A stretch of DNA of 64,000 nucleotides from Brevibacterium rongguiense (lineage in GTDB: Bacteria; Actinomycetota; Actinomycetes; Actinomycetales; Brevibacteriaceae), in NCBI RefSeq assembly GCF_009857845.1, contig NZ_WWEQ01000002.1, forward strand, positions 1-64,000. The letters are read 5' to 3'. The notes under the pieces were generated by a model. It saw nothing but the letters and a program-made list of their open reading frames with translations. It was not told where the DNA came from and ran no database searches. Below are positions 1 to 64,000 of this stretch, one piece after another (the stretch's first letter is position 1; the number at the start of each line of letters is the position of its first letter). A program made the position numbers and the translations under genes.

Positions 1-1
1 G

Positions 2-265
2 CTGTGCCGCACGATGGGCATCCGGCAGTCCATGGGCCGCGTCGGCTCGTGCTTCGATAACGCCGCCGCCGAGGCATTCTTCTCCAGCCTGGAGTGGGAG
101 GTCCTCTCACGCCACCAGTTCACCGACACTCGCCAAGCCCAGGCCGTCGTACTGGACTGGTGCTACGGGTTCTACAACCACGACCGTCGGCACAGCTCAG
201 CAAACATGATGAGCCCCGTCGACTACGAGACCAGCAACGCGGCTACGCTGCCCGAGGCCGCATAG
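2..265 (+). pseudogene. IS3-family transposase OrfB, C-terminal fragment
   Basis: This frame is open from the window edge, so the gene begins outside and only its last 87 or so residues are visible. They contain the conserved end of the IS3-family DDE integrase core: the block SMGRVGSCFDNAAAEAFFSS, whose E is the last acid of the catalytic triad, followed by WCYGFYNHDRRHSSANMMSP, the usual C-terminal signature. The protein would cut and join DNA for transposition. Whether the element is intact upstream cannot be seen. It differs from the second IS3 element at 6783-7299, whose surviving part covers only the opposite (N-terminal) portion of the coding region, so a common origin cannot be tested directly. 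Confidence 0.85.
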
Positions 266-305
266 GAAGTCCTCCACGATTCGGGGGGAACCACACGACC
301 GCACG

Positions 306-530
306 GTGAAGGTCTTGGACGTGTTGGGCCGGCATGACCTTGAGGCGCGCCGAGTGCAGGTCGAGGAGCAGACTGCCCGCCTGTTCATGTTCGTGTTGCA
401 GGGCGTGTTCCTCGACTTGGACTTGAGTGCGGAACAGCACGAGCGTTCCTTGAGTGTGGCTCGGGAGTGGGTGGGCAAGGCGCTCGAGGGGGTGGCTCCC
501 GGTGATCTACCGCAGAACCTCGAACGCTGA
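306..530 (+). CDS. Small protein of unknown function, possibly 5'-truncated by the IS
   Basis: A 74-residue frame starting at a GTG, with no clear Shine-Dalgarno sequence. The frame stays open upstream into the end of the IS3 fragment, which suggests that an older gene lost its 5' end when the IS arrived. The protein is mostly helical with regularly spaced leucines and acids. Its 3' end overlaps the next gene, as is usual for the small-gene string that follows. I do not recognise the family. Confidence 0.45.
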   Translation: MKVLDVLGRHDLEARRVQVEEQTARLFMFVLQGVFLDLDLSAEQHERSLSVAREWVGKALEGVAPGDLPQNLER

Positions 531-936
531 CCTGTCGGCGGCGGTGACCCCGGCCGGCGCGGTGATCCTGCTGACCTTGCTGGGGCCGGAGGAGGAGGCG
601 CGCAAGCGGCTGGCGCGCAGTCTGCCGCCTGTGATGTTGCGCGAGTTCGAGGACACGATGCGGCGGTTGCGGGCGGCACGAGCGAACTTCGAACCAGATT
701 CCGTTCCCGGAAACATCAGGGCGGAAATCGGCACTGAGGCGGCAGAGTCAATCCCGAGCGGCCTTGTTGGTGGCCGCTTGAACAGCCGGGAGGCTGCCGG
801 GCTCTTGGGGGTTTCGACTCGCAGGGTCCGGCAGCTGGCGGCGGCGGGCCACATCGACGCTCAACGTGTCGGGTCTCAGTGGACGTTCACCCGCGAGGCT
901 GTCCATACCTACACGAATCTGAGGAGAGCAGCATGA
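502..936 (+). CDS. Helix-turn-helix (excisionase/MerR-like) DNA-binding protein
   Basis: A 144-residue protein. I chose the GTG at 502 because a G-rich run (GAGGGGGTGG) lies just upstream; a further-upstream GTG at 454 is possible. The C-terminal third, about residues 95-140, reads LNSREAAGLLGVSTRRVRQL followed by AAAGHIDAQRVGSQWTF, the classic winged HTH of the excisionase/MerR superfamily (HTH_17 type), which reads DNA with helix 2 and a short beta wing. The N-terminal part has a charged helical segment. It overlaps the next gene by ATGA, so the two are translationally coupled. It may be the control protein of this small-gene string. The family assignment of the HTH is firm, the role is not known. 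Confidence 0.65.
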   Translation: MIYRRTSNADLSAAVTPAGAVILLTLLGPEEEARKRLARSLPPVMLREFEDTMRRLRAARANFEPDSVPGNIRAEIGTEAAESIPSGLVGGRLNSREAAGLLGVSTRRVRQLAAAGHIDAQRVGSQWTFTREAVHTYTNLRRAA

Positions 937-1289
937 CCGGTGATAACGACATTCTCAGGGCATTGCGGGGTGAGCCGCCCACGACCGCCCACGTGTCGGA
1001 GGCCGACCCCCAGGCGCACAGCGCGGTACGCGCAGCCCTCGAGGGCGAGGAGTGGCTCTACGGGCTGCCCGTGCCTCCGAGTGATGGGGAGGCGGTGAAG
1101 CGGTGGGCGGTCATCGAGGGCCTGCACCAGGCTGCGGGCCGGCACATCATCGCTTCGTCTCGTGGTGACGCGGATGCGCTTGTGCGGGAGGCGTATGAGA
1201 TGACGAATCCGGATGCTGAGCCCCTGGATCGGATCGCGCAGACGAGTCGGCTGCTCAACCGGTTCACGGAGATGCGGGAGGCCCGGTGA
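933..1289 (+). CDS. Hypothetical protein in small-gene operon
   Basis: A 118-residue acidic protein. The ATG at 933 is preceded by GAGGAGAG, a strong ribosome binding site, and overlaps the stop of the HTH gene (ATGA). No catalytic motif, signal peptide or membrane segment is visible. The C-terminal half, from about residue 60, looks all-helical. The family is not recognised. Its setting between an HTH gene and a long coiled-coil gene, all coupled by overlaps, suggests a mobile-element or phage-derived cassette. Confidence 0.6.
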   Translation: MTGDNDILRALRGEPPTTAHVSEADPQAHSAVRAALEGEEWLYGLPVPPSDGEAVKRWAVIEGLHQAAGRHIIASSRGDADALVREAYEMTNPDAEPLDRIAQTSRLLNRFTEMREAR

Positions 1290-1876
1290 TGCGCAGCCTG
1301 AGTGCCGCCGTGAGCAAGGCGACTGCGACCGTTGAGGAGTGGGAGGCGAAGGCTGAGCGTGCCCGCGCTGAGAGTGCGGAGCTTGACCAGACCTCAGGGG
1401 CCGCGATCTTGGATGACCCGTCTGCCGCTGAGCGCATCACCGTGAAGGTGCAGGCCAAGGAGCGGGAGGCACGTGCCTATGACGCGGCGGCTGTGGAGGC
1501 CCGGCAGCGGTTAGTGGACGTGTACCGCAAGCACCTAGAGGACGAAGCAGCCAACCTGGACAAGGCCGCGGTGCAGGCCCAGCGGGAGGCAGACAAGCAC
1601 GCCGGGAGGGTGAGAGCTCTGGTGGATCAGCTGCGCGACCTTGACGGTGTGGAGTACGCGCCGGTTGAAGAGTGGCACGAGGGGCCGCAGGGCAGGTGGC
1701 GCGACGTGCCGAAGTCGGAGGACTTGGGCGACAAGGTGGAGGCTGCGAAGAATCACGCCGGCCTCATCCGCTTCTACCTCGAGCACGGGAAGCGTCCTGG
1801 CCCACTGGATGAGTTCTACGCGGTCGAACCGAACGAGGCTCTCTCGGAGGTCATCGCGGCGGGTGTGCAGCTGTGA
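1289..1876 (+). CDS. Coiled-coil protein of unknown function
   Basis: A 195-residue protein starting at ATG 1289 (a GTG lies directly before it at 1286); GGGAGG sits about 8 bases upstream. Residues 1-120 are strongly helical and charged, with long runs of Ala, Glu, Arg and Lys in heptad-like spacing, so an extended coiled coil is likely. The segment around residues 125-150 (EYAPVEEWHEGPQGRW) breaks the helix and suggests a small globular end. No enzyme motif is present. It may be a structural or scaffolding protein of an integrated element. Its start overlaps the previous stop by one base, and its own stop overlaps the next start. Confidence 0.55.
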   Translation: MRSLSAAVSKATATVEEWEAKAERARAESAELDQTSGAAILDDPSAAERITVKVQAKEREARAYDAAAVEARQRLVDVYRKHLEDEAANLDKAAVQAQREADKHAGRVRALVDQLRDLDGVEYAPVEEWHEGPQGRWRDVPKSEDLGDKVEAAKNHAGLIRFYLEHGKRPGPLDEFYAVEPNEALSEVIAAGVQL

Positions 1877-2034
1877 GAGTGGACTGGCGGGATTGGCGCA
1901 ATCACACACTGTTGCAGGTGGAGTTGCGGCGTCTAGCGGACCTTGAGGAGCGTGCGCAGCACGCCGGTGTGGTGGAGGGGGAGGACCTCGAGATGCTCTC
2001 GCAGATCAGTGGTCGCCTCGAGCGGTTCCGCTGA
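1873..2034 (+). CDS. Small helical protein, 53 residues
   Basis: A GTG at 1873 overlaps the stop of the coiled-coil gene (GTGA), giving a 53-residue product that starts VRVDWRDWRNHTLLQVEL and ends in ISGRLERFR. It is rich in Leu, Glu and Arg and would form one or two amphipathic helices. It is the last gene of the small-gene string, because a hairpin terminator lies 24 bases after its stop. The coupling by overlap is the main reason to believe it is expressed. No family recognised. Confidence 0.5.
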   Translation: MRVDWRDWRNHTLLQVELRRLADLEERAQHAGVVEGEDLEMLSQISGRLERFR

Positions 2035-2057
2035 CTGGTGTGCTGCTGGTAGTTCGT

Positions 2058-2085
2058 GCCCGTCCCGGTTTCGGCTGGGGCGGGC
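2058..2085 (+). terminator. Hairpin terminator after the small-gene string
   Basis: An inverted repeat with stem GCCCGTCCC and GGGGCGGGC (one G-T pair) and a 10-base loop lies just after the stop at 2034 and is followed by GCTTTCGT. It fits a weak intrinsic terminator for the upstream + strand genes. Confidence 0.5.
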
Positions 2086-2400
2086 GCTTTCGTGTACCCG
2101 TGGTGTGGTGGCCTTGTGCTCAATTTTGAGCATCTAGCACTAACCGGCCGCGTACCCCGCCCGTTGTGTTGGACTCCTGGTGACCTTTGCGACAGTTCTG
2201 TCGTTAAGTCTCACACCTCGCCGAGAAACCGGTACCCACAATCTCAGCGTCGCCACCAACAGACACAGCCAGAAGGGCACGATTCAAGTATTCTCGAAGA
2301 ACTCCTCTGCCAAACCTCACCTGCTCGGCGCCTGATCGCAGTCATATACGGCCGCAATAACATGGACAACCCCGAAGCAAAAAGAGACTGCGGAACACAA
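2086..2400. other. Intergenic stretch with drop in GC content
   Basis: No convincing gene is seen here. A 125-codon frame on the + strand crosses it but has mixed, non-protein-like composition and no ribosome binding site. The base composition falls from GC-rich to clearly AT-richer between about 2120 and 2300, marking the edge of a block of different origin. Confidence 0.5.
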
Positions 2401-2790
2401 TCATTTTTGTCTACTGGGCAACACACCTATTAATAGGCGGATAATAATAGCCAGCACCAGAACAGGCACACCAAATAGCAGATACCCAAGATAATCACCA
2501 GGCGTCCACCACTCTCCCCAAGTATTATAAATGACTTCGCAAACACCAAGGACTATCAGAAGAGAAGCTATAGACACGATCCATTGCAAAACTTCTCGAG
2601 ACCAAAACACAAAATAAAGAACGATAGACGATAGCAGCCCCGGAAGAAGCGCGTAAAACGCCAAAAATCCGGCACTTGAAATCGAAAAACGGTACAGCGA
2701 GAAGGCAACACAAAAAACAACAACGGCTGCTACCGCGAACGAAAACTGAAGACGTCGCGCGCCTACATTTATCACATTTACAAACCCCAC
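2401..2790 (-). CDS. Four-helix integral membrane protein, unknown function
   Basis: A 129-residue protein if started at the GTG at 2790, which has GGAGG four bases upstream; the frame is open to a GTG at 2826 without such a site. Four hydrophobic segments are plain: one around FSFAVAAVVVFCVAFSLY, one around AGFLAFYALLPGLLSSIVLY, one around VLQWIVSIASLLIVLGV and one near the C-terminus around YLGYLLFGVPVLVLAIII. Short charged loops separate them. It lies downstream of the secreted DUF3238-like gene in the same direction but behind a hairpin. Codon use is AT-rich compared with the rest of the window, which points to acquisition from elsewhere. Confidence 0.6.
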   Translation of the reverse strand: MGFVNVINVGARRLQFSFAVAAVVVFCVAFSLYRFSISSAGFLAFYALLPGLLSSIVLYFVFWSREVLQWIVSIASLLIVLGVCEVIYNTWGEWWTPGDYLGYLLFGVPVLVLAIIIRLLIGVLPSRQK

Positions 2791-2894
2791 AGTGCCTCCA
2801 TGATAATAAGTGTCAAGATTTAACACGCCTGCTTCATGTGTGTTATTCTAACCGTGGAGCCTCAGTAAATGAAACGGCGCATTAAACAAGACTG

Positions 2895-2935
2895 CTTGAG
2901 GGTTGATGGAAACGATATGTCCACCAACCCTCAAG
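2895..2935 (-). terminator. Hairpin after the secreted-protein gene
   Basis: Arms CTTGAGGGTTG and CAACCCTCAAG pair perfectly around a 19-base centre that itself extends the stem by TGG/CCA. It starts about 30 bases past the stop at 2967 on the minus strand and is followed by AGTCTTGTTTAA, a modest T-rich tail, so it fits an intrinsic terminator. Confidence 0.6.
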
Positions 2936-2966
2936 CTCTGACGCTCTTACTGCCTATCAACCACCA

Positions 2967-4376
2967 TCATTTGCGTATGGCACAGTCCCTTGGGAACTTA
3001 CCGTTCATAGGAGTCGAGTACCTATTAACCGTCACGTCCATAGGTGGCAGCAAGCTATTGAAGCTGCTGTACTGGAAGCGGTAGAGGCAACCGTAACTAC
3101 GTCCCTTACTATTAGCCAAATTGTAGGTTAGCTCGTGATTTGGTGCCCCGTCGTGACTACCCTTTACTTCAGTTGATCCAGAAGGGTCGAAAATCGCGTG
3201 CATATCTACGTCGATTGCCGGTGCTTTCCCCACAGCAAGAACATCACACAGAGGGTTTCCGATAGACTGTTTAAAGCGAATATCCGGGAGTATCCCATAA
3301 CTGCCCAGTGTGGTGCTAAGTCCTGAATCGCTAGCAGTTTTACGATCCGCTACAGATCCATCCTTTTTGTAAGCGATAGTCTCTCCGACGTGCTTTTTCG
3401 TAAAGTCCAAGTGGTTCTTATTACCCTGGACCGTAACCCCAGCCTGGTTCTCGCCCCTAGAACTCAGATTACTGTTGATGGTCTTCGAGTTCCTGAAGGC
3501 CCTACCGTCACCGTGATAGGAGTCGAATCCATTCGAGCAAAACGGAGGCTGCTTGATCTTCTTATCTGGAATGAAAGATGCGTACCGGAACTGGGCCGAG
3601 CCTTGTGCTACTTTGGCCTTCGCTAGTGCAGCATTCTTAGGCATAATATCCGCGTTCGCCGCAGCACTTAGAACCGATTTGCTTTCGACTGACTCATTGA
3701 CCGGAACTTTTTCGCCTTTAGGAACTTCTGTGCCGTAGCTATACGCATGTGTATACTTCGAGTCTGGATCGTTTGACTTCTTCAGCTGTTCTACCTGCGC
3801 CTCGACAAAATATTCGTTAACTCGACTGCGGTCAACCGAGTTATCAGTGAAACTCGTAGAATCGGTTTTCGCTATTGGTTGACCGTTTTTGCTAATTACC
3901 CAAGTCGCAGAAACCCCTTTCGGCTTCCACCAGGACAGATTAACGCTTTTACTGTTCGCAGACCAATTAAATGAAGTCTGTCCAGTTCTGTCATCGATGA
4001 CGCGTTGCGGGCTGGAACCAATATACCGATCTATAATGCGATTCTTATTATCGGTTTCAAAATAAACCGTATTTAGAGATGACAATGACGATGCTTCTGC
4101 TGACGCAGCTCTTGCCTGTTTACTCAATTCCCTGTTAAGAGTAGTTAACTGGCTCGAATTCGCGTTCGGTTGCGCTAGCACTAGTTTGGAGGAGGTTTTA
4201 GGTACCGCGCTGTTGGTCCGCAGTGTTTTAGCTTTACCAGCAGGTGGAACTGCTTTAACAACCTTTTGAAAACTGGAACTGGCAGTTTTAGATTCTACTG
4301 CTTGCGCAGCGATTTGCGTAGTAGCGACAGGTAGTACTATCAGACCCAATGTCGCAGCAGCTAGCATCCGTTTCAC
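2967..4376 (-). CDS. Secreted protein with DUF3238-like C-terminal domain
   Basis: A 469-residue exported protein. The start is GTG 4376, with AAGGAGAG seven bases upstream. Residues 1-25 form a Sec signal peptide (two basic residues, then LAAATLGLIVLPVATTQIAA). The middle, about residues 100-200, has a Trp/Tyr-rich beta pattern (SWWKPKGVSATWVISKNGQP) resembling a fibronectin type III-like module. The C-terminal 190 residues carry PAIDVDMHAIFDPSGSTEV and KGSHDGAPNHEL, close to the core pattern of DUF3238, a family of secreted Bacillus and actinobacterial proteins without known activity. Three or more Cys are spaced for disulfides. Its AT-rich codon use differs from the rest of the window. The family call is from memory of the motif and is moderate. 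Confidence 0.65.
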   Translation of the reverse strand: MKRMLAAATLGLIVLPVATTQIAAQAVESKTASSSFQKVVKAVPPAGKAKTLRTNSAVPKTSSKLVLAQPNANSSQLTTLNRELSKQARAASAEASSLSSLNTVYFETDNKNRIIDRYIGSSPQRVIDDRTGQTSFNWSANSKSVNLSWWKPKGVSATWVISKNGQPIAKTDSTSFTDNSVDRSRVNEYFVEAQVEQLKKSNDPDSKYTHAYSYGTEVPKGEKVPVNESVESKSVLSAAANADIMPKNAALAKAKVAQGSAQFRYASFIPDKKIKQPPFCSNGFDSYHGDGRAFRNSKTINSNLSSRGENQAGVTVQGNKNHLDFTKKHVGETIAYKKDGSVADRKTASDSGLSTTLGSYGILPDIRFKQSIGNPLCDVLAVGKAPAIDVDMHAIFDPSGSTEVKGSHDGAPNHELTYNLANSKGRSYGCLYRFQYSSFNSLLPPMDVTVNRYSTPMNGKFPRDCAIRK

Positions 4377-5145
4377 AATTTCTCTCCTTATCGGTGATTA
4401 TTTGTGGCAATCGACGTCTGAAGTTAAAATACATTGAGTATTCAATATATCTACTGAATCTCGGCCGATTTCGATCGACTCTACACCCACATTGCTGATT
4501 TTCATGGCCTTCGCTGAATTTTTCTACCCTCTTGCTTTTCAAGCAAACGAAGCTAGAGTGGGAAATTTTTCCGTTCTCCAGCCAAAGCAAGCTGTGCCCC
4601 GCTCTACACCACCCGATCATCTTTCCTCGGATCCGGTATTGCCGCATCTCCTCCAGGAGTCGGTATTTAACAGTTTCCGAATCGAACGATGTAGGAACTC
4701 GCATCAGCGCCACTATGCCCGTATCTTTGCGGAACTGATCAGGCAGACCGGCTTCCCATGCCAACTGGTCATTGCCCTCTATCGAGGCACTAAGCCATCT
4801 CAGAACTCGACTACCTTCTTCTGCATCTACACGAGAAGATTGCACACGCAGCACCGGCTGCCACTCACCCACGCGGCTAACGCGCCTTACCCAGACCACA
4901 TGCTCTTTTAGCCATCCGCTTCTTTGCCACGATGGAAGGACACCCCGCCCCCGTCCGAGAGCCAACGAACGCCGAGCTTCTATAGCGTTCCGCAGCTTCT
5001 CTTGTTCCATGTTTAGGGTGCTCTGCAACGGACGCCAACCACGAAAGAGCCGCGCCTCCCGAACTGTCGGCAGCCCGTGCCGGACCCATCGTTGTACCGA
5101 CCGCTGACTCACCCGCAACCGCCTAGCCATCACCGCAGTGTTCAC
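4288..5145 (-). CDS. HTH-containing protein of unknown function (doubtful 3' end)
   Basis: The frame is open from 5295, but a GTG at 5145 begins right where the AT-richer sequence starts and gives 285 residues. Near its N-terminus (about residues 4-22) MARRLRVSQRSVQRWVRHGL is a clear helix-turn-helix of the kind found in transposases, excisionases and plasmid proteins. The rest has several Trp and Arg-rich segments but no domain I recognise. No good ribosome binding site precedes either start. The last 30 codons overlap the signal-peptide end of the next gene, which is unusual and hints that the true stop or start is misjudged or the gene is decayed. A resemblance to the HTH of linear-plasmid telomere proteins is too weak to use. 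Confidence 0.4.
   Translation of the reverse strand: MNTAVMARRLRVSQRSVQRWVRHGLPTVREARLFRGWRPLQSTLNMEQEKLRNAIEARRSLALGRGRGVLPSWQRSGWLKEHVVWVRRVSRVGEWQPVLRVQSSRVDAEEGSRVLRWLSASIEGNDQLAWEAGLPDQFRKDTGIVALMRVPTSFDSETVKYRLLEEMRQYRIRGKMIGWCRAGHSLLWLENGKISHSSFVCLKSKRVEKFSEGHENQQCGCRVDRNRPRFSRYIEYSMYFNFRRRLPQIITDKERNCETDASCCDIGSDSTTCRYYANRCASSRI
4433..4446. promoter_or_regulatory. Dyad in the promoter region of the secreted-protein gene
   Basis: ATTGA and TCAAT flank a four-base centre, 57-70 bases upstream of the GTG at 4376 and inside an AT-rich stretch that contains TATATT and TATTTT on the minus strand. It could be an operator over the promoter. Support is only positional. Confidence 0.3.
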
Positions 5146-5312
5146 ACCATTACTAAACGATCTGTTCTGGTGCCCGGCGGATGGCACGGAAGCGGGGCAC
5201 GCGAAGAGATCGTCGATGTGCTGCACTCGGTCGGGACATGATCCGGCTGTCGTATGACGCAGCCAAGCCAGGTCACGACCAGCAGGCGTCGTCATCCGGA
5301 ACCCGCTCCGTC

Positions 5313-6596
5313 CTACTTCTTGACCGTGATGACACCGGCGGTCACCGGTTGAAGCTCGTCCCGGACGACGCCATGCTTGTCGATGAACACGGTTGGCCCG
5401 TTCGTCGAAGCGGAAATCATGCTGGCGCGGCTCTGTACCGCCCGGATGGCAAGGTCGGCCTTGTGGAACCGCTGCTGCAACCCGCCATAAGCCGCATCGT
5501 TGATCGGAACGAACACGATGTCGGCTCCCGCGACTCGCCGCACGCTATCGGGATAGTGCATGTCGTAGCAGACGTAGGCCGTGATCGACCAGTCTGCCCA
5601 CGAGACGTGGCGGTTCGAGAAAGCCCCCGTGCCGCTCTCGTCGGGTGCGATGTGTGCCTTGGTGTTCGAGAGCACCTCGTCGCCGCGCTCGTTGAGGACG
5701 ATGACCCGCTTGAAGCGCTCATCGCCGCGCATCTCGGCCGAGTGATACACAACGGAGGCGTCGAGGTCTCGAGCGGCCGACTCGACGAGTAAACGCTGCG
5801 CCTCCGGCACGGAGTTCTCCGGCCAGACCACTATTCGCCGTGCGTCGCCATCGAGAGTCTTGAGCGCGGCGGCGCTTGTCTCCGTGAGTGTGCGGATGTC
5901 TCGCGCGGTGGCCGGAACATCGACCCCGCCGACGGTCATCTGCTGAACGCTCACCACCTGCGGCACCGCATCCGGCTCCGAATCCCACACCCGGACATCT
6001 GCCACGACGACCGCGCCGCCAAGGGCGCACATTCCGGCCACCGCCACCCAGGGACGAAACGACACGATCAACAGCGCCACCACGACGTTCGAGGCGAGGA
6101 CCCCTGCCTCGACAACGGCCTCGCCCCCAAGCGCCGCGAACTGCAGCAGCCCGCTGTTCCTCCATACCGCGTACCCCAGGTGAGGGAGCCACCAGTCCTC
6201 GGTCACCGGGAGGTGCATGCGTGCAAATGTCAGCGCCGACCACACGGCCGCCACAAGAACCAGAACCGCCCAGAACGGGAGGCGCAGTGCGAAGAGTCTG
6301 AAGAGGTTCGCGATCAGGGCGACGAAACCGACGCTGGCCAAGAACGCGAGCCACACGGGCATGAACGAGTAATACCAATACGTCGTAGGCAGCAGCCACG
6401 CGCCGAAGAAGACGAGGCCGGCCGGGTAGTGACGACTGGGCTTCGCCCGCCGCATGGCGACAAACACGGGAGCAATGCAGAACAGTGGAAGCACCTGAAC
6501 CCACCACCGGTCGACAAACGTCGCAGTCGCCAGCGCGCCGCCGCACAGAAACACGATGCCCCACGTCGCCTGCTCCCGTAGGCTCGTTCGCGCCAT
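5313..6596 (-). CDS. Apolipoprotein N-acyltransferase-like membrane protein with CN-hydrolase domain
   Basis: A 427-residue protein. I chose ATG 6596 because a TAGAGT -10 box ends seven bases before it; the longer open frame upstream is shadow. About seven hydrophobic segments fill residues 10-215, followed by a nitrilase-type domain from about residue 240. The catalytic triad is visible: Glu in VVWPENSVPEA, Lys in NTKAHIAPDESG and Cys in AYVCYDMHYPDS. This is the architecture of Lnt, which transfers an acyl chain from phospholipid to the N-terminal Cys of lipoproteins at the outer face of the membrane. It is shorter than E. coli Lnt and could instead act on another amine. It sits beside IS debris, away from the Ppm1 or Lgt genes often linked to actinobacterial Lnt. 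Confidence 0.7.
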   Translation of the reverse strand: MARTSLREQATWGIVFLCGGALATATFVDRWWVQVLPLFCIAPVFVAMRRAKPSRHYPAGLVFFGAWLLPTTYWYYSFMPVWLAFLASVGFVALIANLFRLFALRLPFWAVLVLVAAVWSALTFARMHLPVTEDWWLPHLGYAVWRNSGLLQFAALGGEAVVEAGVLASNVVVALLIVSFRPWVAVAGMCALGGAVVVADVRVWDSEPDAVPQVVSVQQMTVGGVDVPATARDIRTLTETSAAALKTLDGDARRIVVWPENSVPEAQRLLVESAARDLDASVVYHSAEMRGDERFKRVIVLNERGDEVLSNTKAHIAPDESGTGAFSNRHVSWADWSITAYVCYDMHYPDSVRRVAGADIVFVPINDAAYGGLQQRFHKADLAIRAVQSRASMISASTNGPTVFIDKHGVVRDELQPVTAGVITVKK

Positions 6597-6603
6597 GCCG
6601 TTC

Positions 6604-6609
6604 ACTCTA
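6604..6609 (-). promoter_or_regulatory. -10 box of the Lnt-like gene
   Basis: TAGAGT on the minus strand ends seven bases before ATG 6596, so transcription would begin at or next to the A of the start codon (leaderless). This decides the start of the Lnt-like gene. Confidence 0.5.
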
Positions 6610-6628
6610 ACCGAGCGGACGGTGGACC

Positions 6629-6782
6629 TCAGTCCTCGTTGACGACGACGACCTTCTCCGCGGCTCCGGGGGTCCGGGCCAGCTCCAGCGCGTCCAGCGC
6701 ACGGTCGAACGGCAACACATCGCTGACGATGAGCGCGTACTTCTCCCAGTTCTCCACGATGTCGTCGGTGACCTCGAAGATC
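6629..6782 (-). pseudogene. C-terminal remnant of a zinc-type alcohol dehydrogenase
   Basis: The last 50 codons of an open frame read IFEVTDDIVENWEKYALIVS then VLPFDRALDALELARTPGAA and end KVVVVNED. This is the standard tail of medium-chain zinc-dependent alcohol/polyol dehydrogenases. Nothing of the catalytic or Rossmann domains precedes it: the reading frame switches within one codon to IS3 transposase sequence at about 6782. The enzyme gene was therefore cut by an IS-linked deletion or recombination, leaving only its end. Confidence 0.7.
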
Positions 6783-7024
6783 CCATACACCTTCATGTGC
6801 TCGTGGGCATGGATAGTCATGATCTCTTTCTTCAGGGCAGCATCCCGCACGGCCCGCGGCGATGGCGGCCGGGACGTGTAGGCGTAGTAGGTTGACGGGG
6901 CGATCTTGATGCCGAATTCCTCGGTCAGGACGCGGCAGATCGGTTCGATACCCCATCGATGCTTGTGCTCGTCGATGAAGCGGACGATTACTTCTGTGGG
7001 CGGTCGAACTCCGCGGCGAAAAAA
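6783..7024 (-). pseudogene. IS3-family OrfB, N-terminal remnant fused in frame to the dehydrogenase tail
   Basis: This frame lies -1 relative to orfA and begins at a UUUUUUC slippery heptamer (7018-7024), the usual way IS3 elements make the OrfAB fusion. It encodes VIVRFIDEHKHRWGIEPICR, then APSTYYAYTSRPPSPRAVRD and HAHEHMKVYG, the typical start of OrfB. After VYG the match stops and dehydrogenase sequence follows, so the DDE catalytic core is missing and this copy cannot transpose by itself. Confidence 0.75.
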
Positions 7025-7299
7025 GCCGCGGCGGACTTCAGGATGCTATTCGAGCGGCGCAGCTCCCGGTTCTCCTTCTCCAGCCGGCGGATGGTCGCGG
7101 CGGCGTCTTCTGTCTCAACGGGGATCTCGTCGGCTTCGGCCTTGCGGACCCACATCCTCAGGGCTTCCCGCTTCACCCCGCACTGGTCAGCGATCCGCGC
7201 AATCGCGCCGTTACGCGTGTCCGGGTCTTTCCGGGCCTCGACGGTCAGCCGCGTCGCCCTGGCCTTGAGCTCCTCGGGGTACTTCGATACTGCTGGCAT
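6988..7299 (-). CDS. IS3-family transposase OrfA
   Basis: A complete 103-residue OrfA. Residues 1-65 hold the transposase_8/InsN helix-turn-helix (PEELKARATRLTVEARKDPD and GAIARIADQCGVKREALRMW), which binds the terminal repeats. Residues 70-95 form the leucine zipper (IRRLEKENRELRRSNSILKS) used for dimerisation. The -1 slip site for making OrfAB lies near its 3' end at 7018-7024. The partner OrfB is truncated, so the element is dead or depends on a helper. Confidence 0.85.
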   Translation of the reverse strand: MPAVSKYPEELKARATRLTVEARKDPDTRNGAIARIADQCGVKREALRMWVRKAEADEIPVETEDAAATIRRLEKENRELRRSNSILKSAAAFFAAEFDRPQK

Positions 7300-7375
7300 A
7301 GTGAGTGTCTGCTCCTTGGTTCGGGATCACCCGCTCACTCTCTATCAAACCAGGAACACTTCACGGCGCCCGCGA

Positions 7376-7451
7376 GGGTCCGCACTAGCGCGGACCCCTG
7401 CATGGGTCCTCAGTAGTGAGGCACTGGGTTACACGCTGTCGTGTACCCAGG
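7376..7451. repeat. Two strong inverted repeats beyond the IS3 end
   Basis: GGGTCCGC (7376-7383) pairs with GCGGACCC (7390-7397), and CTGGGTTACACG (7425-7436) pairs with CGTGTACCCAG (7441-7451) with one bulged base. They lie in a non-coding stretch between the IS3 orfA and the attachment-like site. They may be protein binding sites, ends of a degraded element or terminator hairpins. Confidence 0.5.
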
Positions 7452-7567
7452 GGTCGCGGAGCCACGGTCGCGCTGTCAGCCGGCACGCTGCGCGCCCAAC
7501 AGGGGTGCTTCCTCGATGAGTGCAGAGACTTGACCAACCCCACGCTTACTCATCTTTTTCAACGCAA

Positions 7568-7710
7568 CCCCACGGAAACTAGCGGAAACAGTCTGGGGCA
7601 CCTAACCCTGTTGCGCCCCTAGAATCCGCGGCACACGGCACCCCACGGAAACTCACGAAAAACGGTGCCCGCTAACAGGGGGTTAGGGGTTCGAGTCCCC
7701 TTACCTCCAC
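7568..7710 (+). other. Attachment-site-like region ending in a tRNA/tmRNA 3' end
   Basis: Bases 7685-7710 form a perfect T-arm (stem AGGGG/CCCCT, seven-base loop TTCGAGT) followed by TACCTCC and the discriminator A, which is the 3' end of a tRNA or tmRNA. T at position 70 and A73 match alanine-accepting RNAs, tmRNA included. No anticodon arm or tmRNA 5' part precedes it, so this is only a 3' fragment. Upstream are a 13-base direct repeat, CCCCACGGAAACT, at 7568-7580 and 7641-7653, and inverted arms CCTAACCCTGTT (7601-7612) and AACAGGGGGTTAGG (7674-7687). This arrangement is typical of integrase attachment sites. It lies exactly between the accessory block and core-type genes. Confidence 0.55.
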
Positions 7711-7736
7711 TCGAGTACTTTGAGACAGCACTCGTC

Positions 7737-7784
7737 GAACGGCCCCGGATCGCCGCTGGCAGCAGCGGAGATCCGGGGCCGTTT
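7737..7784. terminator. Strong bidirectional terminator
   Basis: AACGGCCCCGGATC pairs perfectly with GATCCGGGGCCGTT around a centre that adds a second small stem. It lies about 20 bases past the stop of the P-type ATPase on the minus strand and has A and T tails on the two sides, so it can work in both directions. Confidence 0.75.
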
Positions 7785-7803
7785 GCTGTGCGCAGCGCTC
7801 GCT

Positions 7804-10617
<2,814 letters not shown>

Positions 10618-10623
10618 AGACCG

Positions 10624-10629
10624 AGCCTA
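10624..10629 (-). promoter_or_regulatory. -10 box of the P-type ATPase gene
   Basis: TAGGCT on the minus strand, six bases before ATG 10617, fits a promoter for a leaderless mRNA. The remaining bases up to 10851 hold no gene I can support. Confidence 0.5.
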
Positions 10630-10851
10630 GTGATCTCATCGATCTATGTGCGCGGATTCCCGTCGCCCGGGACCGCTGCTCTCACCGCTTGACCGCGGGC
10701 CGGCGGTGCAGCGCGATGGCGGTGGCGCGGTGGTCAGCGGTGCCGACGCGGAGTCCTGCGGAATGCATGATGCCGGCAGGGGAGCCTGCCGCCCGGAGCC
10801 GGTTCGCGGGCTGGGGTGGGGAGGGTGGGCTGCGTGCTGGGGCCCGGCCGC

Positions 10852-11328
10852 TCAGGGGATGCCGGCCGCGTCCGCGCCCGAGTCGGTACCTGCATTCGCG
10901 CCAGGCTGCATCCCGGCACCCGCACCCGGTGCGGCAGCGGGGTAGACGCTGAGTTCGATGAGGTTGGCGTCGGGGTCGCGGACGTAGAGGCTCTCGATGC
11001 CTCCGCGCGCACCCGTGCGCTCCACGGGACCCAGTTCGATGGCCACCCTGTGCTCGGCGAGACGGGCCCGGGCACCGGCGAGGGCCTCGGAGGGCTCCCC
11101 GGCGAGGACGAGGCAGAGGTCCGCGCTGCCGGGGGTGGGACGCAGTGCGTGCGGTTCGACCTCGCGGCCGGCCTCGTGGAGGTTGATCTTGCTGTCCCCG
11201 AAGCGCAGCGCGAGCCTGCCCGCGCCGAAGCGGACGAGCTCCATGCCGAGCACCTCGGTGTAGAACCGGACGGTCGCGTCGATGTCTGCCACCGTGAGCA
11301 CGAGGTGGTCGAGTCTGTCGATGCGCAT
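10852..11328 (-). CDS. VOC-family (glyoxalase/dioxygenase-fold) protein
   Basis: A 158-residue protein of the vicinal oxygen chelate superfamily. The start is ATG 11328, preceded by GGGAGG. Residues 1-125 show two beta-alpha-beta-beta-beta modules: IDRLDHLVLTVADIDATVRF with its metal-ligand His, and later GGIESLYVRDPDANLIELS with the terminal Glu ligand. This length and the pattern match small actinobacterial VOC proteins that act as dioxygenases, glyoxalases or resistance binding proteins. The last 30 residues are a Gly/Ala/Pro-rich tail unlikely to be structured. No substrate can be deduced from neighbours. Confidence 0.8.
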   Translation of the reverse strand: MRIDRLDHLVLTVADIDATVRFYTEVLGMELVRFGAGRLALRFGDSKINLHEAGREVEPHALRPTPGSADLCLVLAGEPSEALAGARARLAEHRVAIELGPVERTGARGGIESLYVRDPDANLIELSVYPAAAPGAGAGMQPGANAGTDSGADAAGIP

Positions 11329-11541
11329 GGGGCCTCCCGGGGCAACGGGTCGGCGGGCGGTTCCCACCGCTCCCAGTGTCGCGCGGCGGAGCCGCAGCGG
11401 GTGCTCGCGCCCGAGGCGCGGGACGGGTGGGGAAGCCGGCCCGCGCCTCGGCGGCGGGGCCTGGACACCACCGGTTGCCGGTGCGACGATCGAAACACGG
11501 GCGCCGCAACGGGGCGGGGCCCAGCGAAGGAGAGTGGAGCC

Positions 11542-11802
11542 ATGTCCGAGAACAGCGCACACACCGGGAACATGGATGCGTCCGAGGCCAGCCGCATCAT
11601 GCAGGACCCCAATTCCACCGAGGAGGAGCGCGCGGTAGCCGCGAGCGCCCTGCGTCAGTCCGGCGGACGAGGGGGCGAGACGAGCCCCGATGTCGCCACG
11701 GAGGCCTCCGACGTCATGCAGAACGGCGGCACCGAGGCAGAGCGCTCGGTTGCGGCGAGCGACCTGTCCCAGGCGGACAGGGCGCGCGACGAGAACGCCT
11801 GA
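11542..11802 (+). CDS. Small acidic protein with an internal repeat
   Basis: An 86-residue hydrophilic protein from ATG 11542, with GAAGGAGAG upstream. It is built of two copies of one unit: DASEASRIMQDPNSTEEERA then VAASALRQS, and VATEASDVMQNGGTEAERS then VAASDLSQA, so it arose by internal duplication. It has no signal peptide, membrane segment or Cys. The composition (Ala, Glu, Ser) fits a small helical protein, perhaps stress-related as for the DUF3072 gene next door. The family is not recognised by name. Confidence 0.7.
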   Translation: MSENSAHTGNMDASEASRIMQDPNSTEEERAVAASALRQSGGRGGETSPDVATEASDVMQNGGTEAERSVAASDLSQADRARDENA

Positions 11803-11901
11803 GACCATCGCTCTGAGACAAGCGCGGCGCCTGTGCCCGGGTGGTGATCCGCCGGGGCGCAGGCGTGTGGCGCGAGCCCGGGAGGCGCCGGGGGTCGGTA
11901 C

Positions 11902-11907
11902 TAGCAT
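11902..11907 (+). promoter_or_regulatory. -10 box upstream of the DUF3072 gene
   Basis: TAGCAT lies about 48 bases before ATG 11956, leaving a leader of some 40 bases that contains the ribosome binding site GAGAAGGAGAG. Confidence 0.4.
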
Positions 11908-11955
11908 GGGGCATTCCGCCGAGCAGTGCGGCAGCCGGTCGAGAAGGAGAGTGCG

Positions 11956-12258
11956 ATGAGCGAGTCGATGGACCAGCAACCCCAGCAGCCCCAGCCGGGA
12001 CAGCCGGGAGCCAAGCCGCCGGAGTCCCAGCAGGCCGGACCCGAGCAGCAGGAGACGATCGGGGCCACCGGCGATGCGCAGGGCTCCAACCTGCATAAGG
12101 ACCCCGAGGAGTGGGTCAGCGGCGACGATCCGATGACCGAGGCGCAGAAGTCCTACCTCGACACGCTCGCCAAGGAGGCGGGGGAGGAGCTGCCGGCGAA
12201 CCTCACGAAGGCGCAGGCATCCGAGCACATCGACCGGCTCCAGGGCAAGCACTCCTGA
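11956..12258 (+). CDS. DUF3072 domain protein
   Basis: A 100-residue protein from ATG 11956, with GAAGGAGAG upstream. The first 45 residues are Gln/Pro-rich and probably disordered. The C-terminal 45 residues read DDPMTEAQKSYLDTLAKEAG then LPANLTKAQASEHIDRLQ, the DUF3072 signature, a short helical domain common in actinobacteria and some proteobacteria without a known biochemical role. The domain is often carried by small soluble proteins in stress or general housekeeping contexts. The gene is monocistronic and converges on the acyl-CoA dehydrogenase. Confidence 0.85.
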   Translation: MSESMDQQPQQPQPGQPGAKPPESQQAGPEQQETIGATGDAQGSNLHKDPEEWVSGDDPMTEAQKSYLDTLAKEAGEELPANLTKAQASEHIDRLQGKHS

Positions 12259-12330
12259 GCTCAGCGACCGGGGTGCCCGGGCTTCGCCGCATGCGCGTGT
12301 ACCGCGCTCCGCTGCCCTGAGGGCGATTGC

Positions 12331-13521
12331 TCAGTCCGCGCCGAACGCCGCCTCGCCCGTAAGCCAGTTGCCCAGGATGAGCGTGTGGACCTCGTCCGTG
12401 CCCTCGTAGGTGCGCACGGCCTCGAGGTTGTTGGCGTGGCGCAACGGCGAGTGCTCGAGCGTGATGCCGTTGCCGCCCAGGATCGTGCGCGCCTCGCGGG
12501 CGATCGCGATGGCCTCGCGGCAGTTGTTGAGCTTGCCCACGGAGATCTGCCGGTGGTCGAGTGTGCCCGCGTCCTTCATGCGGCCCAGGTGCAGGGCGAG
12601 CAGGAAGCCCTTGTTGATCTCGAGCGCCATGTCGACGAGCTTGCGCTGTGTCAGCTGGAACGATGCGATCGAGCGGTCGAACTGCCGGCGCTGCTGCGCG
12701 TAGGCGAGGGCGTCTTCGAAGGCGTCGCGCGCAGCCCCCATCGCGCCCCACATGATCCCGTAGCGGGCCTCGTTGAGGCAGGAGAAGGGCCCGCCGAGCC
12801 CGGTGCCCTCGAGGACCGCGGCGGCGGGCAAGCGCACCTCGTCGAGCGAGATCTCGCACTGGATGGACGCGCGCATGGACAGCTTGGGCTCGATGACGCG
12901 CGCGGTGTAGCCCCGGGTCTCGGTGGGCACGACGAAGCCGCGCACTCCGTCGTCGGTCTGGGCCCAGATGATCGCGACGTCGGCGACGTTCGCCAGGCCG
13001 ATCCAGCGCTTCGTGCCGCTGATGATCCAGTCGGCATCATCGCCGGACCCGTCGCGGCGCGCGAACGTCTGCATGGAGGCCGGGTCGGAACCCGCCTCCG
13101 GCTCGGTCAGCCCGAAGCAGCCGATCGCCTCGCCCGCGGCCATGCGCGGCAGCCACTCCTGCTTCTGCTCCTCGGTGCCGTGCTTGTGGATCGCGGACAT
13201 GGCCAGCGAGCCCTGCACGGAGACGAACGTCCGCAGGCCCGAGTCACCGGCCTCGAGCTCCGCTCCGGCCAGCCCGTAGTCCACGGCCGAGCGGCCCGCG
13301 CAGCCGTAGCCGGTCAGGTGCATGCCGAGCAGCCCCCGGCGGCCGAGCTCCGGGACCAGCTCGAGGGGGAAGTGCGCGTCCTCGAACCAGCCGGAGATGT
13401 GCGGCTTGATCTCCGCCTGCACGAAGGCGCGCACCTCGTCGCGCAGGGCGATCTCCTCGGCACTCAGCAGGGAGTCGAAGGAGATGAGATCGGCGGGCTC
13501 GACGTGGGCTGCGCTCGTCAT
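12331..13521 (-). CDS. Acyl-CoA dehydrogenase (glutaryl-CoA dehydrogenase-like)
   Basis: A 396-residue flavoenzyme that would oxidise an acyl-CoA at the alpha-beta bond and pass electrons to ETF. The start at ATG 13521 is preceded by GAAAGGA; a further ATG at 13569 adds 16 poorly conserved residues. Typical signatures are CFGLTEPEAGSDPASMQTF for FAD binding, GTKRWIGLANVADVAIIWA, and near the C-terminus RTYEGTDEVHTLILG, whose Glu, near residue 372, is the catalytic base. The overall pattern is closest to glutaryl-CoA dehydrogenases, which also decarboxylate, but the residue that fixes glutaryl specificity cannot be judged by eye. It is not in an obvious operon. Confidence 0.85.
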   Translation of the reverse strand: MTSAAHVEPADLISFDSLLSAEEIALRDEVRAFVQAEIKPHISGWFEDAHFPLELVPELGRRGLLGMHLTGYGCAGRSAVDYGLAGAELEAGDSGLRTFVSVQGSLAMSAIHKHGTEEQKQEWLPRMAAGEAIGCFGLTEPEAGSDPASMQTFARRDGSGDDADWIISGTKRWIGLANVADVAIIWAQTDDGVRGFVVPTETRGYTARVIEPKLSMRASIQCEISLDEVRLPAAAVLEGTGLGGPFSCLNEARYGIMWGAMGAARDAFEDALAYAQQRRQFDRSIASFQLTQRKLVDMALEINKGFLLALHLGRMKDAGTLDHRQISVGKLNNCREAIAIAREARTILGGNGITLEHSPLRHANNLEAVRTYEGTDEVHTLILGNWLTGEAAFGAD

Positions 13522-13575
13522 CGCGCGTCCTTTCGGAGGGGGCGGGGCCGCAGCGGTGCGGCCGGTCATGGGCCC

Positions 13576-13581
13576 AGCTTA
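13576..13581 (-). promoter_or_regulatory. -10 box of the acyl-CoA dehydrogenase gene
   Basis: TAAGCT on the minus strand lies six bases before the alternative ATG 13569. Transcription from here gives either a leaderless long form or a 48-base leader that carries the GAAAGGA site for ATG 13521. Confidence 0.45.
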
Positions 13582-13713
13582 GGAGCCGCCGGCCGGGTCC
13601 GTCAGGCCGTTCCGCCCCAAGGGGGCGTGCGCTCCTATCCGCCGGGGCGGGTTCCAGTGCGCCCCGCACTCGCGCGCATCCGGCATACCCGCGGTGGAGC
13701 GCCCGCTCGGGCC

Positions 13714-14706
13714 TCAGTCCGGGCTGCCGAGGCGCTGCATCCGCCGGCGCAGCGCATCGCGGCGCTCGGCGTTGCCGGGCAGGTCCGCGTAGCGCTCGCG
13801 GAAGAGGGCGAGGAGGTCGTCGTCGAGCCTGCGGATGGCACCCGGCGGATGCCGATAGCCCATGGCGCGCAGGATCCGCTCGGTGTCGACCTGCTGCAGC
13901 TCGTCGCGCAGCTGGGGGATCGAGGTGATGTCGAGTTCGGTGAGGAGGCGCACCTGGGCCAGGTAGTGCTCGGAGCGGGAGAATCCCGCGGACTCGTACC
14001 AGCCGGCCAGGAACGAGGCGAGTTCGCGAGGATCGATGTGGGAGGCATCGCGGGCGCCGTCGGAGTCGAAGTCTGCGTGGCGCAGCCCGGACTGGAGGGT
14101 GTCGCGGATGATGGAGAATTCGCGATCGGCAAGCTCGATGAGACCGGCGGCCAGCGTGAACCGGCGGTCGAGTTCGGCGGCGTGCTCTTCGGGGACGGTG
14201 CCCTTGTAGCGGGCATCGTGTTCGAACTCGGCCCACGCATGCTGGAGGACCGTGCGGATCTGCACGGAGGCGCAGTGGCGGGCGTCGAAGCCCGTGGCCT
14301 GCGGGTCGTCGGAGATGAGCATGTGGCGGCTGGCGTAGCCGAACCGGCCCTCACGGGCGGTCTCGCGGCCCATGTCGCGGTCCTCGAGCACAGTGAAGTT
14401 GTCCGCGAGCAGCTGCGCGACCGGGGGGATGTCGCTGTGGACGTACGTGATGATCCGCGCCCCCACCTGATCGGTGACCTCGACGGCGGGGTCGAAGTCC
14501 GTGTGGCCGAATTCGGCGGTGCGGCGCCGGACCTTGTCGGCAAACGACTCCGGTGACTTCGCCCGCCCCGTGACCGAGAGGTAGTTGATCCCCGCATCGT
14601 CGATGACGGCGGTGAGGGCGTCGACGAATTCGGCGGCGTGGCGCTTCATGGCCGGGAACCGCTCCGCGTAGCGAGCGGTGGCGCGCTCGAGTGACTTCCG
14701 TGTCAT
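13714..14706 (-). CDS. RelA/SpoT-domain protein, probable small alarmone synthetase
   Basis: A 330-residue protein from ATG 14706. Residues 20-190 form a ppGpp synthetase domain: YLSVTGRAKSPESFADKVRR, DQVGARIITYVHSDIPPVAQ, YASRHMLISD and VQIRTVLQHAWAEFEHDARY match the conserved blocks of the RelA_SpoT fold, which transfers pyrophosphate from ATP to GDP or GTP. There is no HD hydrolase domain and no TGS or ACT regulatory domain, so it would only synthesise (p)ppGpp. The extra C-terminal 130 residues, helical and with DITSIPQLRDELQQVDTERI, make it longer than typical RelP or RelQ. The ATP and GTP-binding acids are consistent with activity, which remains inferred. Confidence 0.8.
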   Translation of the reverse strand: MTRKSLERATARYAERFPAMKRHAAEFVDALTAVIDDAGINYLSVTGRAKSPESFADKVRRRTAEFGHTDFDPAVEVTDQVGARIITYVHSDIPPVAQLLADNFTVLEDRDMGRETAREGRFGYASRHMLISDDPQATGFDARHCASVQIRTVLQHAWAEFEHDARYKGTVPEEHAAELDRRFTLAAGLIELADREFSIIRDTLQSGLRHADFDSDGARDASHIDPRELASFLAGWYESAGFSRSEHYLAQVRLLTELDITSIPQLRDELQQVDTERILRAMGYRHPPGAIRRLDDDLLALFRERYADLPGNAERRDALRRRMQRLGSPD

Positions 14707-14812
14707 GGTCCCATCCAAGCAGACGGGGCGGACGCGGTGCGTGGGCACCGGCCGAACTGACCGAACCTGCTGGCGAAGCCGTCGGCCGGATGGCGAGCGG
14801 GGAGCGGCCGCT

Positions 14813-14846
14813 GCGGGGCAGTGCGGGGTGCTGCGCACTGCCCCGC
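14813..14846. repeat. 13-bp perfect inverted repeat between divergent genes
   Basis: GCGGGGCAGTGCG and CGCACTGCCCCGC are exact reverse complements with an eight-base loop. The hairpin lies between the divergent alarmone synthetase and hyuA genes, so neither gene reads into it as a terminator. It may be an RNA element in a long hyuA leader or a strong binding site. Confidence 0.6.
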
Positions 14847-14984
14847 CCCGCACTGTTGCGGTGGCACCGGGACCGGTGTGCACAGGCGGACACCGGGGAC
14901 TCCCCGTTCCGGGTGCCGGCGCAATTGTCGACGAAGGCCTCCCGAGGGTTCAGCAGATTGTGCCGGTGGAGTGATCTGCGCCAC

Positions 14985-15011
14985 GGGGAATGATTGGGGT
15001 CATTGTTCCCC
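14985..15011. promoter_or_regulatory. Dyad upstream of hyuA, candidate operator
   Basis: GGGGAATGA and TCATTGTTCCCC face each other around TTGGGG, 41-67 bases upstream of the hyuA start. The position and symmetry fit an operator for the catabolic operon, possibly for the local PucR protein. There is no direct proof. Confidence 0.4.
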
Positions 15012-15051
15012 TCGTCGAACACGGCGCTGCCGCGCACCCGGAAGGACACAG

Positions 15052-17181
15052 ATGCCGCAGGAGAATTCGCGAATCCGGATCGGAATCGATACCGGGGGCA
15101 CGTTCACCGATGTGGTGGCGTTCAACGAGGCCACCGGCGAGCTGACGACCACGAAGACGCCATCGACGCCCAGCAACCCCGCCGATGGGTTCATCAACGG
15201 CATCGACAAGGTGCTGGGCATCCTGGGAGCGTCCGGTGAAGACATCGTGGCGGTCAGCCACGGCACCACGGTTGCGACCAACCAGCTCCTCGAGGGCAAG
15301 CTCGAGAAACTGGGCTTCATCACGACCGAAGGTTATGAGTTCGTGCTCGAGATCGCCCGGCAGGCGGTGCCGGATGGCTACGGCAACTCCTACTTCTGGG
15401 TGAAGCCCGACCGCATCGTTCCCGCTGACCTCGTCAAGACGGTGGGCGGTCGAATGGACTTCGAGGGCACGGAGGTCCGGCCATTCGATGAGCGTCAGGC
15501 CCGCGAGACCGCGCAGTGGTTCAAGGACCGCGGCATCAACACCCTGGGTGTGAACTTTCTGCACGCCTACGCCAATCCCGCCCACGAGCAGCGGATGCGG
15601 GAGATCCTCGAGGAGGTCCACCCCACTGCGATCGTGTCCCTCAGCTCGGAGGTGCTGCGGGAGTACCGCGAGTACGAGCGCTCCATGACCACACTGGTCG
15701 ACGCGGCCGTCAAACCCAAGGTGTCGGCCTACGTGACCAACATCCATGAGCGACTCGACGCATACACCGGGACCGCAGCGGGCAAGCGGGAGGCCATTCC
15801 CTTCTACATCATGAAGTCCAACGGAGGCGTGCTCTCCGCCGACGAGGTCATTCACCAGCCCATCACCACCGTGCTCTCCGGTCCAGCGGCGGGAGCCCTC
15901 GGAGCCGGGCTCATCGCCCGAGAAGCCGGCTTCGATAAGGTCCTCACCTGCGACGGAGGAGGAACCTCCACGGATGTCACTGTGGTCCTCGATGGCGAGC
16001 CCGCGCTCACGACCGAAGGTTCGGTGGGCGCGTACCCCTCGAAGATCCCCATGATCGACGTCGTCACCGTGGGCGCCGGGGGCGGGTCGATCGCGTGGAC
16101 GACTGCGGAGGGCCAGCTCAAGGTCGGCCCCCAATCCGCAGGCGCCGACCCGGGGCCGATCTGCTACGGCAACGGTGGTACTGAGCCGACGATCACCGAC
16201 GCCCACGTACTGCTGGGGCGCATCCCTCCGCATCTGCTGGGGGGTGAGATCCCCCTCGATGCCGAGGCGGCACGCAGCGGGATCGCCGCTCTCGGCTCGC
16301 GCCTGGGACTGAGCACGGAGAAGGCGGCCACGGGAATCCTCGAGATCTCCGCGTGGAACCAGGCGAACGCGCTCCGCCAGATCTCGGTCAAACGCGGGCT
16401 CGACGTGCGCGACTTCATGCTCACAACCTTCGGCGGTTCGGGCTCCCTCCTCGCCTGCACCCTCGTCGACATCCTCGACCTCGCCGGGGTCGTGGTGCCC
16501 CTGAATCCCGGGAACGTCTCCGCATTCGGGCTGCTCACGGTCGACGTGAAGAACGACTACGTGCAAACGCACGTTTCCCGCGATGACCGGTTGGACCTCG
16601 AGGAAATCGGCGCCGTGTTCACCGGCCTGCAGGACCGCGCCACCCAGGCGCTGCGCAACGAGGGGTTCGCCGATGACGACCACGTCTTCGATCGCTCCGT
16701 TGACCTGCGCTACTTCGGCCAGGCATTCGAGGTGCGGGTGAATGCGCCGCAGGGGGCCATCTCGCGCGAATGGGCGGACGCGGTGACCCGGGCATTCCAT
16801 GCCGAGCACCGCCAGCTCTACGGCTACGACTTCGCAGACGCGGACGATCAGCACGTGGAATGGGTCAACCTGCGCGTCTCCGGGGTAGGGCCCATCACCC
16901 GCCCGGCAACCCGCAGCATCGCAGCCGCCGAAGGGGCCGCGCCGCTCGCGGAACGGGCGCGCACGGCCACGCGTGCCGTGTGCTTCGACGCCGCCGACGG
17001 CTATGCGGACAGCGAGGTCTACTGGCGGCCCGAGCTCTTGGCGGGTGACCGCATCCACGGCCCCGCCATCATCGAGGAGTTCGGCTCCACCGTTCCCCTT
17101 CACCCCGGTTTCACCGCCGCGATCGACTCCGCCGCGAACATCATCATCACCCGCAGTACAGGCCAGGAGGCAGCACAGTGA
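15052..17181 (+). CDS. hyuA: Hydantoinase A / N-methylhydantoinase-type subunit (ATP-dependent)
   Basis: A 709-residue member of the hydantoinase/oxoprolinase family, starting at ATG 15052 with GGAAGGA upstream. The N-terminal actin-fold ATPase opens with RIGIDTGGTFTDVVAFNE and has SHGTTVATNQLLEGK and LSGPAAGALGAGLIAREAGF followed by CDGGGTSTDVTVV. With HyuB it hydrolyses a five-membered amide ring such as hydantoin, N-methylhydantoin or 5-oxoproline, usually coupled to ATP cleavage, in the cytoplasm. Its neighbours, hyuB and a carbamate kinase gene, are in the same operon; the next genes are molybdoenzyme accessories. The true ring substrate is open: an oxidised purine breakdown product would suit the context, and acetone carboxylase-like members of the superfamily are an alternative. 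Confidence 0.85.
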   Translation: MPQENSRIRIGIDTGGTFTDVVAFNEATGELTTTKTPSTPSNPADGFINGIDKVLGILGASGEDIVAVSHGTTVATNQLLEGKLEKLGFITTEGYEFVLEIARQAVPDGYGNSYFWVKPDRIVPADLVKTVGGRMDFEGTEVRPFDERQARETAQWFKDRGINTLGVNFLHAYANPAHEQRMREILEEVHPTAIVSLSSEVLREYREYERSMTTLVDAAVKPKVSAYVTNIHERLDAYTGTAAGKREAIPFYIMKSNGGVLSADEVIHQPITTVLSGPAAGALGAGLIAREAGFDKVLTCDGGGTSTDVTVVLDGEPALTTEGSVGAYPSKIPMIDVVTVGAGGGSIAWTTAEGQLKVGPQSAGADPGPICYGNGGTEPTITDAHVLLGRIPPHLLGGEIPLDAEAARSGIAALGSRLGLSTEKAATGILEISAWNQANALRQISVKRGLDVRDFMLTTFGGSGSLLACTLVDILDLAGVVVPLNPGNVSAFGLLTVDVKNDYVQTHVSRDDRLDLEEIGAVFTGLQDRATQALRNEGFADDDHVFDRSVDLRYFGQAFEVRVNAPQGAISREWADAVTRAFHAEHRQLYGYDFADADDQHVEWVNLRVSGVGPITRPATRSIAAAEGAAPLAERARTATRAVCFDAADGYADSEVYWRPELLAGDRIHGPAIIEEFGSTVPLHPGFTAAIDSAANIIITRSTGQEAAQ

Positions 17182-19193
17182 CGTCTACGCAGCAGACCTA
17201 TTCGGGTTCGATGCTCGGCGAACAGCCGCTGACCGGTGATGCCCTCGCGGCCTACATCGCCGCCGAGCCGATCAACCCCGCTGGCCTCCCCACGCCCTAC
17301 CAGCACGGCGAGCGACTGACTGCCGCGGGCACGACGGTCGACCCGATCGTGGTGGAGATCGTGGAGGGAACCCTTGCGAGTGTGGAGATGGAGGTCGAGA
17401 CCGCCATTTCCCGCACTTCGCGGTCCCCGATGATCCGCGACGCCCACGATTTCCGTGCCGGCATCCACGACAGGCAGCTGCGGAAGCTGACGGGGCGGTC
17501 CTACTCCGCACTCGTGCATCCCGTGGTCCGGGATTTCCCCATCGAGGAGATGAGGGAGGGCGACGTCTTCTTCCACAATGACGTCTACGAGTCCGAGGGC
17601 GGCATCGGCCACCTCCCGGACATGTGCGTGACGGTGCCGGTGTTCTCCGATGGGAAGGTGGTCTGCTTCGTCCAGGCCTTCGGACACCACGACGACATCG
17701 GAGGAGCCTGCCCGGGTTCGATGCCCTCGGGTGCGACGAGCGTGTTCGAAGAGGGCCTCATGATCCCGCCCATCAAACTGTGGGATGCCGGCAGGCCCAA
17801 CCGGGCCGCGCTGAGGATCATGACGCGAAATTCGCGGATGCCCGATTCGCTCTCCGCTGACCTCGACGCCGAATGCTCCGCCTGCCTGATGGGCGCCCGG
17901 CGGCTGGGCGAGCTGTTCGCCCGCTACGGAGTGGACACCGTCGAGGCCGCGTTCGACACGATCCTCGACAACACCACCGAGATCTACCGGCGGGAGATTC
18001 TTTCGAAGATCCCCGATGGGCAGTACGTGTGGGAGGACTATGCGGAGCACGATGGAGTCTCCGACCCCATGCTCCATACTCAGCGGATCACGCTGACGAA
18101 GGTCTCGACGGGGGGGCCCGATGACGGGCCACGGCTCATCGTCGACTTCACCGGCACTGCCGCCCAGGCAGCGGGGCCGATCAACCACTGCGGCGACTAC
18201 GTGGGCGGGAACTTCCTCAAGAAGTGGCTCGCCCCCATTCTCCGCAACCTCGCCGACAGCCCCGAGCGGATGGCGGAGCTGGACGTCAACGAGGGCATCG
18301 TGCCGCTCATCGAGATGCGATTCCCCGAGAAGGGAACGCTGCTCACCCCCGTGTTCCCAGGCCCCACGAATGCGCGCACCTTCGTGATCCTTCGCCTGCT
18401 GGGCGTCCTTGCGGGCGTTGTGGCGAAGGCCGTCGATGGGCAGATGCCCGCTGACCAGGAGACGATCCGCTATACCGGCGTCTATGGCAAGGACCGGGAC
18501 GGGAATGACTACCTCATGCGCGAGGTGCTCGGCGGTGGGTCCGGTGGGCGCTATTACGCGGACGGGGAGGACACGATCCACGTGGTGCCCGACTCGCGCA
18601 ATCTCCCGACGGAATTCACCGAATCGCGCTTCCCCTTCCGGGTGGAGCGGCTCGGTCTGGCCCAGGACTCCGGCGGCGCCGGCCGCTACCGAGGCGGGCT
18701 CGGCTATGAGAAGCACATCCGCATGCTCAAGGATGGGAACTTCATGTCGATCGCCGACCGATCCATCCTCGCGTGCTGGGGAGTCAAGGGCGGCAAGGCA
18801 GGCAGGCCGTTCGAGGTCACCATCGAACCCGGCGGCGCCCATGAGCGCACGGTGGACGCGCTTGCCGATGCGGAGCCGATTGCCGCAGGTGAGGTAGTGC
18901 GGATCCGCACGACGGGCGGCGGGGGATGGGGCGACCCGCTGGAGCGCCCCTACGGCGAGGTGCTGCGCGACGTGCAGTGGGGCAAGGTCAGTGCTGATGG
19001 AGCGCGCGACTCCTATGGGGTCGTGATTTCCGGTGCGGCGGACAACATCGCCGTGGACGCGGCGGGCTCGGACGGACTGCGTCAGCGGATGCGGGCCGAG
19101 CGCAGCGCTGCAGAGCCCTTCTTCGACCGTGGGCCCGGCTTCGCCGCCCTCAGCGGCGACGGTTCGCAGGCCCCTGCGGTCGACTGGGTGTGA
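17178..19193 (+). CDS. hyuB: Hydantoinase B / oxoprolinase-type subunit
   Basis: A 671-residue partner of HyuA, starting at GTG 17178 and overlapping its stop by GTGA. Family marks include TAISRTSRSPMIRDAHDFRA, the segment FFHNDVYESEGGIGHLPDMC, VDFTGTAAQAAGPINHCGDY and the C-terminal TTGGGGWGDPLERPYGEV. Asp and His in the second segment resemble the metal-site residues of this family. The first 65 residues (before VDPIVVEIVEGTLASVEMEV) form an extension not found in the shortest homologues. Together HyuA and HyuB make a hetero-oligomer that opens cyclic amides. The four-base overlap suggests equal production of the two subunits. Confidence 0.85.
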   Translation: MTSTQQTYSGSMLGEQPLTGDALAAYIAAEPINPAGLPTPYQHGERLTAAGTTVDPIVVEIVEGTLASVEMEVETAISRTSRSPMIRDAHDFRAGIHDRQLRKLTGRSYSALVHPVVRDFPIEEMREGDVFFHNDVYESEGGIGHLPDMCVTVPVFSDGKVVCFVQAFGHHDDIGGACPGSMPSGATSVFEEGLMIPPIKLWDAGRPNRAALRIMTRNSRMPDSLSADLDAECSACLMGARRLGELFARYGVDTVEAAFDTILDNTTEIYRREILSKIPDGQYVWEDYAEHDGVSDPMLHTQRITLTKVSTGGPDDGPRLIVDFTGTAAQAAGPINHCGDYVGGNFLKKWLAPILRNLADSPERMAELDVNEGIVPLIEMRFPEKGTLLTPVFPGPTNARTFVILRLLGVLAGVVAKAVDGQMPADQETIRYTGVYGKDRDGNDYLMREVLGGGSGGRYYADGEDTIHVVPDSRNLPTEFTESRFPFRVERLGLAQDSGGAGRYRGGLGYEKHIRMLKDGNFMSIADRSILACWGVKGGKAGRPFEVTIEPGGAHERTVDALADAEPIAAGEVVRIRTTGGGGWGDPLERPYGEVLRDVQWGKVSADGARDSYGVVISGAADNIAVDAAGSDGLRQRMRAERSAAEPFFDRGPGFAALSGDGSQAPAVDWV

Positions 19194-19200
19194 GACGCCC

Positions 19201-20148
19201 ATGAGGGTTCTGGTCGCACTGGGCGGCAATGCGATGACCGGCCCCGACGGCGACGCTTCACCGGACAGCCAGCGTCGCGCCATCGCGGGAGCCGCCGTGC
19301 ACCTGGCGGACCTCGTGGCTGCCGGTCACGAGGTCGTCGTCTCCCACGGCAACGGACCGCAGGTGGGCAACATCATGCGCAAGAACGAGCTCGCCGCCTC
19401 CGAGCTGCCGCCGGTCAGTCTCGACTGGTGCGGTGCGCAGACCCAGGGCACCCTGGGCTTTACGCTCGTCAATCGCATCGAGAAGGAGCTTGGCGCGCGG
19501 GGAATCGAGCGCGGCGTGGTCGCGCTCATCACGCGCACCGTCGTGGATCCGGAGGATCCGGCATTCGAGAACCCGGTCAAACCGGTCGGCTCCTACCAGG
19601 ATGCCGAGCACGCGCGCGCGATGACGGCGCACGGGCAGGTGTGGAAGGACTTCGGAGCCCGGGGATGGCGACGCGTCGTGGCCTCGCCGACTCCGCTTCG
19701 CATCCTCGAGACCCCCACCGTCGAACTGCTGGCCGATGCCGGCTGGGTGGTCGTGGCGGCCGGCGGCGGCGGCGTGCCCGTCGTGCCCGATGGCACGGGC
19801 TACAACGGAGCATCGGCTGTCATCGACAAGGACCTGAGTGCGGCGCAGCTGGCGATTTCTGTCGGGGCGGATCGGCTGATCATCGCCACGGACGTGTCGT
19901 GCGCCGTCGCGGGGTTCGGGACCGCCTCCGCGCGGGACATCGGCCCGATCACGGCAGCGGAGCTGCGCGGGATCAGCGAATCGGGCACATTCGCCTCGGG
20001 TTCCATGGGACCGAAGGTCGAGGCGGTGCTCCGCTTCGTGGAGGCCGGCGGCCCGGTCGGGGTCATCGCCGCCCTCGATGCTCTTCCCGAAGCCGTGGCA
20101 GGCGCCGCGGGGACAGTGGTCACGGCGGTCGCCGGCGCGGCCGACTAG
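19201..20148 (+). CDS. arcC: Carbamate kinase
   Basis: A 315-residue kinase that makes ATP and carbamate from carbamoyl phosphate and ADP when run in the catabolic direction. Amino-acid kinase fold motifs are intact: VALGGNAMTG near the N-terminus, VVSHGNGPQVGNIMRKNELA, and VAAGGGGVPVV followed by IDKDLSAAQLAISVGADRLI. Seven bases separate it from hyuB, so it is in the same operon. No arginine deiminase or ornithine carbamoyltransferase gene lies near; instead the oxamate carbamoyltransferase family proteins at 24081-28005 are the likely source of carbamoyl phosphate, as in the E. coli allantoin pathway with its AllK kinase. It may also balance the ATP spent by HyuAB. Confidence 0.9.
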   Translation: MRVLVALGGNAMTGPDGDASPDSQRRAIAGAAVHLADLVAAGHEVVVSHGNGPQVGNIMRKNELAASELPPVSLDWCGAQTQGTLGFTLVNRIEKELGARGIERGVVALITRTVVDPEDPAFENPVKPVGSYQDAEHARAMTAHGQVWKDFGARGWRRVVASPTPLRILETPTVELLADAGWVVVAAGGGGVPVVPDGTGYNGASAVIDKDLSAAQLAISVGADRLIIATDVSCAVAGFGTASARDIGPITAAELRGISESGTFASGSMGPKVEAVLRFVEAGGPVGVIAALDALPEAVAGAAGTVVTAVAGAAD

Positions 20149-20151
20149 GAT
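20146..20151 (+). promoter_or_regulatory. Possible internal -10 box before the MocA-like gene
   Basis: TAGGAT overlaps the arcC stop codon and ends seven bases before ATG 20159, the same spacing seen at other leaderless starts in this window. It may give extra transcription of the molybdoenzyme accessory genes. Confidence 0.3.
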
Positions 20152-20158
20152 CGTCCAG

Positions 20159-20833
20159 ATGATGGCGACCTCCCGCCCGCGGCTCAGTGCGGTGCTCCTA
20201 GCGGCCGGGGTGGGTTCGCGGCTGGGCTGTCCCAAGGCGCTGCTGCGGATGCCGGACGGCACGCCGCTCATCGCCGAGCAGTCCCGCAGAATGGCTGCGG
20301 TGGAACCGCTCGAGTCGATCGTCGTGCTCGGAGCGCGGGCGGGCAGTGCCGTGCCGCTGGTGCCGCACGGTGTTCGTACGGTGATCTGCGAGGACTGGGC
20401 CCGCGGGCTGTCGGCCTCACTGCGCGCGGGGCTGTCAGCCGCAGCCGCCGGTGCCCCGTCGGCCGTTCTCGTCATGCTCGCCGACCTTGTCGACGTTCCC
20501 GCAACCGCGCACGCCCGGCTGGCGGGTGCCGTCGTCAACGGCACCGCCCGTCCGCCTGCCGAGGCGCTCGCCAGGTGTGCGTGGAATGGGCACCCGGGGC
20601 ACCCCGTCGTCTTCGGCGCGGGGCTGTTGGAGGCGGTGATGGCCAGCGCCAGCGGTGACACCGGTGCTCGTCGCTACCTGCGCGAGCACGCGGCGCAAAC
20701 CGTCGCAATCGAGTGCGCCGATCTCCTCGCACCGGGCATGAGCGGCGGGTTCGATATCGACACCCGTGAGGCCGCAGAGCAGCGGGGTATGCGCATCCCG
20801 GCGCCCGAAAAAGGAGTGGAAGCACATGGTTGA
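20159..20833 (+). CDS. MobA/MocA-like nucleotidyltransferase
   Basis: A 224-residue protein (a second ATG at 20162 is equally possible). The N-terminus AVLLAAGVGSRLGCPKALLR is the glycine-rich nucleotide-binding loop of MobA-like NTP transferases, and AVLVMLADLVDVPA contains the metal-binding Asp. Such proteins attach CMP or GMP to the molybdopterin cofactor. Because the Mo hydroxylase in this locus belongs to the xanthine dehydrogenase family, which uses the cytosine dinucleotide form, a MocA-type cytidylyltransferase is the best guess. The segment WNGHPGHPVVFGAGL, with its G-HP pattern, supports MocA over MobA. It is coupled to the MoxR gene by an eight-base overlap. Confidence 0.75.
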   Translation: MMATSRPRLSAVLLAAGVGSRLGCPKALLRMPDGTPLIAEQSRRMAAVEPLESIVVLGARAGSAVPLVPHGVRTVICEDWARGLSASLRAGLSAAAAGAPSAVLVMLADLVDVPATAHARLAGAVVNGTARPPAEALARCAWNGHPGHPVVFGAGLLEAVMASASGDTGARRYLREHAAQTVAIECADLLAPGMSGGFDIDTREAAEQRGMRIPAPEKGVEAHG

Positions 20834-21749
20834 GCGGCACGACCCCGCCCAGGCCGCAGGCGATGGGGTGCTTTCTTCTCCGGCCGCCGTGCGCCAGGCA
20901 CTGGCCGCGCAGGGCTATCTGGCCGAGCCCGATCTCTCCGCAGCCTGCTTTCTCGCCTCCCGCCTGACCCGCCCGCTCCTCTGCGAAGGACCGCCCGGAG
21001 TGGGCAAGACGAGTCTGGCCGCCGCCCTTGCTGCCCTGACCGGTGGCCCGCTCATTCGGCTCCAGTGCTATGACGGCCTCGATTCCACTCACGCGCTGTA
21101 CGACTGGGACTTCGCCGCGCAGATCCTCCATATCCGTACGATCGAGGCGCAGGCGAAGGCCCTGGGGCGGCCGATCGGCGCGCGGGAGCTGGCAGACGAG
21201 CTTCACGACCGCCGCTTTCTGCTGGCCCGGCCAGTGCTGCAGGCACTCGAGTCGTCGACCGAACGCGGCAGAGCGGTGCTGCTCATCGACGAAATCGATC
21301 GCGCCGACGACGAGTTCGACGCGCTCCTGCTCGAGGTCCTCTCCGAATGGTCGGTCACTGTGCCCGAGTTCGGCACCATCACAGCGGCGATTCCTCCGCT
21401 TGTCATCCTCACGTCCAACAGGACGCGCGAGCTCCACGACGCACTGCGGCGGCGTTGCCTCTACCACTGGTTCGCCCAGCCCGACGCCGACCAGGAGGAG
21501 CGCATCCTCGCCCAGCGCGTCCCCGAATCCGCAGCTCGCCTGCGCGCGGCGGTCGTCGCCGAGGCCGGCCGACTGCGCGCCGCCGGTCCGGCCAAGCCTC
21601 CAGGCACGGCCGAGACGATCGACTGGCTGCGGGCCCTGAGTGCCCTCGGGGTCGAGGAGCTCCATCAGCCCGCCGCGCGCGCAGCGCTGAGCGCAGTGCT
21701 CAAGGATGCCGACGACGTCGCTCGGTTCGGCGGTGACGATCGTGCCTGA
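20826..21749 (+). CDS. MoxR-family AAA+ ATPase (CoxD-like)
   Basis: A 307-residue AAA+ ATPase from ATG 20826. Walker A is GPPGVGKTSLAA near residue 60; Walker B is VLLIDEIDRADDEFDALLLE, with sensor 1 in PLVILTSNRTREL and the arginine-finger region DALRRRCLYHWF. MoxR proteins act with VWA-domain partners to insert metal or sulfur centres; in carbon monoxide dehydrogenase operons CoxD and CoxE mature the Mo active site. Here the next gene encodes exactly such a VWA partner, and the Mo hydroxylase genes lie at 31400-35398. It should therefore help to activate that enzyme. Confidence 0.85.
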   Translation: MVERHDPAQAAGDGVLSSPAAVRQALAAQGYLAEPDLSAACFLASRLTRPLLCEGPPGVGKTSLAAALAALTGGPLIRLQCYDGLDSTHALYDWDFAAQILHIRTIEAQAKALGRPIGARELADELHDRRFLLARPVLQALESSTERGRAVLLIDEIDRADDEFDALLLEVLSEWSVTVPEFGTITAAIPPLVILTSNRTRELHDALRRRCLYHWFAQPDADQEERILAQRVPESAARLRAAVVAEAGRLRAAGPAKPPGTAETIDWLRALSALGVEELHQPAARAALSAVLKDADDVARFGGDDRA

Positions 21750-22863
21750 ACTCGCGGGTGTGCTCGCCGCCTTCGCGGGGGATCTGCGACGTGCGGGACT
21801 GCCGGCGCCACCGAGCGCCGTGGCAGACCTCCAGGCGGCCGTCGCCGAGGTGGGCCCACTCGATCGGGCACGGGTGTGCGCCGCTTCGCGGGCGGTGATC
21901 TGTCGGGACCCCGAACAGCTCGCGGTGCACGATCGTGTTTTCGCCCGCTTCTTCGCCTCCGGCGCGCCGCCGTTCGTGCGCTCCCGCGCGCAGGTCGAGG
22001 TCCCGGAGCCCGCCGCCGCTCAGGCTGGGGGCCCGCCGCCCGCCGGAGTCGGGACACAGGACATGCAGGCAGGGGCCAGCCGGCGGGAGATCCTGCGCCG
22101 TGCGGATCTGGGGCGCTCGGAGCTGCGCGGAGAGGCGGTCGAGTTGATCGACGAAGTCCGGTTCGGCCCGGCGCTGCGCCGCACTCGGCGCCTGCGCCGT
22201 GCACGTGCGGGGCGGCCGGAGCTGCGGCGGGTGGTGCGCCAGCTCCTCCGCAGTGAGGAATTGGAGCGACTTCCCCGACGCGCCCCCGCGCAGCGGGCCC
22301 GGCGGGTGACGGTCATCTGCGATGTGTCGGCTTCGATGGAGCAGTGGATGGCCGCGAGCCTGCGCTTCGCGCGGCGGGCCGCACTCGAAACGGGAGCTCG
22401 CTGCTTTGCCGCCGGGACCCGCCTCAGTGAGATCACCGACATGCTGAGGTCCGGTGCTGCGAGCCCCGCCATTGCCCGCGCGCGCGAGGCGGTTCCGGAC
22501 CTCGGAGGCGGAACCAGGCTCGGTGACGTCCTCGCAACCCTGCTAGCCGAGCACTCGACGGCCGTCCGGGCCAGCGTCGTCGTCCTCATCAGCGACGGGT
22601 GGGAGCAGGGAGACTTCGCCGCCCTCGAGGCCGCATCGACTCGGCTGCGGCGGCTCGCTCACCGCTTCGTCTGGGTGAACCCGCGGTCTGGCCGTGCCGG
22701 ATTCTCCCCGGCGGCGCGTGGCATGAGGCTTGCCGCCGCGCAGGCGCACGTGCTCATTGCCGGCACAGACGTGCGTGATTGGCAGGCGGCGGCCGATGCG
22801 ATTTCGGCCTTGCGGCTCTCCACCGGAGCGAATCGGGTGAGCGGGGCGGTCGCCGATGCCTGA
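21733..22863 (+). CDS. CoxE-like protein with VWA domain
   Basis: A 376-residue protein; GTG 21733 or GTG 21742 are both possible starts and overlap the end of the MoxR gene. The N-terminal half is helical and Arg-rich with several long alpha segments. The C-terminal half from about residue 190 is a von Willebrand A domain: RVTVICDVSASMEQWMAASL contains the DxSxS metal-dependent adhesion site, and VVVLISDGWEQGDFAALEAA the second metal-site Asp. This layout matches CoxE, partner of the CoxD ATPase in maturation of Mo hydroxylases. It acts in the cytoplasm. Its last bases overlap the xdhC start. Confidence 0.8.
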   Translation: MTIVPELAGVLAAFAGDLRRAGLPAPPSAVADLQAAVAEVGPLDRARVCAASRAVICRDPEQLAVHDRVFARFFASGAPPFVRSRAQVEVPEPAAAQAGGPPPAGVGTQDMQAGASRREILRRADLGRSELRGEAVELIDEVRFGPALRRTRRLRRARAGRPELRRVVRQLLRSEELERLPRRAPAQRARRVTVICDVSASMEQWMAASLRFARRAALETGARCFAAGTRLSEITDMLRSGAASPAIARAREAVPDLGGGTRLGDVLATLLAEHSTAVRASVVVLISDGWEQGDFAALEAASTRLRRLAHRFVWVNPRSGRAGFSPAARGMRLAAAQAHVLIAGTDVRDWQAAADAISALRLSTGANRVSGAVADA

Positions 22864-24022
22864 TATCGCTGCGGAACTGCTCGACTGGCTCTCCTCAGGG
22901 CGCAGGTGCGCGGTGGCGATCGTCGTCGAGACGTGGTCATCCGCCCCCCGTCCCCCCGGTGCGATGATGGCCGTGGCCGACGATGGCACCGTGCTGGGCT
23001 CCCTCTCCGGCGGGTGTGTGGAAGGGGCGGTGCACGAACTCGCGCTCGCGTGCCTGGACAGCGGCACATCGGAGATCGCCCACTATGGAGTCAGCGATGA
23101 CGAGGCGCTTTCCGTGGGGCTGGCCTGCGGTGGCAGGCTCGACGTGCTCGTTGTGCCCGTAGGCGATCGCGTGCGCACCGCGCTGCGCTCATTCCTCGCG
23201 TGTGCCGGCACCGCGCCAGCCGCCCTCGCGCTTCCGGTGCCGTTCGCAGCGCACGGGGAGCTCGCAGACGGTGACGAGGCTGCCGGAGCACCGCCGGACG
23301 GTCCTCCAGTGGAACCGATCGAAGGAGCGGTCTTCGTCTCCGCGCAGGAGCAGGCGGGCGGTGTCGGCCCCGAGCGGCTCACCCGACATGTGATCGAGGA
23401 CGCGCGGGCCATGATGCGCCTCGGGCGGACGGGCATTCGCGAGTACGACGCCACCGGTCGGCGTTTGGGGGCGGGCACCCGCATCTTCGTGACGACGACC
23501 GCTCACCCCCCGAGGCTCGTCGTGTTCGGCGCGATCGACTATGCCGCAGCGCTGACGGAGATGGGGCGCTTCTTGGGGTACCGGGTGACGGTGTGCGACG
23601 CGCGCCCGATCTTTGCCACCCAGGCTCGGTTCCCCGCCGCCGACGAGGTGGTGGTCGCCTGGCCGCACCGCTACCTTGCGCAGGAGAGGGAGGGTGGCCG
23701 CATCGATCCCAGCACTGTGCTGGCGATCCTCACCCACGACCTCAAGTTCGACGTCCCAGTGCTGGAGGAGGCGCTGCGGTCGCGGGCGGGATTCATTGGG
23801 GCCCTGGGCAGCCGCCGAACCCACGAACGCCGCCGGGCGGTGCTCGAGGAGCGGGGGACGGCACCCGATCAGCTGGCGAGGATCAGCGCACCGATCGGCT
23901 TGGACATCGGGGCGCAGACCCCCGAGGCCACCGCCGTGTCGATCTTCGCCGAGGTGCTTGCCCGTCAGAGCGGTGCGACAGGACGGCCGCTCAGCCGACT
24001 CCGCGGGCCGATACACCGCTGA
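22856..24022 (+). CDS. XdhC/CoxI-family molybdenum-cofactor maturation protein
   Basis: A 388-residue protein. The N-terminal XdhC_CoxI domain shows VVETWSSAPRPPGAMMAVAD followed by GTVLGSLSGGCVEGAVHELA. The C-terminal XdhC Rossmann domain starts at LVVFGAIDYAAALTEMGRFL and includes EALRSRAGFIGALGSRRTHE. XdhC binds and protects the Mo cofactor, promotes its sulfuration and delivers it to xanthine dehydrogenase. About 90 residues between the two domains (around 105-190) are variable. It is the last gene of the + strand operon that starts with hyuA; the next genes run towards it from the other strand. This gives a complete set of maturation proteins for the Mo hydroxylase downstream. Confidence 0.85.
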   Translation: MPDIAAELLDWLSSGRRCAVAIVVETWSSAPRPPGAMMAVADDGTVLGSLSGGCVEGAVHELALACLDSGTSEIAHYGVSDDEALSVGLACGGRLDVLVVPVGDRVRTALRSFLACAGTAPAALALPVPFAAHGELADGDEAAGAPPDGPPVEPIEGAVFVSAQEQAGGVGPERLTRHVIEDARAMMRLGRTGIREYDATGRRLGAGTRIFVTTTAHPPRLVVFGAIDYAAALTEMGRFLGYRVTVCDARPIFATQARFPAADEVVVAWPHRYLAQEREGGRIDPSTVLAILTHDLKFDVPVLEEALRSRAGFIGALGSRRTHERRRAVLEERGTAPDQLARISAPIGLDIGAQTPEATAVSIFAEVLARQSGATGRPLSRLRGPIHR

Positions 24023-24080
24023 GAACCCCCCGCGGGATGCGCGCCTGCCGGGTGCCGGATCCGAACGAGCACGGCGCTGC

Positions 24081-27000
24081 TCACCCCGCGGATGCGGCTG
24101 TGCGGTCGCGCTCCCCCGTCGCACGCGCCAGTTCGGAGGCCGCCTCGGTGAAGCATTCCCACGGCGGGGTGACGAGCCCCGCACCGACCTGACCGACACC
24201 GGCCACCCGCCCGGCCATTCCGGTGTTGATCTGCGGCAGCACGCCCGTGCGGAGAACCGCGACGACATCGATGCCGCTCGGCACGCCGCGGAACTCGAGC
24301 ATCGGAATCTGGTGGACGGGGTGCTCTCCCGCAGTGATCTCGTACATCCGCCGGGTGGTCTCGACGGCGAATGCGACGTCACCGCCCACCAGGCGGACGA
24401 CCGCCGGGGCCGCGGCCATGGCCAGTCCGCCGATGCCCGCGGTCTCGGTGATCGCCGAGTCGCCGATGTCGGGATTCGCGTCCTCGGGGCCGTAAGAGCC
24501 CAGGTAGAGGCCGTCGGCGACCTGTGCCGGCCCGGTGAACCATGTCGGACCGGCGCCCGCCGTCTGCACACCGAACTCGGTGCCGTTCCTGGCCATCGTG
24601 ACGATGAGGGAGGATCCTGGGATGTCCTTCGCGGCCGCCATCGCGAGCTTGCACGTGGGCATGACGAGGTTCAGGGCGAAGTAGTCATTGGCGCCGAGGA
24701 AGCGGCAGACCTCGGCCAGCTGCTCGGCTGGCCACTGCAGGCCCAACAGGTCGGGCATGAGATCGCGCAGGAACAGGAGGGTCGCCGTGCGATTGCGGTT
24801 ATGGCCCTCGTCGCCCGACTGCAGCATCTGCGAGACATAGCTCTTGGTGTCGATGGGTCCGTGCGACTCCACTGCGCGGGCGAGTACGGGGCCGAGGACG
24901 TCGCGCATCCAGCGCAGGCGGTCGAGTACCTCCGGGCCGTTGGCCCCGTAGCGCAGAACCTTGCCCAGACCCTCGTTGAGGGAGCAGTAGGCGCGATTGC
25001 CGGAGACCGGGTCGCGCAGCTCGAACATCCACATGGACGGGCTCACCACACCGGCCATCGGGCCGACCGCGTCCCTGCTGTGGCACGGCGCCGTGGTGAA
25101 GGTCCCGGCGGCAAGCCCGGCTTCCGCTTCCGCCAGGGATTCCGCGAGGCCCTCGAAGACGACCGCGCCCGCGAGTGCTCCGCGCATCGGTCCGGAGGCA
25201 TTCTCCCAGCGGAGCGGGGGCCCAGAGTGGAGGAATTCGTGATCTCGCAGCCCGAGGCACTCGCGAGCTGGCCGGAGGCCGATGAGCTCGGCACCGGCGC
25301 CGAGCATGCGCTCAAGGGCGAGGGCATTCGCCGTCAGTCGGCGCGGGTCCGCCATGATCGCGAAGATCTCGGCAGGGTCGGCGCTGGGCGGCTGCCAGGA
25401 CACCTCCGCCACCTCGATCGCCTGATCGCGCAGCGACTGTGCGAAGAGCCCAACGCCGCAGTTGACCGCGATCAGCTCCGAGCCGAGCAGACCGCGCAGC
25501 GGCTCCTCCCCGGTCGACGCTCCGTCGGGCATCCGGTGCTCCGCGGGCCTGTCGGGGCCGGGGTCCTGCGCCCACCCCTGCGTGTCCGCACTCGAACCGG
25601 TGCCGGCGCCGGCGCGCGCGCCGTCGACCAGCGCGAGCGCCTGCCGCACTGCCTGTGAGTTCGACGCGAATACCTGGGCTCCCGCGTTGACGAGTGCCGC
25701 CGCTGTCGCCTCGAGATCCTGCGGATCGTCGGTGGTTCCGATGAGGCTCACCAGCACCGGAAGTTCGCGTCCACGGGCGGCCGCGGCGCTGCGCGCATCC
25801 GAGATCGCCGCGGCGAGTTCGGCACCGGGCGAGGGGTGGGCGCCGTGGCCCAGCACGAGGTCGAGGAGCAGAACTCCCGCGTTCTCACCCTGCTCGCGAA
25901 TGGCCGCCAGGCGCAGGCTGGGGTCGATCATCGGATGCGCCCTGCCCTCCGTCATCGAGTCGTCGCCGAAGTCCACGATCGCGTGCCGGCCGGCCGGCAG
26001 GTTACTGCCGCCGATCTGCGGGGCCCCGGGAAGGGGGATGTTCGAGGCGATGGGCCCCAGTGACCGGCTGGCGATGAGCATTGCCTCGTCGGCGAGGGTG
26101 CCGCCCACGAAGAGCCCCACGAGGGGGCCGTCGGGAGTGCACTGCGCGGCCTTGCCCCACACGGGCCACTCGACGGCCTCGTGGCCCGCCGCTTCGAGCG
26201 CGGCCTCGACACCGGCGGTGAGGTCGGGGGAGTCCGGACCGAGTACGGCCCAGCTGACCGGGACGCCGAGGTCGGCGGCGAGTGCCTCGAGCCGGCCGAC
26301 AACCGCGGTGTCCGCGGGCTTCGAGACCACGATGATGCGCTCGGTCCGGGCATCGGCGGCAAGCGCCCTCATCGCCTGCGCGGCGGAGGCCCCGCCCACC
26401 TCTGCGCCGAGGTCCCTCCCACCGGTTCCGAGCAGGTGGGAGACTCCGGTGCCTGCCGCGGCCAGGAGGGTGGCGACCTGCTGGGAACCGGTCCCCGAGG
26501 CGGCGACGATGCCGAACGGCCCCGGGGGGACGGTGTTCGCGAAGCCGAGTCCGACGCCGCCGATCATCGCAGTGCCGCAATCGGGGCCCATGAGAAGGAG
26601 GTCGCGCTCGCCCGCGATTCGCTTGAGCTCGACCTCGGTTGCGACGTCGACGTTGTCGCTGAAGAGGAGCACGGAGCAACCGGCGTCGAGCGCGGCCAGA
26701 GCTTCGATCCCCGCGTACTCGCCGGCGACGGAGACGACGGCGAGGTTGGCCCCGTGACGGTCTGCCGCACTTTCGACTGTGAGCGGAGGCTGATCCTGCC
26801 CGCCGGGCCCTTCCGATGCCCGGGCAGCCCGCGCGAGTTCGTCGAACGCCGCCTCGAGTTCGGTGCGGGCCGCCGCGAGGGCCTGTTCGCCGTCACCGCG
26901 CACGGCGATGACGAGATCCCCGGGGCCGACGTCTCCGGAGACGTCGAAGCCGGCCGCGCGCATGAGGTCGAGATTGAGGGGGGTTCCCATGCCGATCAGC

Positions 27001-27101
27001 GCGTCGCTGATCCCGGTGGTCCGCTTCACTCGGGCGGAGACCTGCATGAGGGCGACCGAGTCATAGTAGACGCCGGTGCGGGCGTCGAAGAGATCCGACA
27101 T
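24081..27101 (-). CDS. FdrA-AllG fusion, predicted oxamate carbamoyltransferase subunits
   Basis: A 1006-residue protein from ATG 27101. Residues 1-487 are FdrA (AllF), an acyl-CoA-synthetase-like protein: LLLMGPDCGTAMIGGVGLGF, GIVAASGTGSQQVATLLAAA and LLDLVLGHGAHPSPGAEL are typical blocks. After a disordered linker (about 488-530), residues 531-1006 form a DUF1116/YlbE (AllG) domain, with HNRNRTATLLFLRDLMPDLL and the Cys/His-rich APCHSRDAVGPMAGVVSP. In E. coli FdrA, YlbE and YlbF are separate and together form oxamate carbamoyltransferase, which makes carbamoyl phosphate from oxalurate (N-carbamoyl oxamate). Here two are fused and the third follows as a neighbour gene. The product feeds the carbamate kinase at 19201. 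Confidence 0.8.
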   Translation of the reverse strand: MSDLFDARTGVYYDSVALMQVSARVKRTTGISDALIGMGTPLNLDLMRAAGFDVSGDVGPGDLVIAVRGDGEQALAAARTELEAAFDELARAARASEGPGGQDQPPLTVESAADRHGANLAVVSVAGEYAGIEALAALDAGCSVLLFSDNVDVATEVELKRIAGERDLLLMGPDCGTAMIGGVGLGFANTVPPGPFGIVAASGTGSQQVATLLAAAGTGVSHLLGTGGRDLGAEVGGASAAQAMRALAADARTERIIVVSKPADTAVVGRLEALAADLGVPVSWAVLGPDSPDLTAGVEAALEAAGHEAVEWPVWGKAAQCTPDGPLVGLFVGGTLADEAMLIASRSLGPIASNIPLPGAPQIGGSNLPAGRHAIVDFGDDSMTEGRAHPMIDPSLRLAAIREQGENAGVLLLDLVLGHGAHPSPGAELAAAISDARSAAAARGRELPVLVSLIGTTDDPQDLEATAAALVNAGAQVFASNSQAVRQALALVDGARAGAGTGSSADTQGWAQDPGPDRPAEHRMPDGASTGEEPLRGLLGSELIAVNCGVGLFAQSLRDQAIEVAEVSWQPPSADPAEIFAIMADPRRLTANALALERMLGAGAELIGLRPARECLGLRDHEFLHSGPPLRWENASGPMRGALAGAVVFEGLAESLAEAEAGLAAGTFTTAPCHSRDAVGPMAGVVSPSMWMFELRDPVSGNRAYCSLNEGLGKVLRYGANGPEVLDRLRWMRDVLGPVLARAVESHGPIDTKSYVSQMLQSGDEGHNRNRTATLLFLRDLMPDLLGLQWPAEQLAEVCRFLGANDYFALNLVMPTCKLAMAAAKDIPGSSLIVTMARNGTEFGVQTAGAGPTWFTGPAQVADGLYLGSYGPEDANPDIGDSAITETAGIGGLAMAAAPAVVRLVGGDVAFAVETTRRMYEITAGEHPVHQIPMLEFRGVPSGIDVVAVLRTGVLPQINTGMAGRVAGVGQVGAGLVTPPWECFTEAASELARATGERDRTAASAG

Positions 27102-27123
27102 GGAACTTCCTTGTCTGTGGGGG

Positions 27124-28005
27124 TCAGGCGACGCGAACTGCGGGGCCGGCTTGGGAGCTGTGCGCTGCTGCGAGGCCGGTCGCACCGGCCAGCAGGTCGT
27201 GCCCTGACGTGCTGCCGATCTGATCGGCGAGCTCAAGGAGCTCTCCCGACGAGGTTGGCCGGTCCGCCGTGCACAGGGCCCCGGCCGACCGGGGCCGGCA
27301 CACGAGGGCAATGAGCCGGGCGGTCTGCGGCAGGCACCACCCGTCGAGCGCCGCTGCGAGCAGTGACGCGGAAAAGGGGCTTGTACGGTGCAGCAGCGGG
27401 CTGACCGCGCGGCGGAGCCGTGCCAGCCGGCGTCCGTGGCCCAGGCACCGCAGCGCGAGCGCAGCACCGCAGAGGGCATCGTCGCCCGAGGGCGTGCTCC
27501 CCGGCCCCAGGCCGACCAGGGCCCTCACGGCCGCTGCCGTTGCCACCCGATTGCAGGCCGTCTCCGGTGCTAAGAGCTGCGTCGCCAATGTGCGAACGAG
27601 GCCCGGGAGCGCTTCGACTCCGGTGCGGTGGCTCGCGGCCGGCGGTTCCATCGCCGGCGGGGACTTGACCGTCGGCGCCAGCGCCACGCGTGCGGGGGCC
27701 CATCGGCGGCCCGTCGCGATGGTCAGGTCAGCGATGCGCATTCGAGGCCCGGAACCGGTGTTCGAGAATTGGATCGGAGTGCCGGAGCGCAGCCCGAGGA
27801 GGTCATCTGCGTCGAGCGCGGGAACAAGGATCCCCGTCGGCAGGCGCAGGGCTCGGGCGCCTAGGACCGGGACGATCCGGCCGGCAGCGTCGAGGGCGTA
27901 GAACCCCCTGGTGAAGACCTGTGCCACGGTGCCGGGGCCCGGGACCGGATCCGCTCCGGCAAGGGGGGAGGCAGCACCGACGAATGTACGTGATGTGGGC
28001 CTCAT
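27124..28005 (-). CDS. DUF2877 protein, AllH-like oxamate carbamoyltransferase subunit
   Basis: A 293-residue protein, first gene of the two-gene minus operon, 22 bases before the FdrA-AllG gene. DUF2877 marks are ALVGLGPGSTPSGDDALCGA, the loop DQIGSTSGHDLLAGATGLAA and the N-terminal segment HRTSPFSASLLAAALDGW. In E. coli the same family (YlbF/AllH) is the third part of oxamate carbamoyltransferase. ATG 28005 is preceded by a TAGCCT box at six bases, so the message is leaderless. The role in an enzyme complex with the fused protein is inferred from the conserved grouping. Confidence 0.8.
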   Translation of the reverse strand: MRPTSRTFVGAASPLAGADPVPGPGTVAQVFTRGFYALDAAGRIVPVLGARALRLPTGILVPALDADDLLGLRSGTPIQFSNTGSGPRMRIADLTIATGRRWAPARVALAPTVKSPPAMEPPAASHRTGVEALPGLVRTLATQLLAPETACNRVATAAAVRALVGLGPGSTPSGDDALCGAALALRCLGHGRRLARLRRAVSPLLHRTSPFSASLLAAALDGWCLPQTARLIALVCRPRSAGALCTADRPTSSGELLELADQIGSTSGHDLLAGATGLAAAHSSQAGPAVRVA

Positions 28006-28011
28006 TCGAGC

Positions 28012-28017
28012 AGGCTA
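28012..28017 (-). promoter_or_regulatory. -10 box of the allH-fdrA operon
   Basis: TAGCCT on the minus strand, six bases before ATG 28005. It faces the pucR -10 box only 11 bases away, so the two promoters overlap and each -35 region lies in the other gene. Confidence 0.5.
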
Positions 28018-28028
28018 CCGTGGGCTGT

Positions 28029-28034
28029 TAGCGT
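28029..28034 (+). promoter_or_regulatory. -10 box of pucR
   Basis: TAGCGT, six bases before ATG 28041, predicts a leaderless pucR mRNA. The whole intergenic gap is 35 bases. Confidence 0.5.
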
Positions 28035-28040
28035 CAGCGC

Positions 28041-29720
28041 ATGTCAAAGAATGCCGAAAATGCCGGCGATCCCGTCGAGAAAGCGCCTGGCGCACCCGGT
28101 GATTCGGCAGACTGGCTGACCGTTGAGGATGTCCTCGTCCTCCCCACCATGGCCGGTGCTCAACTCGTAGCCGGCGGCGGGGGACTGCATCTGCCCGTCG
28201 AGCTGACGAACGTCATGGAGGTGCCGGACATCCTGCCGTGGGTGAAGGAACGGGAGCTCCTGCTCACCACCGGATACCCGTTGCGCGAAAAACCGGAGGA
28301 GCTCAGCGGGCTGCTGCGCCGACTCAAGGAGCGCGGTGTGTCCGCGATCTGCATCAAACCCGGTCGCTACCTGGAGGGAATTCCGGCCGGGGCGCTTGAG
28401 ACGGCCGAGGAAATCGATCTGCCGCTCATCAGCCTCGGCGACGGCGTGGGCTTCGACGAGATCATCCACGATGTGCTCACCCACAGCCTCGCGCTGCAGT
28501 CGCGCCAGATGCGTCGCACCGAGCGGACGCTGCGCGAACTCGTCGATGTCGTCATCCGCGGTGGTTCGCTCGAGGATCTCTGCGCTGCGCTGGGGGAGCG
28601 CGTGGGGGCCGGTGCCGTCATCACCAGCGTCGACGGCCGTGTGCGGACGGCGAGTCAGCCTCCCGCGCACTCCGCACCGCTGACCGCCCTGCCGTGCTTC
28701 GACGGCTCGGGCCGTTTCATCGTCGAAGCCGAGGCGGCCGGGGAGGCACGCGGGAGCGGCCCGCTGTGGTGGGGGAATGTTCGCATCGAGGCGGGGGCTC
28801 GGTCGCTGGGCCACATCGCCGCATTCGCCGATCGGCCCCTGACCGCGGCGGATTTCCATCTCATCGAGCAGACTGCTGCAGCGGCCGCCCTCGTGATCAC
28901 CCGCGACCAATCGATCGCCGCGGTGGAGAGCAAGTATCGCGCCGATTTCGTGCTCGAGGTGCTCCGCGGGCACATCACCTCGGCAGAGCAGGTCCTGGCC
29001 CACGCGGGATCGCTGGGCTGGCGCCTCGACCGGCCGCTGAGCGTGGCGGTCGCGGAGATCGACCCGGAGACGGATGGCACGGAGGCGGAGAACAAGCGCA
29101 CCATGCAGGAGCTGTTCACCGCGGCGTGGACGCGGGTGGTCTCCCACGACGACCCGCAGGCGGCCGTGGTGGGCTCGGGCGACCAGGTCATCCTCCTGCT
29201 CCGGGCGGAGCCCGCGGAGCAGATCCTGGAGCGCCTGCGCGGCTACAGCGGTGAGGTCAGGGGACAGGGAGGAGGCGGCCGGCGGGAATTCTCCGTTGGC
29301 GTCTCGCGCCCAGCGGACCACGTGGAGCGGCTGGCCGGTGCGTATCAGGAGGCGATGCGCGCGGTGGAGGTCGGTCGCCAGCTCAGTCACGGCCGGGGTC
29401 TGAGCCATTTCGATTCACTGGGCGTCTACCGCCTGCTCCTGCAGGTGGGCGAGCAGGAGGAGCTGAGGCGATTTGCGCGCGAAGTGCTCGGACCGCTGGC
29501 CGATGACGACAGGCCGGAGAATGCTGGGCTGCGCGAGACCCTGCAGGCGCTGCTCGACCACAGCCTGAACGTGGCCGAGACCGCCCGTGCCCTCTTCTTC
29601 CACTACAACACTCTGCGGTATCGCATCACGAAGCTCGAGCGGATGGTGGGCCCGTTCACCACCGACCCGAATCTCAGGCTCGCGCTCGCTCTGGCGCTGC
29701 AGATCACCCGGTTGCCCTAG
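28041..29720 (+). CDS. pucR: PucR-family transcriptional regulator of purine catabolism
   Basis: A 559-residue regulator. Residues 25-150 form the PucR N-terminal sensor domain (MAGAQLVAGGGGLHLPVELT, ILPWVKERELLLTTGYPLRE). The centre (about 170-430) includes a GAF-like part (YRADFVLEVLRGHITSAEQV onward into a CdaR/GGDEF-like segment). The C-terminal 60 residues hold the HTH_30 domain: ETLQALLDHSLNVAETARAL and FFHYNTLRYRITKLERMVGP, the DNA reader of the CdaR/PucR family. Such proteins switch purine or ureide degradation genes on when an intermediate builds up. It sits between the minus allH operon and the + permease/hydroxylase operon and likely controls both, plus hyuA. Confidence 0.85.
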   Translation: MSKNAENAGDPVEKAPGAPGDSADWLTVEDVLVLPTMAGAQLVAGGGGLHLPVELTNVMEVPDILPWVKERELLLTTGYPLREKPEELSGLLRRLKERGVSAICIKPGRYLEGIPAGALETAEEIDLPLISLGDGVGFDEIIHDVLTHSLALQSRQMRRTERTLRELVDVVIRGGSLEDLCAALGERVGAGAVITSVDGRVRTASQPPAHSAPLTALPCFDGSGRFIVEAEAAGEARGSGPLWWGNVRIEAGARSLGHIAAFADRPLTAADFHLIEQTAAAAALVITRDQSIAAVESKYRADFVLEVLRGHITSAEQVLAHAGSLGWRLDRPLSVAVAEIDPETDGTEAENKRTMQELFTAAWTRVVSHDDPQAAVVGSGDQVILLLRAEPAEQILERLRGYSGEVRGQGGGGRREFSVGVSRPADHVERLAGAYQEAMRAVEVGRQLSHGRGLSHFDSLGVYRLLLQVGEQEELRRFAREVLGPLADDDRPENAGLRETLQALLDHSLNVAETARALFFHYNTLRYRITKLERMVGPFTTDPNLRLALALALQITRLP

Positions 29721-29739
29721 TCTGCGCGGTTGCCCGGGT

Positions 29740-29816
29740 GAACATGTTCGGCCGTGAAGACCGGTCAATATTTGGCAGGATCTGACGTGATGCAGACCTC
29801 ATTCTGGGCCTAGAGT
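29740..29816 (+). promoter_or_regulatory. Promoter region of the permease-hydroxylase operon
   Basis: The 200-base gap after pucR contains a perfect palindrome GAACATGTTC (29740-29749) and a TAGAGT -10 box (29811-29816), leaving a leader of about 98 bases before ATG 29921. The palindrome sits near position -80 and may be a PucR site. Support is from spacing and symmetry only. Confidence 0.35.
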
Positions 29817-29920
29817 CGAACGATAGCGCTCGGCACCGCACCTCGGCCGGGCCTGTGGTGGGTCGGCGGCAGCCGGATCCCGCGGAATCCAACACCGCGT
29901 CCTGAGCAGGGGAGAAGATC

Positions 29921-31393
29921 ATGGGGATGTTCGCGTGGAAGCTGCACGGCGACGGCAGGCACGTGGGCCCGAACGAGGTGGTCGCTCCGGACGAGCGATT
30001 GTCGTGGGGCCGCACCGTGGGGCTCGGCATCCAGCACGTCTTCGCCATGTTCGGCGCGACGTTCGTGTTCCCCGTCATCATGGGGCTCAACCCGCAGCTC
30101 GCGGTCATGATGAGCGGTGTCGGCACGATCATCTTCCTTCTCATCGTCAAGGGCAAGGTACCCAGCTATGTGGGTACGTCCGCCGCCTTCGTCGGGGGCG
30201 TCGCAGCCGTGACCGCCCAGGGCGGAACGCCTGCGGAGGTGACCGGCGCCATCCTGGTCTCCGGCATCGTGCTGGCGCTCGTGGGCGTCTTCATCCACTT
30301 CGCGGGAGCCGCCGCCCTGACGAAGGTGCTGCCTCCCGTTGTGACCGGTGGTGTCGTGATGCTCATCGGCTTCAACCTGGCCCCCGTCGTCGCGCAGACC
30401 TATTGGCCCCAGGACCAGTGGGTGGCGCTCCTGGTGATGGCGTTCGTCATCCTCTTCTCCGTCTGCGTCCCCGGTTTCCTGGGGCGCATCGCCGTCTTCC
30501 TCGGACTCGTGTTCGGCTATGCGCTCTCCTGGGTCTTCGACATGGTCTTCGGGCAGATCACCGCGTTCAATGCTGTGACCGGGGCCGTGGACACCCACTT
30601 CCGCGTCGACTGGTCAGGGGTGCAGTCCGCTGCCTGGGTGGGCTTTCCTCCGCTGAGCGATCCGGCAGCGGGGATCGTCGGCATCCACCTGCCGGTGTTC
30701 AACGCCGCGGCGATCATCGTCATGCTCCCGGGCGTCATCGCGCTGGTCGCGGAGAACGTCGGGCACGTCAAGGCCGTGGAGGAGATGACGGGGCGCTCCC
30801 TGGACGGCTCCATGGGACGCGCGGTGATCGGCGACGGTGTTGCGACAGTCGTCGCAACCGCCGTCGGAGGGTCCCCCACGACCACCTACGCGGAGAACAT
30901 CGGCGTGATGGCCGCGACCCGCGTGTACTCGACGGCCGCCTACTGGGTGGCCGCGATCGTCGCGATTCTCTTCGGGCTGTCCCCCAAGTTCGGTGCGCTC
31001 ATCTCCGCGGTGCCCGGTGGTGTGCTGGGAGGGATCACGGTCGTGCTCTACGGCATGATCGGGATGCTCGGCGCCAAGATCTGGATTGAGAACAAGGTCA
31101 ACCTCGCGACGCCCCTCAATATGGTGCCCGTCGCCGCTGGCCTCATCCTGGCGATCGGCGGCGTGAGCCTGAAGTTCTCGGACAAGTTCACGCTCTCCGG
31201 CATCGCACTCGGCACCATCGTGATGGTGCTTATGTACCATGTAGCGCACTGGCTTGCACCGAAATCGCTGGTCAGGGCGTCCGAGGCGGATGCTGGTGGA
31301 ACGGCGATCACGGTCGGCCGAGAGGGCCAGGAAGGCCGTATCGGCGAAGAACTGCAGCACGACCATGGGCGCCACGCCAGGAGAGTCGAGTGA
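29921..31393 (+). CDS. NCS2-family nucleobase:cation symporter
   Basis: A 490-residue membrane transporter with about 12-14 hydrophobic segments, from ATG 29921 with GGGGAGAAG upstream. Family signatures include SWGRTVGLGIQHVFAMFGAT, the TM8 motif LVAENVGHVKAVEEMTGRS and TM9-10 GGSPTTTYAENIGVMAATRV, all at the expected places for xanthine, urate or uracil permeases of the nucleobase-ascorbate family. It takes up a purine-like base with H+ or Na+. The Glu in AENVGHV is the known substrate-binding position in UraA and XanQ. The order with the Mo hydroxylase suggests that the imported base is the hydroxylase substrate. Substrate choice between xanthine, urate and others cannot be made here. Confidence 0.85.
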   Translation: MGMFAWKLHGDGRHVGPNEVVAPDERLSWGRTVGLGIQHVFAMFGATFVFPVIMGLNPQLAVMMSGVGTIIFLLIVKGKVPSYVGTSAAFVGGVAAVTAQGGTPAEVTGAILVSGIVLALVGVFIHFAGAAALTKVLPPVVTGGVVMLIGFNLAPVVAQTYWPQDQWVALLVMAFVILFSVCVPGFLGRIAVFLGLVFGYALSWVFDMVFGQITAFNAVTGAVDTHFRVDWSGVQSAAWVGFPPLSDPAAGIVGIHLPVFNAAAIIVMLPGVIALVAENVGHVKAVEEMTGRSLDGSMGRAVIGDGVATVVATAVGGSPTTTYAENIGVMAATRVYSTAAYWVAAIVAILFGLSPKFGALISAVPGGVLGGITVVLYGMIGMLGAKIWIENKVNLATPLNMVPVAAGLILAIGGVSLKFSDKFTLSGIALGTIVMVLMYHVAHWLAPKSLVRASEADAGGTAITVGREGQEGRIGEELQHDHGRHARRVE

Positions 31394-31399
31394 TATTCC

Positions 31400-32310
31400 A
31401 TGAAACCTTCCCCCTTCACCATGCACCGCCCCACCACGCTCGACGAGGCACTTGAACTCCTCCGCGCCTACGGAGCGAAGGGAAAGGTCATCGCCGGCGG
31501 ACAGAGCCTGGTGCCGGTGCTCAACATGCGACTCGCGGCCCCGGAGCACCTCATCGACATCACGGCGCTGACCGGTCTTGACGGGATCTCCGTGGCCGAG
31601 GGGTCCGTCGAGGTGGGTGCCCTCGTGACGCACCGCAGGCTCGAGCGGAGCCCGGAAGCGCGGGCGGCCCAGCCCCTGCTGCGGGCGGCACTGGGCTGTG
31701 TGGCGCACCCGGCGATCCGCAACCGGGGAACGACGGTGGGCTCACTCGCGCACGCGGACCCGAACGGCGAGATGCCGGCGATCCTCGCGCTCACCGGCGG
31801 CTGGGTGACCGCACGCGGTGATTCCGGAGAGCGCAGGATCGGCTGGGAGGACTTCAACGTGGGCCCGCTGGAAACGTCCTTGGAGCCGCACGAGCTGTTG
31901 ACGAGCGCGACCTTCCCCGCCCTGGCACCGGGCCAGCGCGGTGGCTTCAAAGAGCTGACCCGAAGGACGGGGGACTACGCCCTGGCCGGTGTGGGCATGA
32001 TTCTGACCATAGAGAACGAGACGATGACGGGCCTGCGCGCATCGTTTGTCTCGGTCACCGATATGCCGGTCGTGGTGGACCTTGGCGAAGCCGTTGCGGG
32101 GGTTCCGGTCGCCGCAGCGGATTCCGCAGCCCCCGCCGTCGCGGCCGCCGTGGAAGCATGCGTTGACCCCGTCGGAGATATCCATGCCACCGCCGACTAC
32201 CGGCGTCGCCTGGCCGGCGTGCTCGCCGGGCGGCTGCTGGAGGAATTGGCCCAACCGCCCGCCGGGTCCGCCCAGCCGCGCGATTCGCTCGCCCCCGCAG
32301 AAGGAGCCGC

Positions 32311-32314
<4 letters not shown>
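31400..32314 (+). CDS. Molybdenum hydroxylase, FAD subunit (XdhB/CoxM type)
   Basis: A 304-residue flavoprotein with the two FAD pyrophosphate loops of this family: AGGQSLVPVLNMRLAAPEHL and ATIRNRG-like HPAIRNRGTTVGSLAHADPN, plus the C-terminal CO_deh_flav_C domain (ELTRRTGDYALAGVGMIL). It carries electrons from the iron-sulfur subunit to NAD+ or another acceptor. Seven bases after the permease stop, and overlapping the next gene by four bases (ATGA), it is clearly in the same operon. The 4Fe-4S insert of 4-hydroxybenzoyl-CoA reductase is absent, so an aerobic hydroxylase is more likely. Confidence 0.9.
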
Positions 32315-32765
<451 letters not shown>

Positions 32766-32769
<4 letters not shown>

Positions 32770-32954
32770 GCCGCGCCGCCGAACTCAGGCGGGGCCATGG
32801 CCCCCGCGCCGCCGGCTCGGACCCGAACGGCACCGCGCCGGCCGACCGGCCAGGAGCCGGGGAGGGCAGCGAGGTCACCGGCGAGGAGCAGGAGGCGGCG
32901 CGCGACGCCGCGGAGGTTGTGGAGCACCTCGGAAGCGGACAGGAGCGGCGATGA
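32766..32954 (+). CDS. Small coupled ORF between the 2Fe-2S and Mo subunits
   Basis: A 62-codon frame that starts at a GTG overlapping the stop of the 2Fe-2S gene (GTGA) and stops inside the ATGA that begins the Mo-subunit gene. It is rich in Arg, Gly, Ala and Glu with a C-terminal helix (EEQEAARDAAEVVEHLG). It bridges two subunits with no gap, which preserves translational coupling. It could be a real small protein, a split-off tail of the 2Fe-2S subunit caused by an early stop, or merely a coupling device. No known family. Confidence 0.4.
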
Positions 32955-35398
32955 CGACCCGGATGTTCGGCCAGAAGGTCGCGCGCCGCGAGGACCCCCG
33001 CCTCGTCACCGGCAACGGACGCTATCTCGATGACCTGGGCGCCGGTGCGCTGGCCGCGGCGTTCGTGCGCAGCCCCCACGCGCACGCGGACATCGTCGAC
33101 ATCGACGTGTCCGGGGCCATTGACGTTGAGGGTGTGATCGCCGTCTGGACCCACGAGGATCTGCCGGGCCAGGCCGCGGAGCGTCTTCCGATGCTCCTTC
33201 CGCACCCGTCGATCGTCGCACCGATGACGGGTTTTGCGCTGGCCAAGGACCACGTGAACTTCGTGGGCGAACCGATTGCGATGGTGATCGCAGAAGACCG
33301 CTACGTGGCCGAGGATGCGGCCGGCAGGATCGAAGTCGACTACGAGTTTCTGCCCCCGGTTGTGGGTGTGAGGCAGGCCCGCGCCGCGGAGCGGACCGTG
33401 CACGAGTGCGCCCCGGACAATGTCGCCGCTCACTACGTGCAGGAGGTCGGCGAAGCCCCGGCGAGCATCGATGCAGCTGCGCATGTGCTCGAGCTCGAAC
33501 TGGATATCGAACGCAGCGCCTGCATGCCCATGGAGGGCAAGGGCGTTCTCGCCCAGTGGAATACCGATGACGAGAGTCTCCTCGTGCACTCGTCTACGCA
33601 GACGAGCACCGGCCTGCGAGCCGCGTTGGCGGCCAAGCTCGAAGTACCGCTGACGAAGGTGGAGGTCATCGCGCCCGATGTGGGCGGGGCCTTCGGGGTG
33701 AAGATCAACCATCCATGGCCGGAGGAACTCGCCGTGGCCTGCGCCGCCCGTGCCCTGCGCGTGCCCGTGAAGTGGACCGAGGACCGGCGCGAGCACTTCA
33801 TCTCATCGGCCCACGAGCGGGCGCAGGTGCAGCACGTGCGGGTCGGCTTCGACGACGACGGGCGCATTCTGGGGCTCGACGTGAAGTTCTGGCACGACAA
33901 CGGTGCCTATCTGCCGTACGGCGTGATCGTCCCCCTGAATACCTCCACACACGTCATGGGCCCCTACGCCGTGCCTGCGTACCGGTGCGAATACTGGTCG
34001 CTGTACACGAACACCGTCATTGTGACGCCCTACCGGGGGGCGGGGCGCGCCCACGCGGTCTTCATGATGGAGCGCACGATGGACGCCATCGCCGACCGCC
34101 TGGGCCTCGACCGTGCGGAGGTGCGGCTGAACAACTTCGTCCGCGAGTTCCCCCACCCGATGGGCGTCGTCATGCAGGATGGCGCCGAAGGGTGTATCGA
34201 CTCGGGTGACTTCGTCACTTCGATGGCCAAGCTCAAGGCCCTCGTGGGATGGGATGAGTTCCGGGAGTATCGGGAGCGAGCCCGTGCTGAGGGCCGCCGG
34301 GTCGGGCTCGGGATCGGATGCTATATCGAGAGCACGGGTGCCGGGCCCTATGAGGGCGGGCACATCGAGGTCGAGACGTCCGGACGCGTGAACGTCTGGA
34401 CGGGGCTGACCACACAGGGCCAGGCGCACGCGACCGTCTTCGCCCAGATCGTCGCCGACGAACTGGGCGTGCCGATGGAAGATGTGCACGTCATCACCGG
34501 CGACACCCGGAAGATGCCGTATTCGGTGGGGACGTGGGGCTCGCGCGGCGGTGTCATGGCAGGCAACGCGCTCCATCTGACCGCCAAGAAGGTCAAGGCG
34601 AAGGCACTGCGCATCGCCGCGGAAGCCCTCGAGGCGTCGCCGGAGGATCTTGAGATCGTCGACGGCATGGTGGGCGTCAAGGGCGATCCGAGTTCGGCCA
34701 TGCCGTTGGCGGCCGTCTCGGTGCTGTCGAATCCGCTGCGCTACGCGTTCGACGAAAGCGCCAAGGCAGCCACTCAGTTCGCCCGTCCGGCCAAGATGGA
34801 CGCGCCGCCTGTGGCACCGGGGGATGAACCGGGTCTCGACGAGCAGGACTTCTTCTCGCCGATGCGCTCAACTGTGGCGAACGGCATGCACGCCGCGATC
34901 GTGGAGATCGATCCGGAAACCGCGGACATCTCCGTGCTGCGCTATTGCGTGGTCCACGACTGCGGGCCGATGATCAACCCCATGGTGGTCGAAGGACAGG
35001 TGCACGGGGGAGTGGCGCAGGGCATCGGGGGAGCGCTGTACGAGCGGATGGCCTATGACTCCGACGGCCAGCTCCTCAATGCCTCATTCATGGATTTCCT
35101 CATGCCATTCGCATCCGAGGTTCCCACGGTCGAGACCGATCATCTGGAGTCGCCCAGCCCGCTCAACCCGCTGGGGATCAAGGGGGCGGGTGAGGCAGGG
35201 ACGATTCCGACCGCTGCCGTGATCGCCTCGGCCATCGAAGACGCAGAGGGGTTCGAAATCCGGCAGATGCCGCTGGACCCCTCAACGCTGTGGGAGCTGC
35301 GCCGCCACAGCGCCAACGGGGAGATTGACCGCCTGCGGCGCAGCGCACAGCAGACCGACGGGCCTGCTGCGAACGAGACCACCCGCACATCCGCGTGA
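32951..35398 (+). CDS. Molybdenum hydroxylase, large Mo-binding subunit (XdhA/form II CoxL type)
   Basis: An 815-residue catalytic subunit. Aldehyde oxidase/xanthine dehydrogenase marks include FGQKVARREDPRLVTGNGRY, APDVGGAFGVKINHPWPEEL, TPYRGAGRAHAVFMMERTMD near residue 361, GTWGSRGGVMAGNALHLTA and the C-terminal LGIKGAGEAGTIPTAAVIAS, whose Glu near residue 747 is the catalytic base. The AYXCSFR loop of true CO dehydrogenases, with its Cu-ligand Cys, is absent, so this is not a CO oxidiser. It should hydroxylate a carbon next to nitrogen in an N-heterocycle. Xanthine or a related base is suggested by the PucR and NCS2 neighbours, but the sequence does not prove the substrate. Confidence 0.9.
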   Translation: MTTRMFGQKVARREDPRLVTGNGRYLDDLGAGALAAAFVRSPHAHADIVDIDVSGAIDVEGVIAVWTHEDLPGQAAERLPMLLPHPSIVAPMTGFALAKDHVNFVGEPIAMVIAEDRYVAEDAAGRIEVDYEFLPPVVGVRQARAAERTVHECAPDNVAAHYVQEVGEAPASIDAAAHVLELELDIERSACMPMEGKGVLAQWNTDDESLLVHSSTQTSTGLRAALAAKLEVPLTKVEVIAPDVGGAFGVKINHPWPEELAVACAARALRVPVKWTEDRREHFISSAHERAQVQHVRVGFDDDGRILGLDVKFWHDNGAYLPYGVIVPLNTSTHVMGPYAVPAYRCEYWSLYTNTVIVTPYRGAGRAHAVFMMERTMDAIADRLGLDRAEVRLNNFVREFPHPMGVVMQDGAEGCIDSGDFVTSMAKLKALVGWDEFREYRERARAEGRRVGLGIGCYIESTGAGPYEGGHIEVETSGRVNVWTGLTTQGQAHATVFAQIVADELGVPMEDVHVITGDTRKMPYSVGTWGSRGGVMAGNALHLTAKKVKAKALRIAAEALEASPEDLEIVDGMVGVKGDPSSAMPLAAVSVLSNPLRYAFDESAKAATQFARPAKMDAPPVAPGDEPGLDEQDFFSPMRSTVANGMHAAIVEIDPETADISVLRYCVVHDCGPMINPMVVEGQVHGGVAQGIGGALYERMAYDSDGQLLNASFMDFLMPFASEVPTVETDHLESPSPLNPLGIKGAGEAGTIPTAAVIASAIEDAEGFEIRQMPLDPSTLWELRRHSANGEIDRLRRSAQQTDGPAANETTRTSA

Positions 35399-35422
35399 AC
35401 GCGGCGAAGCAGAGGAGAACCC

Positions 35423-36082
35423 GTGCAGATCATCTCGACGGCTCATATGAGCGCCGATCCGGATACCGCCTGGCGGGCCTTCCACGACGAGCGCATTCTG
35501 GCGAAGACCATTCCCGGCGTCGAATCGCTCACCCCGGCCGGGGAGGGTGCGTACGACGTCGTGCTGACGATGGGCGTCGCCGCGATCAAGGGCACGTACA
35601 AGGGAACGGTGTCGTTTTCCCAAGAGGAGCCCACTAGCGCGTTCGTGCTGAGTGCCAAGGGCTCCGGCGGACCGGGGACGATCGGCGCCGACATCGCGGT
35701 GCGGCTCGCCACAGCGCCCGACGGCGGCACGGACATCGACTGGACCGCAGATGCGATTCTGGGCGGTGCGATCGGCGGGGTCGGTCAGCGGATGCTCTCC
35801 GGCGTGGCGAAGCGCATCGCCGCGAAATTCTTCACGGACATCGACGCGGCCATTCAGGCCGGCCCCGAAGCCGCGGCGGCAGAACCCCAGCCCGATGCAG
35901 CCTCCCCGGCCCCGATCGGCTCCCCCGCTGCCGAGCAATCGCGCGGTCGGGCGGCTCCCGCGCCCGTCCTTCCCGTCCACGCCCCGGGGCGCGGCGTGGG
36001 GGACTTCGCGGTCGGTGCCGCAGTCGGGGCGGGTGCCGCGCTGCTCGGCGTGTGCATCGGGCTGCTTGCGGGACGCCGGTGA
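35423..36082 (+). CDS. CoxG-like protein (SRPBCC domain, C-terminal membrane anchor)
   Basis: A 219-residue protein. Residues 1-145 are an SRPBCC/CoxG lipid-binding fold (HMSADPDTAWRAFHDERILA, ESLTPAGEGAYDVVLTMGVA, DWTADAILGGAIGGVGQRML). A Pro/Ala-rich stretch follows and the last 25 residues form a membrane anchor (AVGAGAALLGVCIGLLAG). In CO dehydrogenase operons CoxG recruits the enzyme to the cytoplasmic membrane. Here it probably does so for the purine-type hydroxylase and lets electrons pass to the respiratory chain. It ends in the four-base overlap GTGA with the amidase gene. Confidence 0.85.
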   Translation: MQIISTAHMSADPDTAWRAFHDERILAKTIPGVESLTPAGEGAYDVVLTMGVAAIKGTYKGTVSFSQEEPTSAFVLSAKGSGGPGTIGADIAVRLATAPDGGTDIDWTADAILGGAIGGVGQRMLSGVAKRIAAKFFTDIDAAIQAGPEAAAAEPQPDAASPAPIGSPAAEQSRGRAAPAPVLPVHAPGRGVGDFAVGAAVGAGAALLGVCIGLLAGRR

Positions 36083-37524
36083 CCGCAGTCGCGGACGAGC
36101 TTGCGTGGCTGTCGCTGCGGGAGCTGTCCGCCCTGCTGACCGCCGGTGAGCTCAGCGCGACCCAGACCGTCTCGGCGCACGTGGAGCGCGTCGCCCGGCT
36201 GAATCCGGCGCTCAACGCGGTTGTCACGTGGGAGCCGGAGACCGCACTCGCGAGCGCACGCGCGGTCGACGATGCGCGGGCAGCGGGGGTGCCGCTCGGT
36301 CCGCTGGCCGGCGTGCCGATGACGCACAAGGACACGCACGAGGTGGCCGGTATGCGCACCACCTGGGGCTCGCCCATCCGTGCCCACCACGTGTCCGAGC
36401 GGGACTGCCTCGTCGTAGCGCGCCTGCGCGCCGCCGGTGTGATCGCAACCGGCAAGACCAATGTCCCCGAATTCGCGGCCGGCGCGCACACGTTCAACCC
36501 CCTCTTCGGGACCACGGTGAATCCGTACGATCCGACCCGCTCGGCCGCCGGTTCGTCGGGCGGAGCGGCGGCGGTGATCGCCGCGGGCATTCAGCCCGCC
36601 GGCGACGGCTCGGATACCGGGGGCTCGCTGCGCTTGCCCGCCTCCTTCACCAATCTCGTCGGGCTCCGGCCGACCGACGGTTGGCTGCCCCACGCGATTC
36701 CGGAGAACCCGTGGGAGTGGCTGAGCCAAGACGGCTTCATGGCCCGTTCCGTGAGCGATGTCGCGCTGCTCATGGAGCTGTGCTCCGGTCCTGCCGCACT
36801 CGCCCCCCAGTCCAGGTGCGAACCGGGCGGCTTCACCGGGCCCGCGTTCGATGCGGACGCCGACTGGGAGCCTGAGCTGCGGACTCTGCGGGTCGGCTTC
36901 GCGCCTGATCTCGGGGGCCGCATCGAAGTCGAAGCCGAGGTGGCGGAGATCGTCGGTTCCGCGGCCCAGGTCTTCGACGATCTCGGAGCACGGGTTGCGT
37001 GGGAGGCCCCTGACCTCACTGCGGCAGCGGGAGTCTTCCGCGTGGCCCGGGCGTTCGAGTTCGGGTTCAACTACGGGTCGCTGCTCGACGCGCACGCCCA
37101 GCAGCTGAAACCCGCTCTGCGCGCGAACATCCAGGCCGGTCTCGACCTCTCCCGTGCGGACATCTTCGATGCGCTGCGTGAGCGCGCTCAGCTGCTGACC
37201 GCTATGGGCGACTTCTTCGCGCGCTGCGACGTTCTCGTCACCGTGACAAGCCAGGTGCTGCCGTTCGACTCCGATCTCGAATACCCGGCGGAGCTGAACG
37301 GAGCGCGGGTGACCGACTACCTGGCGTGGATGGAGGCGACGACGCTGATTTCGGCGACGGGCTGTCCCGCCGTGAGCGTTCCCGCCGGTTTCAGTGCGGC
37401 TGGGCTGCCCGTGGGATTGCAGATCGTCGGGCGGCCGGGGGTCGACGCTCAGGTGCTCCGAGTCGCGCGCGCATTCGAACTCGCAACGGGCTGGGGCCAG
37501 CGGAGGCCGGAACTCGCAGTCTGA
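36079..37524 (+). CDS. Amidase of the amidase-signature family
   Basis: A 481-residue amidase starting at GTG 36079 over the coxG stop. The Ser-cisSer-Lys triad is complete: Lys in GVPMTHKDTHEVAGM, the cis-Ser in RSAAGSSGGAAAVIAAGI and the nucleophile Ser in GDGSDTGGSLRLPASF. It would hydrolyse a linear amide in the cytoplasm. As the last gene of the hydroxylase operon it may finish the pathway, for instance by deamidating oxamate to oxalate or a carbamoylated acid from the hydantoinase step. Allophanate hydrolases and GatA share the fold, but no C-terminal allophanate domain or gatCB neighbours are present. Confidence 0.85.
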   Translation: MTAVADELAWLSLRELSALLTAGELSATQTVSAHVERVARLNPALNAVVTWEPETALASARAVDDARAAGVPLGPLAGVPMTHKDTHEVAGMRTTWGSPIRAHHVSERDCLVVARLRAAGVIATGKTNVPEFAAGAHTFNPLFGTTVNPYDPTRSAAGSSGGAAAVIAAGIQPAGDGSDTGGSLRLPASFTNLVGLRPTDGWLPHAIPENPWEWLSQDGFMARSVSDVALLMELCSGPAALAPQSRCEPGGFTGPAFDADADWEPELRTLRVGFAPDLGGRIEVEAEVAEIVGSAAQVFDDLGARVAWEAPDLTAAAGVFRVARAFEFGFNYGSLLDAHAQQLKPALRANIQAGLDLSRADIFDALRERAQLLTAMGDFFARCDVLVTVTSQVLPFDSDLEYPAELNGARVTDYLAWMEATTLISATGCPAVSVPAGFSAAGLPVGLQIVGRPGVDAQVLRVARAFELATGWGQRRPELAV

Positions 37525-37548
37525 GCCGCGCAGGCAGGCACGATCGGG

Positions 37549-37608
37549 CCAGTGCCAGTGCCAGTGCCGGTGCCAGTGCCAGTGCCAGTGCCGGTGCCAG
37601 TGCCGGTG
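37549..37608. repeat. Tandem hexamer repeat, 10 copies
   Basis: Ten contiguous copies of CCAGTG or CCGGTG in the order A A A G A A A G A G, where A is CCAGTG and G is CCGGTG. The first eight make two copies of a 24-base higher-order unit. It lies between the 3' ends of the convergent amidase and uspA genes and codes for nothing I can support. Confidence 0.9.
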
Positions 37609-37675
37609 CCTGGCGCTGGCGCGGGTGATCGCGTGCGCGGCCTCCTTGGTGCACCCGGAAGGCCGCCGCCCCGCC

Positions 37676-38068
37676 CTATGCCTTGACGGAGACCACGGGG
37701 ATCGCGGACTCGAGGATGATCCGCTGGGCCTTGGAGCCCATGATGCGCTTGCCCACGGCGGAGCGGCGGCGCCCGCCGATCGCGATGAGGCGGATCTGCG
37801 GATCGGACTCGGCGAGGGCGAGCAGCTCGTCGACCGGGTCGTTGCCGCGGATGAACTGCTTGAGCTCGTAGCCGACGCCGGAGGCGCGCAGGCGGCGATC
37901 GGCCTCTTCGAGCTGGCTCGGCGTGGCGACGCCCTTCTCCTCGGCCTGCTCGCCGATGCCGGTGTTGATGACGATGAGCGGTTCGTCGAATGCGCGCGCC
38001 TGCTCGATCGCGAAATCGAGGGCCGCGTAGCCTTCGGGCTTGGGGGTGAAGCCGACGAGGACGGTCAT
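37676..38068 (-). CDS. Universal stress protein, UspA family
   Basis: A 130-residue single-domain UspA protein from ATG 38068, with AAGGAGAAC upstream. The N-terminal strand is TVLVGFTPKPEGYAALDFAI, and the C-terminal ATP-binding loop is IGGRRRSAVGKRIMGSKAQR, matching G-2x-G-9x-G(S/T) in outline. Proteins of this kind bind ATP and help survival under starvation or oxidative stress. It is monocistronic and divergent from the symporter gene. Confidence 0.85.
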   Translation of the reverse strand: MTVLVGFTPKPEGYAALDFAIEQARAFDEPLIVINTGIGEQAEEKGVATPSQLEEADRRLRASGVGYELKQFIRGNDPVDELLALAESDPQIRLIAIGGRRRSAVGKRIMGSKAQRIILESAIPVVSVKA

Positions 38069-38222
38069 GCTGTTCTCCTTGTGACGCAGGCGGGTCCGTT
38101 CGCGCCTGAGTGAACCTGGCTGGATGGGGGAGCAGCCGCCCGGACCGGCGCCGGGCGGGATATGGCAGTGAGGCAAGCATAGCCGCGCGGGCGGATGCGT
38201 GGCCCTTGCTGCTCCGCGTGTG

Positions 38223-38228
38223 TAGCGT
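38223..38228 (+). promoter_or_regulatory. -10 box of the symporter gene
   Basis: TAGCGT, giving a start of transcription near 38235. That leaves room for the site GGAGA ahead of GTG 38271 and argues against ATG 38247 as the translation start. Confidence 0.45.
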
Positions 38229-38270
38229 GGCCCGTTACCAGCCCGAATGGACCCCTGGACGGAGACGGCC

Positions 38271-39665
38271 GTGAATATCCTGCGCAACTATCGCTTCCCC
38301 CTGCTCATCCTGCTGGGGGTCGCGCTGGGCGCCGTGGTGGGGCTGGTCTTCGGTGAGCGGGCCGCGGTGGTCAAGCCGTTCGGCAGCATCTTCATCAACA
38401 TGATGTTCACCCTGGTGGTGCCGCTGGTCTTCTTCTCCATCTCCTCGGCCGTGGCCGGGATGGACAGCGCCAAGCGCCTGGGCAGCATCCTGGGCTCCAT
38501 GCTGGGCGTCTTCGTGGGGACGGGCATCGTCGCGGCGATCGTCATGCTCGTCGCACTGCGGATCTTCGGCCCCGGCGGCGGTCTCGACATCGCGCTCGAG
38601 GCGCCCCAGGACCAGGACGATCCGGGTTCGATCGGCGACCAGATCGTCCAGGCCTTCACCGTCGAGGACTTCGCGGACATCATCTCGACCAAGCACATGC
38701 TCGCGCTCATCGTCTTCGCGGTCCTCGTCGGCCTCGCGACGAGCAGGCTCGGCGAGCGCGGCGCCCCGGTGCGCGGGCTGCTCAACTCCGCGAACGAGGT
38801 GTTCATGTCGTTCACCTCGCTCATCATGTACTACGCGCCCATCGGCCTGGGCGCCTATTTCGCGGCGCTCATCGGCGAGCTGGGCCCCCAGATCGTGGGC
38901 GGCTACGTGCACGCGGTCCTGCTGTTCTACCCGGTCGCCATCGTCTACTTCTTCGCCGCCTTCACCCTCTACGCCTTCCTGGCCGGCGGGCCGCGCGCGA
39001 TCGGCGCGTTCTGGAAGAACATCGCCGAGCCCGCGGCCGTGTCCCTGGGCACCTCGAGCAGCGTCGCGGCGATCCCCGCCAACCTGCAGGCCGCGCGCCG
39101 GTTCGGCGTGCCCGCCGATATCCGGGAGACGATCATCCCCATCGGCGCCACGATCCACATGGAGGGCTCGGTCCTCAGCGCGATCCTCAAGATCGCGTTC
39201 CTCTTCGCGATCTTCGACCGCGACCTCTTCGACCCGCTCACCATGCTCACCGCGGTGGGCATCGCGCTGCTGTCCGGCATGGCGATGAGCGGGATCCCCG
39301 GCGGCGGGTTCATCGGCGAGCTCATGATCGTGACGATGTACGGCTTCCCGCCGGCGGCGCTGCCGGTCATCTCCGTGATCGGCACCGTCATCGACCCGCC
39401 GGCGACCACCGTCAACGCCGTGGGCGACAACGTCAGCTCCATGCTGGTGGCGCGCATCGTCGACGGCCGCGGCTGGCGCGACAAGGGCCTCGCCGAGGCG
39501 CGCCGGGCCAACGCTGCCACCGGGCTCGAGGCACCCGCAGGCACCGCAGGGCCAGAGGCGCCGGCAGAAGCCGCCGTCCCCACGGCTCCCGTCGGCACAC
39601 CCGCACCCGAAGACCCCGCCGGTGCGACCGGCGGGGCGACCGCGAACCGAAAGGCCCAGCAATGA
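38271..39665 (+). CDS. Dicarboxylate/amino acid:cation symporter (SDF family)
   Basis: A 464-residue membrane transporter of the GltP/DctA family, taken from GTG 38271, which has an upstream GGAGA; ATG 38247 would add eight residues. It has eight hydrophobic segments and two re-entrant loops. Signatures are SIFINMMFTLVVPLVFFSIS, the serine-rich loop LGTSSSVAAIPANLQAARRF, GATIHMEGSVLSAILKIAFL and SGIPGGGFIGELM in HP2, then IDPPATTVNAVGDNVSSMLV, which includes the NAVGD coupling motif. It imports C4-dicarboxylates, glutamate or a similar acid with H+ or Na+. The C-terminal 45 residues are a Pro/Ala-rich cytoplasmic tail that is unusual for the family. Confidence 0.9.
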   Translation: MNILRNYRFPLLILLGVALGAVVGLVFGERAAVVKPFGSIFINMMFTLVVPLVFFSISSAVAGMDSAKRLGSILGSMLGVFVGTGIVAAIVMLVALRIFGPGGGLDIALEAPQDQDDPGSIGDQIVQAFTVEDFADIISTKHMLALIVFAVLVGLATSRLGERGAPVRGLLNSANEVFMSFTSLIMYYAPIGLGAYFAALIGELGPQIVGGYVHAVLLFYPVAIVYFFAAFTLYAFLAGGPRAIGAFWKNIAEPAAVSLGTSSSVAAIPANLQAARRFGVPADIRETIIPIGATIHMEGSVLSAILKIAFLFAIFDRDLFDPLTMLTAVGIALLSGMAMSGIPGGGFIGELMIVTMYGFPPAALPVISVIGTVIDPPATTVNAVGDNVSSMLVARIVDGRGWRDKGLAEARRANAATGLEAPAGTAGPEAPAEAAVPTAPVGTPAPEDPAGATGGATANRKAQQ

Positions 39666-40072
39666 ACCGAGCAATGAACCGAGCAGCGAGTCGCGCGACG
39701 AGCCGCGCGCGCACCGCCTCCACCGCCCTCCTGGCCGGCACGCTGCTGAGCGCGGGCGCCCTCCACTTCGCGGCCGCCGAGCACTTCGACCGCATCGTGC
39801 CACCCGTCCTCCCGGGCACGCGCCGGTTCTACACCCTGGCCTCCGGGGTCGCCGAGCTGGCCGCGGGCGCGCTCGTCGCCGTGCCGCGGACGAGGCGCCT
39901 GGGCGCCCGCGCTGCAGCCGCCCTGTTCGTCGCCGTCTTCCCGGCCAATGTGCAGATGGCCTGGGACTGGCGCCGCGCCTCGGCGGGCCGCAGGGCGATC
40001 GCCTACGGCCGGCTGCCCCTGCAGCCCGTGCTCGTGGCCTGGGCGCTGAGCGCGGCGCGCGCCCGCGCCTGA
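39662..40072 (+). CDS. DoxX-like four-helix membrane protein
   Basis: A 136-residue protein starting in the ATGA overlap with the symporter stop (a second ATG at 39674). After a basic N-terminus, hydrophobic segments appear around STALLAGTLLSAGALHF, TLASGVAELAAGALVAV, AAAALFVAVFPANVQMA and LPLQPVLVAWALSAA. HFAAAEHFDRIVPPVLPGTR and VFPANVQMAWDW match the DoxX family of small membrane proteins. The role of these proteins is poorly defined; in mycobacteria a DoxX protein works with superoxide dismutase. It is translationally coupled to the symporter. Confidence 0.75.
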   Translation: MNRAMNRAASRATSRARTASTALLAGTLLSAGALHFAAAEHFDRIVPPVLPGTRRFYTLASGVAELAAGALVAVPRTRRLGARAAAALFVAVFPANVQMAWDWRRASAGRRAIAYGRLPLQPVLVAWALSAARARA

Positions 40073-40237
40073 ACCCGGACCCGGGCACCGTGCACCGGGT
40101 GCCCGTGCGATTCCCCCTCGTCGCGCGGCGCGGCGCACAGCACGGCACGGCACAGCAGGATCAGCGGCGCGGCACGCCGCACGGCACGCAGCGCTCCCGC
40201 GGCACTTCGCCGCGCCCCGCACACCGGGACGCGCGCG

Positions 40238-40243
40238 TAGGGT
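40238..40243 (+). promoter_or_regulatory. -10 box of the ABC-class ATPase gene
   Basis: TAGGGT lies six bases before ATG 40250, so the mRNA should be leaderless. The rest of the gap 40073-40237 is GC-rich with no gene seen. Confidence 0.5.
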
Positions 40244-40249
40244 GGGGGA

Positions 40250-41989
40250 ATGCAGACGACGGCGGACCTCGAGCGCATGCTCCACTCCATCGACGGGCGC
40301 GGCTACGGCGGCTATAAGCAGCTGCGCGGCCGCTATGACCTGGGGCCCTTCGACCTGGCGATCGACCGGGTGCAGACGGATCCGTACGCGCCGCCCTCGC
40401 TCATGCGCATCATCGTCGACCGCGCCGACGCGGGCTTCGATGCCGCGCTCATGGACGACGCGGCTGGGCAGACCGCGGTGGGCGACTTCCTCACCCGCCG
40501 CTTCGCAGCCGCGGCCCGCGCCCCGCAGCGCAGCCAGGGCAAGGACGCGCGCGCCCCGCGGATCAGCATCGGGCGCCCCGGCCAGGAGGTCCTCGAGCGC
40601 ACCTCGATCCTCATCAGCGCGGACACGATCGAGGCCCGCTTCTCCGCCGAGCTGCCCGCGGCCGGGCGGCGCGCGCTGGGCCGCCAGGCCGCGACGCTGC
40701 TCACGCAGACCATTCCGGACCTCGCCCGGCACGCGCTCATGGCGGAGAGCCTCTCACCGGCCGACCGTACCGCCCTGGCCGATCACGTGGCGCTGCTGCG
40801 CGACCAGGTGGACCTGTGCTCGCAGCTGCCGGACCGCGGTCTCGTGGCCTTCGTGGGAGACGGCGCCATCCTCCCGCGGCGCTCCGGCGACTCCGACGCT
40901 CCCCTGGAACAGGGCGCCGTGCCGTTCGCCAGTCCTGCGTCCCTGGAGGTGGGCTTCGAGCTGCGCAGCGGGCGCACGGTGCGGGGCATGGGCGTGCCCG
41001 TGGGCATCACCGTGATCGCCGGCGGCGGCTACCACGGCAAGTCGACGCTGCTGCGGGCCATCGAGCGCGGCGTCTACCCCCACATCGCCGGCGACGGCCG
41101 CGAATGGGTCATCACCCGCCCGGACGCCGCGGCCATCCGCGCCGAGGACGGGCGCAGCGTGGCCGATGTCGACATCGCCCCGTTCATCTCCGATCTTCCC
41201 TCCGGTGCGGACACCGTCCACTTCTCGACGTCGAACGCCTCGGGCTCCACCTCGCAGGCGGCGAACCTGGCCGAGGCGGTCGAAGCCGGCACCACCGCGC
41301 TCATCATCGACGAGGACACGTCGGCCACGAACTTCATGATCCGCGACGAGCGGATGCGCCGGCTCATCCCCGCCGATCGCGAGCCCATCACGCCGTTCGT
41401 CGACCGCATTCGCCCGCTCTACGAGCAGCGCGGGGTCTCCACGGTCCTGGTGGCCGGCGGGTCCGGGGCGTTCTTCGACGTGGCCGACCACGTCATCGCG
41501 ATGGATGCCTACGTGCCCCACGATGTCACGGACAAGGCCAAGCGCATCGCGGCGGAGGCGGGCGACCCCGGCGGCGAGACGGACGCCGGCGCCGGGGCGG
41601 TTGACTTCGCCGTACGCCGCCGCGTGCCGGCCGACGGGACCCTGCGCCCAGCGGACAAGCGCAAGCCCGCCAAGGCCGCCGGCCGCGGTGAGATCCGCTT
41701 CGGCCGCGAGGACATCGACCTGGCCGCGGTCTCGCAGATCGCCGACGCGGCCCAGACCCAGGCGATCGCCCACGCGCTCGACCGCCTGGCCGAGCGCTTC
41801 GACGGCGGGCTCAGCCTGGTCGACGGGGTCGCCGAACTCGACCGACTCGTCGACGCCGAGGGCCTCGACGCCCTCTCGCCGCATGCGGGCAACCCGGGCA
41901 CCTACGCCCGTCCCAGGACCATCGACATCTGCGCGGCGGTCAACCGCTACCGGCTGCTGCGCATCGCGAAGGTCCTCGAGGAGGGCTGA
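40250..41989 (+). CDS. Predicted ATPase of the ABC class (COG3044)
   Basis: A 579-residue cytoplasmic protein. The start YGGYKQLRGRYDLGPFDLAI is typical of this family. The Walker A is GGGYHGKSTLLRAIERGVYP, preceded by VGITVIAGG, and ALIIDEDTSATNFMIRDERM carries the Walker B acids; a Ser-rich NASGSTSQAANL stretch lies where the ABC signature is expected. It is not a transporter component: no membrane partner and a single nucleotide-binding site in a large unusual scaffold. The function of the family is not known; a role in nucleic-acid or ribosome processes has been guessed. Here it stands alone, upstream of and converging on the selenocysteine genes. Confidence 0.8.
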   Translation: MQTTADLERMLHSIDGRGYGGYKQLRGRYDLGPFDLAIDRVQTDPYAPPSLMRIIVDRADAGFDAALMDDAAGQTAVGDFLTRRFAAAARAPQRSQGKDARAPRISIGRPGQEVLERTSILISADTIEARFSAELPAAGRRALGRQAATLLTQTIPDLARHALMAESLSPADRTALADHVALLRDQVDLCSQLPDRGLVAFVGDGAILPRRSGDSDAPLEQGAVPFASPASLEVGFELRSGRTVRGMGVPVGITVIAGGGYHGKSTLLRAIERGVYPHIAGDGREWVITRPDAAAIRAEDGRSVADVDIAPFISDLPSGADTVHFSTSNASGSTSQAANLAEAVEAGTTALIIDEDTSATNFMIRDERMRRLIPADREPITPFVDRIRPLYEQRGVSTVLVAGGSGAFFDVADHVIAMDAYVPHDVTDKAKRIAAEAGDPGGETDAGAGAVDFAVRRRVPADGTLRPADKRKPAKAAGRGEIRFGREDIDLAAVSQIADAAQTQAIAHALDRLAERFDGGLSLVDGVAELDRLVDAEGLDALSPHAGNPGTYARPRTIDICAAVNRYRLLRIAKVLEEG

Positions 41990-42038
41990 GGCACCCGCGC
42001 AGCCACCGGCGCCGGGTCGCAGCAGCACCCGGAGCGCG

Positions 42039-43832
42039 TCAGCGCACCACCTCGCGACGACTGCCGTCCACGCGCCGCGTCCAGCCCTTCGCGTCGAGGT
42101 GCTCGAGCAGGGGAATCGCCACGCGTCGGGTGGTCTCCAGGGCCTGGCGCGCCTGGCTGGCGGTGAATGGCTGGCCGAGCCGGCTGAGCACCCGCATCGC
42201 CTGCGCCGGCGCAGGCGGCAGCAGGACGACCCCATCGGGCAGGCGGAGGATGCGCCCCACCCGCGCGGCGGCGGCGAGCTCGCGCGGGCCCAGCCCCCAG
42301 GCTGCGAGGTCCTCGGCCTCCGGGGCGCGGAACGGCTGCGCGGCCAGGTGCCGCTCCAACCGGGCCAGACCCGCCTCGGCGGCCCCCAGTCCCGCCGCGC
42401 GCCCGGGGTCCACGATGCGCCCGCCCGCCTGCGCGAGGCCCGCCGCGCGCAGCACCGGATTCAACAGGTCGGCGGCAGGCAGGCCGAGCGCGCTGACCGC
42501 GGCGCCGGCGGGCAGCCCGGCGGACAGCGGATCATCGCGGTGCTCGCGCGCTGCCCGCTCGCGCACATCCGCGGCCCAGGCCTCGAAGCGCTCCTGGCTC
42601 ACCAGCCACGCGCCCTCGCGCCGCAGCCCGTGGGGCAGGGGCGAGGGCACGGTGATTCCGGCGCGGGCCAGGGCTGCCCCCTCCATCGCCCCGCGCCGGG
42701 CGACCTCCACCAGCGCGCTGCCGCCCCACGGGTAGGCGGCGACCTCGCGGGCCCGCCGCGTGCCGGCCCCGCGCCGGTTCAGCGCTGGCGGATCGATGTC
42801 GAGGATCTCCGCACCGCCGAACACCATGTGCTCGCCGCTGCCGCGCAGCACGATCCGGTCGCCCACCTGCAGCGGCAGCGGGTGGGCGAAGGCGAGCCGG
42901 GCGTGCTCGGAGTCGAAGGGGCGCACGTGCACCGCCGCCGAGGCGGTGCCGACGTGCGCGGTCAGCTCGCGCGGGGCGCTGCCCAGATCCTCGCCGGTGC
43001 GCCGGCGCACATCGACCACCTCGACGAGGGGCCAGGCACCGGGCGTGAGCAGCGCGTCGCCGCGCGAGAGCGCCCCCGCGGTGATCCCGCGCATGTTGAC
43101 CGCGGCGCGGACCACCGGCTCGAGGCGCTGGGCGGGGCGGTCCTCGCTCTGCAGCCCGCGGACCTCCGCTGTGAGGAGGTCGCCGGCCGCGGCGATCTCG
43201 AGGCGCTCGCCCACGGCGAGCGAACCCGCGGCAAGCGTGCCCGTGACCACCGTCCCGGCGCCGGAGATGGGGAAGGAGCGGTCGATCCACAGCCGCAGGC
43301 GGGCCCGCGGATCCGGCTGCGGGGCGCGGGCCAGCACGGTGTCGAGCGCGGCCGTGAAGTCGGCGAGTCCGGCGCCCGTGGGCGCGGCCACGGCGACGGC
43401 GGGCGCCGCGGCCAGTCCCGTGCCCGCGAGGTGGGCGCGGACCTCGGCCTCGACCTCCTCCACCCGGTCCGGGGCGCGGTCGGCGCGGGTGAGGGCGATG
43501 ATGCCGTGCTCGATGCCGAGGGCGGCCAGGGCATCGCGGTGGTCCGTCGACTGCGCCCGCCACCCCTCGTCCACGGCCACGACGAAGCAGACGACCGGGG
43601 CGGGGCCCAGCCCGGCCAGCATGTTGCCGAGGAAGCGCTCGTGGCCGGGCACGTCGACGAAGGCGACCTCGCGGCCGGAGGGCAGCTGCGTCCACGCGAA
43701 CCCCAGGTCGATCGTCAGGCCCCGCCGCCGCTCCTCCTCCCACCGGTCCGTCTCGAGCCCGGTCAGCGCCTTGACCAGCGTGGACTTGCCGTGGTCGACG
43801 TGGCCGGCGGTGGCGACGACGAACCGGCTCAT
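42039..43832 (-). CDS. selB: Selenocysteine-specific translation factor SelB
   Basis: A 597-residue GTPase that brings Sec-tRNA to UGA codons followed by a SECIS hairpin. The N-terminus FVVATAGHVDHGKSTLVKAL is the P loop; GLTIDLGFAW, VDVPGHERFLGNMLAGLG and ALTRADRAPDRVEEVEAEV follow as G2 to G4 (the last as TRAD instead of NKxD). After two EF-Tu-like beta domains, residues 380-597 form winged helices that bind the SECIS, ending in QALETTRRVAIPLLEHLDAK. It overlaps the selA stop by four bases (ATGA), so the two are co-translated. The one visible client in this window is the formate dehydrogenase at 51297. Confidence 0.93.
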   Translation of the reverse strand: MSRFVVATAGHVDHGKSTLVKALTGLETDRWEEERRRGLTIDLGFAWTQLPSGREVAFVDVPGHERFLGNMLAGLGPAPVVCFVVAVDEGWRAQSTDHRDALAALGIEHGIIALTRADRAPDRVEEVEAEVRAHLAGTGLAAAPAVAVAAPTGAGLADFTAALDTVLARAPQPDPRARLRLWIDRSFPISGAGTVVTGTLAAGSLAVGERLEIAAAGDLLTAEVRGLQSEDRPAQRLEPVVRAAVNMRGITAGALSRGDALLTPGAWPLVEVVDVRRRTGEDLGSAPRELTAHVGTASAAVHVRPFDSEHARLAFAHPLPLQVGDRIVLRGSGEHMVFGGAEILDIDPPALNRRGAGTRRAREVAAYPWGGSALVEVARRGAMEGAALARAGITVPSPLPHGLRREGAWLVSQERFEAWAADVRERAAREHRDDPLSAGLPAGAAVSALGLPAADLLNPVLRAAGLAQAGGRIVDPGRAAGLGAAEAGLARLERHLAAQPFRAPEAEDLAAWGLGPRELAAAARVGRILRLPDGVVLLPPAPAQAMRVLSRLGQPFTASQARQALETTRRVAIPLLEHLDAKGWTRRVDGSRREVVR

Positions 43833-45199
43833 GGCGCTCCGGTCGCCGTCAGCGCCACCGCGACCGCGGTGAGGAGGGCAGGCTGCGTTTCGTCGGGCAC
43901 GCAGCGCAGGTCGATGAGACAGGTCCCGTCGTGGACGCGCGGCAGCACCGCGGGCTCGCCGGTGCGCAGGGCCCGCGCCGCCGCCTCCGGCAGGCGCAGC
44001 GCCCAGCCCGGCAGCGGGACCTCGGCCCCGCCCCCGCCGCCCGTGCGGCCGTCGTGCGGGACGACGGCGAGCGCCGCGGAATCCGGTCCCGGTCCCTGCC
44101 GGGGATGCGGCTGCGCGGACAGGCGGGCGCGCAGGTCCTCGGCGAAGGCCTCCGTGCGCGCCCGCAGCGCCTCGGGGTCCGTGTGCAGTGCCCGGGCGAC
44201 GGGCGCCTCGGGCCCGTTCAGCGTGGCCTCGAGGGCGGCGAGCGCCAGCTTGTCGGCGCGCACGGCCCGGGCCAGGGGGTGGCGCGAGAGCCGGGCGATG
44301 AGGTCGGCGCGGCCCAGCAGGAGGCCGGCCTGGGGGCCGCCGAGCAGCTTGTCGCCGCTGGCGATGACGAGGTCCGCCCCTGAGCGCAGCGCGGAATCGA
44401 GGTCCGGTTCCGCGGGCAGGGCCGGGTCGGCGCTGAGCAGGCCGCTGCCCAGGTCCGCGATCAGCGGCACCGCCCGCGCGCCGGCCAGCCGGGCGAGTTC
44501 GGGCAGTGTGGCCTCCGCCGTGAACCCGGAGACGCGGAAGTTGCTCGGGTGGACCTTGAGGATGCACCCGGTGGCCTCGCCCATGGCCGCGGCGTAGTCC
44601 TCGCACCGGGTGCGGTTCGTGGTGCCCACCTCGCGCAGCCGGGCGCCGGTGGACTCGATGAGATCGGAGAGCCGGAAGCCCGCCCCGATCTCGACGAACT
44701 CGCCGCGGCTGATGAGCACCTCGCGTCCCGCGGCGAACGCGGTGGTCGCAAGCACCAGGGCTGCGGCGCCGTTGTTGACGATGAGTGCGTCCTCGGCAGC
44801 GGGGCATGCGGCCAGGAGGGCCGCCCGGGCGGCCGCGCCCCGCCGGGAGCGCTGCCCGGAGCCCATGTCGAGCTCGACGTCGACGTAGCCGGCGGCATCG
44901 GCCAGCGCCGTGCGGGCGGCGGGGGAGAGGGGAGCACGGCCCAGGTTCGTGTGGATGATGACGCCGGTGGCGTTGATGACCGGCCGCAGCGAGGAGGTGC
45001 GCCGCCCCTCGACCGCGGTGATGACGGCGGCCTCGACGTCCTCCGGGGCGAGCTCGCCGGCCCGGGCGCGCTCCTGCACGCCCCGCACGATCGTGCGCAC
45101 CACGCCGTCGCTGAGGGCCTGGGCGGCCGCCGCGACCCGGGGGAGCCGGAGCAGGGCGTCGGTGCGCGGGATGCGGCGGCGGGGGTCGTGCTCGTCCAT
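43829..45199 (-). CDS. selA: L-seryl-tRNA(Sec) selenium transferase SelA
   Basis: A 456-residue PLP enzyme that turns Ser-tRNA(Sec) into Sec-tRNA(Sec) with selenophosphate. ATG 45199 has GGTGGGAGCG upstream. The fold-type I features are clear: INATGVIIHTNLGRAPLSPA near the N-terminus, NNGAAALVLATTAFAAGREV, and the PLP-binding Lys in LVIASGDKLLGGPQAGLLLG near residue 290. It starts 63 bases after the 3' end of selC in the same direction, so the tRNA and its two protein factors are in one transcription unit. The length is the usual one for bacterial SelA. Confidence 0.93.
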   Translation of the reverse strand: MDEHDPRRRIPRTDALLRLPRVAAAAQALSDGVVRTIVRGVQERARAGELAPEDVEAAVITAVEGRRTSSLRPVINATGVIIHTNLGRAPLSPAARTALADAAGYVDVELDMGSGQRSRRGAAARAALLAACPAAEDALIVNNGAAALVLATTAFAAGREVLISRGEFVEIGAGFRLSDLIESTGARLREVGTTNRTRCEDYAAAMGEATGCILKVHPSNFRVSGFTAEATLPELARLAGARAVPLIADLGSGLLSADPALPAEPDLDSALRSGADLVIASGDKLLGGPQAGLLLGRADLIARLSRHPLARAVRADKLALAALEATLNGPEAPVARALHTDPEALRARTEAFAEDLRARLSAQPHPRQGPGPDSAALAVVPHDGRTGGGGGAEVPLPGWALRLPEAAARALRTGEPAVLPRVHDGTCLIDLRCVPDETQPALLTAVAVALTATGAP

Positions 45200-45261
45200 G
45201 CGCTCCCACCTTCCTGGCCGCCGGCTCTGTGCGCGGCGGGGCTGCGCCGCGGCCGCGCCCG

Positions 45262-45356
45262 TGGCGGAGGCGGACGGGAATCGAACCCGCCAGGCCGAGA
45301 TGCTCGGCCTCACCGGTTTTGAAGACCGGGGAGCCCACCAGGACTCAGACGCCTCC
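45262..45356 (-). tRNA. selC: tRNA-Sec, anticodon TCA
   Basis: A 95-base tRNA with all selenocysteine features. The acceptor GGAGGCG pairs with CGCCTCC, followed by discriminator G and an encoded CCA. The D-arm stem is extended (GAGTC with GGCTC). The anticodon stem is CCGGT/ACCGG with loop CTTCAAA, anticodon TCA at 45320-45322, which reads UGA. The long variable arm AGGCCGAG-CAT-CTCGGCCT is a perfect eight-base-pair stem. The T-loop is TTCGATT. It lies directly upstream of selA. Confidence 0.95.
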
Positions 45357-45363
45357 GCCGGTC

Positions 45364-45369
45364 AGGCTA
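45364..45369 (-). promoter_or_regulatory. -10 box of selC
   Basis: TAGCCT on the minus strand, with seven bases between it and the first base of the mature tRNA, so transcription would start at or next to the tRNA 5' end and continue into selA-selB. Confidence 0.5.
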
Positions 45370-45570
45370 CCAGCGCTGGGCCGTCGGCCGCCGCGGCCCC
45401 GCGCGCGCCTCACCCTGGTCCAGCGCATCTCATCGCGCTCAGTGCATTTCACCGCGCCCGAGGTGCGGCACCGTTCGCCCGAAGCGCACCCGAGGTGCGC
45501 CCGAGGCGCGCGGGCTGGCCAGAGGGGTCTGGCGGCGAGTGCGCCCTGGGCGGGGCAGGGGGGCCGCTCC

Positions 45571-45576
45571 TAGACT
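45571..45576 (+). promoter_or_regulatory. -10 box of selD
   Basis: TAGACT lies six bases before ATG 45583, again the leaderless spacing. selD is therefore divergent from selC-selA-selB across about 200 bases that contain no other gene. Confidence 0.5.
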
Positions 45577-45582
45577 GGCGCC

Positions 45583-46662
45583 ATGAGCGATGCGACGGTG
45601 CCGGCAGACAGCGCAGCAGGCAGTGCGGCGACGGGAGCGGGCCCCGGTGACCGCAGCGCGGGGCCGAACTCCGCGCGGCGGGACTCCCCGGTGCGCCTGA
45701 CGACCATGGCCCACGGCGGGGGCTGTGCGTGCAAGATCCCGCCGGGCGAGCTCGAGGATGCCGTCGCGGGGCTCACCGGCCAGCGCTGGGACAGTGTCCT
45801 CGTGGGCCTCGACGACGGTGACGACGCCGCGGCCGTCCGGGTGCGCGGGGACCTTGCGGTGCTGTCCACGGCGGACTTCTTCACCCCCGTCGTCGACGAC
45901 CCCTACGACTGGGGCCGGATCGCCGCCGCGAACGCGCTCTCCGACATCTACGCGATGGGCGGCAGCCCGATCGTGGCGATCAACCTCGTGGGCTGGCCGC
46001 GCGACCTGCTGCCCATGGACATGCTCACCGAGGTGCTGCGCGGCGGCCTCGCGGTGGGCGAGGAGGCCGGCTGCCCGGTGATCGGCGGCCACTCCGTGGA
46101 CGACCCGGAGCCCAAGTACGGCATGGCCGTCACGGGCACGGCGGATCCCGCCCGCCTGCTGCGCAACGACGCCGCCCGCGCGGACCTGCCCCTGACGCTG
46201 ACGAAGCCGATCGGCGTGGGACTGCTCAACAACCGCCACAAGACCACCGGCGAGGTCTTCGAGGCGGCCATCGCCACGATGACCATGCTCAACCGGGACG
46301 CCGCGGCGGCGGCGCTGGCCGCCGGGGTGCAGGCCGCCACGGACGTCACCGGCTTCGGGCTGCTGGGCCACCTGCACAAGATGTGCCGCGCGTCCGGGGT
46401 GGGCGCGGTGCTCGACAGCGCCGCCGTGCCCCTGGTCGACGGCGCCGGCGAGGCGCTGCGGGACGGATTCGTCTCCGGTGGCACACGGCGCAACCTCGAC
46501 TGGGTGCGCCCGCACGTGCGCGCGGGCGAGGGCATCGGCGAGGCGGAGCTCCTGCTGCTCGCCGACGCCCAGACCTCCGGCGGGCTCCTCGTGGCCGGCG
46601 AAGTGCCGGGCTACCCGGTGATCGGCGAGCTCGTCGAGGGCGCCGGCATCGAGGTGCGCTGA
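45583..46662 (+). CDS. selD: Selenide, water dikinase SelD
   Basis: A 359-residue ATP-dependent selenophosphate synthase. The active-site loop is AHGGGCACKIPPGELED: it has Cys where some SelD proteins carry selenocysteine, so the enzyme does not need its own product. Further family motifs are VGLDDGDDAAAVRVRGD, DPYDWGRIAAANALSDIYAM, VIGGHSVDDPEPKYGMAVTG and the C-terminal LLLLADAQTSGGLLVAG. The first 40 residues are a disordered extension. With selA, selB and selC this completes the set needed to make and insert selenocysteine. The stop overlaps the ATG of the next small gene by one base. Confidence 0.95.
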   Translation: MSDATVPADSAAGSAATGAGPGDRSAGPNSARRDSPVRLTTMAHGGGCACKIPPGELEDAVAGLTGQRWDSVLVGLDDGDDAAAVRVRGDLAVLSTADFFTPVVDDPYDWGRIAAANALSDIYAMGGSPIVAINLVGWPRDLLPMDMLTEVLRGGLAVGEEAGCPVIGGHSVDDPEPKYGMAVTGTADPARLLRNDAARADLPLTLTKPIGVGLLNNRHKTTGEVFEAAIATMTMLNRDAAAAALAAGVQAATDVTGFGLLGHLHKMCRASGVGAVLDSAAVPLVDGAGEALRDGFVSGGTRRNLDWVRPHVRAGEGIGEAELLLLADAQTSGGLLVAGEVPGYPVIGELVEGAGIEVR

Positions 46663-46862
46663 TGCGCCGGGTGCTGCACTGGCCCGCCCCCGTGTTCTCA
46701 GGGATAGCCGCCGCCAGCCTGGTGCTCTTCTTCGTGGTGGGTGGCATGCGGGCCACCGGGCGCATCGGCGACGGCCTTGCCGTGCCCTGCTTCTTCGTGA
46801 CGATCCTCGCCTGCTGCGCCGCGACCACGCTGGCCGCGGTCGCCTGGCTGCGACGGCGATAG
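46662..46862 (+). CDS. Small two-helix membrane protein behind selD
   Basis: A 66-residue protein whose ATG shares a base with the selD stop (TGATG). Two membrane segments, around VFSGIAAASLVLFFVVGG and CFFVTILACCAATTLAAVAW, are linked by a short Gly/Arg loop with the inside face likely holding the C-terminal RRR. It has three Cys in or next to the second helix. Translational coupling to selD suggests co-expression. I know of no family. Confidence 0.6.
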   Translation: MRRVLHWPAPVFSGIAAASLVLFFVVGGMRATGRIGDGLAVPCFFVTILACCAATTLAAVAWLRRR

Positions 46863-46987
46863 CGGCGCCCGGCGGCGCTGACCCGGCCCGCGCCTCGGCG
46901 GGGGTGCGCGGGGCTTATCCTGAGCACGACCGGCGGACACGCGCCTCCCGCCCCGCCGGAGCCATCCGCACACGCCGAGGAGCCCGC

Positions 46988-47482
46988 ATGCCCTGGACCG
47001 CCACGCCGGACGACGACCGCCGCTTCATGGACCTCGCCATCGAGCAGGCGCGCACGAGCTGGGACGAGGGCGGGGTGCCGATCGGCGCCGTGCTCGTCCA
47101 CGAGGGCCGGGTGCTCGCCGCCGGCCACAATCAGCGGTTCCAGCAGGACAGCGCGATCCTCCACGGCGAGACGGACACGATCGAGAAGGCCGGCCGCCTG
47201 CCGGCCGCGGTCTACCGCGAGAGCGTCCTCTACACGACGCTCTCGCCGTGCATCATGTGCGCCGGAACGGCCCTGCTCTACGAGATCCCGCGGATCGTCG
47301 TGGGCGAGAACCGCAGCTTCGAGATGTCCGAGGCCCTCCTGGCCGAGCGCGGCGTGCAGGTCGACGTGCTCGACGACCCCGCGTGCATCGCGCTCATGGA
47401 GCGCATGCTCGCCGAGCGCCCCGCGCTGTGGAGCGAGGACATCGGCGTTGACGAGGGCGCGAGCACCAAGGGCGCGCGCTGA
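46988..47482 (+). CDS. Yeast-type cytosine deaminase (CDA fold)
   Basis: A 164-residue zinc deaminase. His59 and Glu61 in ILHGETDTIEKAGR and Cys88 and Cys91 in YTTLSPCIMCAGTALLY supply the metal site and general acid-base, in the same spacing as yeast Fcy1 (His62, Glu64, Cys91, Cys94). Further similarity is seen in EIPRIVVGENRSFE and the C-terminal LAERPALWSEDIG. It should turn cytosine into uracil and ammonia. It is coupled by a one-base overlap to a cytosine-type permease gene, which supports the call. Guanine deaminase or another base deaminase is the main alternative. Confidence 0.85.
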   Translation: MPWTATPDDDRRFMDLAIEQARTSWDEGGVPIGAVLVHEGRVLAAGHNQRFQQDSAILHGETDTIEKAGRLPAAVYRESVLYTTLSPCIMCAGTALLYEIPRIVVGENRSFEMSEALLAERGVQVDVLDDPACIALMERMLAERPALWSEDIGVDEGASTKGAR

Positions 47483-48852
47483 TGGGCGCGCCCGAACCTC
47501 GGCGCCCGGCACAGGGCGACGGCGCCGTCGACACCGGAGCGGCCCCCGCGGCAGCAGGCGCAGCGCCGGCGGAAGAACGGGCGGCCGAGCCCGTCGATCG
47601 CGACTACCCCCTGACCCCGGTTCCGCGCTCGGCCCGGCGCTCGGCGTTCTCGATCACTGTGGTCCTCGTGGGCTTCACGATCTTCGCGCCCACCCTCATG
47701 GCCGGCGCATCCGTGGGGGCGGCGTTCCGCTTCTCCGAGTTCCTGGGTGTGCTCGTCGTGGGCTCGCTCGTGCTCGGCACGTACGTGGCCGCCGTCGGCT
47801 TCCTCGGCGCTCGCACCGGTCTGACCACCGTGGTCATGGCCCGCTACAGCTTCGGCACGGTGGGCTCCAAACTGGCCTCGCTGCTGCTGGGCGGCACCCA
47901 GGTGGGCTGGTACGGCGTGGCCGTCGGCACGATCGGGCAGATGACGGGGCTCGCATTCGGCTGGACCGGCTGGTGGGGTCCGGCGCTCATCATGATCGTC
48001 GTCTCCGCGCTCATGATGCTCACGGCCCTGTTCGGCTACGAGGGCATGTACTGGGTCTCCCTCGTCTCCACGCCGCTCATCCTCATCCTCGCCTTCTGGC
48101 TGACGTTCAAGGGTTTCGCCGAGGTGGGCGGCCTGTCCGGCATGCTCGCCATCGAGCCCTCGAGCTCGATGACATGGGCCGCGGCGGTCACGGCGATCGT
48201 CGGCACCTTCGCCTCGGCCGGTACGCAGGCGGCCAACTGGACGCGCTTCGCCCGCAGCGGGCGCAACGCCGTCGTGGCGTGCGGGATCGGCTTCATCGTG
48301 GGCAACGGCCTCATGGTCTTCTTCGGGGCCGTCGCGGCGCTGGCATTCGGCGAGGGCGACTTCACCACGCTCCTCATCAGCATGGGGATGATCGGCTGGG
48401 GCCTGTTCTTCCTCTTCGGCAACCTGTGGAAGTCCAACGCGGACGCCGCGTACGCGTTCGGCGTGGCCGGCGCGGAGATCACCGGCGATCGCCGCAAGGG
48501 CCCCTACATCATCGGCGGGGTGATCATCGGCACGATCCTGGCGCTCACCGGCATCGAGGGCCACATCACGGGCTACCTGAGCCTGCTGGGCGTCTTCATC
48601 CCGCCGCTGGGCGGAGTGCTCATCGGCGACTGGCTGGCCCGGTGGCGCCGCGGCCAGCCGCCCGTCGAATCGCTGACGGAGCGGATCCGCTGGCAGGGCC
48701 TCGTGCCCTACGCGCTCGGCTCCCTTGCCGCGTGGGTGTCGAACACGTTCGCGCTGGGCATCGCGCCGCTCAACGGCATCGTGGTCGCGCTCGTGCTCGC
48801 GTGGGCGCTCAGCCGCTTCACGGCGCCGAGGCGCGAGCAGGCTGCCGCCTGA
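47482..48852 (+). CDS. NCS1-family cytosine/purine permease (CodB-like)
   Basis: A 456-residue transporter with 12 hydrophobic segments after a 50-residue hydrophilic head rich in Ala, Glu and Pro. NCS1 marks are FTIFAPTLMAGASVGAAFRF in TM1, TGLTTVVMARYSFGTVGSKL in TM2-3, SAGTQAANWTRFARSGRNAV in the middle and WKSNADAAYAFGVAGAEITG near TM10. The latter resembles the E. coli CodB segment used for Na+-coupled cytosine uptake. Its partner deaminase ends at its first base, so import and deamination of cytosine form a two-gene unit between the selenium and formate dehydrogenase genes. Confidence 0.85.
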   Translation: MGAPEPRRPAQGDGAVDTGAAPAAAGAAPAEERAAEPVDRDYPLTPVPRSARRSAFSITVVLVGFTIFAPTLMAGASVGAAFRFSEFLGVLVVGSLVLGTYVAAVGFLGARTGLTTVVMARYSFGTVGSKLASLLLGGTQVGWYGVAVGTIGQMTGLAFGWTGWWGPALIMIVVSALMMLTALFGYEGMYWVSLVSTPLILILAFWLTFKGFAEVGGLSGMLAIEPSSSMTWAAAVTAIVGTFASAGTQAANWTRFARSGRNAVVACGIGFIVGNGLMVFFGAVAALAFGEGDFTTLLISMGMIGWGLFFLFGNLWKSNADAAYAFGVAGAEITGDRRKGPYIIGGVIIGTILALTGIEGHITGYLSLLGVFIPPLGGVLIGDWLARWRRGQPPVESLTERIRWQGLVPYALGSLAAWVSNTFALGIAPLNGIVVALVLAWALSRFTAPRREQAAA

Positions 48853-48952
48853 GCCGCACCTCGGGCGGGGTGGGCGCGGACGTCCTTCGTCGGCGCTGGC
48901 CGCCGAGCGAGGCCGCTGAGCGCTGCCCCGCGCGTGGCGTGCCGACCGGCGC

Positions 48953-50074
48953 CTACGCCCCCGTCGTGATGGAGTCGTCGGTGACGCCGCGGGCGCGGCG
49001 CTCGGCCAGGCGCGCCTTCTGCGGCTCGACGACGTACTTGGGATCCTTCGTCGATTCGATCCCGGCCTCGAGGAACCCGAAGCGGGTGAGCGCCGAGGCG
49101 GCCATGAGGCTCAGCCCGCTCGCCGCGGCAACGATCCGGTTGCCGCCGCCCACCACGGCGCCGATCCCGCCGGCGATGGCCAGCCGCTCGGCCCATTCGA
49201 GCTTGGCCCCCGAGGGGCCCTCCTCGAGCGGCTCGGCCTCGACCGGGTGCATGTTCTCCTTGAGCGCGCGCATCGCGACGACGTCGCCGGTCACGCCCAG
49301 CGCGGCGAGGATGCGCGCGGGCATCGTCTCCGCTACCGGTGTCGTCACCATGGCCGAGCCGGCCGCTGCCAGGCTGGCCGAGGACACGAAGACGAACGGC
49401 AGCTCATTGCGCGCGGCGTTCCACGTGGGCGTGGCCGTGTCGGCCAGCAGCACGGCGGTGTAGGCGGCCAGCGGCGTGGCGAAGAGGGCGGCCTCGAACC
49501 CGGCCGGCGCCTCGGCGAACCGCAGCAGCCGGCGCAGGGGACCCAGCGGCAGCCGCTCCCCCAGCAGCCGGTCGATCTCGTTGACGGCGGTGACACCGGC
49601 CCCCGCCGAATAGCCGGAGAGGATCCACGAGCCCAGGCTCATGGGCGAGGTGACCTTGAGCGTGCGCATCATGTTGAGGAACCGCTCGGGCCGGCCCAGA
49701 TCCGCCACGAGCGCCGCCGCGCCCACGCCGATCGCACCCAGCGCGGTCAGGCGCGTGTTGCGCCGCAGCGTGGCCCGCCCGGTGAGCTGGGCGCCCAGCG
49801 CCAGCAGCCCGCAGCCGCCGGCCATGCCCCCCAGGAACAGGTAGAGGGCGATGGGGGAGCCCCAGGGGGCGTGCTTGACGATGGGGCGGCCGTAGTACGA
49901 GGTGAACTCGACGTCCTCGACCATCGGCATCTCACGCGAGCCGTCGCCGCCGCCCCGCCGCCCGGCGAACATGCCCCCGCGCTTGCCGCGGCCTCCGGGA
50001 CCGCCGCCGCGGCCGCCGCGGCGCTTCTTCTTGCCGGTGTCCGGCGGGCGGTAGCTGTCGTACTCCGACGTCAT
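48953..50074 (-). CDS. Formate dehydrogenase membrane subunit, NrfD/PsrC type
   Basis: A 373-residue integral membrane protein that overlaps the FdhB gene by ATGA. Residues 10-50 are a Gly/Arg/Lys-rich tail (GKKKRRGGRGGGPGGRGKRG), a highly basic and probably disordered segment. From about residue 65 onward, around eight hydrophobic segments follow, beginning WGSPIALYLFLGGMAGGCGL, a hallmark of NrfD-like quinone-linked anchors. The absence of a haem-binding FdnI-type cytochrome shows that electrons pass from FdhB directly to quinone by this NrfD-type anchor. It lies last in the fdhABC order on the minus strand. Confidence 0.85.
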   Translation of the reverse strand: MTSEYDSYRPPDTGKKKRRGGRGGGPGGRGKRGGMFAGRRGGGDGSREMPMVEDVEFTSYYGRPIVKHAPWGSPIALYLFLGGMAGGCGLLALGAQLTGRATLRRNTRLTALGAIGVGAAALVADLGRPERFLNMMRTLKVTSPMSLGSWILSGYSAGAGVTAVNEIDRLLGERLPLGPLRRLLRFAEAPAGFEAALFATPLAAYTAVLLADTATPTWNAARNELPFVFVSSASLAAAGSAMVTTPVAETMPARILAALGVTGDVVAMRALKENMHPVEAEPLEEGPSGAKLEWAERLAIAGGIGAVVGGGNRIVAAASGLSLMAASALTRFGFLEAGIESTKDPKYVVEPQKARLAERRARGVTDDSITTGA

Positions 50075-51297
50075 CGACGTCCTCCCAGGAAGGCCACGGC
50101 GGAGGCGGCGAGCATGCCCGCGGCGGCGATTCCGGCTCGCTTGAACATGGTGGGCAGGTCACGGGTGGGCACGTGCGGATCCGGCGGCAGCCCGTAGACC
50201 TCCGGCTCGTCGAGCAGGAGGAACACGGAGCCGGTGCCGCCCACGCCGTCGTTGTCGTTGGCCCCGTAGAGCCGGGCCTCGCTCATGCCCTGCGCGTGGA
50301 GCTGCTCGACGCGCGCGTGGGCCTTGGAGACCATGTCGTCGTGGTCGCCGAATTTGATCGACGTCGTGGGACAGGTCTGCGCGCACGCGGGCGTCTGGCC
50401 CTCGACAAGGCGGTCGTAGCAGAGCGTGCACTTGTTCGCGGTGCGCGGGTTGGGGATCTCCTGGTCGACCTTGGGCTTCTCCGCGTGGCCGTCCGGCGGG
50501 CTGATCGTGCCGTCGTCGCGGCGCTCGATGACGCCGAACGGGCAGCCGGCCACGCACGTGCCGCAGCCATTGCACACATCGGCCTGGACGACCACGGTGC
50601 CGAACTCGGTGCGGAAGAGCGCCCCCGTGGGGCACACGTCCAGGCATCCGGCGTGGGTGCAGTGCTTGCACACGTCCGAGGACATGAGCCAGCGGAACTC
50701 CGGAGTGTCCGGCGGGGCGACGTCGAGGTCGGACTGGCCCGCCATGGCGGCGTCGATGGCGGACATCGCCTGCGCCTCGGTGACGCGGCCGGAGCCCGTG
50801 CCGCAGGAACCGCAGCCGGACTGGGAGCCGGCGTGCGCCTCGGCTGCGGGATCCGCGCCCGAGGCGCACCCGCAGCTGCCCCCGCACCCGCCGCCCGAGC
50901 CGGCCCCGGGTGCGCTGGTCCCTGGCGCGCTCGTCACCGGCGCGCCTGCGCGGGCGGCGGGGGGCCCGACCTGCGGCATGCCCAGGCTGACGAGGGCGCG
51001 ACCGGATTCGCGGGCCTGTTCGATCCGGTCCTGGCTCTGCTCGATGAACGCCACGTGGCGCCACGTGTTGGCGCCGAGCGACCCGGTGTTGTCGTAGGAC
51101 GAGTCGAGCAGCTGGAGGTCGCCGTCCTGGGGGTTGCGGTTCCACTCCTTGCACGCCACCTCGCAGGCCTTGCAGCCGATGCAGATCGACGTGTCCGTGA
51201 AGAAGCCCTTGCGGCTGTGCGCGTGCTCGTGGTCCCAGTGGACGTCCGCGATGGGGTCCGTGGGGCCGGAGAATTCGTGCGTGAGGCTGCCGCGCAT
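50071..51297 (-). CDS. Formate dehydrogenase iron-sulfur subunit with Cys/Gly-rich insert
   Basis: A 408-residue electron-transfer subunit that would bind four 4Fe-4S clusters. Cluster motifs are SICIGCKACEVACKEW, SDVCKHCTHAGCLDVCPTGA, ADVCNGCGTCVAGCPFGVIE and NKCTLCYDRLVEGQTPACAQ. A C-terminal hydrophobic helix (AGIAAAGMLAASAVAFL) anchors it to the membrane. Between the first and second cluster motifs lies an 85-residue insert (about 108-195) with GGGCGGSCGCASGADP and GSQSGCGSCGTGSG, adding Cys138, 142, 144, 162 and 165. The insert is not part of the standard FdnH fold. The gene overlaps fdhA by one base and the NrfD-type gene by four. Confidence 0.88.
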   Translation of the reverse strand: MRGSLTHEFSGPTDPIADVHWDHEHAHSRKGFFTDTSICIGCKACEVACKEWNRNPQDGDLQLLDSSYDNTGSLGANTWRHVAFIEQSQDRIEQARESGRALVSLGMPQVGPPAARAGAPVTSAPGTSAPGAGSGGGCGGSCGCASGADPAAEAHAGSQSGCGSCGTGSGRVTEAQAMSAIDAAMAGQSDLDVAPPDTPEFRWLMSSDVCKHCTHAGCLDVCPTGALFRTEFGTVVVQADVCNGCGTCVAGCPFGVIERRDDGTISPPDGHAEKPKVDQEIPNPRTANKCTLCYDRLVEGQTPACAQTCPTTSIKFGDHDDMVSKAHARVEQLHAQGMSEARLYGANDNDGVGGTGSVFLLLDEPEVYGLPPDPHVPTRDLPTMFKRAGIAAAGMLAASAVAFLGGRR

Positions 51298-54200
51298 CAG
51301 TCCTCCTCGCTCGTCTCGTGGCCTGCGGTGCCGGTGCCGTGCGGGCTCTTCCCGTTCGGGCCGCCGTCCGGTTGGGCGCCGGACGCGCCGGTGCGCGCAT
51401 CCTGGGCCGCCTGGGCCTCGTGTTCGACGGCGGCCTCTTCCTCCTCCGCCTCGGCGGCGCCGGCCGAGGGCCAGTGGAAGGACTCCCCGGCGCTGGGGTC
51501 GACCCCGGGCGGCAGGGTGCCGGACTGCTCGTCGGGAACGGTGATGCGGGTGTGGCCCGTGGCGAGGGTGATGCCGGCCTCCGAACGGTATTTGTCGATC
51601 ATGTCGAGCAGCTCAGGACCGCGCGGGCGGCGCCCGGGCACCATGGCGCAGGCGTTGGACTTCGCCTCCTGGATCTGCGTGTTCGGATCGAGGACGAGGC
51701 CCAGCAGGTCGTTGGCGGAATCACCGCTGACCACGGCCTCGGAGCCCACGCCCCAGTGGTAGGGCAGGCCGATCTGGTGGACCGTGCGGCCGCGCACCTT
51801 GAGCGGCTTCATCCGCTCGGTGACCAGCGCGCGGACCTCGATCGCAGCGCGCGGCGAGACGATGGTCGCCCAGCCGTAGGGCTCCACGCCGGTGAGCTCG
51901 GCGAGCTCGGGGGAGATCTCGCAGAACATCTCCGGCTGCAGTTCGGAGAGGTAGGGCAGGGTGCGGCTCATGCCGCCGGCGGTGTGGTGCTCCGTGAGGC
52001 GGTAGGTCGTGAAGACGTACGGGTAGACGTCCCCGCCGGGCTCGCCGGCACCCGGGGCGTAGAGGTTGTCCTCGCGGGCGAACATGACGCGCGACGGGCT
52101 GTTCTGCTGCGCGTAGAGCGGGTTGCCCACGTGCGATTCCGGCGGTTCGTAGTGGGTGGGCAGGGGGCCGTCGACCATGCCGTTGGGCGCGAAGAGCCAG
52201 CCCTTGCCGTCGGCCTGCATGATGAAGGGGTCATCGCCGGCCAGGGCTGCGGGGCCGCCGGCACCGGGCTCCGGCTGCGCACCGGGGGCGCGGTCGGCTG
52301 GGAAGTCCGGGACGTCCGGGCCGGTCCACTTGCCGGCTTCGGCATCCCACCAGATGAGCTTCTTGCGCTCGCTCCAGGGCCTGCCCTCCGGGTCCGCGGA
52401 GGCGCGGTTGTAGAGGATGCGGCGGTTGGCAGGCCAGGCCCACGCCCACTGCGAGGCGATCTCGTCCTGGTCCTTGCCGGGCACGCGGCGGGCGGCCTGG
52501 TTGACCCCGTCGGCGTACACACCGGTGTAGATCCAGCACCCCCCGGAGGTGGAGCCGTCGGCCTTCATCTGCGTGTAGCTGGACAGGGGCTTGCCGGCGT
52601 CCGGGCCGGACTCGAAGCGCCCGTTGATCTCCGCGAGCACGGAGACGGGGTCCGGGTCGCCCTCCTCGTCCACGGGGTAGTCCCAGGTGAGGTCGAGCAG
52701 CGGGCGGTCGCGCCAGTCGGTGGAGCCGGCCAGCTTCTCACGGATCTTCACGCCCAGTTCGAACATGAACTGCAGCTCGCTGCGCGCATCCTCCGGCGGC
52801 TTCACTGCCTGGTGGCGCCACTGGACCATGCGCTGGGTCTGGGTGAACGAACCGGCCTTCTCCGTGTGGTTGGCGGCGGGCAGGAAGAAGACCTCGGTGT
52901 CGATGTCCTCCGTGACGAGCTCACCGGTCTCGATCTCGGGGCCGTCCTTCCACCAGGTGGCGGATTCGATGAGGCTGAAGTCGCGCACGACGAGCCACTT
53001 GAGGTGGGACATCGCCATGCGCTGCATGCGCCCGTTCGCGGAGCCCACCGCCGGGTTCTGGCCGAGCAGGAAGTAGCCGTCCACCTCGTCGCGCAGCATG
53101 CCCATGGCCGTCTGGTAGGTGCCGTGGGCCCCGGACAGGCGGGGCAGGTAGTCGAAGGCCCAGTCGTTGTCCTTCGTTGCCGCGTCGCCCCACCAGGCCT
53201 TGAGCAGGTTGACCGCGTAGACGTCCGCGTCGGCCCAGAAGCCCTTCTGCTCCTTTGTGCCGACCGCGTCCACCCACTGCTGGAACGTGTCGTGCGTGCC
53301 CACCTTGGGCATGGGCAGGTAGCCGGGCAGCAGGTTGAACAGCGTGGGGATGTCCGTGGAGCCCTGGATCGTCGCGTGGCCGCGCAGCGCCATGATGCCG
53401 CCGCCGGGCCTGCCCATGTTGCCCAGCAGCAGCTGGAGGATCGCCGCGGTGCGGATGAACTGCGCGCCCTGCGAGTGCTGGGTCCAGCCCACCGCATAGG
53501 CGAAGCACGTCGTGCGGTCGCGGTTGGAGTTCTCCGTGATCGTCTTCGCCAGGTACTCGAAGTCCGCGGGCGAGATGCCGCAGGTCTCCTCGACCAGCTG
53601 GGGGGTGTAGCGGGCGTAGTGGCGCTTGAGGATCTGGAAGACGCTGCGCGGATGCTGCAGGGTCTCATCGCGCTTGGGCCGCCCGGAGCCGATGGGTGGG
53701 CCGCCGCTGCCGTGGGATTCGCCGGAGGAGGCGCCGTGGCCCTCCGCATCGCCCTCGTCCGCCGACCCGTCGCCCTGGCCGCGCTCGCCGCCGGCCTGGG
53801 AGGTCCCGTCGTCCTCCATCTCATAGGCCCAGGTGGCCATGTCGTATGCACCGGTCTCCGAGTCGAAGCCGGAGAACAGGCCCTCGAGGTCCTCGGTGTC
53901 CTTGAACTTCTCGTTGATGATCATGGGCGCGTTCGTATACGCGCTCACGTACTCCTTGAACCACAGCTCGTTCGTGATGGCGTAGTTGATGAGCGCGCCG
54001 AGCAGCACGATGTCCGTGCCCGCGCGAATGGGCACGTGCTTGTCCGCCACCGCTGTGGTGCGCGTGAAGCGCGGGTCGATGTGGATGACCTTGGCGCCGC
54101 GCGCCTTGGCCTCACTGACCCACTGGAACCCGACGGGATGGCATTCGGCCATGTTCGAGCCCTGGATGACGATGCAGTCGGAGTTCGCCATGTCCTGGAG

Positions 54201-54827
54201 GGACTGCGTGGCTCCGCCGCGTCCGAACGAGGCTCCCAGACTGGGAACCGTGGCGGAGTGTCAAATGCGCGCCTGATTCTCCATCTGGATGGCGCCCGCG
54301 GCGGTGAAGAGCTTCTTGGCCAGGTAGTTCTCTTCGTTGTCGATGGTGGCGCCGCCCAGGCTGGCGATGCCCATGGTCCGGCGCAGGGGCCGGCCCTGGG
54401 GATCCGCGTCCTGCCAGTGGTTGCGGCGGGCCTCGAGGAAGCGGTCCGCGATCATCTCGACGGCCGTGTCGAGGTCGAGCTCCTCCCAGTCCGTGCCCTT
54501 GGGGCGGCGGTAGAGGACCTTCTTCACGCGACGCGGCGAATTCACCAGCTGCTCGCTGGCGGCGCCCTTGGGGCACAGCCGTCCGCGCGAGACGGGGGAG
54601 TCCGGGTCGCCCTCGATCTGGACGACCTTCTCGTCCTTGACGAAGACGCGCTGGCCGCAGCCCACGGCGCAGTAGGGGCACACGCTCTGGACCACCCGGT
54701 CCGCGGTGGTGGTGCGGGGTTCGACGGCGCGCGTCTTGCCCGACGTGACAGCCGGCCCGCGGCCGGTCACGTCGCCTGAGGTGAACTGTCGGATGACAGG
54801 CCACTCGAGGAAGCTCAAACGCGCCAT
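51297..54827 (-). CDS. Selenocysteine-containing formate dehydrogenase, catalytic subunit
   Basis: Read through an in-frame TGA at 54261-54263 this is an 1176-residue molybdopterin enzyme that oxidises formate to CO2. The N-terminal 4Fe-4S is bound by SVCPYCAVGCGQ with a later Cys in RLCPKG (Cys50, 53, 57, 85). Sec189 lies in NQARI-Sec-HSATVPSLGASFG, exactly where FDHs carry the catalytic Sec/Cys next to the active His. MANSDCIVIQGSNMAECHPV and CFAYAVGWTQHSQGAQFIRT are bis-MGD-binding segments. An acidic Gly-rich insert covers about residues 337-382. No twin-arginine signal is seen, so the site faces the cytoplasm. ATG 54827 follows a TAGCAT box by seven bases. Confidence 0.95.
54212..54263 (-). 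promoter_or_regulatory. Bacterial SECIS element with the Sec UGA codon
   Basis: The UGA at 54261-54263 is followed by a two-tier hairpin in the coding sequence. The outer stem CTCCGCC (54252-54258) pairs exactly with GGCGGAG (54212-54218). The upper stem GGTTCCC (54243-54249) pairs with GGGAGCC (54231-54237), one G-U included, and closes a five-base loop AGUCU 18 bases after the UGA. E. coli fdhF has AGGUCU at about the same distance, which SelB reads. This strongly supports recoding and not a nonsense mutation. Confidence 0.88.
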
Positions 54828-54834
54828 GGTGCGG

Positions 54835-54840
54835 ATGCTA
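54835..54840 (-). promoter_or_regulatory. -10 box of fdhA
   Basis: TAGCAT on the minus strand, seven bases before ATG 54827, predicts a leaderless mRNA for the fdh operon and decides its start. Confidence 0.5.
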
Positions 54841-55247
54841 CACCCGGGTCCGGACACGGGTTCCGCGCCGCGGCGCGGGGTGCTGTCGCCCTGGCCCGCC
54901 GCCGAGGCGCCGCGGGTTGGCGGGGATCTGCGGGCTCCGCAGCAGTGCGTCTTTCGGAGCAGTCGGAGACGTGAGCCGGCGGTGCGGGTTTTCGGCATGC
55001 CGGGTTTGCGAAAAGACACGAGGCGGTTGGCTCCTCCACCGCGGCTGGAAGGGGTGGAGCCTCCATCCGGTTCTTACTCAGCGAATTGCCAGTAAGCGTC
55101 GACATGTGCTTATATGAGCGTCGAACTTTCCATCGGGGCCGCGCCGCCGATGTGCGCGCTCACCGATTGCTGCCGATAACACTCCTCTGGTCGATACTCC
55201 TGGCATCCCTGTGTCCTTCTCGTCTCGATCACCCTGTTGGAGTTCCC
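54841..55247. other. Divergent intergenic region with repeats
   Basis: No gene is supported in these 400 bases. They hold an imperfect hairpin (GGCTCCTCCACC at 55029 with GGTGGAGCC at 55053) and two exact copies of AGCGTCGA at 55095-55102 and 55117-55124. The copies are 22 bases apart, two turns of the helix, which suits a dimeric regulator. They lie about 125 bases ahead of the secreted-protein gene at 55248. Confidence 0.5.
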
Positions 55248-55955
55248 ATGAAGCGCATCCGCGCGATCGCAGCGTCCATCCTCGCCTCCGGTGCCCTCAT
55301 CCTGGGCGGCCTCGTCCCGGTCGGCACCGCCTCGGCAGACACGTACGTGTCCTACGACGTCACCAGGCTGTCGGCCGGCAACGTCGTGATGAGTGATTAC
55401 GAGTGCAAGAACACCGACGTGCGGATGACACATCGTGGAACCAACGCCGACGAATGGTCGGTCATGGCCGAAGTCAGCCGCAACGGCGCCGTCAAAAGCC
55501 ACGCAGACTTCGGTACCGATGGAGACCGTTCGAAGACACGCGTTCAGGTGTGTATCTATTCAGGATTCGGCAAGTACACGATCGGCCCGAGCCGCGTGTC
55601 CGTGAATACGTACGATTTCAGCGGCTACAAGAGCTTCACCGACTACACGCGCGGTTCCTTCTACGTTCGCGCCAAGGCTCGGACCCAGCTCGGTGCCGCC
55701 CGCCACGGGCGCTCGGTGCGGTTGACGGCGCGCGCTCAGCGCTACAACCCGGACAAGTTCGGCTACACCGCCTATAACCCGACGGCCCGCCTCCAGGTGA
55801 AGTCCGGGCGCCACTGGAAGAACCTCAGGACGGTCCGGCTGCACGGCGGCCGTGCGGCGGTGACCGTGAAGTCGAAGGCCAAGCGCACGTACCGCGTGAC
55901 GTTCGGGCAGGTCAGCTGGGCCACGGGCGCAACCTCGCGCAGCGTTCGCCGATGA
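55248..55955 (+). CDS. Secreted protein, first of a tandem pair
   Basis: A 235-residue exported protein from ATG 55248; GGAG lies eight bases upstream. Residues 1-28 are a signal peptide (KRIRAIAASILASGALILGG then PVGTASA). The mature part has a beta-rich pattern with paired Cys (DYECKNTDVRMTHRG and VQVCIYSGFGKY). The C-terminal 90 residues, from SFYVRAKARTQLGAARHGRS to VSWATGATSRSVRR, are strongly basic and repeat nearly unchanged in the next gene. The bases suggest binding to an acidic surface polymer such as teichoic acid or DNA. I do not recognise a named family. Confidence 0.75.
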   Translation: MKRIRAIAASILASGALILGGLVPVGTASADTYVSYDVTRLSAGNVVMSDYECKNTDVRMTHRGTNADEWSVMAEVSRNGAVKSHADFGTDGDRSKTRVQVCIYSGFGKYTIGPSRVSVNTYDFSGYKSFTDYTRGSFYVRAKARTQLGAARHGRSVRLTARAQRYNPDKFGYTAYNPTARLQVKSGRHWKNLRTVRLHGGRAAVTVKSKAKRTYRVTFGQVSWATGATSRSVRR

Positions 55956-56683
55956 GCGGCGGCACGGCCGCGCCGGCCGGTGCGCGCATGTGGCTCGGAT
56001 TCGCCGCGCTGTTGGGCGCGCTCGCCCTCGTCGGCGCCGGGATCGTGCCCGCTGCGCCGGCGGCGGCCGCCGGGCGCCTGTCCCTCGACGTGACCCGCCT
56101 GTCGGCCAAGGACCGGGTCGTCTCCGCCAGCGGCTGTTCCAAGGTCCGCGTGCACATGGTCAAGCGGAAGTCGGCCGCCGCCGAGGTGTGGGCCGTGGAC
56201 GCGCGGGTCCGCAAGGGCAAGCGCACGGTTGCGTCCGCGTTCTACAACTACGAGGGCGCTCAGGGCACCGTTTCCGTGCGCGTGTGTGCCAGGCGCACCG
56301 GGTTGGGCCGCTACGAGCTCGGACCCTCCCGCGTGGTCATGGCCGATTGGGATTCGGCAGGCCGGACGCGCACGGACCGCACGAAGGGCGCGTTCTACCT
56401 GCGCGCGAAGGCGCGCACCCAGCTGAGCCCGGCCCGTCACGGCCGCTCGACTCGCCTGAGCGTGCGCGCGCAGCGCTTCGACCCGAAGTCCGCCCGGTAC
56501 ACGGCGTACAGCCCCCGGGCTCGGGTGCAGGCGAAGACGGGCGGGCACTGGAAGACGGTGCGCACTACCCGCCTGCGCGGCGGCCGGGCCACGGTCACGG
56601 TGCGGCCCGCGCACACCTACCGCGTGACTTTCGGCCGCACCAGCTGGGCGACGGGTGCCACCTCGCGCGCCGTGCGCCGCTGA
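55952..56683 (+). CDS. Secreted protein, second of the tandem pair
   Basis: A 243-residue paralogue starting in the ATGA overlap with the previous stop. Its signal segment is WLGFAALLGALALVGAGIVP followed by an Ala-rich cleavage area. The two Cys positions and the C-terminal block (AKARTQLSPARHGRSTRLSV and GRTSWATGATSRAVRR) align with the first copy, while the region between differs more, so the duplication is not recent. Coupled translation implies that the two products are made together and may form a pair. The gene is followed by a short gap before the helicase gene. Confidence 0.75.
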   Translation: MSGGTAAPAGARMWLGFAALLGALALVGAGIVPAAPAAAAGRLSLDVTRLSAKDRVVSASGCSKVRVHMVKRKSAAAEVWAVDARVRKGKRTVASAFYNYEGAQGTVSVRVCARRTGLGRYELGPSRVVMADWDSAGRTRTDRTKGAFYLRAKARTQLSPARHGRSTRLSVRAQRFDPKSARYTAYSPRARVQAKTGGHWKTVRTTRLRGGRATVTVRPAHTYRVTFGRTSWATGATSRAVRR

Positions 56684-56771
56684 GCCGCCCGCTCAGCACC
56701 CCCGAGCGACCTCGCACGGGCCCTGTGGATGCCACGGGGCCCGTGTCCGTGCCGCGTGAGAGCATGGCGCC

Positions 56772-59700
56772 ATGTCCCCGGACCCGCTGCCCTACGTCAC
56801 CGAGCAGGCGATCGCGCGCCTGGTGGGAGGCACGGTGGCCCAACGGGGACGCGAGTACGCCGGTGATGGCTCGGTGGGCGACGTCGAATGGCAGACCCCC
56901 ACCGGAACACTCGTGGGCGACGTTGCCGGAACCGGCCCGCACCCGTATGTCACCACCGTGCACCTGCAGGCCGTCGGCACCGCCGCCGGCGGCAGCGTGA
57001 CCCGCTACGACCCCGTGCGGGCGATCTGCACGTGCCCGGTCAAGGTCAACTGCAAGCACGCTGCCGCAGTGCTCTACCGGGTCAGCCTCGACGCCATGCG
57101 CGCCCAGCTGACCTCGGCCCTGCCCGGCCCGGGCACCTCGGCCCCGGATGCCGGCCCCGGTCAGGCCGGGCCGCCGCCTCTCCCCGCCGAGGCGGCCCAG
57201 GGCACGCTGGCCGATTCGCACGTGCCGAACGCCCCCGAGCGGGCGGCCGTGCCGGAGTGGAGGCGGCTGCTCAGCCCGGTGGTCGCCGGCGCTCCGACCA
57301 CGGCCCGCGCCGAACCCCTTGCGCTGGGCTTCGACCTCATCGTCAAACCCCGCGCCAGCTGGTTCGATCGCACTGCCGCCCGCTCGGCGTCGTTTGAGGA
57401 CCTGGCCGCGGGCACCCCCGTCCACGTCGCCATGCGGCCGCTGCAGCGCGGCAAGCGGGAGAACTGGATTCGGGGCGACCTCAGCTGGCGCACCTTCATG
57501 CACGCCTCCGGCCTGCGTGCGTACGACCGGGAGCAGGCTGCGCTCCTGGGACAGATCTACCGCCTCTACCTCGCGGACTACCAGGGCTATCCGGGGGACG
57601 GGAACCTGCTCAACCTCGACGACTTCCGCGATTCGCTTCTGTGGAACCTGCTCGAGCAGGCGTCGGACAAGGGCGTCGCATTCGTCGGCGCGGGATTCGT
57701 CGACGAGGTTGAGGTGGGCGCCGCCGCGACCGCGGGCCTGCGCGCCGACCCGGACGGCGAGGACCTCCTCCTCACCCCCTGGGCAGAGATCGACGGCGTC
57801 GAGCTGGCCCATCCGCTGCCCATCGGCACCGGGGGCATGGCCGCCCTCACGGAGGCGGGGCAGGGGCGAAGGAAGCGCGCGGACCTGCTGCTCGCCCCGG
57901 TGGCGGAGCCCCTCAACCCGCGCCTGGCCGCTCTCTTCGTCCACGGACCGGTGCGCGTGCCCGCCGCAGACCGCGAGGACTTCTTCACCGGCCTCTACCC
58001 CGGCCTGCAGTCCGCGGTCACCGTCACCTCCAGCTCCGACCTCGTCGAACTGCCCGTCATCGCCGATCCGGTGCTGCAGCTGCGCGCTGAGTATGGGGTG
58101 AACGACGTCCTGATGCTCGCGTGGTCCTGGCACTACTCCGATCCGCCGCGCCAGGTGCCGGTGCGCCGCGCGGGCGACCACCGCCGGGACCTCGCGTTCG
58201 AAGACCGTGTCCTGGCCACGGTGCGGGCGGACTTCCCCGCGGCCGCCCTGAGCGACCGCGAGTACCTCACCGGCATCGCCACCGCGGAATTCACGGTCCA
58301 CGTGCTTCCTCGCCTGCAGTCCCGCGACGATGTCGAGGTGACGATCGAGGGTGAGCGGCCCTCCTACAGCGAACTCGAGGGCACGCCGGTCATCACCGTG
58401 GAGACCACCGGCACGGAGCGCACGGACTGGTTCGGCCTGGGCATCGTCGTGACCCTCGGCGGGGTGAACATCCCCTTCGGGGCCCTCTTCAAGGCGCTCG
58501 CCGTCGGCCACGACCGCCTCATGCTGCCGGATAAGACCTATTTCCGCCTCGACCACCCCAATCTGCAGCAGCTGCGCCAGCTCATCCAGGAGGCGGAGGC
58601 CCAGGGCGAGTGGAAGCCGGAGAACCCCGGAATCAGCCGCTACCAGCTCAGCCTCTGGGACGACCTCGTCCAGCTGGCAGACGAATCGACCGAAGCGCAG
58701 GCCTGGCAGTCCTCGGTGGCGGCACTGCGCAGCATCGACGACATCCCCTCCGCCGAGGTGCCGGGCACGGTGCGCACCGAGCTGCGCGACTACCAGCGCG
58801 ACGGGCTGCGCTGGCTGGCCTTCCTCTACCGCCACCGGCTGGGCGGCATCCTCGCCGATGACATGGGCCTGGGCAAGACGCTGCAGGCACTCGCCCTCAT
58901 CGCCGCTGCGCGCCTCGAGGGCCGCGGTGATGACGAGCTCGTCGTCGTCGACGAGGAGGGAGTGGTCTCCGCGCCCCCGTTCCTCGTGGTCGCCCCCGCC
59001 TCGGTTGTCGGTGTGTGGCGGGCAGAGGCACGGCGCTTCGTGCCGGACCTCGACGTTCGGGTCCTCGACACCACCGCGCGCAAACGCGGCACCTCGGTCG
59101 CCCAGGCAGCGGCCGGGGCGGACCTCGTCGTCACCTCGTACACCCTCCTGCGCACGGACGAAGCGGAGTTCGCCCAGGTGGAGTGGGACGGTCTCATCCT
59201 CGATGAGGCGCAGGCGGTGAAGAATCGCAATTCGAAGGTCTACCGCGCCGCGAAGAAGATCCGCGCGCCCTTCCGGCTGGCGATCACCGGCACGCCCATG
59301 GAGAACTCGCTGGCGGACCTCTGGTCGCTCCTGTCGCTGACCGCCGCTGGGCTGTTCCCCAGTGCAGCGAAGTTCAAGGACGACTACATCCGCCCCATCG
59401 AGGAGGGCATCGATCCGCTGCGCATCGCCCGACTGCGCAAGCGGCTGCGCCCCTTCATGCTGCGCCGCACGAAGGACGCAGTGGCGGCCGACCTGCCGGA
59501 GAAGCAGGAGCTCATCGAGACTGTCCCGCTGGCCCCGCGCCACCGGCGGCTCTACGACCAGATCCTGCAGCGCGAGCGCAAGAAGGTCCTCGGACTGCTC
59601 ACGGACATGGACGATGACTCCAACCGGATGATCGTCTTCCGCTCGCTGACACTGCTGCGCATGCTCGCGCTCGACCCCACGGTCGTCGACGGCATCGACG

Positions 59701-60227
59701 CCGACGGAGTGCCCTCGTCCAAGCTGGAGGCGCTGCTCATCCGGCTCGAGGAGGCCATCGAGGAGGGCCACCGGGTCATCGTGTTCAGCCAGTTCACCTC
59801 GTTCCTGCGGCATGTGCGCGATGAGCTCGACGACCAGCGCATCGAGTACGCCTACCTGGACGGGTCCGTGACGATGCGGCGCCGGGCCGCGGTCATCGAC
59901 GAGTTCAAGGCCGGCAGCGCCCCCGTGTTCCTCATCAGCCTGAAGGCCGGCGGGGCCGGCCTGACCCTGACCGAGGCCGACTACGTCTTCCTCATGGACC
60001 CCTGGTGGAACCCGGCCACAGAGGCACAGGCGATCGACCGCACCCACCGCATCGGCCAGGACAAGAACGTCATGGTCTACCGCCTGGTCGCGGAGGACAC
60101 GATCGAGGAGAAGGTGCTCGCCCTCCAGGCACGCAAGGCCAAGCTCTTCGACGACCTCATGAGCGGCGGCGAGGGCTTCAGCTCCGGCTTCACCGCCGAT
60201 GACCTGCGCGAGCTGTTCGGGGGCTGA
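56772..60227 (+). CDS. SWIM-domain SNF2-family helicase
   Basis: A 1151-residue SNF2/RapA-type ATPase. A SWIM zinc finger, CTCPVKVNCKHAAAVLYR, is near residue 80. The helicase core runs from about 665: GLRWLAFLYRHRLGGILADD with Walker A MGLGKTLQALALIAAARL, DEAQ in LILDEAQAVKNRNSKVYRAA, LAITGTPMENSLADLWSLLS, and the second RecA lobe with RVIVFSQFTSFLRHVRDEL and THRIGQDKNVMVYRLVAEDT. Such proteins move on double-stranded DNA and displace bound proteins, including RNA polymerase. SWIM-SNF2 proteins are widespread in actinobacteria as ordinary chromosomal genes; there is no defence partner gene here. Confidence 0.9.
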   Translation: MSPDPLPYVTEQAIARLVGGTVAQRGREYAGDGSVGDVEWQTPTGTLVGDVAGTGPHPYVTTVHLQAVGTAAGGSVTRYDPVRAICTCPVKVNCKHAAAVLYRVSLDAMRAQLTSALPGPGTSAPDAGPGQAGPPPLPAEAAQGTLADSHVPNAPERAAVPEWRRLLSPVVAGAPTTARAEPLALGFDLIVKPRASWFDRTAARSASFEDLAAGTPVHVAMRPLQRGKRENWIRGDLSWRTFMHASGLRAYDREQAALLGQIYRLYLADYQGYPGDGNLLNLDDFRDSLLWNLLEQASDKGVAFVGAGFVDEVEVGAAATAGLRADPDGEDLLLTPWAEIDGVELAHPLPIGTGGMAALTEAGQGRRKRADLLLAPVAEPLNPRLAALFVHGPVRVPAADREDFFTGLYPGLQSAVTVTSSSDLVELPVIADPVLQLRAEYGVNDVLMLAWSWHYSDPPRQVPVRRAGDHRRDLAFEDRVLATVRADFPAAALSDREYLTGIATAEFTVHVLPRLQSRDDVEVTIEGERPSYSELEGTPVITVETTGTERTDWFGLGIVVTLGGVNIPFGALFKALAVGHDRLMLPDKTYFRLDHPNLQQLRQLIQEAEAQGEWKPENPGISRYQLSLWDDLVQLADESTEAQAWQSSVAALRSIDDIPSAEVPGTVRTELRDYQRDGLRWLAFLYRHRLGGILADDMGLGKTLQALALIAAARLEGRGDDELVVVDEEGVVSAPPFLVVAPASVVGVWRAEARRFVPDLDVRVLDTTARKRGTSVAQAAAGADLVVTSYTLLRTDEAEFAQVEWDGLILDEAQAVKNRNSKVYRAAKKIRAPFRLAITGTPMENSLADLWSLLSLTAAGLFPSAAKFKDDYIRPIEEGIDPLRIARLRKRLRPFMLRRTKDAVAADLPEKQELIETVPLAPRHRRLYDQILQRERKKVLGLLTDMDDDSNRMIVFRSLTLLRMLALDPTVVDGIDADGVPSSKLEALLIRLEEAIEEGHRVIVFSQFTSFLRHVRDELDDQRIEYAYLDGSVTMRRRAAVIDEFKAGSAPVFLISLKAGGAGLTLTEADYVFLMDPWWNPATEAQAIDRTHRIGQDKNVMVYRLVAEDTIEEKVLALQARKAKLFDDLMSGGEGFSSGFTADDLRELFGG

Positions 60228-60263
60228 GGCACGGCCGCGGGTGCGAACGGCGAGAATGGGGCC

Positions 60264-61550
60264 ATGACCATCCCCCCGGTGCGCCGCCCCGAGCCCGTTT
60301 CCGTCGTCCGCAACGTGCGGCCCTGGGGCGGTGCGCCCTGCGACATCGCCATCTCCGGCGACCGCATCGTCGACATCCGTCCGCATGCGCCGGGCACCGC
60401 GCAGACTCCCGCAGCCGGGGCGCCACCCGCCGGCGCCCAGGGTGCGCTCTCGCGGCACAGCGGCCCCGGTGATCCCGGTTCTGCAGTCGCCGAGGCGGTG
60501 GTCGATGGGCACGGCCTGCTCGCGCTGCCCGGCATCGTCAACGCCCACGCACACGTGGACAAGTCGTGGTGGGGGCTGCCGTGGCAGTCCTATGCGGGCG
60601 AACCGACCACCGAGGGGCGAATTGCCCACGAGCGCGCGCTGCGCGACGACCTCGGCATCCCCGGTGCGGAGCAGACCGCGCGGGTGCTCGAGCAGATGGT
60701 GTCGATGGGCACGACGGCGATCCGCACGCACGTGGACGTCGACACGGGACTCGGCCTGCGCGGCATCGAGGTCGTCCGCGCGGCCGCGGCCGCGTACGAG
60801 GGAGCGCTGGACGTGCAGATCGTCGCCTTTCCCCAGGACGGCATCCTGCGCCGTCCCGGTGTCGCGCAGCTGCTGCGCACCGCCGCGGAACAGGGGGCCG
60901 AGTGCATCGGGGGCCTCGACCCGGCCGGCATCGACCGTGACCCAGTGGGCCAGCTCGACCTCCTCACGGCCCTCGCGGCGGACACGGGCACCGGCATCGA
61001 CATCCACCTCCACGACCCGGGGGAGCTGGGTGCCTTCCAGATCGAGCTGCTGTGCGACCTGACGGAGCAGCGCGGCCTGCGGGGGCGGGTGAATCTCGCC
61101 CACGCCTTCGCGCTCGCCCAGGTGGATTCGGCCCGCAGGTCAGCGCTGCTCGAGCGAATGGGCGGCCTGGGCATGACGGTGACGACGGTCGCCCCGCTGC
61201 GCCTGCCGCAGCTGCCGCACCGGGAGCTGGCGGAGCACGGAGTTCGGCTGGGCCTGGGCACCGATGGGATCCGCGACCTGTGGAGCCCCTACGGCACGGG
61301 GGACACACTGGGGATCGCATGGCAGTTCGCGCGCGCCTCGGCGCTCAACGAGGACGGGGCGCTGCTCGAGGCGGTGCGCCTGGCCACGACCGACGGTGCG
61401 TGGGCCGTCGGGCGCGGCCCCGGGGCCCACGACCTGGTGGTCGGTGCCCGCGCCGACATCGTCCTCGTCGACGCGGTCAATCCCATGGATGCGCTGGTGC
61501 GCACGCCCGATCGCGCGGCGGTGATCGCCGGGGGCCGCCGGCTCCGCTGA
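60264..61550 (+). CDS. CodA-like metal-dependent amidohydrolase
   Basis: A 428-residue TIM-barrel hydrolase. Metal and substrate motifs of the cytosine deaminase branch appear in order: ALPGIVNAHAHVDKSWWGLP near residue 90, TAIRTHVDVDTGLGLRGIEV, CIGGLDPAGIDRDP, TGIDIHLHDPGELGAFQI, VNLAHAFALAQVDSARR and the Asp in LGLGTDGIRDLWSPYGTGDT. The reaction would be deamination or ring opening of a pyrimidine, creatinine-like or triazine substrate in the cytoplasm. E. coli CodA has the same VNAHAHVDKS block in altered form, but the specificity residues cannot be judged here. It stands alone 36 bases after the helicase gene, away from the cytosine cluster at 46988-48852. Confidence 0.8.
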   Translation: MTIPPVRRPEPVSVVRNVRPWGGAPCDIAISGDRIVDIRPHAPGTAQTPAAGAPPAGAQGALSRHSGPGDPGSAVAEAVVDGHGLLALPGIVNAHAHVDKSWWGLPWQSYAGEPTTEGRIAHERALRDDLGIPGAEQTARVLEQMVSMGTTAIRTHVDVDTGLGLRGIEVVRAAAAAYEGALDVQIVAFPQDGILRRPGVAQLLRTAAEQGAECIGGLDPAGIDRDPVGQLDLLTALAADTGTGIDIHLHDPGELGAFQIELLCDLTEQRGLRGRVNLAHAFALAQVDSARRSALLERMGGLGMTVTTVAPLRLPQLPHRELAEHGVRLGLGTDGIRDLWSPYGTGDTLGIAWQFARASALNEDGALLEAVRLATTDGAWAVGRGPGAHDLVVGARADIVLVDAVNPMDALVRTPDRAAVIAGGRRLR

Positions 61551-61567
61551 TCCGCATCCCGAACCAG

Positions 61568-61573
61568 TAGGCT
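61568..61573 (+). promoter_or_regulatory. -10 box upstream of the 61619 gene
   Basis: TAGGCT about 46 bases before GTG 61619, leaving a short leader with the ribosome binding site GGAGGG. Confidence 0.4.
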
Positions 61574-61618
61574 TGCCTCAGTCGATGACATGGCCGCCCG
61601 GGCCGTTGGAGGGACACC

Positions 61619-62140
61619 GTGAAGCTGCTGACTGTGCGCGCCCCGCGCCTCACCACTGCGCTGTGCGCACTGCTCCTCGCCGCGGGCGGCTCTGCCCTGG
61701 CGAGCACCGCGGAACCGGCAGTGGCCGCCCAGCCTGCCTCGGCGGCGGTTGCCGAGCACGCAGCGCAGGCGGCGGGCCTGCCCAGCGCCGAGCCGCTGGC
61801 GAAGAAGACCCAGCCCGGGCTGGGAGGCGGCCCCGGTGAAGCGCCCACACAGGAGCAGAGCACGGACAGCGACGACGGCGAGGGGCGCACCCGCGTCATC
61901 GTCATCTTCGCGCTGCTGCTGGGCGCGGTGGGCATCGGCCTGACCGTCTGGGCATTCCTCACCTGGCGCCGCGGTGACGCGCGCCCGCGGGGCCGCGGCC
62001 AGCGTCCTGCGGGTGATCAGGCCCGTGGCGGTCAGGTGCGCGATGGACAGGCCCGCACTGGTCAGGACGGCGCAGCGGCCCCGCCGCAGGTGAGCGCGGA
62101 GCACCGGGCGCGCAGCCAGAAGCCGGGCCGCAAGCACTGA
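61619..62140 (+). CDS. Exported single-pass membrane protein
   Basis: A 173-residue protein from GTG 61619, with GGAGGG seven bases upstream. A signal segment (LTTALCALLLAAGGSALAST) is followed by an Ala/Pro-rich extracellular part of about 70 residues, an acidic stretch (STDSDDGEGR), a single transmembrane helix (VIVIFALLLGAVGIGLTVWAFL) and a basic Gly/Arg/Gln-rich cytoplasmic tail. There is no LPXTG motif or catalytic signature. Proteins with this layout are often of unknown role in actinobacterial cell envelopes. Confidence 0.6.
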   Translation: MKLLTVRAPRLTTALCALLLAAGGSALASTAEPAVAAQPASAAVAEHAAQAAGLPSAEPLAKKTQPGLGGGPGEAPTQEQSTDSDDGEGRTRVIVIFALLLGAVGIGLTVWAFLTWRRGDARPRGRGQRPAGDQARGGQVRDGQARTGQDGAAAPPQVSAEHRARSQKPGRKH

Positions 62141-62257
62141 GGGCGCCCCGCGCGGTTGTTGCGAGCCTGGAACAAGCCTGCAACCCGGTGCGGAGCGGTC
62201 TTCGAGAGTCTGAGGGTGTCAGAGAAATTCCGGCACCACCGGACTTTGGAGGACATC

Positions 62258-62647
62258 ATGGCACGCACCTGGAAGACCGCACTGGCAGGCATCGGCGCCG
62301 CCGCAGCCCTGGGCATCACCGGCGCGATGATGGGCGGTGGCCCCGCCTCGGCGAACAGCTTTTCGGATACCGATCAGCTGCCGTCGAAATACAGCCCGAC
62401 GTTCACCTACAACGACGCCGACGACGCCTTCTGCGCGCAGGCCGGCGGATGGAACTACCACGTTGTCCTGAAGCCGCAAAACGGGGTGGGGCCGAGTGTC
62501 GACGCCCATATCGCGGCATGGGACCAGCAGTGCTGGAGCCTGGAGACGGCCTATGAGGACACCGAGTACTCCTTCATCGCCATCGGCCTGGGGGACAGCG
62601 GCGAGGCCACCGGCGATGTCATCTCGCGGGATTCGTTCTACAGCTGA
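62258..62647 (+). CDS. Small secreted protein with one Cys pair
   Basis: A 129-residue protein from ATG 62258, with TTTGGAGGA five bases upstream. The signal peptide is WKTALAGIGAAAALGITGAM then GGGPASANS, with cleavage likely after ASA. The mature 95 residues have two Cys (AFCAQAGGWNYHVVLKP and WDQQCWSLETAY) that could pair, and many aromatic residues. No family is recognised. A strong terminator follows at 62708. Confidence 0.65.
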   Translation: MARTWKTALAGIGAAAALGITGAMMGGGPASANSFSDTDQLPSKYSPTFTYNDADDAFCAQAGGWNYHVVLKPQNGVGPSVDAHIAAWDQQCWSLETAYEDTEYSFIAIGLGDSGEATGDVISRDSFYS

Positions 62648-62707
62648 GAACGCGGACGCAGTGCCGGCCGCACCCCGTCCAGGGTGAGCGGTCCGCGCTG
62701 ACACCGA

Positions 62708-62743
62708 GAAGAGGGGCCCGACCTCCAGGTCGGGTCCCTCTTC
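62708..62743. terminator. Strong bidirectional terminator
   Basis: GAAGAGGGGCCCGACCT pairs with AGGTCGGGTCCCTCTTC (one G-T) across a two-base loop. It lies between the convergent small secreted-protein gene and the serine hydrolase gene. Confidence 0.85.
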
Positions 62744-62774
62744 ATTCGTGCGGGCACCTTCGCGCTGCGCGCGT

Positions 62775-63602
62775 TCATTCCTGGAGGTGTTGGCGCACCT
62801 GCTCGCCGATGCGCCGCATGGCCGCGAGGACCTCATCCCGGGGGTCGCCGTGGGCACCCGCACCGGCCGCCGTGCCCGGGTCATCCCAATTGGCGAGGAC
62901 CGCGTACGCGAGAGCGCGCTCACCCGCGCGCACGCACCCCACATCGATCCGCGCCGTCTCGATGGTTCCAGTCTTGTTCCACAGGGCGACCCCGCGGTCG
63001 GCGAAGCCGTGTGCCAGCGGATCGAGGCCGAAGGCCCCCGCGGTCATGGACAGGTCCGCATCGGCGCTCAGCCAGCCCCGCAGGCGTGCCGAGACTGCAG
63101 GGCTGACGAGCTCACCGGTCTCGATGCGGGCGCAGGCGGCGGCGAGTTCCGCTGCCGTTCCCGTCGACAGGGCGGGAGGATGCTCAGGCCCGCGGTCATC
63201 GCGGACGAAGTCGTGCAGCCCGGACTTTTCGAACCCCAGCCGACGGGTCAGCGCCGCCACGGCCGGCACACCCACCCGGCGCAGCAGCATGTTCGTGGCC
63301 ATGTTGTCGCTGAAGGCGCCCACCAGCACCGCGAGGTCGGCAGCGCTCTGCTCCTGCTGGCCGAACAGGTAGAGGATCCCCGAATCGGCGATCCGATCCC
63401 CCGGCGTGGGGGCCAGCACCTCCGCGGGATCGAGGGCGCCCTCCTCGAAGCGCCGCGCGACCTCCGCCAAGAGGAAGATCTTGCCGACGCTCGCGGTGTT
63501 GAGCACGCGCTGGGGTTCGTGCTCGGCAAGCACGGGACCGCCTGCCTCGTCGATCCGCACGGACCACCGGATGCCGCGAGTGGGCAGGTCGAGTTCGATC
63601 AT
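62775..63602 (-). CDS. Beta-lactamase-fold serine hydrolase lacking a signal peptide
   Basis: A 275-residue protein from ATG 63602, which has a GGAGG site five bases upstream; the longer open frame to 63758 is not needed. Penicilloyl-serine fold motifs are present: S38-V-G-K41 in LNTASVGKIFLLAEVARR, S98-D-N100 in GAFSDNMATNMLLRRVG and K210-T-G212 in LWNKTGTIETA. This is the class A beta-lactamase layout, but the omega-loop Glu in an ExxLN setting that drives deacylation is not seen near residues 135-150, and no export signal exists. It may therefore be a cytoplasmic esterase or peptidase and not a resistance enzyme. Confidence 0.75.
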   Translation of the reverse strand: MIELDLPTRGIRWSVRIDEAGGPVLAEHEPQRVLNTASVGKIFLLAEVARRFEEGALDPAEVLAPTPGDRIADSGILYLFGQQEQSAADLAVLVGAFSDNMATNMLLRRVGVPAVAALTRRLGFEKSGLHDFVRDDRGPEHPPALSTGTAAELAAACARIETGELVSPAVSARLRGWLSADADLSMTAGAFGLDPLAHGFADRGVALWNKTGTIETARIDVGCVRAGERALAYAVLANWDDPGTAAGAGAHGDPRDEVLAAMRRIGEQVRQHLQE

Positions 63603-63734
63603 GGCGCCTCCGTCGTCGTGGGTGCACCATCCTGCCAGCCCGGGCGTCGAGGAACCGACGGGGCCCGCCGCGCCGCGCGCCGGACTGCGAATTTCGAAGT
63701 ACGACTGGAAGTCGAGATGACGGGTAAAGCCCCA

Positions 63735-63765
63735 GGTGAGCGGGTCATTTGCGCTCACCGGTGAG
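63735..63765. promoter_or_regulatory. Three-half-site operator between divergent genes
   Basis: GGTGAGCG (63735-63742) and CGCTCACC (63752-63759) are inverted around nine bases, and CTCACCGGTGAG (63754-63765) is a perfect 12-base palindrome sharing one arm. The cluster sits between the divergent serine-hydrolase gene and the gene at 63897, where a repressor site would be expected. Confidence 0.45.
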
Positions 63766-63798
63766 GTTGGCAGGCGCGGCTGGCGGCAGGGGGCGTTG

Positions 63799-63827
63799 TT
63801 GACCCGCGGAACTCGAATCCGTAGCGT
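63799..63827 (+). promoter_or_regulatory. Promoter of the gene at 63897
   Basis: TTGACC (63799-63804) and TAGCGT (63822-63827) are separated by 17 bases, a good match to the actinobacterial housekeeping promoter. Transcription would start near 63834. Confidence 0.55.
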
Positions 63828-63896
63828 CGTGAGACGGACGACACATTTTCAGCGCCGTCGGCGACCAGCGGGCGGCACGACTTCCCGGAGGTCTTC

Positions 63897-64000
63897 GTGA
63901 GCAGTCCAGCCGCCCAGCCCCACTCCCCATCGCCCGGTTCGGGGCCAGCGCACAGCGCCGCCGGGAAGGAGCCGGACCTGCGCACGGTGCGCAAGGCCGT
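63897..64000 (+). CDS. 5' end of a gene cut by the window (possibly a transporter)
   Basis: GTG 63897 is preceded by CCCGGAGG and opens a frame that runs to the window end, giving 34 residues that begin with a disordered Pro/Ser head and end in EPDLRTVRKAV. That last motif resembles the lead into the first membrane helix of MFS/MHS-family transporters, but too little is visible for a firm call. Its promoter and a possible operator lie just upstream. Confidence 0.6.
   Translation, partial: MSSPAAQPHSPSPGSGPAHSAAGKEPDLRTVRKA

What the first reader, a model, noticed from the sequence alone, without database searches (positions are those of the whole stretch)
15052..37524. A possible new catabolic route: Mo hydroxylase, ATP-dependent hydantoinase and oxamate carbamoyltransferase in one locus
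Seen directly: hyuAB, carbamate kinase, a full CoxD/CoxE/XdhC maturation set and a MocA-like gene in one operon; FdrA-AllG and AllH in a second; PucR, NCS2 permease, three-subunit Mo hydroxylase, CoxG and amidase in a third. Known: AllFGH and AllK in E. coli turn oxalurate into oxamate, carbamoyl phosphate and then ATP; HyuAB opens hydantoin-type rings using ATP; Mo hydroxylases oxidise N-heterocycles. Inference: a base imported by the NCS2 permease is hydroxylated, its five-membered ring is opened by HyuAB, an oxalurate-like ureide is split, the kinase regains the ATP spent by HyuAB, and the amidase removes the last amide (for example oxamate to oxalate). Typical allantoinase, ureidoglycolate and urate oxidase genes are absent, so this is not the textbook allantoin cluster.
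Basis: partly seen in the sequence, partly recalled or inferred. Interest (0 to 1): 0.8.

Follow-up and report, generated by a model that had tools for sequence, protein, structure and literature searches.

The report
Probable oxidative uracil-breakdown gene cluster
This stretch of a Brevibacterium genome most likely encodes a way to break down uracil (a building block of RNA) by oxidising it, opening its ring and recovering part of the energy as ATP; oxidative uracil breakdown is old chemistry, but most of its genes seem unassigned and the energy-recovering branch looks new.

Summary
The genes are there as described. Best reading: oxidative pyrimidine degradation (uracil/thymine via barbiturate and ureidomalonate), not a purine/hydantoin/oxalurate route.

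In 345 sampled Actinomycetes genomes, orthologues of HyuB (69) and barbiturase (68) and any AllG (79) occur together in 65, mostly clustered. 68 of 69 distinct barbiturase sequences show the full barbiturate-type signature (one incompletely aligned). In Rhodococcus erythropolis, the species where barbiturase was characterised, its gene adjoins the same permease, coxMSLG and hyuAB. The permease is UraA-like. Related loci add a CoA-transferase and a carboxyltransferase, fitting malonate. Cluster AllG forms a clade apart from E. coli AllG; the window genome has no allantoinase over cut-off. A cytosine deaminase and permease lie 9 kb downstream.

Open: nothing was assayed. The window genome has no barbiturase; HyuAB is the likely ring opener, yet it accompanies barbiturase elsewhere, so its substrate is uncertain. 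New variant of a known kind.

The parts
15052..17181 (+). hyuA, ATPase subunit of an ATP-dependent cyclic-amide hydrolase; proposed (methyl)barbiturate ring opener
   Evidence: Pfam Hydant_A_N/Hydantoinase_A/Hydant_A_C; nearest solved chain N-methylhydantoinase 457 bits, then 5-oxoprolinase 386, acetophenone carboxylase 274
17178..19193 (+). hyuB, hydrolase subunit
   Evidence: Pfam Hydantoinase_B 458 bits; orthologues in 69 of 345 Actinomycetes genomes at E <= 1e-200
19201..20148 (+). carbamate kinase (start codon inferred)
   Evidence: NF009007 275 bits over cut-off 266
20078..20833 (+). MobA-like NTP transferase, probable Mo-cofactor nucleotidyltransferase (ORF; true start may lie later)
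   Evidence: Pfam NTP_transf_3 94 bits; NCBIfam NboR/MocA/PucB models below their cut-offs
20826..21749 (+). MoxR/MadB-type AAA ATPase (CoxD-like), Mo-enzyme maturation (start inferred)
   Evidence: NF047784 253 bits, below cut-off 475
21706..22863 (+). CoxE-type VWA protein, maturation
   Evidence: Pfam VWA_CoxE 119 bits
22856..24022 (+). XdhC-type maturation factor
   Evidence: Pfam XdhC_C 142 bits and XdhC_CoxI 101 bits
24081..27101 (-). AllF(FdrA)-AllG fusion, proposed ureidomalonate carbamoyltransferase (phosphorolysis to carbamoyl phosphate); start inferred
   Evidence: NF004760, Pfam AllG 291 bits, solved FdrA 3dmy 225 bits and AllG-like 3clq 381 bits; separate clade from E. coli AllG
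27124..28005 (-). AllH, third carbamoyltransferase subunit
   Evidence: Pfam AllH 61 bits; only match in this genome
28041..29720 (+). PucR-type regulator
   Evidence: Pfam PucR 108 bits, HTH_30 68 bits
29921..31393 (+). NCS2 permease, UraA/RutG type, proposed uracil importer
   Evidence: nearest solved chain UraA 191 bits against 56 for a uric acid-xanthine permease; both UraA-type glutamates in 71 of 71 orthologous segments
31400..32314 (+). Mo hydroxylase FAD subunit (CoxM)
   Evidence: Pfam FAD_binding_5 145 bits
32311..32769 (+). Mo hydroxylase 2Fe-2S subunit (CoxS), 152 aa
   Evidence: Pfam Fer2_2 105 bits
32951..35398 (+). Mo hydroxylase large subunit (CoxL form II), proposed uracil/thymine dehydrogenase
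   Evidence: Pfam MoCoBD_1/2; nearest solved chains quinoline 2-oxidoreductase 435 and 6-hydroxypseudooxynicotine dehydrogenase 434 bits; motif PYRGAGR in 84 of 84 orthologous segments
35423..36082 (+). CoxG
   Evidence: Pfam COXG 87 bits
36052..37524 (+). AS-family amidase; proposed malonamate amidase or ureidomalonase-like step
   Evidence: Pfam Amidase 315 bits; same position in 9 of 12 other Brevibacterium genomes, the other 3 have barbiturase instead
   Evidence: solved yeast-type cytosine deaminases 149 bits against 68 for tRNA adenosine deaminase; the only NCBIfam hits were TadA 69 bits (cut-off 150) and a weak anti-phage deaminase
47482..48852 (+). cytosine permease
   Evidence: NF008241 367 bits over cut-off 326

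Best explanation
The locus encodes oxidative pyrimidine catabolism. Proposed steps: the UraA-type NCS2 permease imports uracil (and perhaps thymine); the CoxMSL Mo hydroxylase oxidises it to barbiturate (5-methylbarbiturate from thymine); the ATP-dependent HyuAB opens that ring to ureidomalonate (3-oxo-3-ureidopropanoate); the AllF-AllG/AllH carbamoyltransferase phosphorolyses this acyl urea, one methylene longer than oxalurate, to malonamate and carbamoyl phosphate; carbamate kinase turns carbamoyl phosphate plus ADP into ATP, CO2 and ammonia, refunding the ATP spent by HyuAB; the AS amidase frees the last ammonia, giving malonate. XdhC, CoxD, CoxE and the MobA-like protein mature the Mo enzyme; PucR regulates. 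In most other actinobacteria with the cluster a barbiturase is also present. Shown here: gene content, synteny, co-occurrence, family and signature assignments. Inferred: every enzymatic step, the direction of AllFGH, and above all the substrate of HyuAB.
For: (1) Class sample of 345 genomes: HyuB 69, barbiturase 68, AllG 79; HyuB with barbiturase 66, HyuB with AllG 67, all three 65; one more HyuAB (G591) was found beside barbiturase by reading the locus. Barbiturase and HyuB share a contig in 47 of the 65 genomes whose positions were entered, 46 within 50 kb, median 7.5 kb. (2) Barbiturases: 64 N-H-K-V-S, 4 N-H-K-V-A, 1 incompletely aligned, of 69 distinct sequences, the Group VI barbiturate signature of PMC3758960; nearest solved chain Barbiturase 5HWE 670 bits against 319 for cyanuric acid hydrolase. 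(3) R. erythropolis NBRC 15567: ACC-like and CaiB genes, barbiturase, amidase, aminotransferase, ncs2, coxMSLG, hyuAB, NmrA-like gene in a row. (4) Permease nearest UraA, both glutamates in 71 of 71. (5) CoA_transf_3 in 22 of 80 and carboxyltransferase in 17 of 80 named loci, fitting malonate. (6) AllG of HyuB-linked genomes in one 100/99 clade, E. coli YlbE outside. (7) No allantoinase over cut-off in the window genome. (8) Cytosine permease and deaminase in the same window.
Against: The window genome has no barbiturase-family match, so the key marker of the pathway is borrowed from relatives; 10 of 13 Brevibacterium genomes lack it. HyuAB accompanies barbiturase in nearly all other genomes, which is odd if both open the same ring. 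Within Brevibacterium the amidase and barbiturase replace each other, so the amidase, not HyuAB, might stand in for barbiturase; the AllG tree suggests this is a single event. NCBIfam calls CoxL an aerobic CO dehydrogenase (NF040766, 1437 bits over cut-off 950) and calls the barbiturase a cyanuric acid hydrolase (NF052395, 468 over 360); I overrule both on motif and nearest solved structure. Co-occurrence tests were not corrected for relatedness. One HyuB genome counted with AllG (G454) has only the divergent AllG type. G596 has barbiturase and no HyuB match.
Confidence: 0.7

Rival explanations
1. One reading: a purine or hydantoin-type base is hydroxylated, HyuAB opens a five-membered ring, AllFGH splits oxalurate to oxamate and carbamoyl phosphate.
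For: Family names: AllFGH of E. coli is oxamic transcarbamylase (abstract and Discussion of PMC11326118); HyuA is nearest to N-methylhydantoinase among solved chains; PucR is named after purine catabolism.
Against: UraA-type permease; constant barbiturase partner; separate AllG clade; no allantoinase over cut-off in the genome; no E. coli allB, allC, allD or allE homologue (E <= 1e-8) in any of the 31 linked loci tested; malonate-type CoA genes.
Confidence: 0.07
2. Same pyrimidine pathway, but HyuAB serves another ring than barbiturate itself, most simply 5-methylbarbiturate from thymine, while barbiturate is opened by barbiturase or, in most Brevibacterium, by the AS amidase.
For: HyuAB and barbiturase co-occur in 66 of 69 HyuB genomes, so they may not be redundant; amidase and barbiturase are complementary in 13 of 13 Brevibacterium genomes including the window's.
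Against: Cox-HyuAB is kept with neither barbiturase nor cluster-type AllG in four Rhodococcus genomes (L164, L165, L169, L172) and in G649; AS amidases are not known to me as ring openers of this kind (recalled); Nocardioides loci have amidase and barbiturase together.
Confidence: 0.25
3. Two unrelated catabolic modules that happen to be neighbours: a cox-hyuAB module for an unknown N-heterocycle and an AllFGH-CK ureide module.
For: In Rhodococcus the cox-hyuAB part occurs without cluster-type AllG; in some genomes AllG lies over 100 kb from HyuB.
Against: Joint presence in 67 of 69 HyuB genomes, within 50 kb in 44 of 62 whose positions were entered; carbamate kinase beside hyuAB in Brevibacterium and beside barbiturase elsewhere.
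Confidence: 0.06
4. The Mo enzyme is a CO dehydrogenase and the locus is for CO oxidation.
For: NCBIfam NF040766 over its cut-off; CoxD, CoxE and CoxG genes.
Against: PYRGAGR instead of the form-I CoxL motif (recalled as AYxCSFR) in 84 of 84 segments; nearest solved chains are N-heterocycle hydroxylases; permease, HyuAB and AllFGH would be unexplained.
Confidence: 0.02

Closest known systems
Oxidative pyrimidine degradation of Rhodococcus erythropolis (uracil/thymine dehydrogenase, barbiturase, ureidomalonase)
   Same: Permease, Mo hydroxylase, amidase and HyuAB adjoin the barbiturase gene in the R. erythropolis genome seen; acyl-urea intermediate expected to be the same.
   Different: The window genome has no barbiturase and adds AllFGH and carbamate kinase, so carbamoyl phosphate rather than urea should be formed. 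R. erythropolis NBRC 15567 has no AllG.
AllFGH-AllK oxamic transcarbamylase and carbamate kinase of E. coli
   Same: Same three subunit families plus a carbamate kinase; same kind of acyl-urea phosphorolysis proposed.
   Different: AllF and AllG are fused; AllG is in a different clade; no allantoin genes beside the linked loci tested; other substrate proposed.
HyuAB / N-methylhydantoinase / 5-oxoprolinase / caprolactamase family
   Same: Both subunits with their Pfam domains; closest solved chain N-methylhydantoinase.
   Different: Below the equivalog cut-offs of the caprolactamase and acetophenone carboxylase models; context is pyrimidine oxidation, not creatinine or lactam use.
Anaerobic purine cluster with D-hydantoinase, XDH, carbamoyltransferase YgeW and carbamate kinase (E. 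coli yge/yqe genes, passages of PMC4016543) and the allantoate-splitting UGTCase of Rubrobacter
   Same: Same logic: Mo hydroxylase, ring opener, carbamoyltransferase, carbamate kinase.
   Different: Non-homologous ring opener and carbamoyltransferase; purine substrates.
Rut pathway and reductive pathway of uracil degradation
   Same: Same substrate proposed; RutG-like permease.
   Different: No Rut or dihydropyrimidine genes were seen among the window genes scanned; first step is a hydroxylation.

Membership tests
Oxidative pyrimidine degradation | Mo/FAD/Fe-S enzyme oxidising uracil or thymine to barbiturate | not testable with these tools
   A suitable three-subunit N-heterocycle-type hydroxylase is present; activity unknown
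Oxidative pyrimidine degradation | Barbiturase gene in the genome | tested here: not met
   No PF09663 match in the window genome; met in 66 of 69 HyuB genomes of the class sample and in 3 of 13 Brevibacterium genomes. So the window is filed as a barbiturase-less relative that probably works like this pathway
Oxidative pyrimidine degradation | Ureidomalonase giving malonate and urea | tested here: inconclusive
   An AS amidase is present, but no sequence of ureidomalonase was available to compare; AllFGH and CK suggest carbamoyl phosphate instead
AllFGH oxamic transcarbamylase | All three subunits AllF, AllG, AllH | tested here: met
AllFGH oxamic transcarbamylase | Orthology with E. coli AllG | tested here: not met
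   Cluster AllG in a 100/99 clade of 46 of 67 rows, E. coli YlbE outside it
AllFGH oxamic transcarbamylase | Upstream allantoin genes that supply oxalurate | tested here: not met
   No allantoinase over cut-off in the genome (best 229 bits, cut-off 358); no allB/C/D/E homologue in 31 linked loci
AllFGH oxamic transcarbamylase | Activity on oxalurate or oxamate | not testable with these tools
   needs protein
ATP-dependent hydantoinase/oxoprolinase HyuAB | HyuA and HyuB domains complete and adjacent | tested here: met
ATP-dependent hydantoinase/oxoprolinase HyuAB | ATP-dependent hydrolysis of a cyclic amide | not testable with these tools
   needs protein
Aerobic CO dehydrogenase | Form-I CoxL active-site motif | tested here: not met
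   PYRGAGR in the window and in 84 of 84 orthologous segments; form-I motif recalled
NCS2 uracil permease (UraA type) | UraA-type glutamates in both substrate-site helices | tested here: met
   Aligned E in both places; 71 of 71 orthologous segments; their role in UraA is recalled
Barbiturase (Group VI of the AtzD/Bar family), for the relatives | Signature Asn, His, Lys, Val, Ser/Ala | tested here: met
   68 of 69 distinct sequences complete, one aligned only over the first three positions (signature from PMC3758960)

The most novel reading that the evidence does not exclude
A widespread actinobacterial uracil/thymine pathway in which the acyl urea from barbiturate is phosphorolysed by a new AllFGH-type ureidomalonate carbamoyltransferase, so that ring opening is paid for with ATP by a new ATP-dependent barbiturate hydrolase (HyuAB) and refunded by carbamate kinase: two new enzyme activities and the genes of the orphan uracil/thymine dehydrogenase in one locus.
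Probability: 0.5. Interest if true: 0.82.

Novelty: new variant of a known kind. Interest (0 to 1): 0.7.

Why it matters
Oxidative pyrimidine breakdown was described biochemically in the 1950s (PMC3758960 passages), but of its enzymes only barbiturase seems to have an assigned gene (recalled; no paper assigning the others turned up in my searches). The locus offers candidate genes for the dehydrogenase and a second specificity for the recently discovered AllFGH carbamoyltransferase family, and suggests that about a fifth of sampled Actinomycetes genomes (69 of 345) carry the system. It also shows that database names (CO dehydrogenase, oxamate carbamoyltransferase, cyanuric acid hydrolase) mislead here.

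Tried and rejected
Rejected readings. CO dehydrogenase (motif; nearest solved chains). Textbook allantoin route. Barbiturase relatives as cyanuric acid hydrolases: the NCBIfam name passes its cut-off, but signature and nearest solved structure say barbiturase. HyuAB as replacement of barbiturase everywhere: dropped after one search showed both in one operon and one search gave 66 of 69 together. Simple sigma-70 promoter scans and structure prediction were not run. Literature searches for the cluster or for ureidomalonate phosphorolysis (9 of 10 used) found no paper that describes it, in a library limited to openly licensed PubMed Central papers; the key barbiturase family paper PMC3415516 is not held. 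Papers: PMC11326118 abstract and Discussion section; PMC3758960, PMC3961730, PMC4617892, PMC10433974 and PMC4016543 passages only; PMC11001197 held none of the terms searched. M. smegmatis nitrogen-limitation data (PMC4617892) named a RutG-like permease and phenylhydantoinases among induced genes but none of the cluster's cox or ATP-dependent hyuAB genes, so it does not help. Two attempts to extend Brevibacterium genomes G736 and G737 past coxL used wrong contig numbers, so their amidase state is unknown.

Limits of counts. Class and order samples are drawn evenly by the tool from larger groups and are not corrected for relatedness. The HyuB search scored at most three candidates per genome at E <= 1e-200 and missed G591. 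Distances use 65 of 66, 62 of 67 and 61 of 66 genome pairs because I did not enter every position. Some genomes appear twice (as unnamed G handle and as named locus), so the 71, 84 and 79 segments are distinct sequences, not independent genomes. Gene calls in relatives come from a simple codon-position G+C caller of mine.

Full report
Observation. The window belongs to a 3.1 Mb draft genome, 99% complete, of a genus whose contigs match named Brevibacterium records by length and sequence. In 12 of 12 other Brevibacterium loci found by AllG alone, hyuA, hyuB, carbamate kinase, coxD, coxE, xdhC, allFG, allH, pucR, ncs2, coxM, coxS and coxL lie in the same order. AllG is found in 15 of 59 relatives and in 45 of 396 genomes of the order.

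What travels with it. Of 28 further AllG loci from other genera, 17 have the pucR-ncs2-coxMSL block beside allFG, 8 have AllG without it and 3 lie on short contigs. This suggested uracil: barbiturate would be the product of uracil oxidation, and its ring-opened form, ureidomalonate, is an acyl urea like oxalurate. The prediction was that barbiturase should be near. PF09663 was found in 29 of 48 AllG genomes: 26 of 26 genera-other genomes apart from those without the block, 24 of them on the AllG contig at 19-48 kb; 0 of 9 genomes whose AllG locus lacks the block (one of these, G244, is 67% complete on a short contig); and 3 of 13 Brevibacterium, the window genome not among them (the block itself was seen in 17 of the 26).

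Class-wide test. In 345 Actinomycetes genomes barbiturase occurs in 68, the HyuB orthologue in 69 and any AllG in 79; HyuB with barbiturase 66, HyuB with AllG 67, barbiturase with AllG 66, all three 65; Fisher p values 1e-55 to 1e-64, uncorrected for relatedness. Exceptions: HyuB without barbiturase G000, G508 (80% complete) and G649; HyuB without AllG G419 (72% complete) and G649; barbiturase without HyuB G591 and G596, of which G591 does have hyuAB beside barbiturase on reading. G454 has only a divergent AllG. AllG without HyuB: 12 by the search, 11 after G591. Barbiturase and HyuB are on one contig in 47 of 65 and within 50 kb in 46; AllG and HyuB on one contig in 50 of 62, within 50 kb in 44, with five at 109-126 kb and one at 1.7 Mb.

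Named loci. The one genome-contig scan, with HyuB, gave 80 loci, a capped best list of 586: Brevibacterium, Intrasporangium, Terrabacter, Knoellia, Janibacter, Phycicoccus, Nocardioides, Rhodococcus, Kineosporia and others. Within 10 kb: coxL in 52 of 80, ncs2 35, carbamate kinase 57, barbiturase 44, CN-hydrolase 31, NmrA-like gene 50, amidase 12, allFG 12; 6 of 80 show none of cox, ncs2, barbiturase, allFG or kinase, several on short contigs. A frequent order is ncs2-coxMSLG-(amidase or CN-hydrolase)-hyuA-hyuB-(NmrA-like)-...-kinase-barbiturase. A CoA_transf_3 protein occurs in 22 of 80 and an AccA/AccD-like carboxyltransferase in 17 of 80 loci between hyuB and the kinase or nearby; both fit malonate to malonyl-CoA to acetyl-CoA (inference).

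Rhodococcus. R. erythropolis NBRC 15567 carries carboxyltransferase, CoA-transferase, barbiturase, amidase, aminotransferase, ncs2, coxMSLG, hyuAB and NmrA-like gene in a row (L194 and L160). Strain JCM 3132 of this species is the source of the characterised barbiturase (PMC3758960 and PMC3961730 passages). Of nine Rhodococcus genomes reached through loci five have barbiturase; AllG is absent from six and of a weakly scoring type (E about 1e-72) in three. So cox-hyuAB is the most constant pair, and AllFGH with kinase is an add-on to it. This fits two endings: urea in Rhodococcus, carbamoyl phosphate elsewhere (inference).

Specificity clues. Barbiturases: 64 sequences N-H-K-V-S, 4 N-H-K-V-A, 1 incompletely aligned, of 69 distinct; nearest solved chain Barbiturase, 670 bits against 319 for cyanuric acid hydrolases. 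Permease: UraA 191 bits, uric acid-xanthine permease 56; both UraA-type glutamates in 71 of 71 segments. CoxL: quinoline 2-oxidoreductase 435, 6-hydroxypseudooxynicotine dehydrogenase 434, CO dehydrogenases 416 and 354 bits; PYRGAGR in 84 of 84. HyuA: N-methylhydantoinase 457, 5-oxoprolinase 386, acetophenone carboxylase 274 bits, hence a hydrolase rather than a carboxylase. AllG tree of 67 rows: 46 rows form a 100/99 clade, 43 from linked genomes plus G591 (which has hyuAB), G428 (80% complete) and G180 (very long branch, place unsure); E. coli YlbE and the other unlinked rows are outside; the label needs four changes on the tree against 19.9 on shuffled labels. A cytosine permease over its cut-off and a yeast-type cytosine deaminase share an operon at 46904-48852; neither was found in the other loci held, so this neighbour is not conserved.

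Mechanism and its weak point. The pathway reading rests on the permease, the barbiturase partner, R. erythropolis, malonate-type genes and the AllG clade. The substrate of HyuAB is the weak point. For barbiturate: HyuAB is the only ring-opening candidate of the ATP-dependent type in the window, and cox-hyuAB persists in genomes without barbiturase (L164, L165, L169, L172 genomes and G649). Against: it coexists with barbiturase in most genomes. In Brevibacterium, the amidase follows coxG in 9 of 12 fetched genomes and the window, and barbiturase is present in the other 3; the AllG tree allows one replacement. A high-affinity ATP-paid route beside a cheap low-affinity one, or separate enzymes for uracil and thymine, would both explain coexistence; neither was tested.

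Novelty. The biochemistry of the backbone is known; the gene set, the AllFGH branch and the HyuAB step are not described in any paper my nine answered searches listed, in a library that lacks most subscription papers. I therefore file it as a new variant of a known kind, with the caveat that the defining barbiturase is missing from the window genome itself.

Noticed in passing
51300-55019 (-), TGA at 54261-54263: A formate dehydrogenase-like molybdopterin oxidoreductase appears as two ORFs split by one in-frame TGA that reads as selenocysteine, with 4Fe-4S and NrfD-like subunit genes beside it.
   Followed up: partly
43829-46662: tRNA-Sec (45262-45356 -, also Rfam RF01852), SelA and a SelD-like AIR synthase-related gene lie together, matching the selenocysteine gene nearby.
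   Followed up: partly
46904-48852: Cytosine deaminase (yeast type) and cytosine permease in one operon, a likely feeder of uracil; not seen in the other loci held.
   Followed up: yes
L083 2598-4094, L090 10816-12204, L091 8153-9541, L105 9502-10848: A second, distant NCS2 permease (about 29-30% identical) sits next to barbiturase in three Brevibacterium genomes and between xdhC and allFG in a fourth; a barbiturate importer is possible.
   Followed up: no
L045 15184 and 16742: Two ncs2 copies in tandem (76% and 78% identical to the window's) in one Brevibacterium genome.
   Followed up: no
32311-32951: CoxS stops right after CRCTGYQNIVEP and is followed by about 180 bases before coxL; the four relatives read on further.
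   Followed up: partly
60264-61550: Amidohydrolase nearest to a solved N-isopropylammelide isopropylaminohydrolase (253 bits), more distant from bacterial cytosine deaminase (85 bits).
   Followed up: partly
2001-6000: G+C falls to 0.49-0.57 against about 0.70 elsewhere; few coding-like ORFs were called there.
   Followed up: no
6898-7027 (-): Rfam ALIL pseudoknot match barely over the gathering score (51.5 against 50), probably chance.
   Followed up: no
window genome G000 C89:21962-23539: A second Hydantoinase_B gene, scoring higher than the window's (503 against 459 bits); context not examined.
   Followed up: no
62775-63758 (-): Beta-lactamase-like fold protein (Pfam Beta-lactamase2, 118 bits); all NCBIfam beta-lactamase models far below their cut-offs.
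   Followed up: partly
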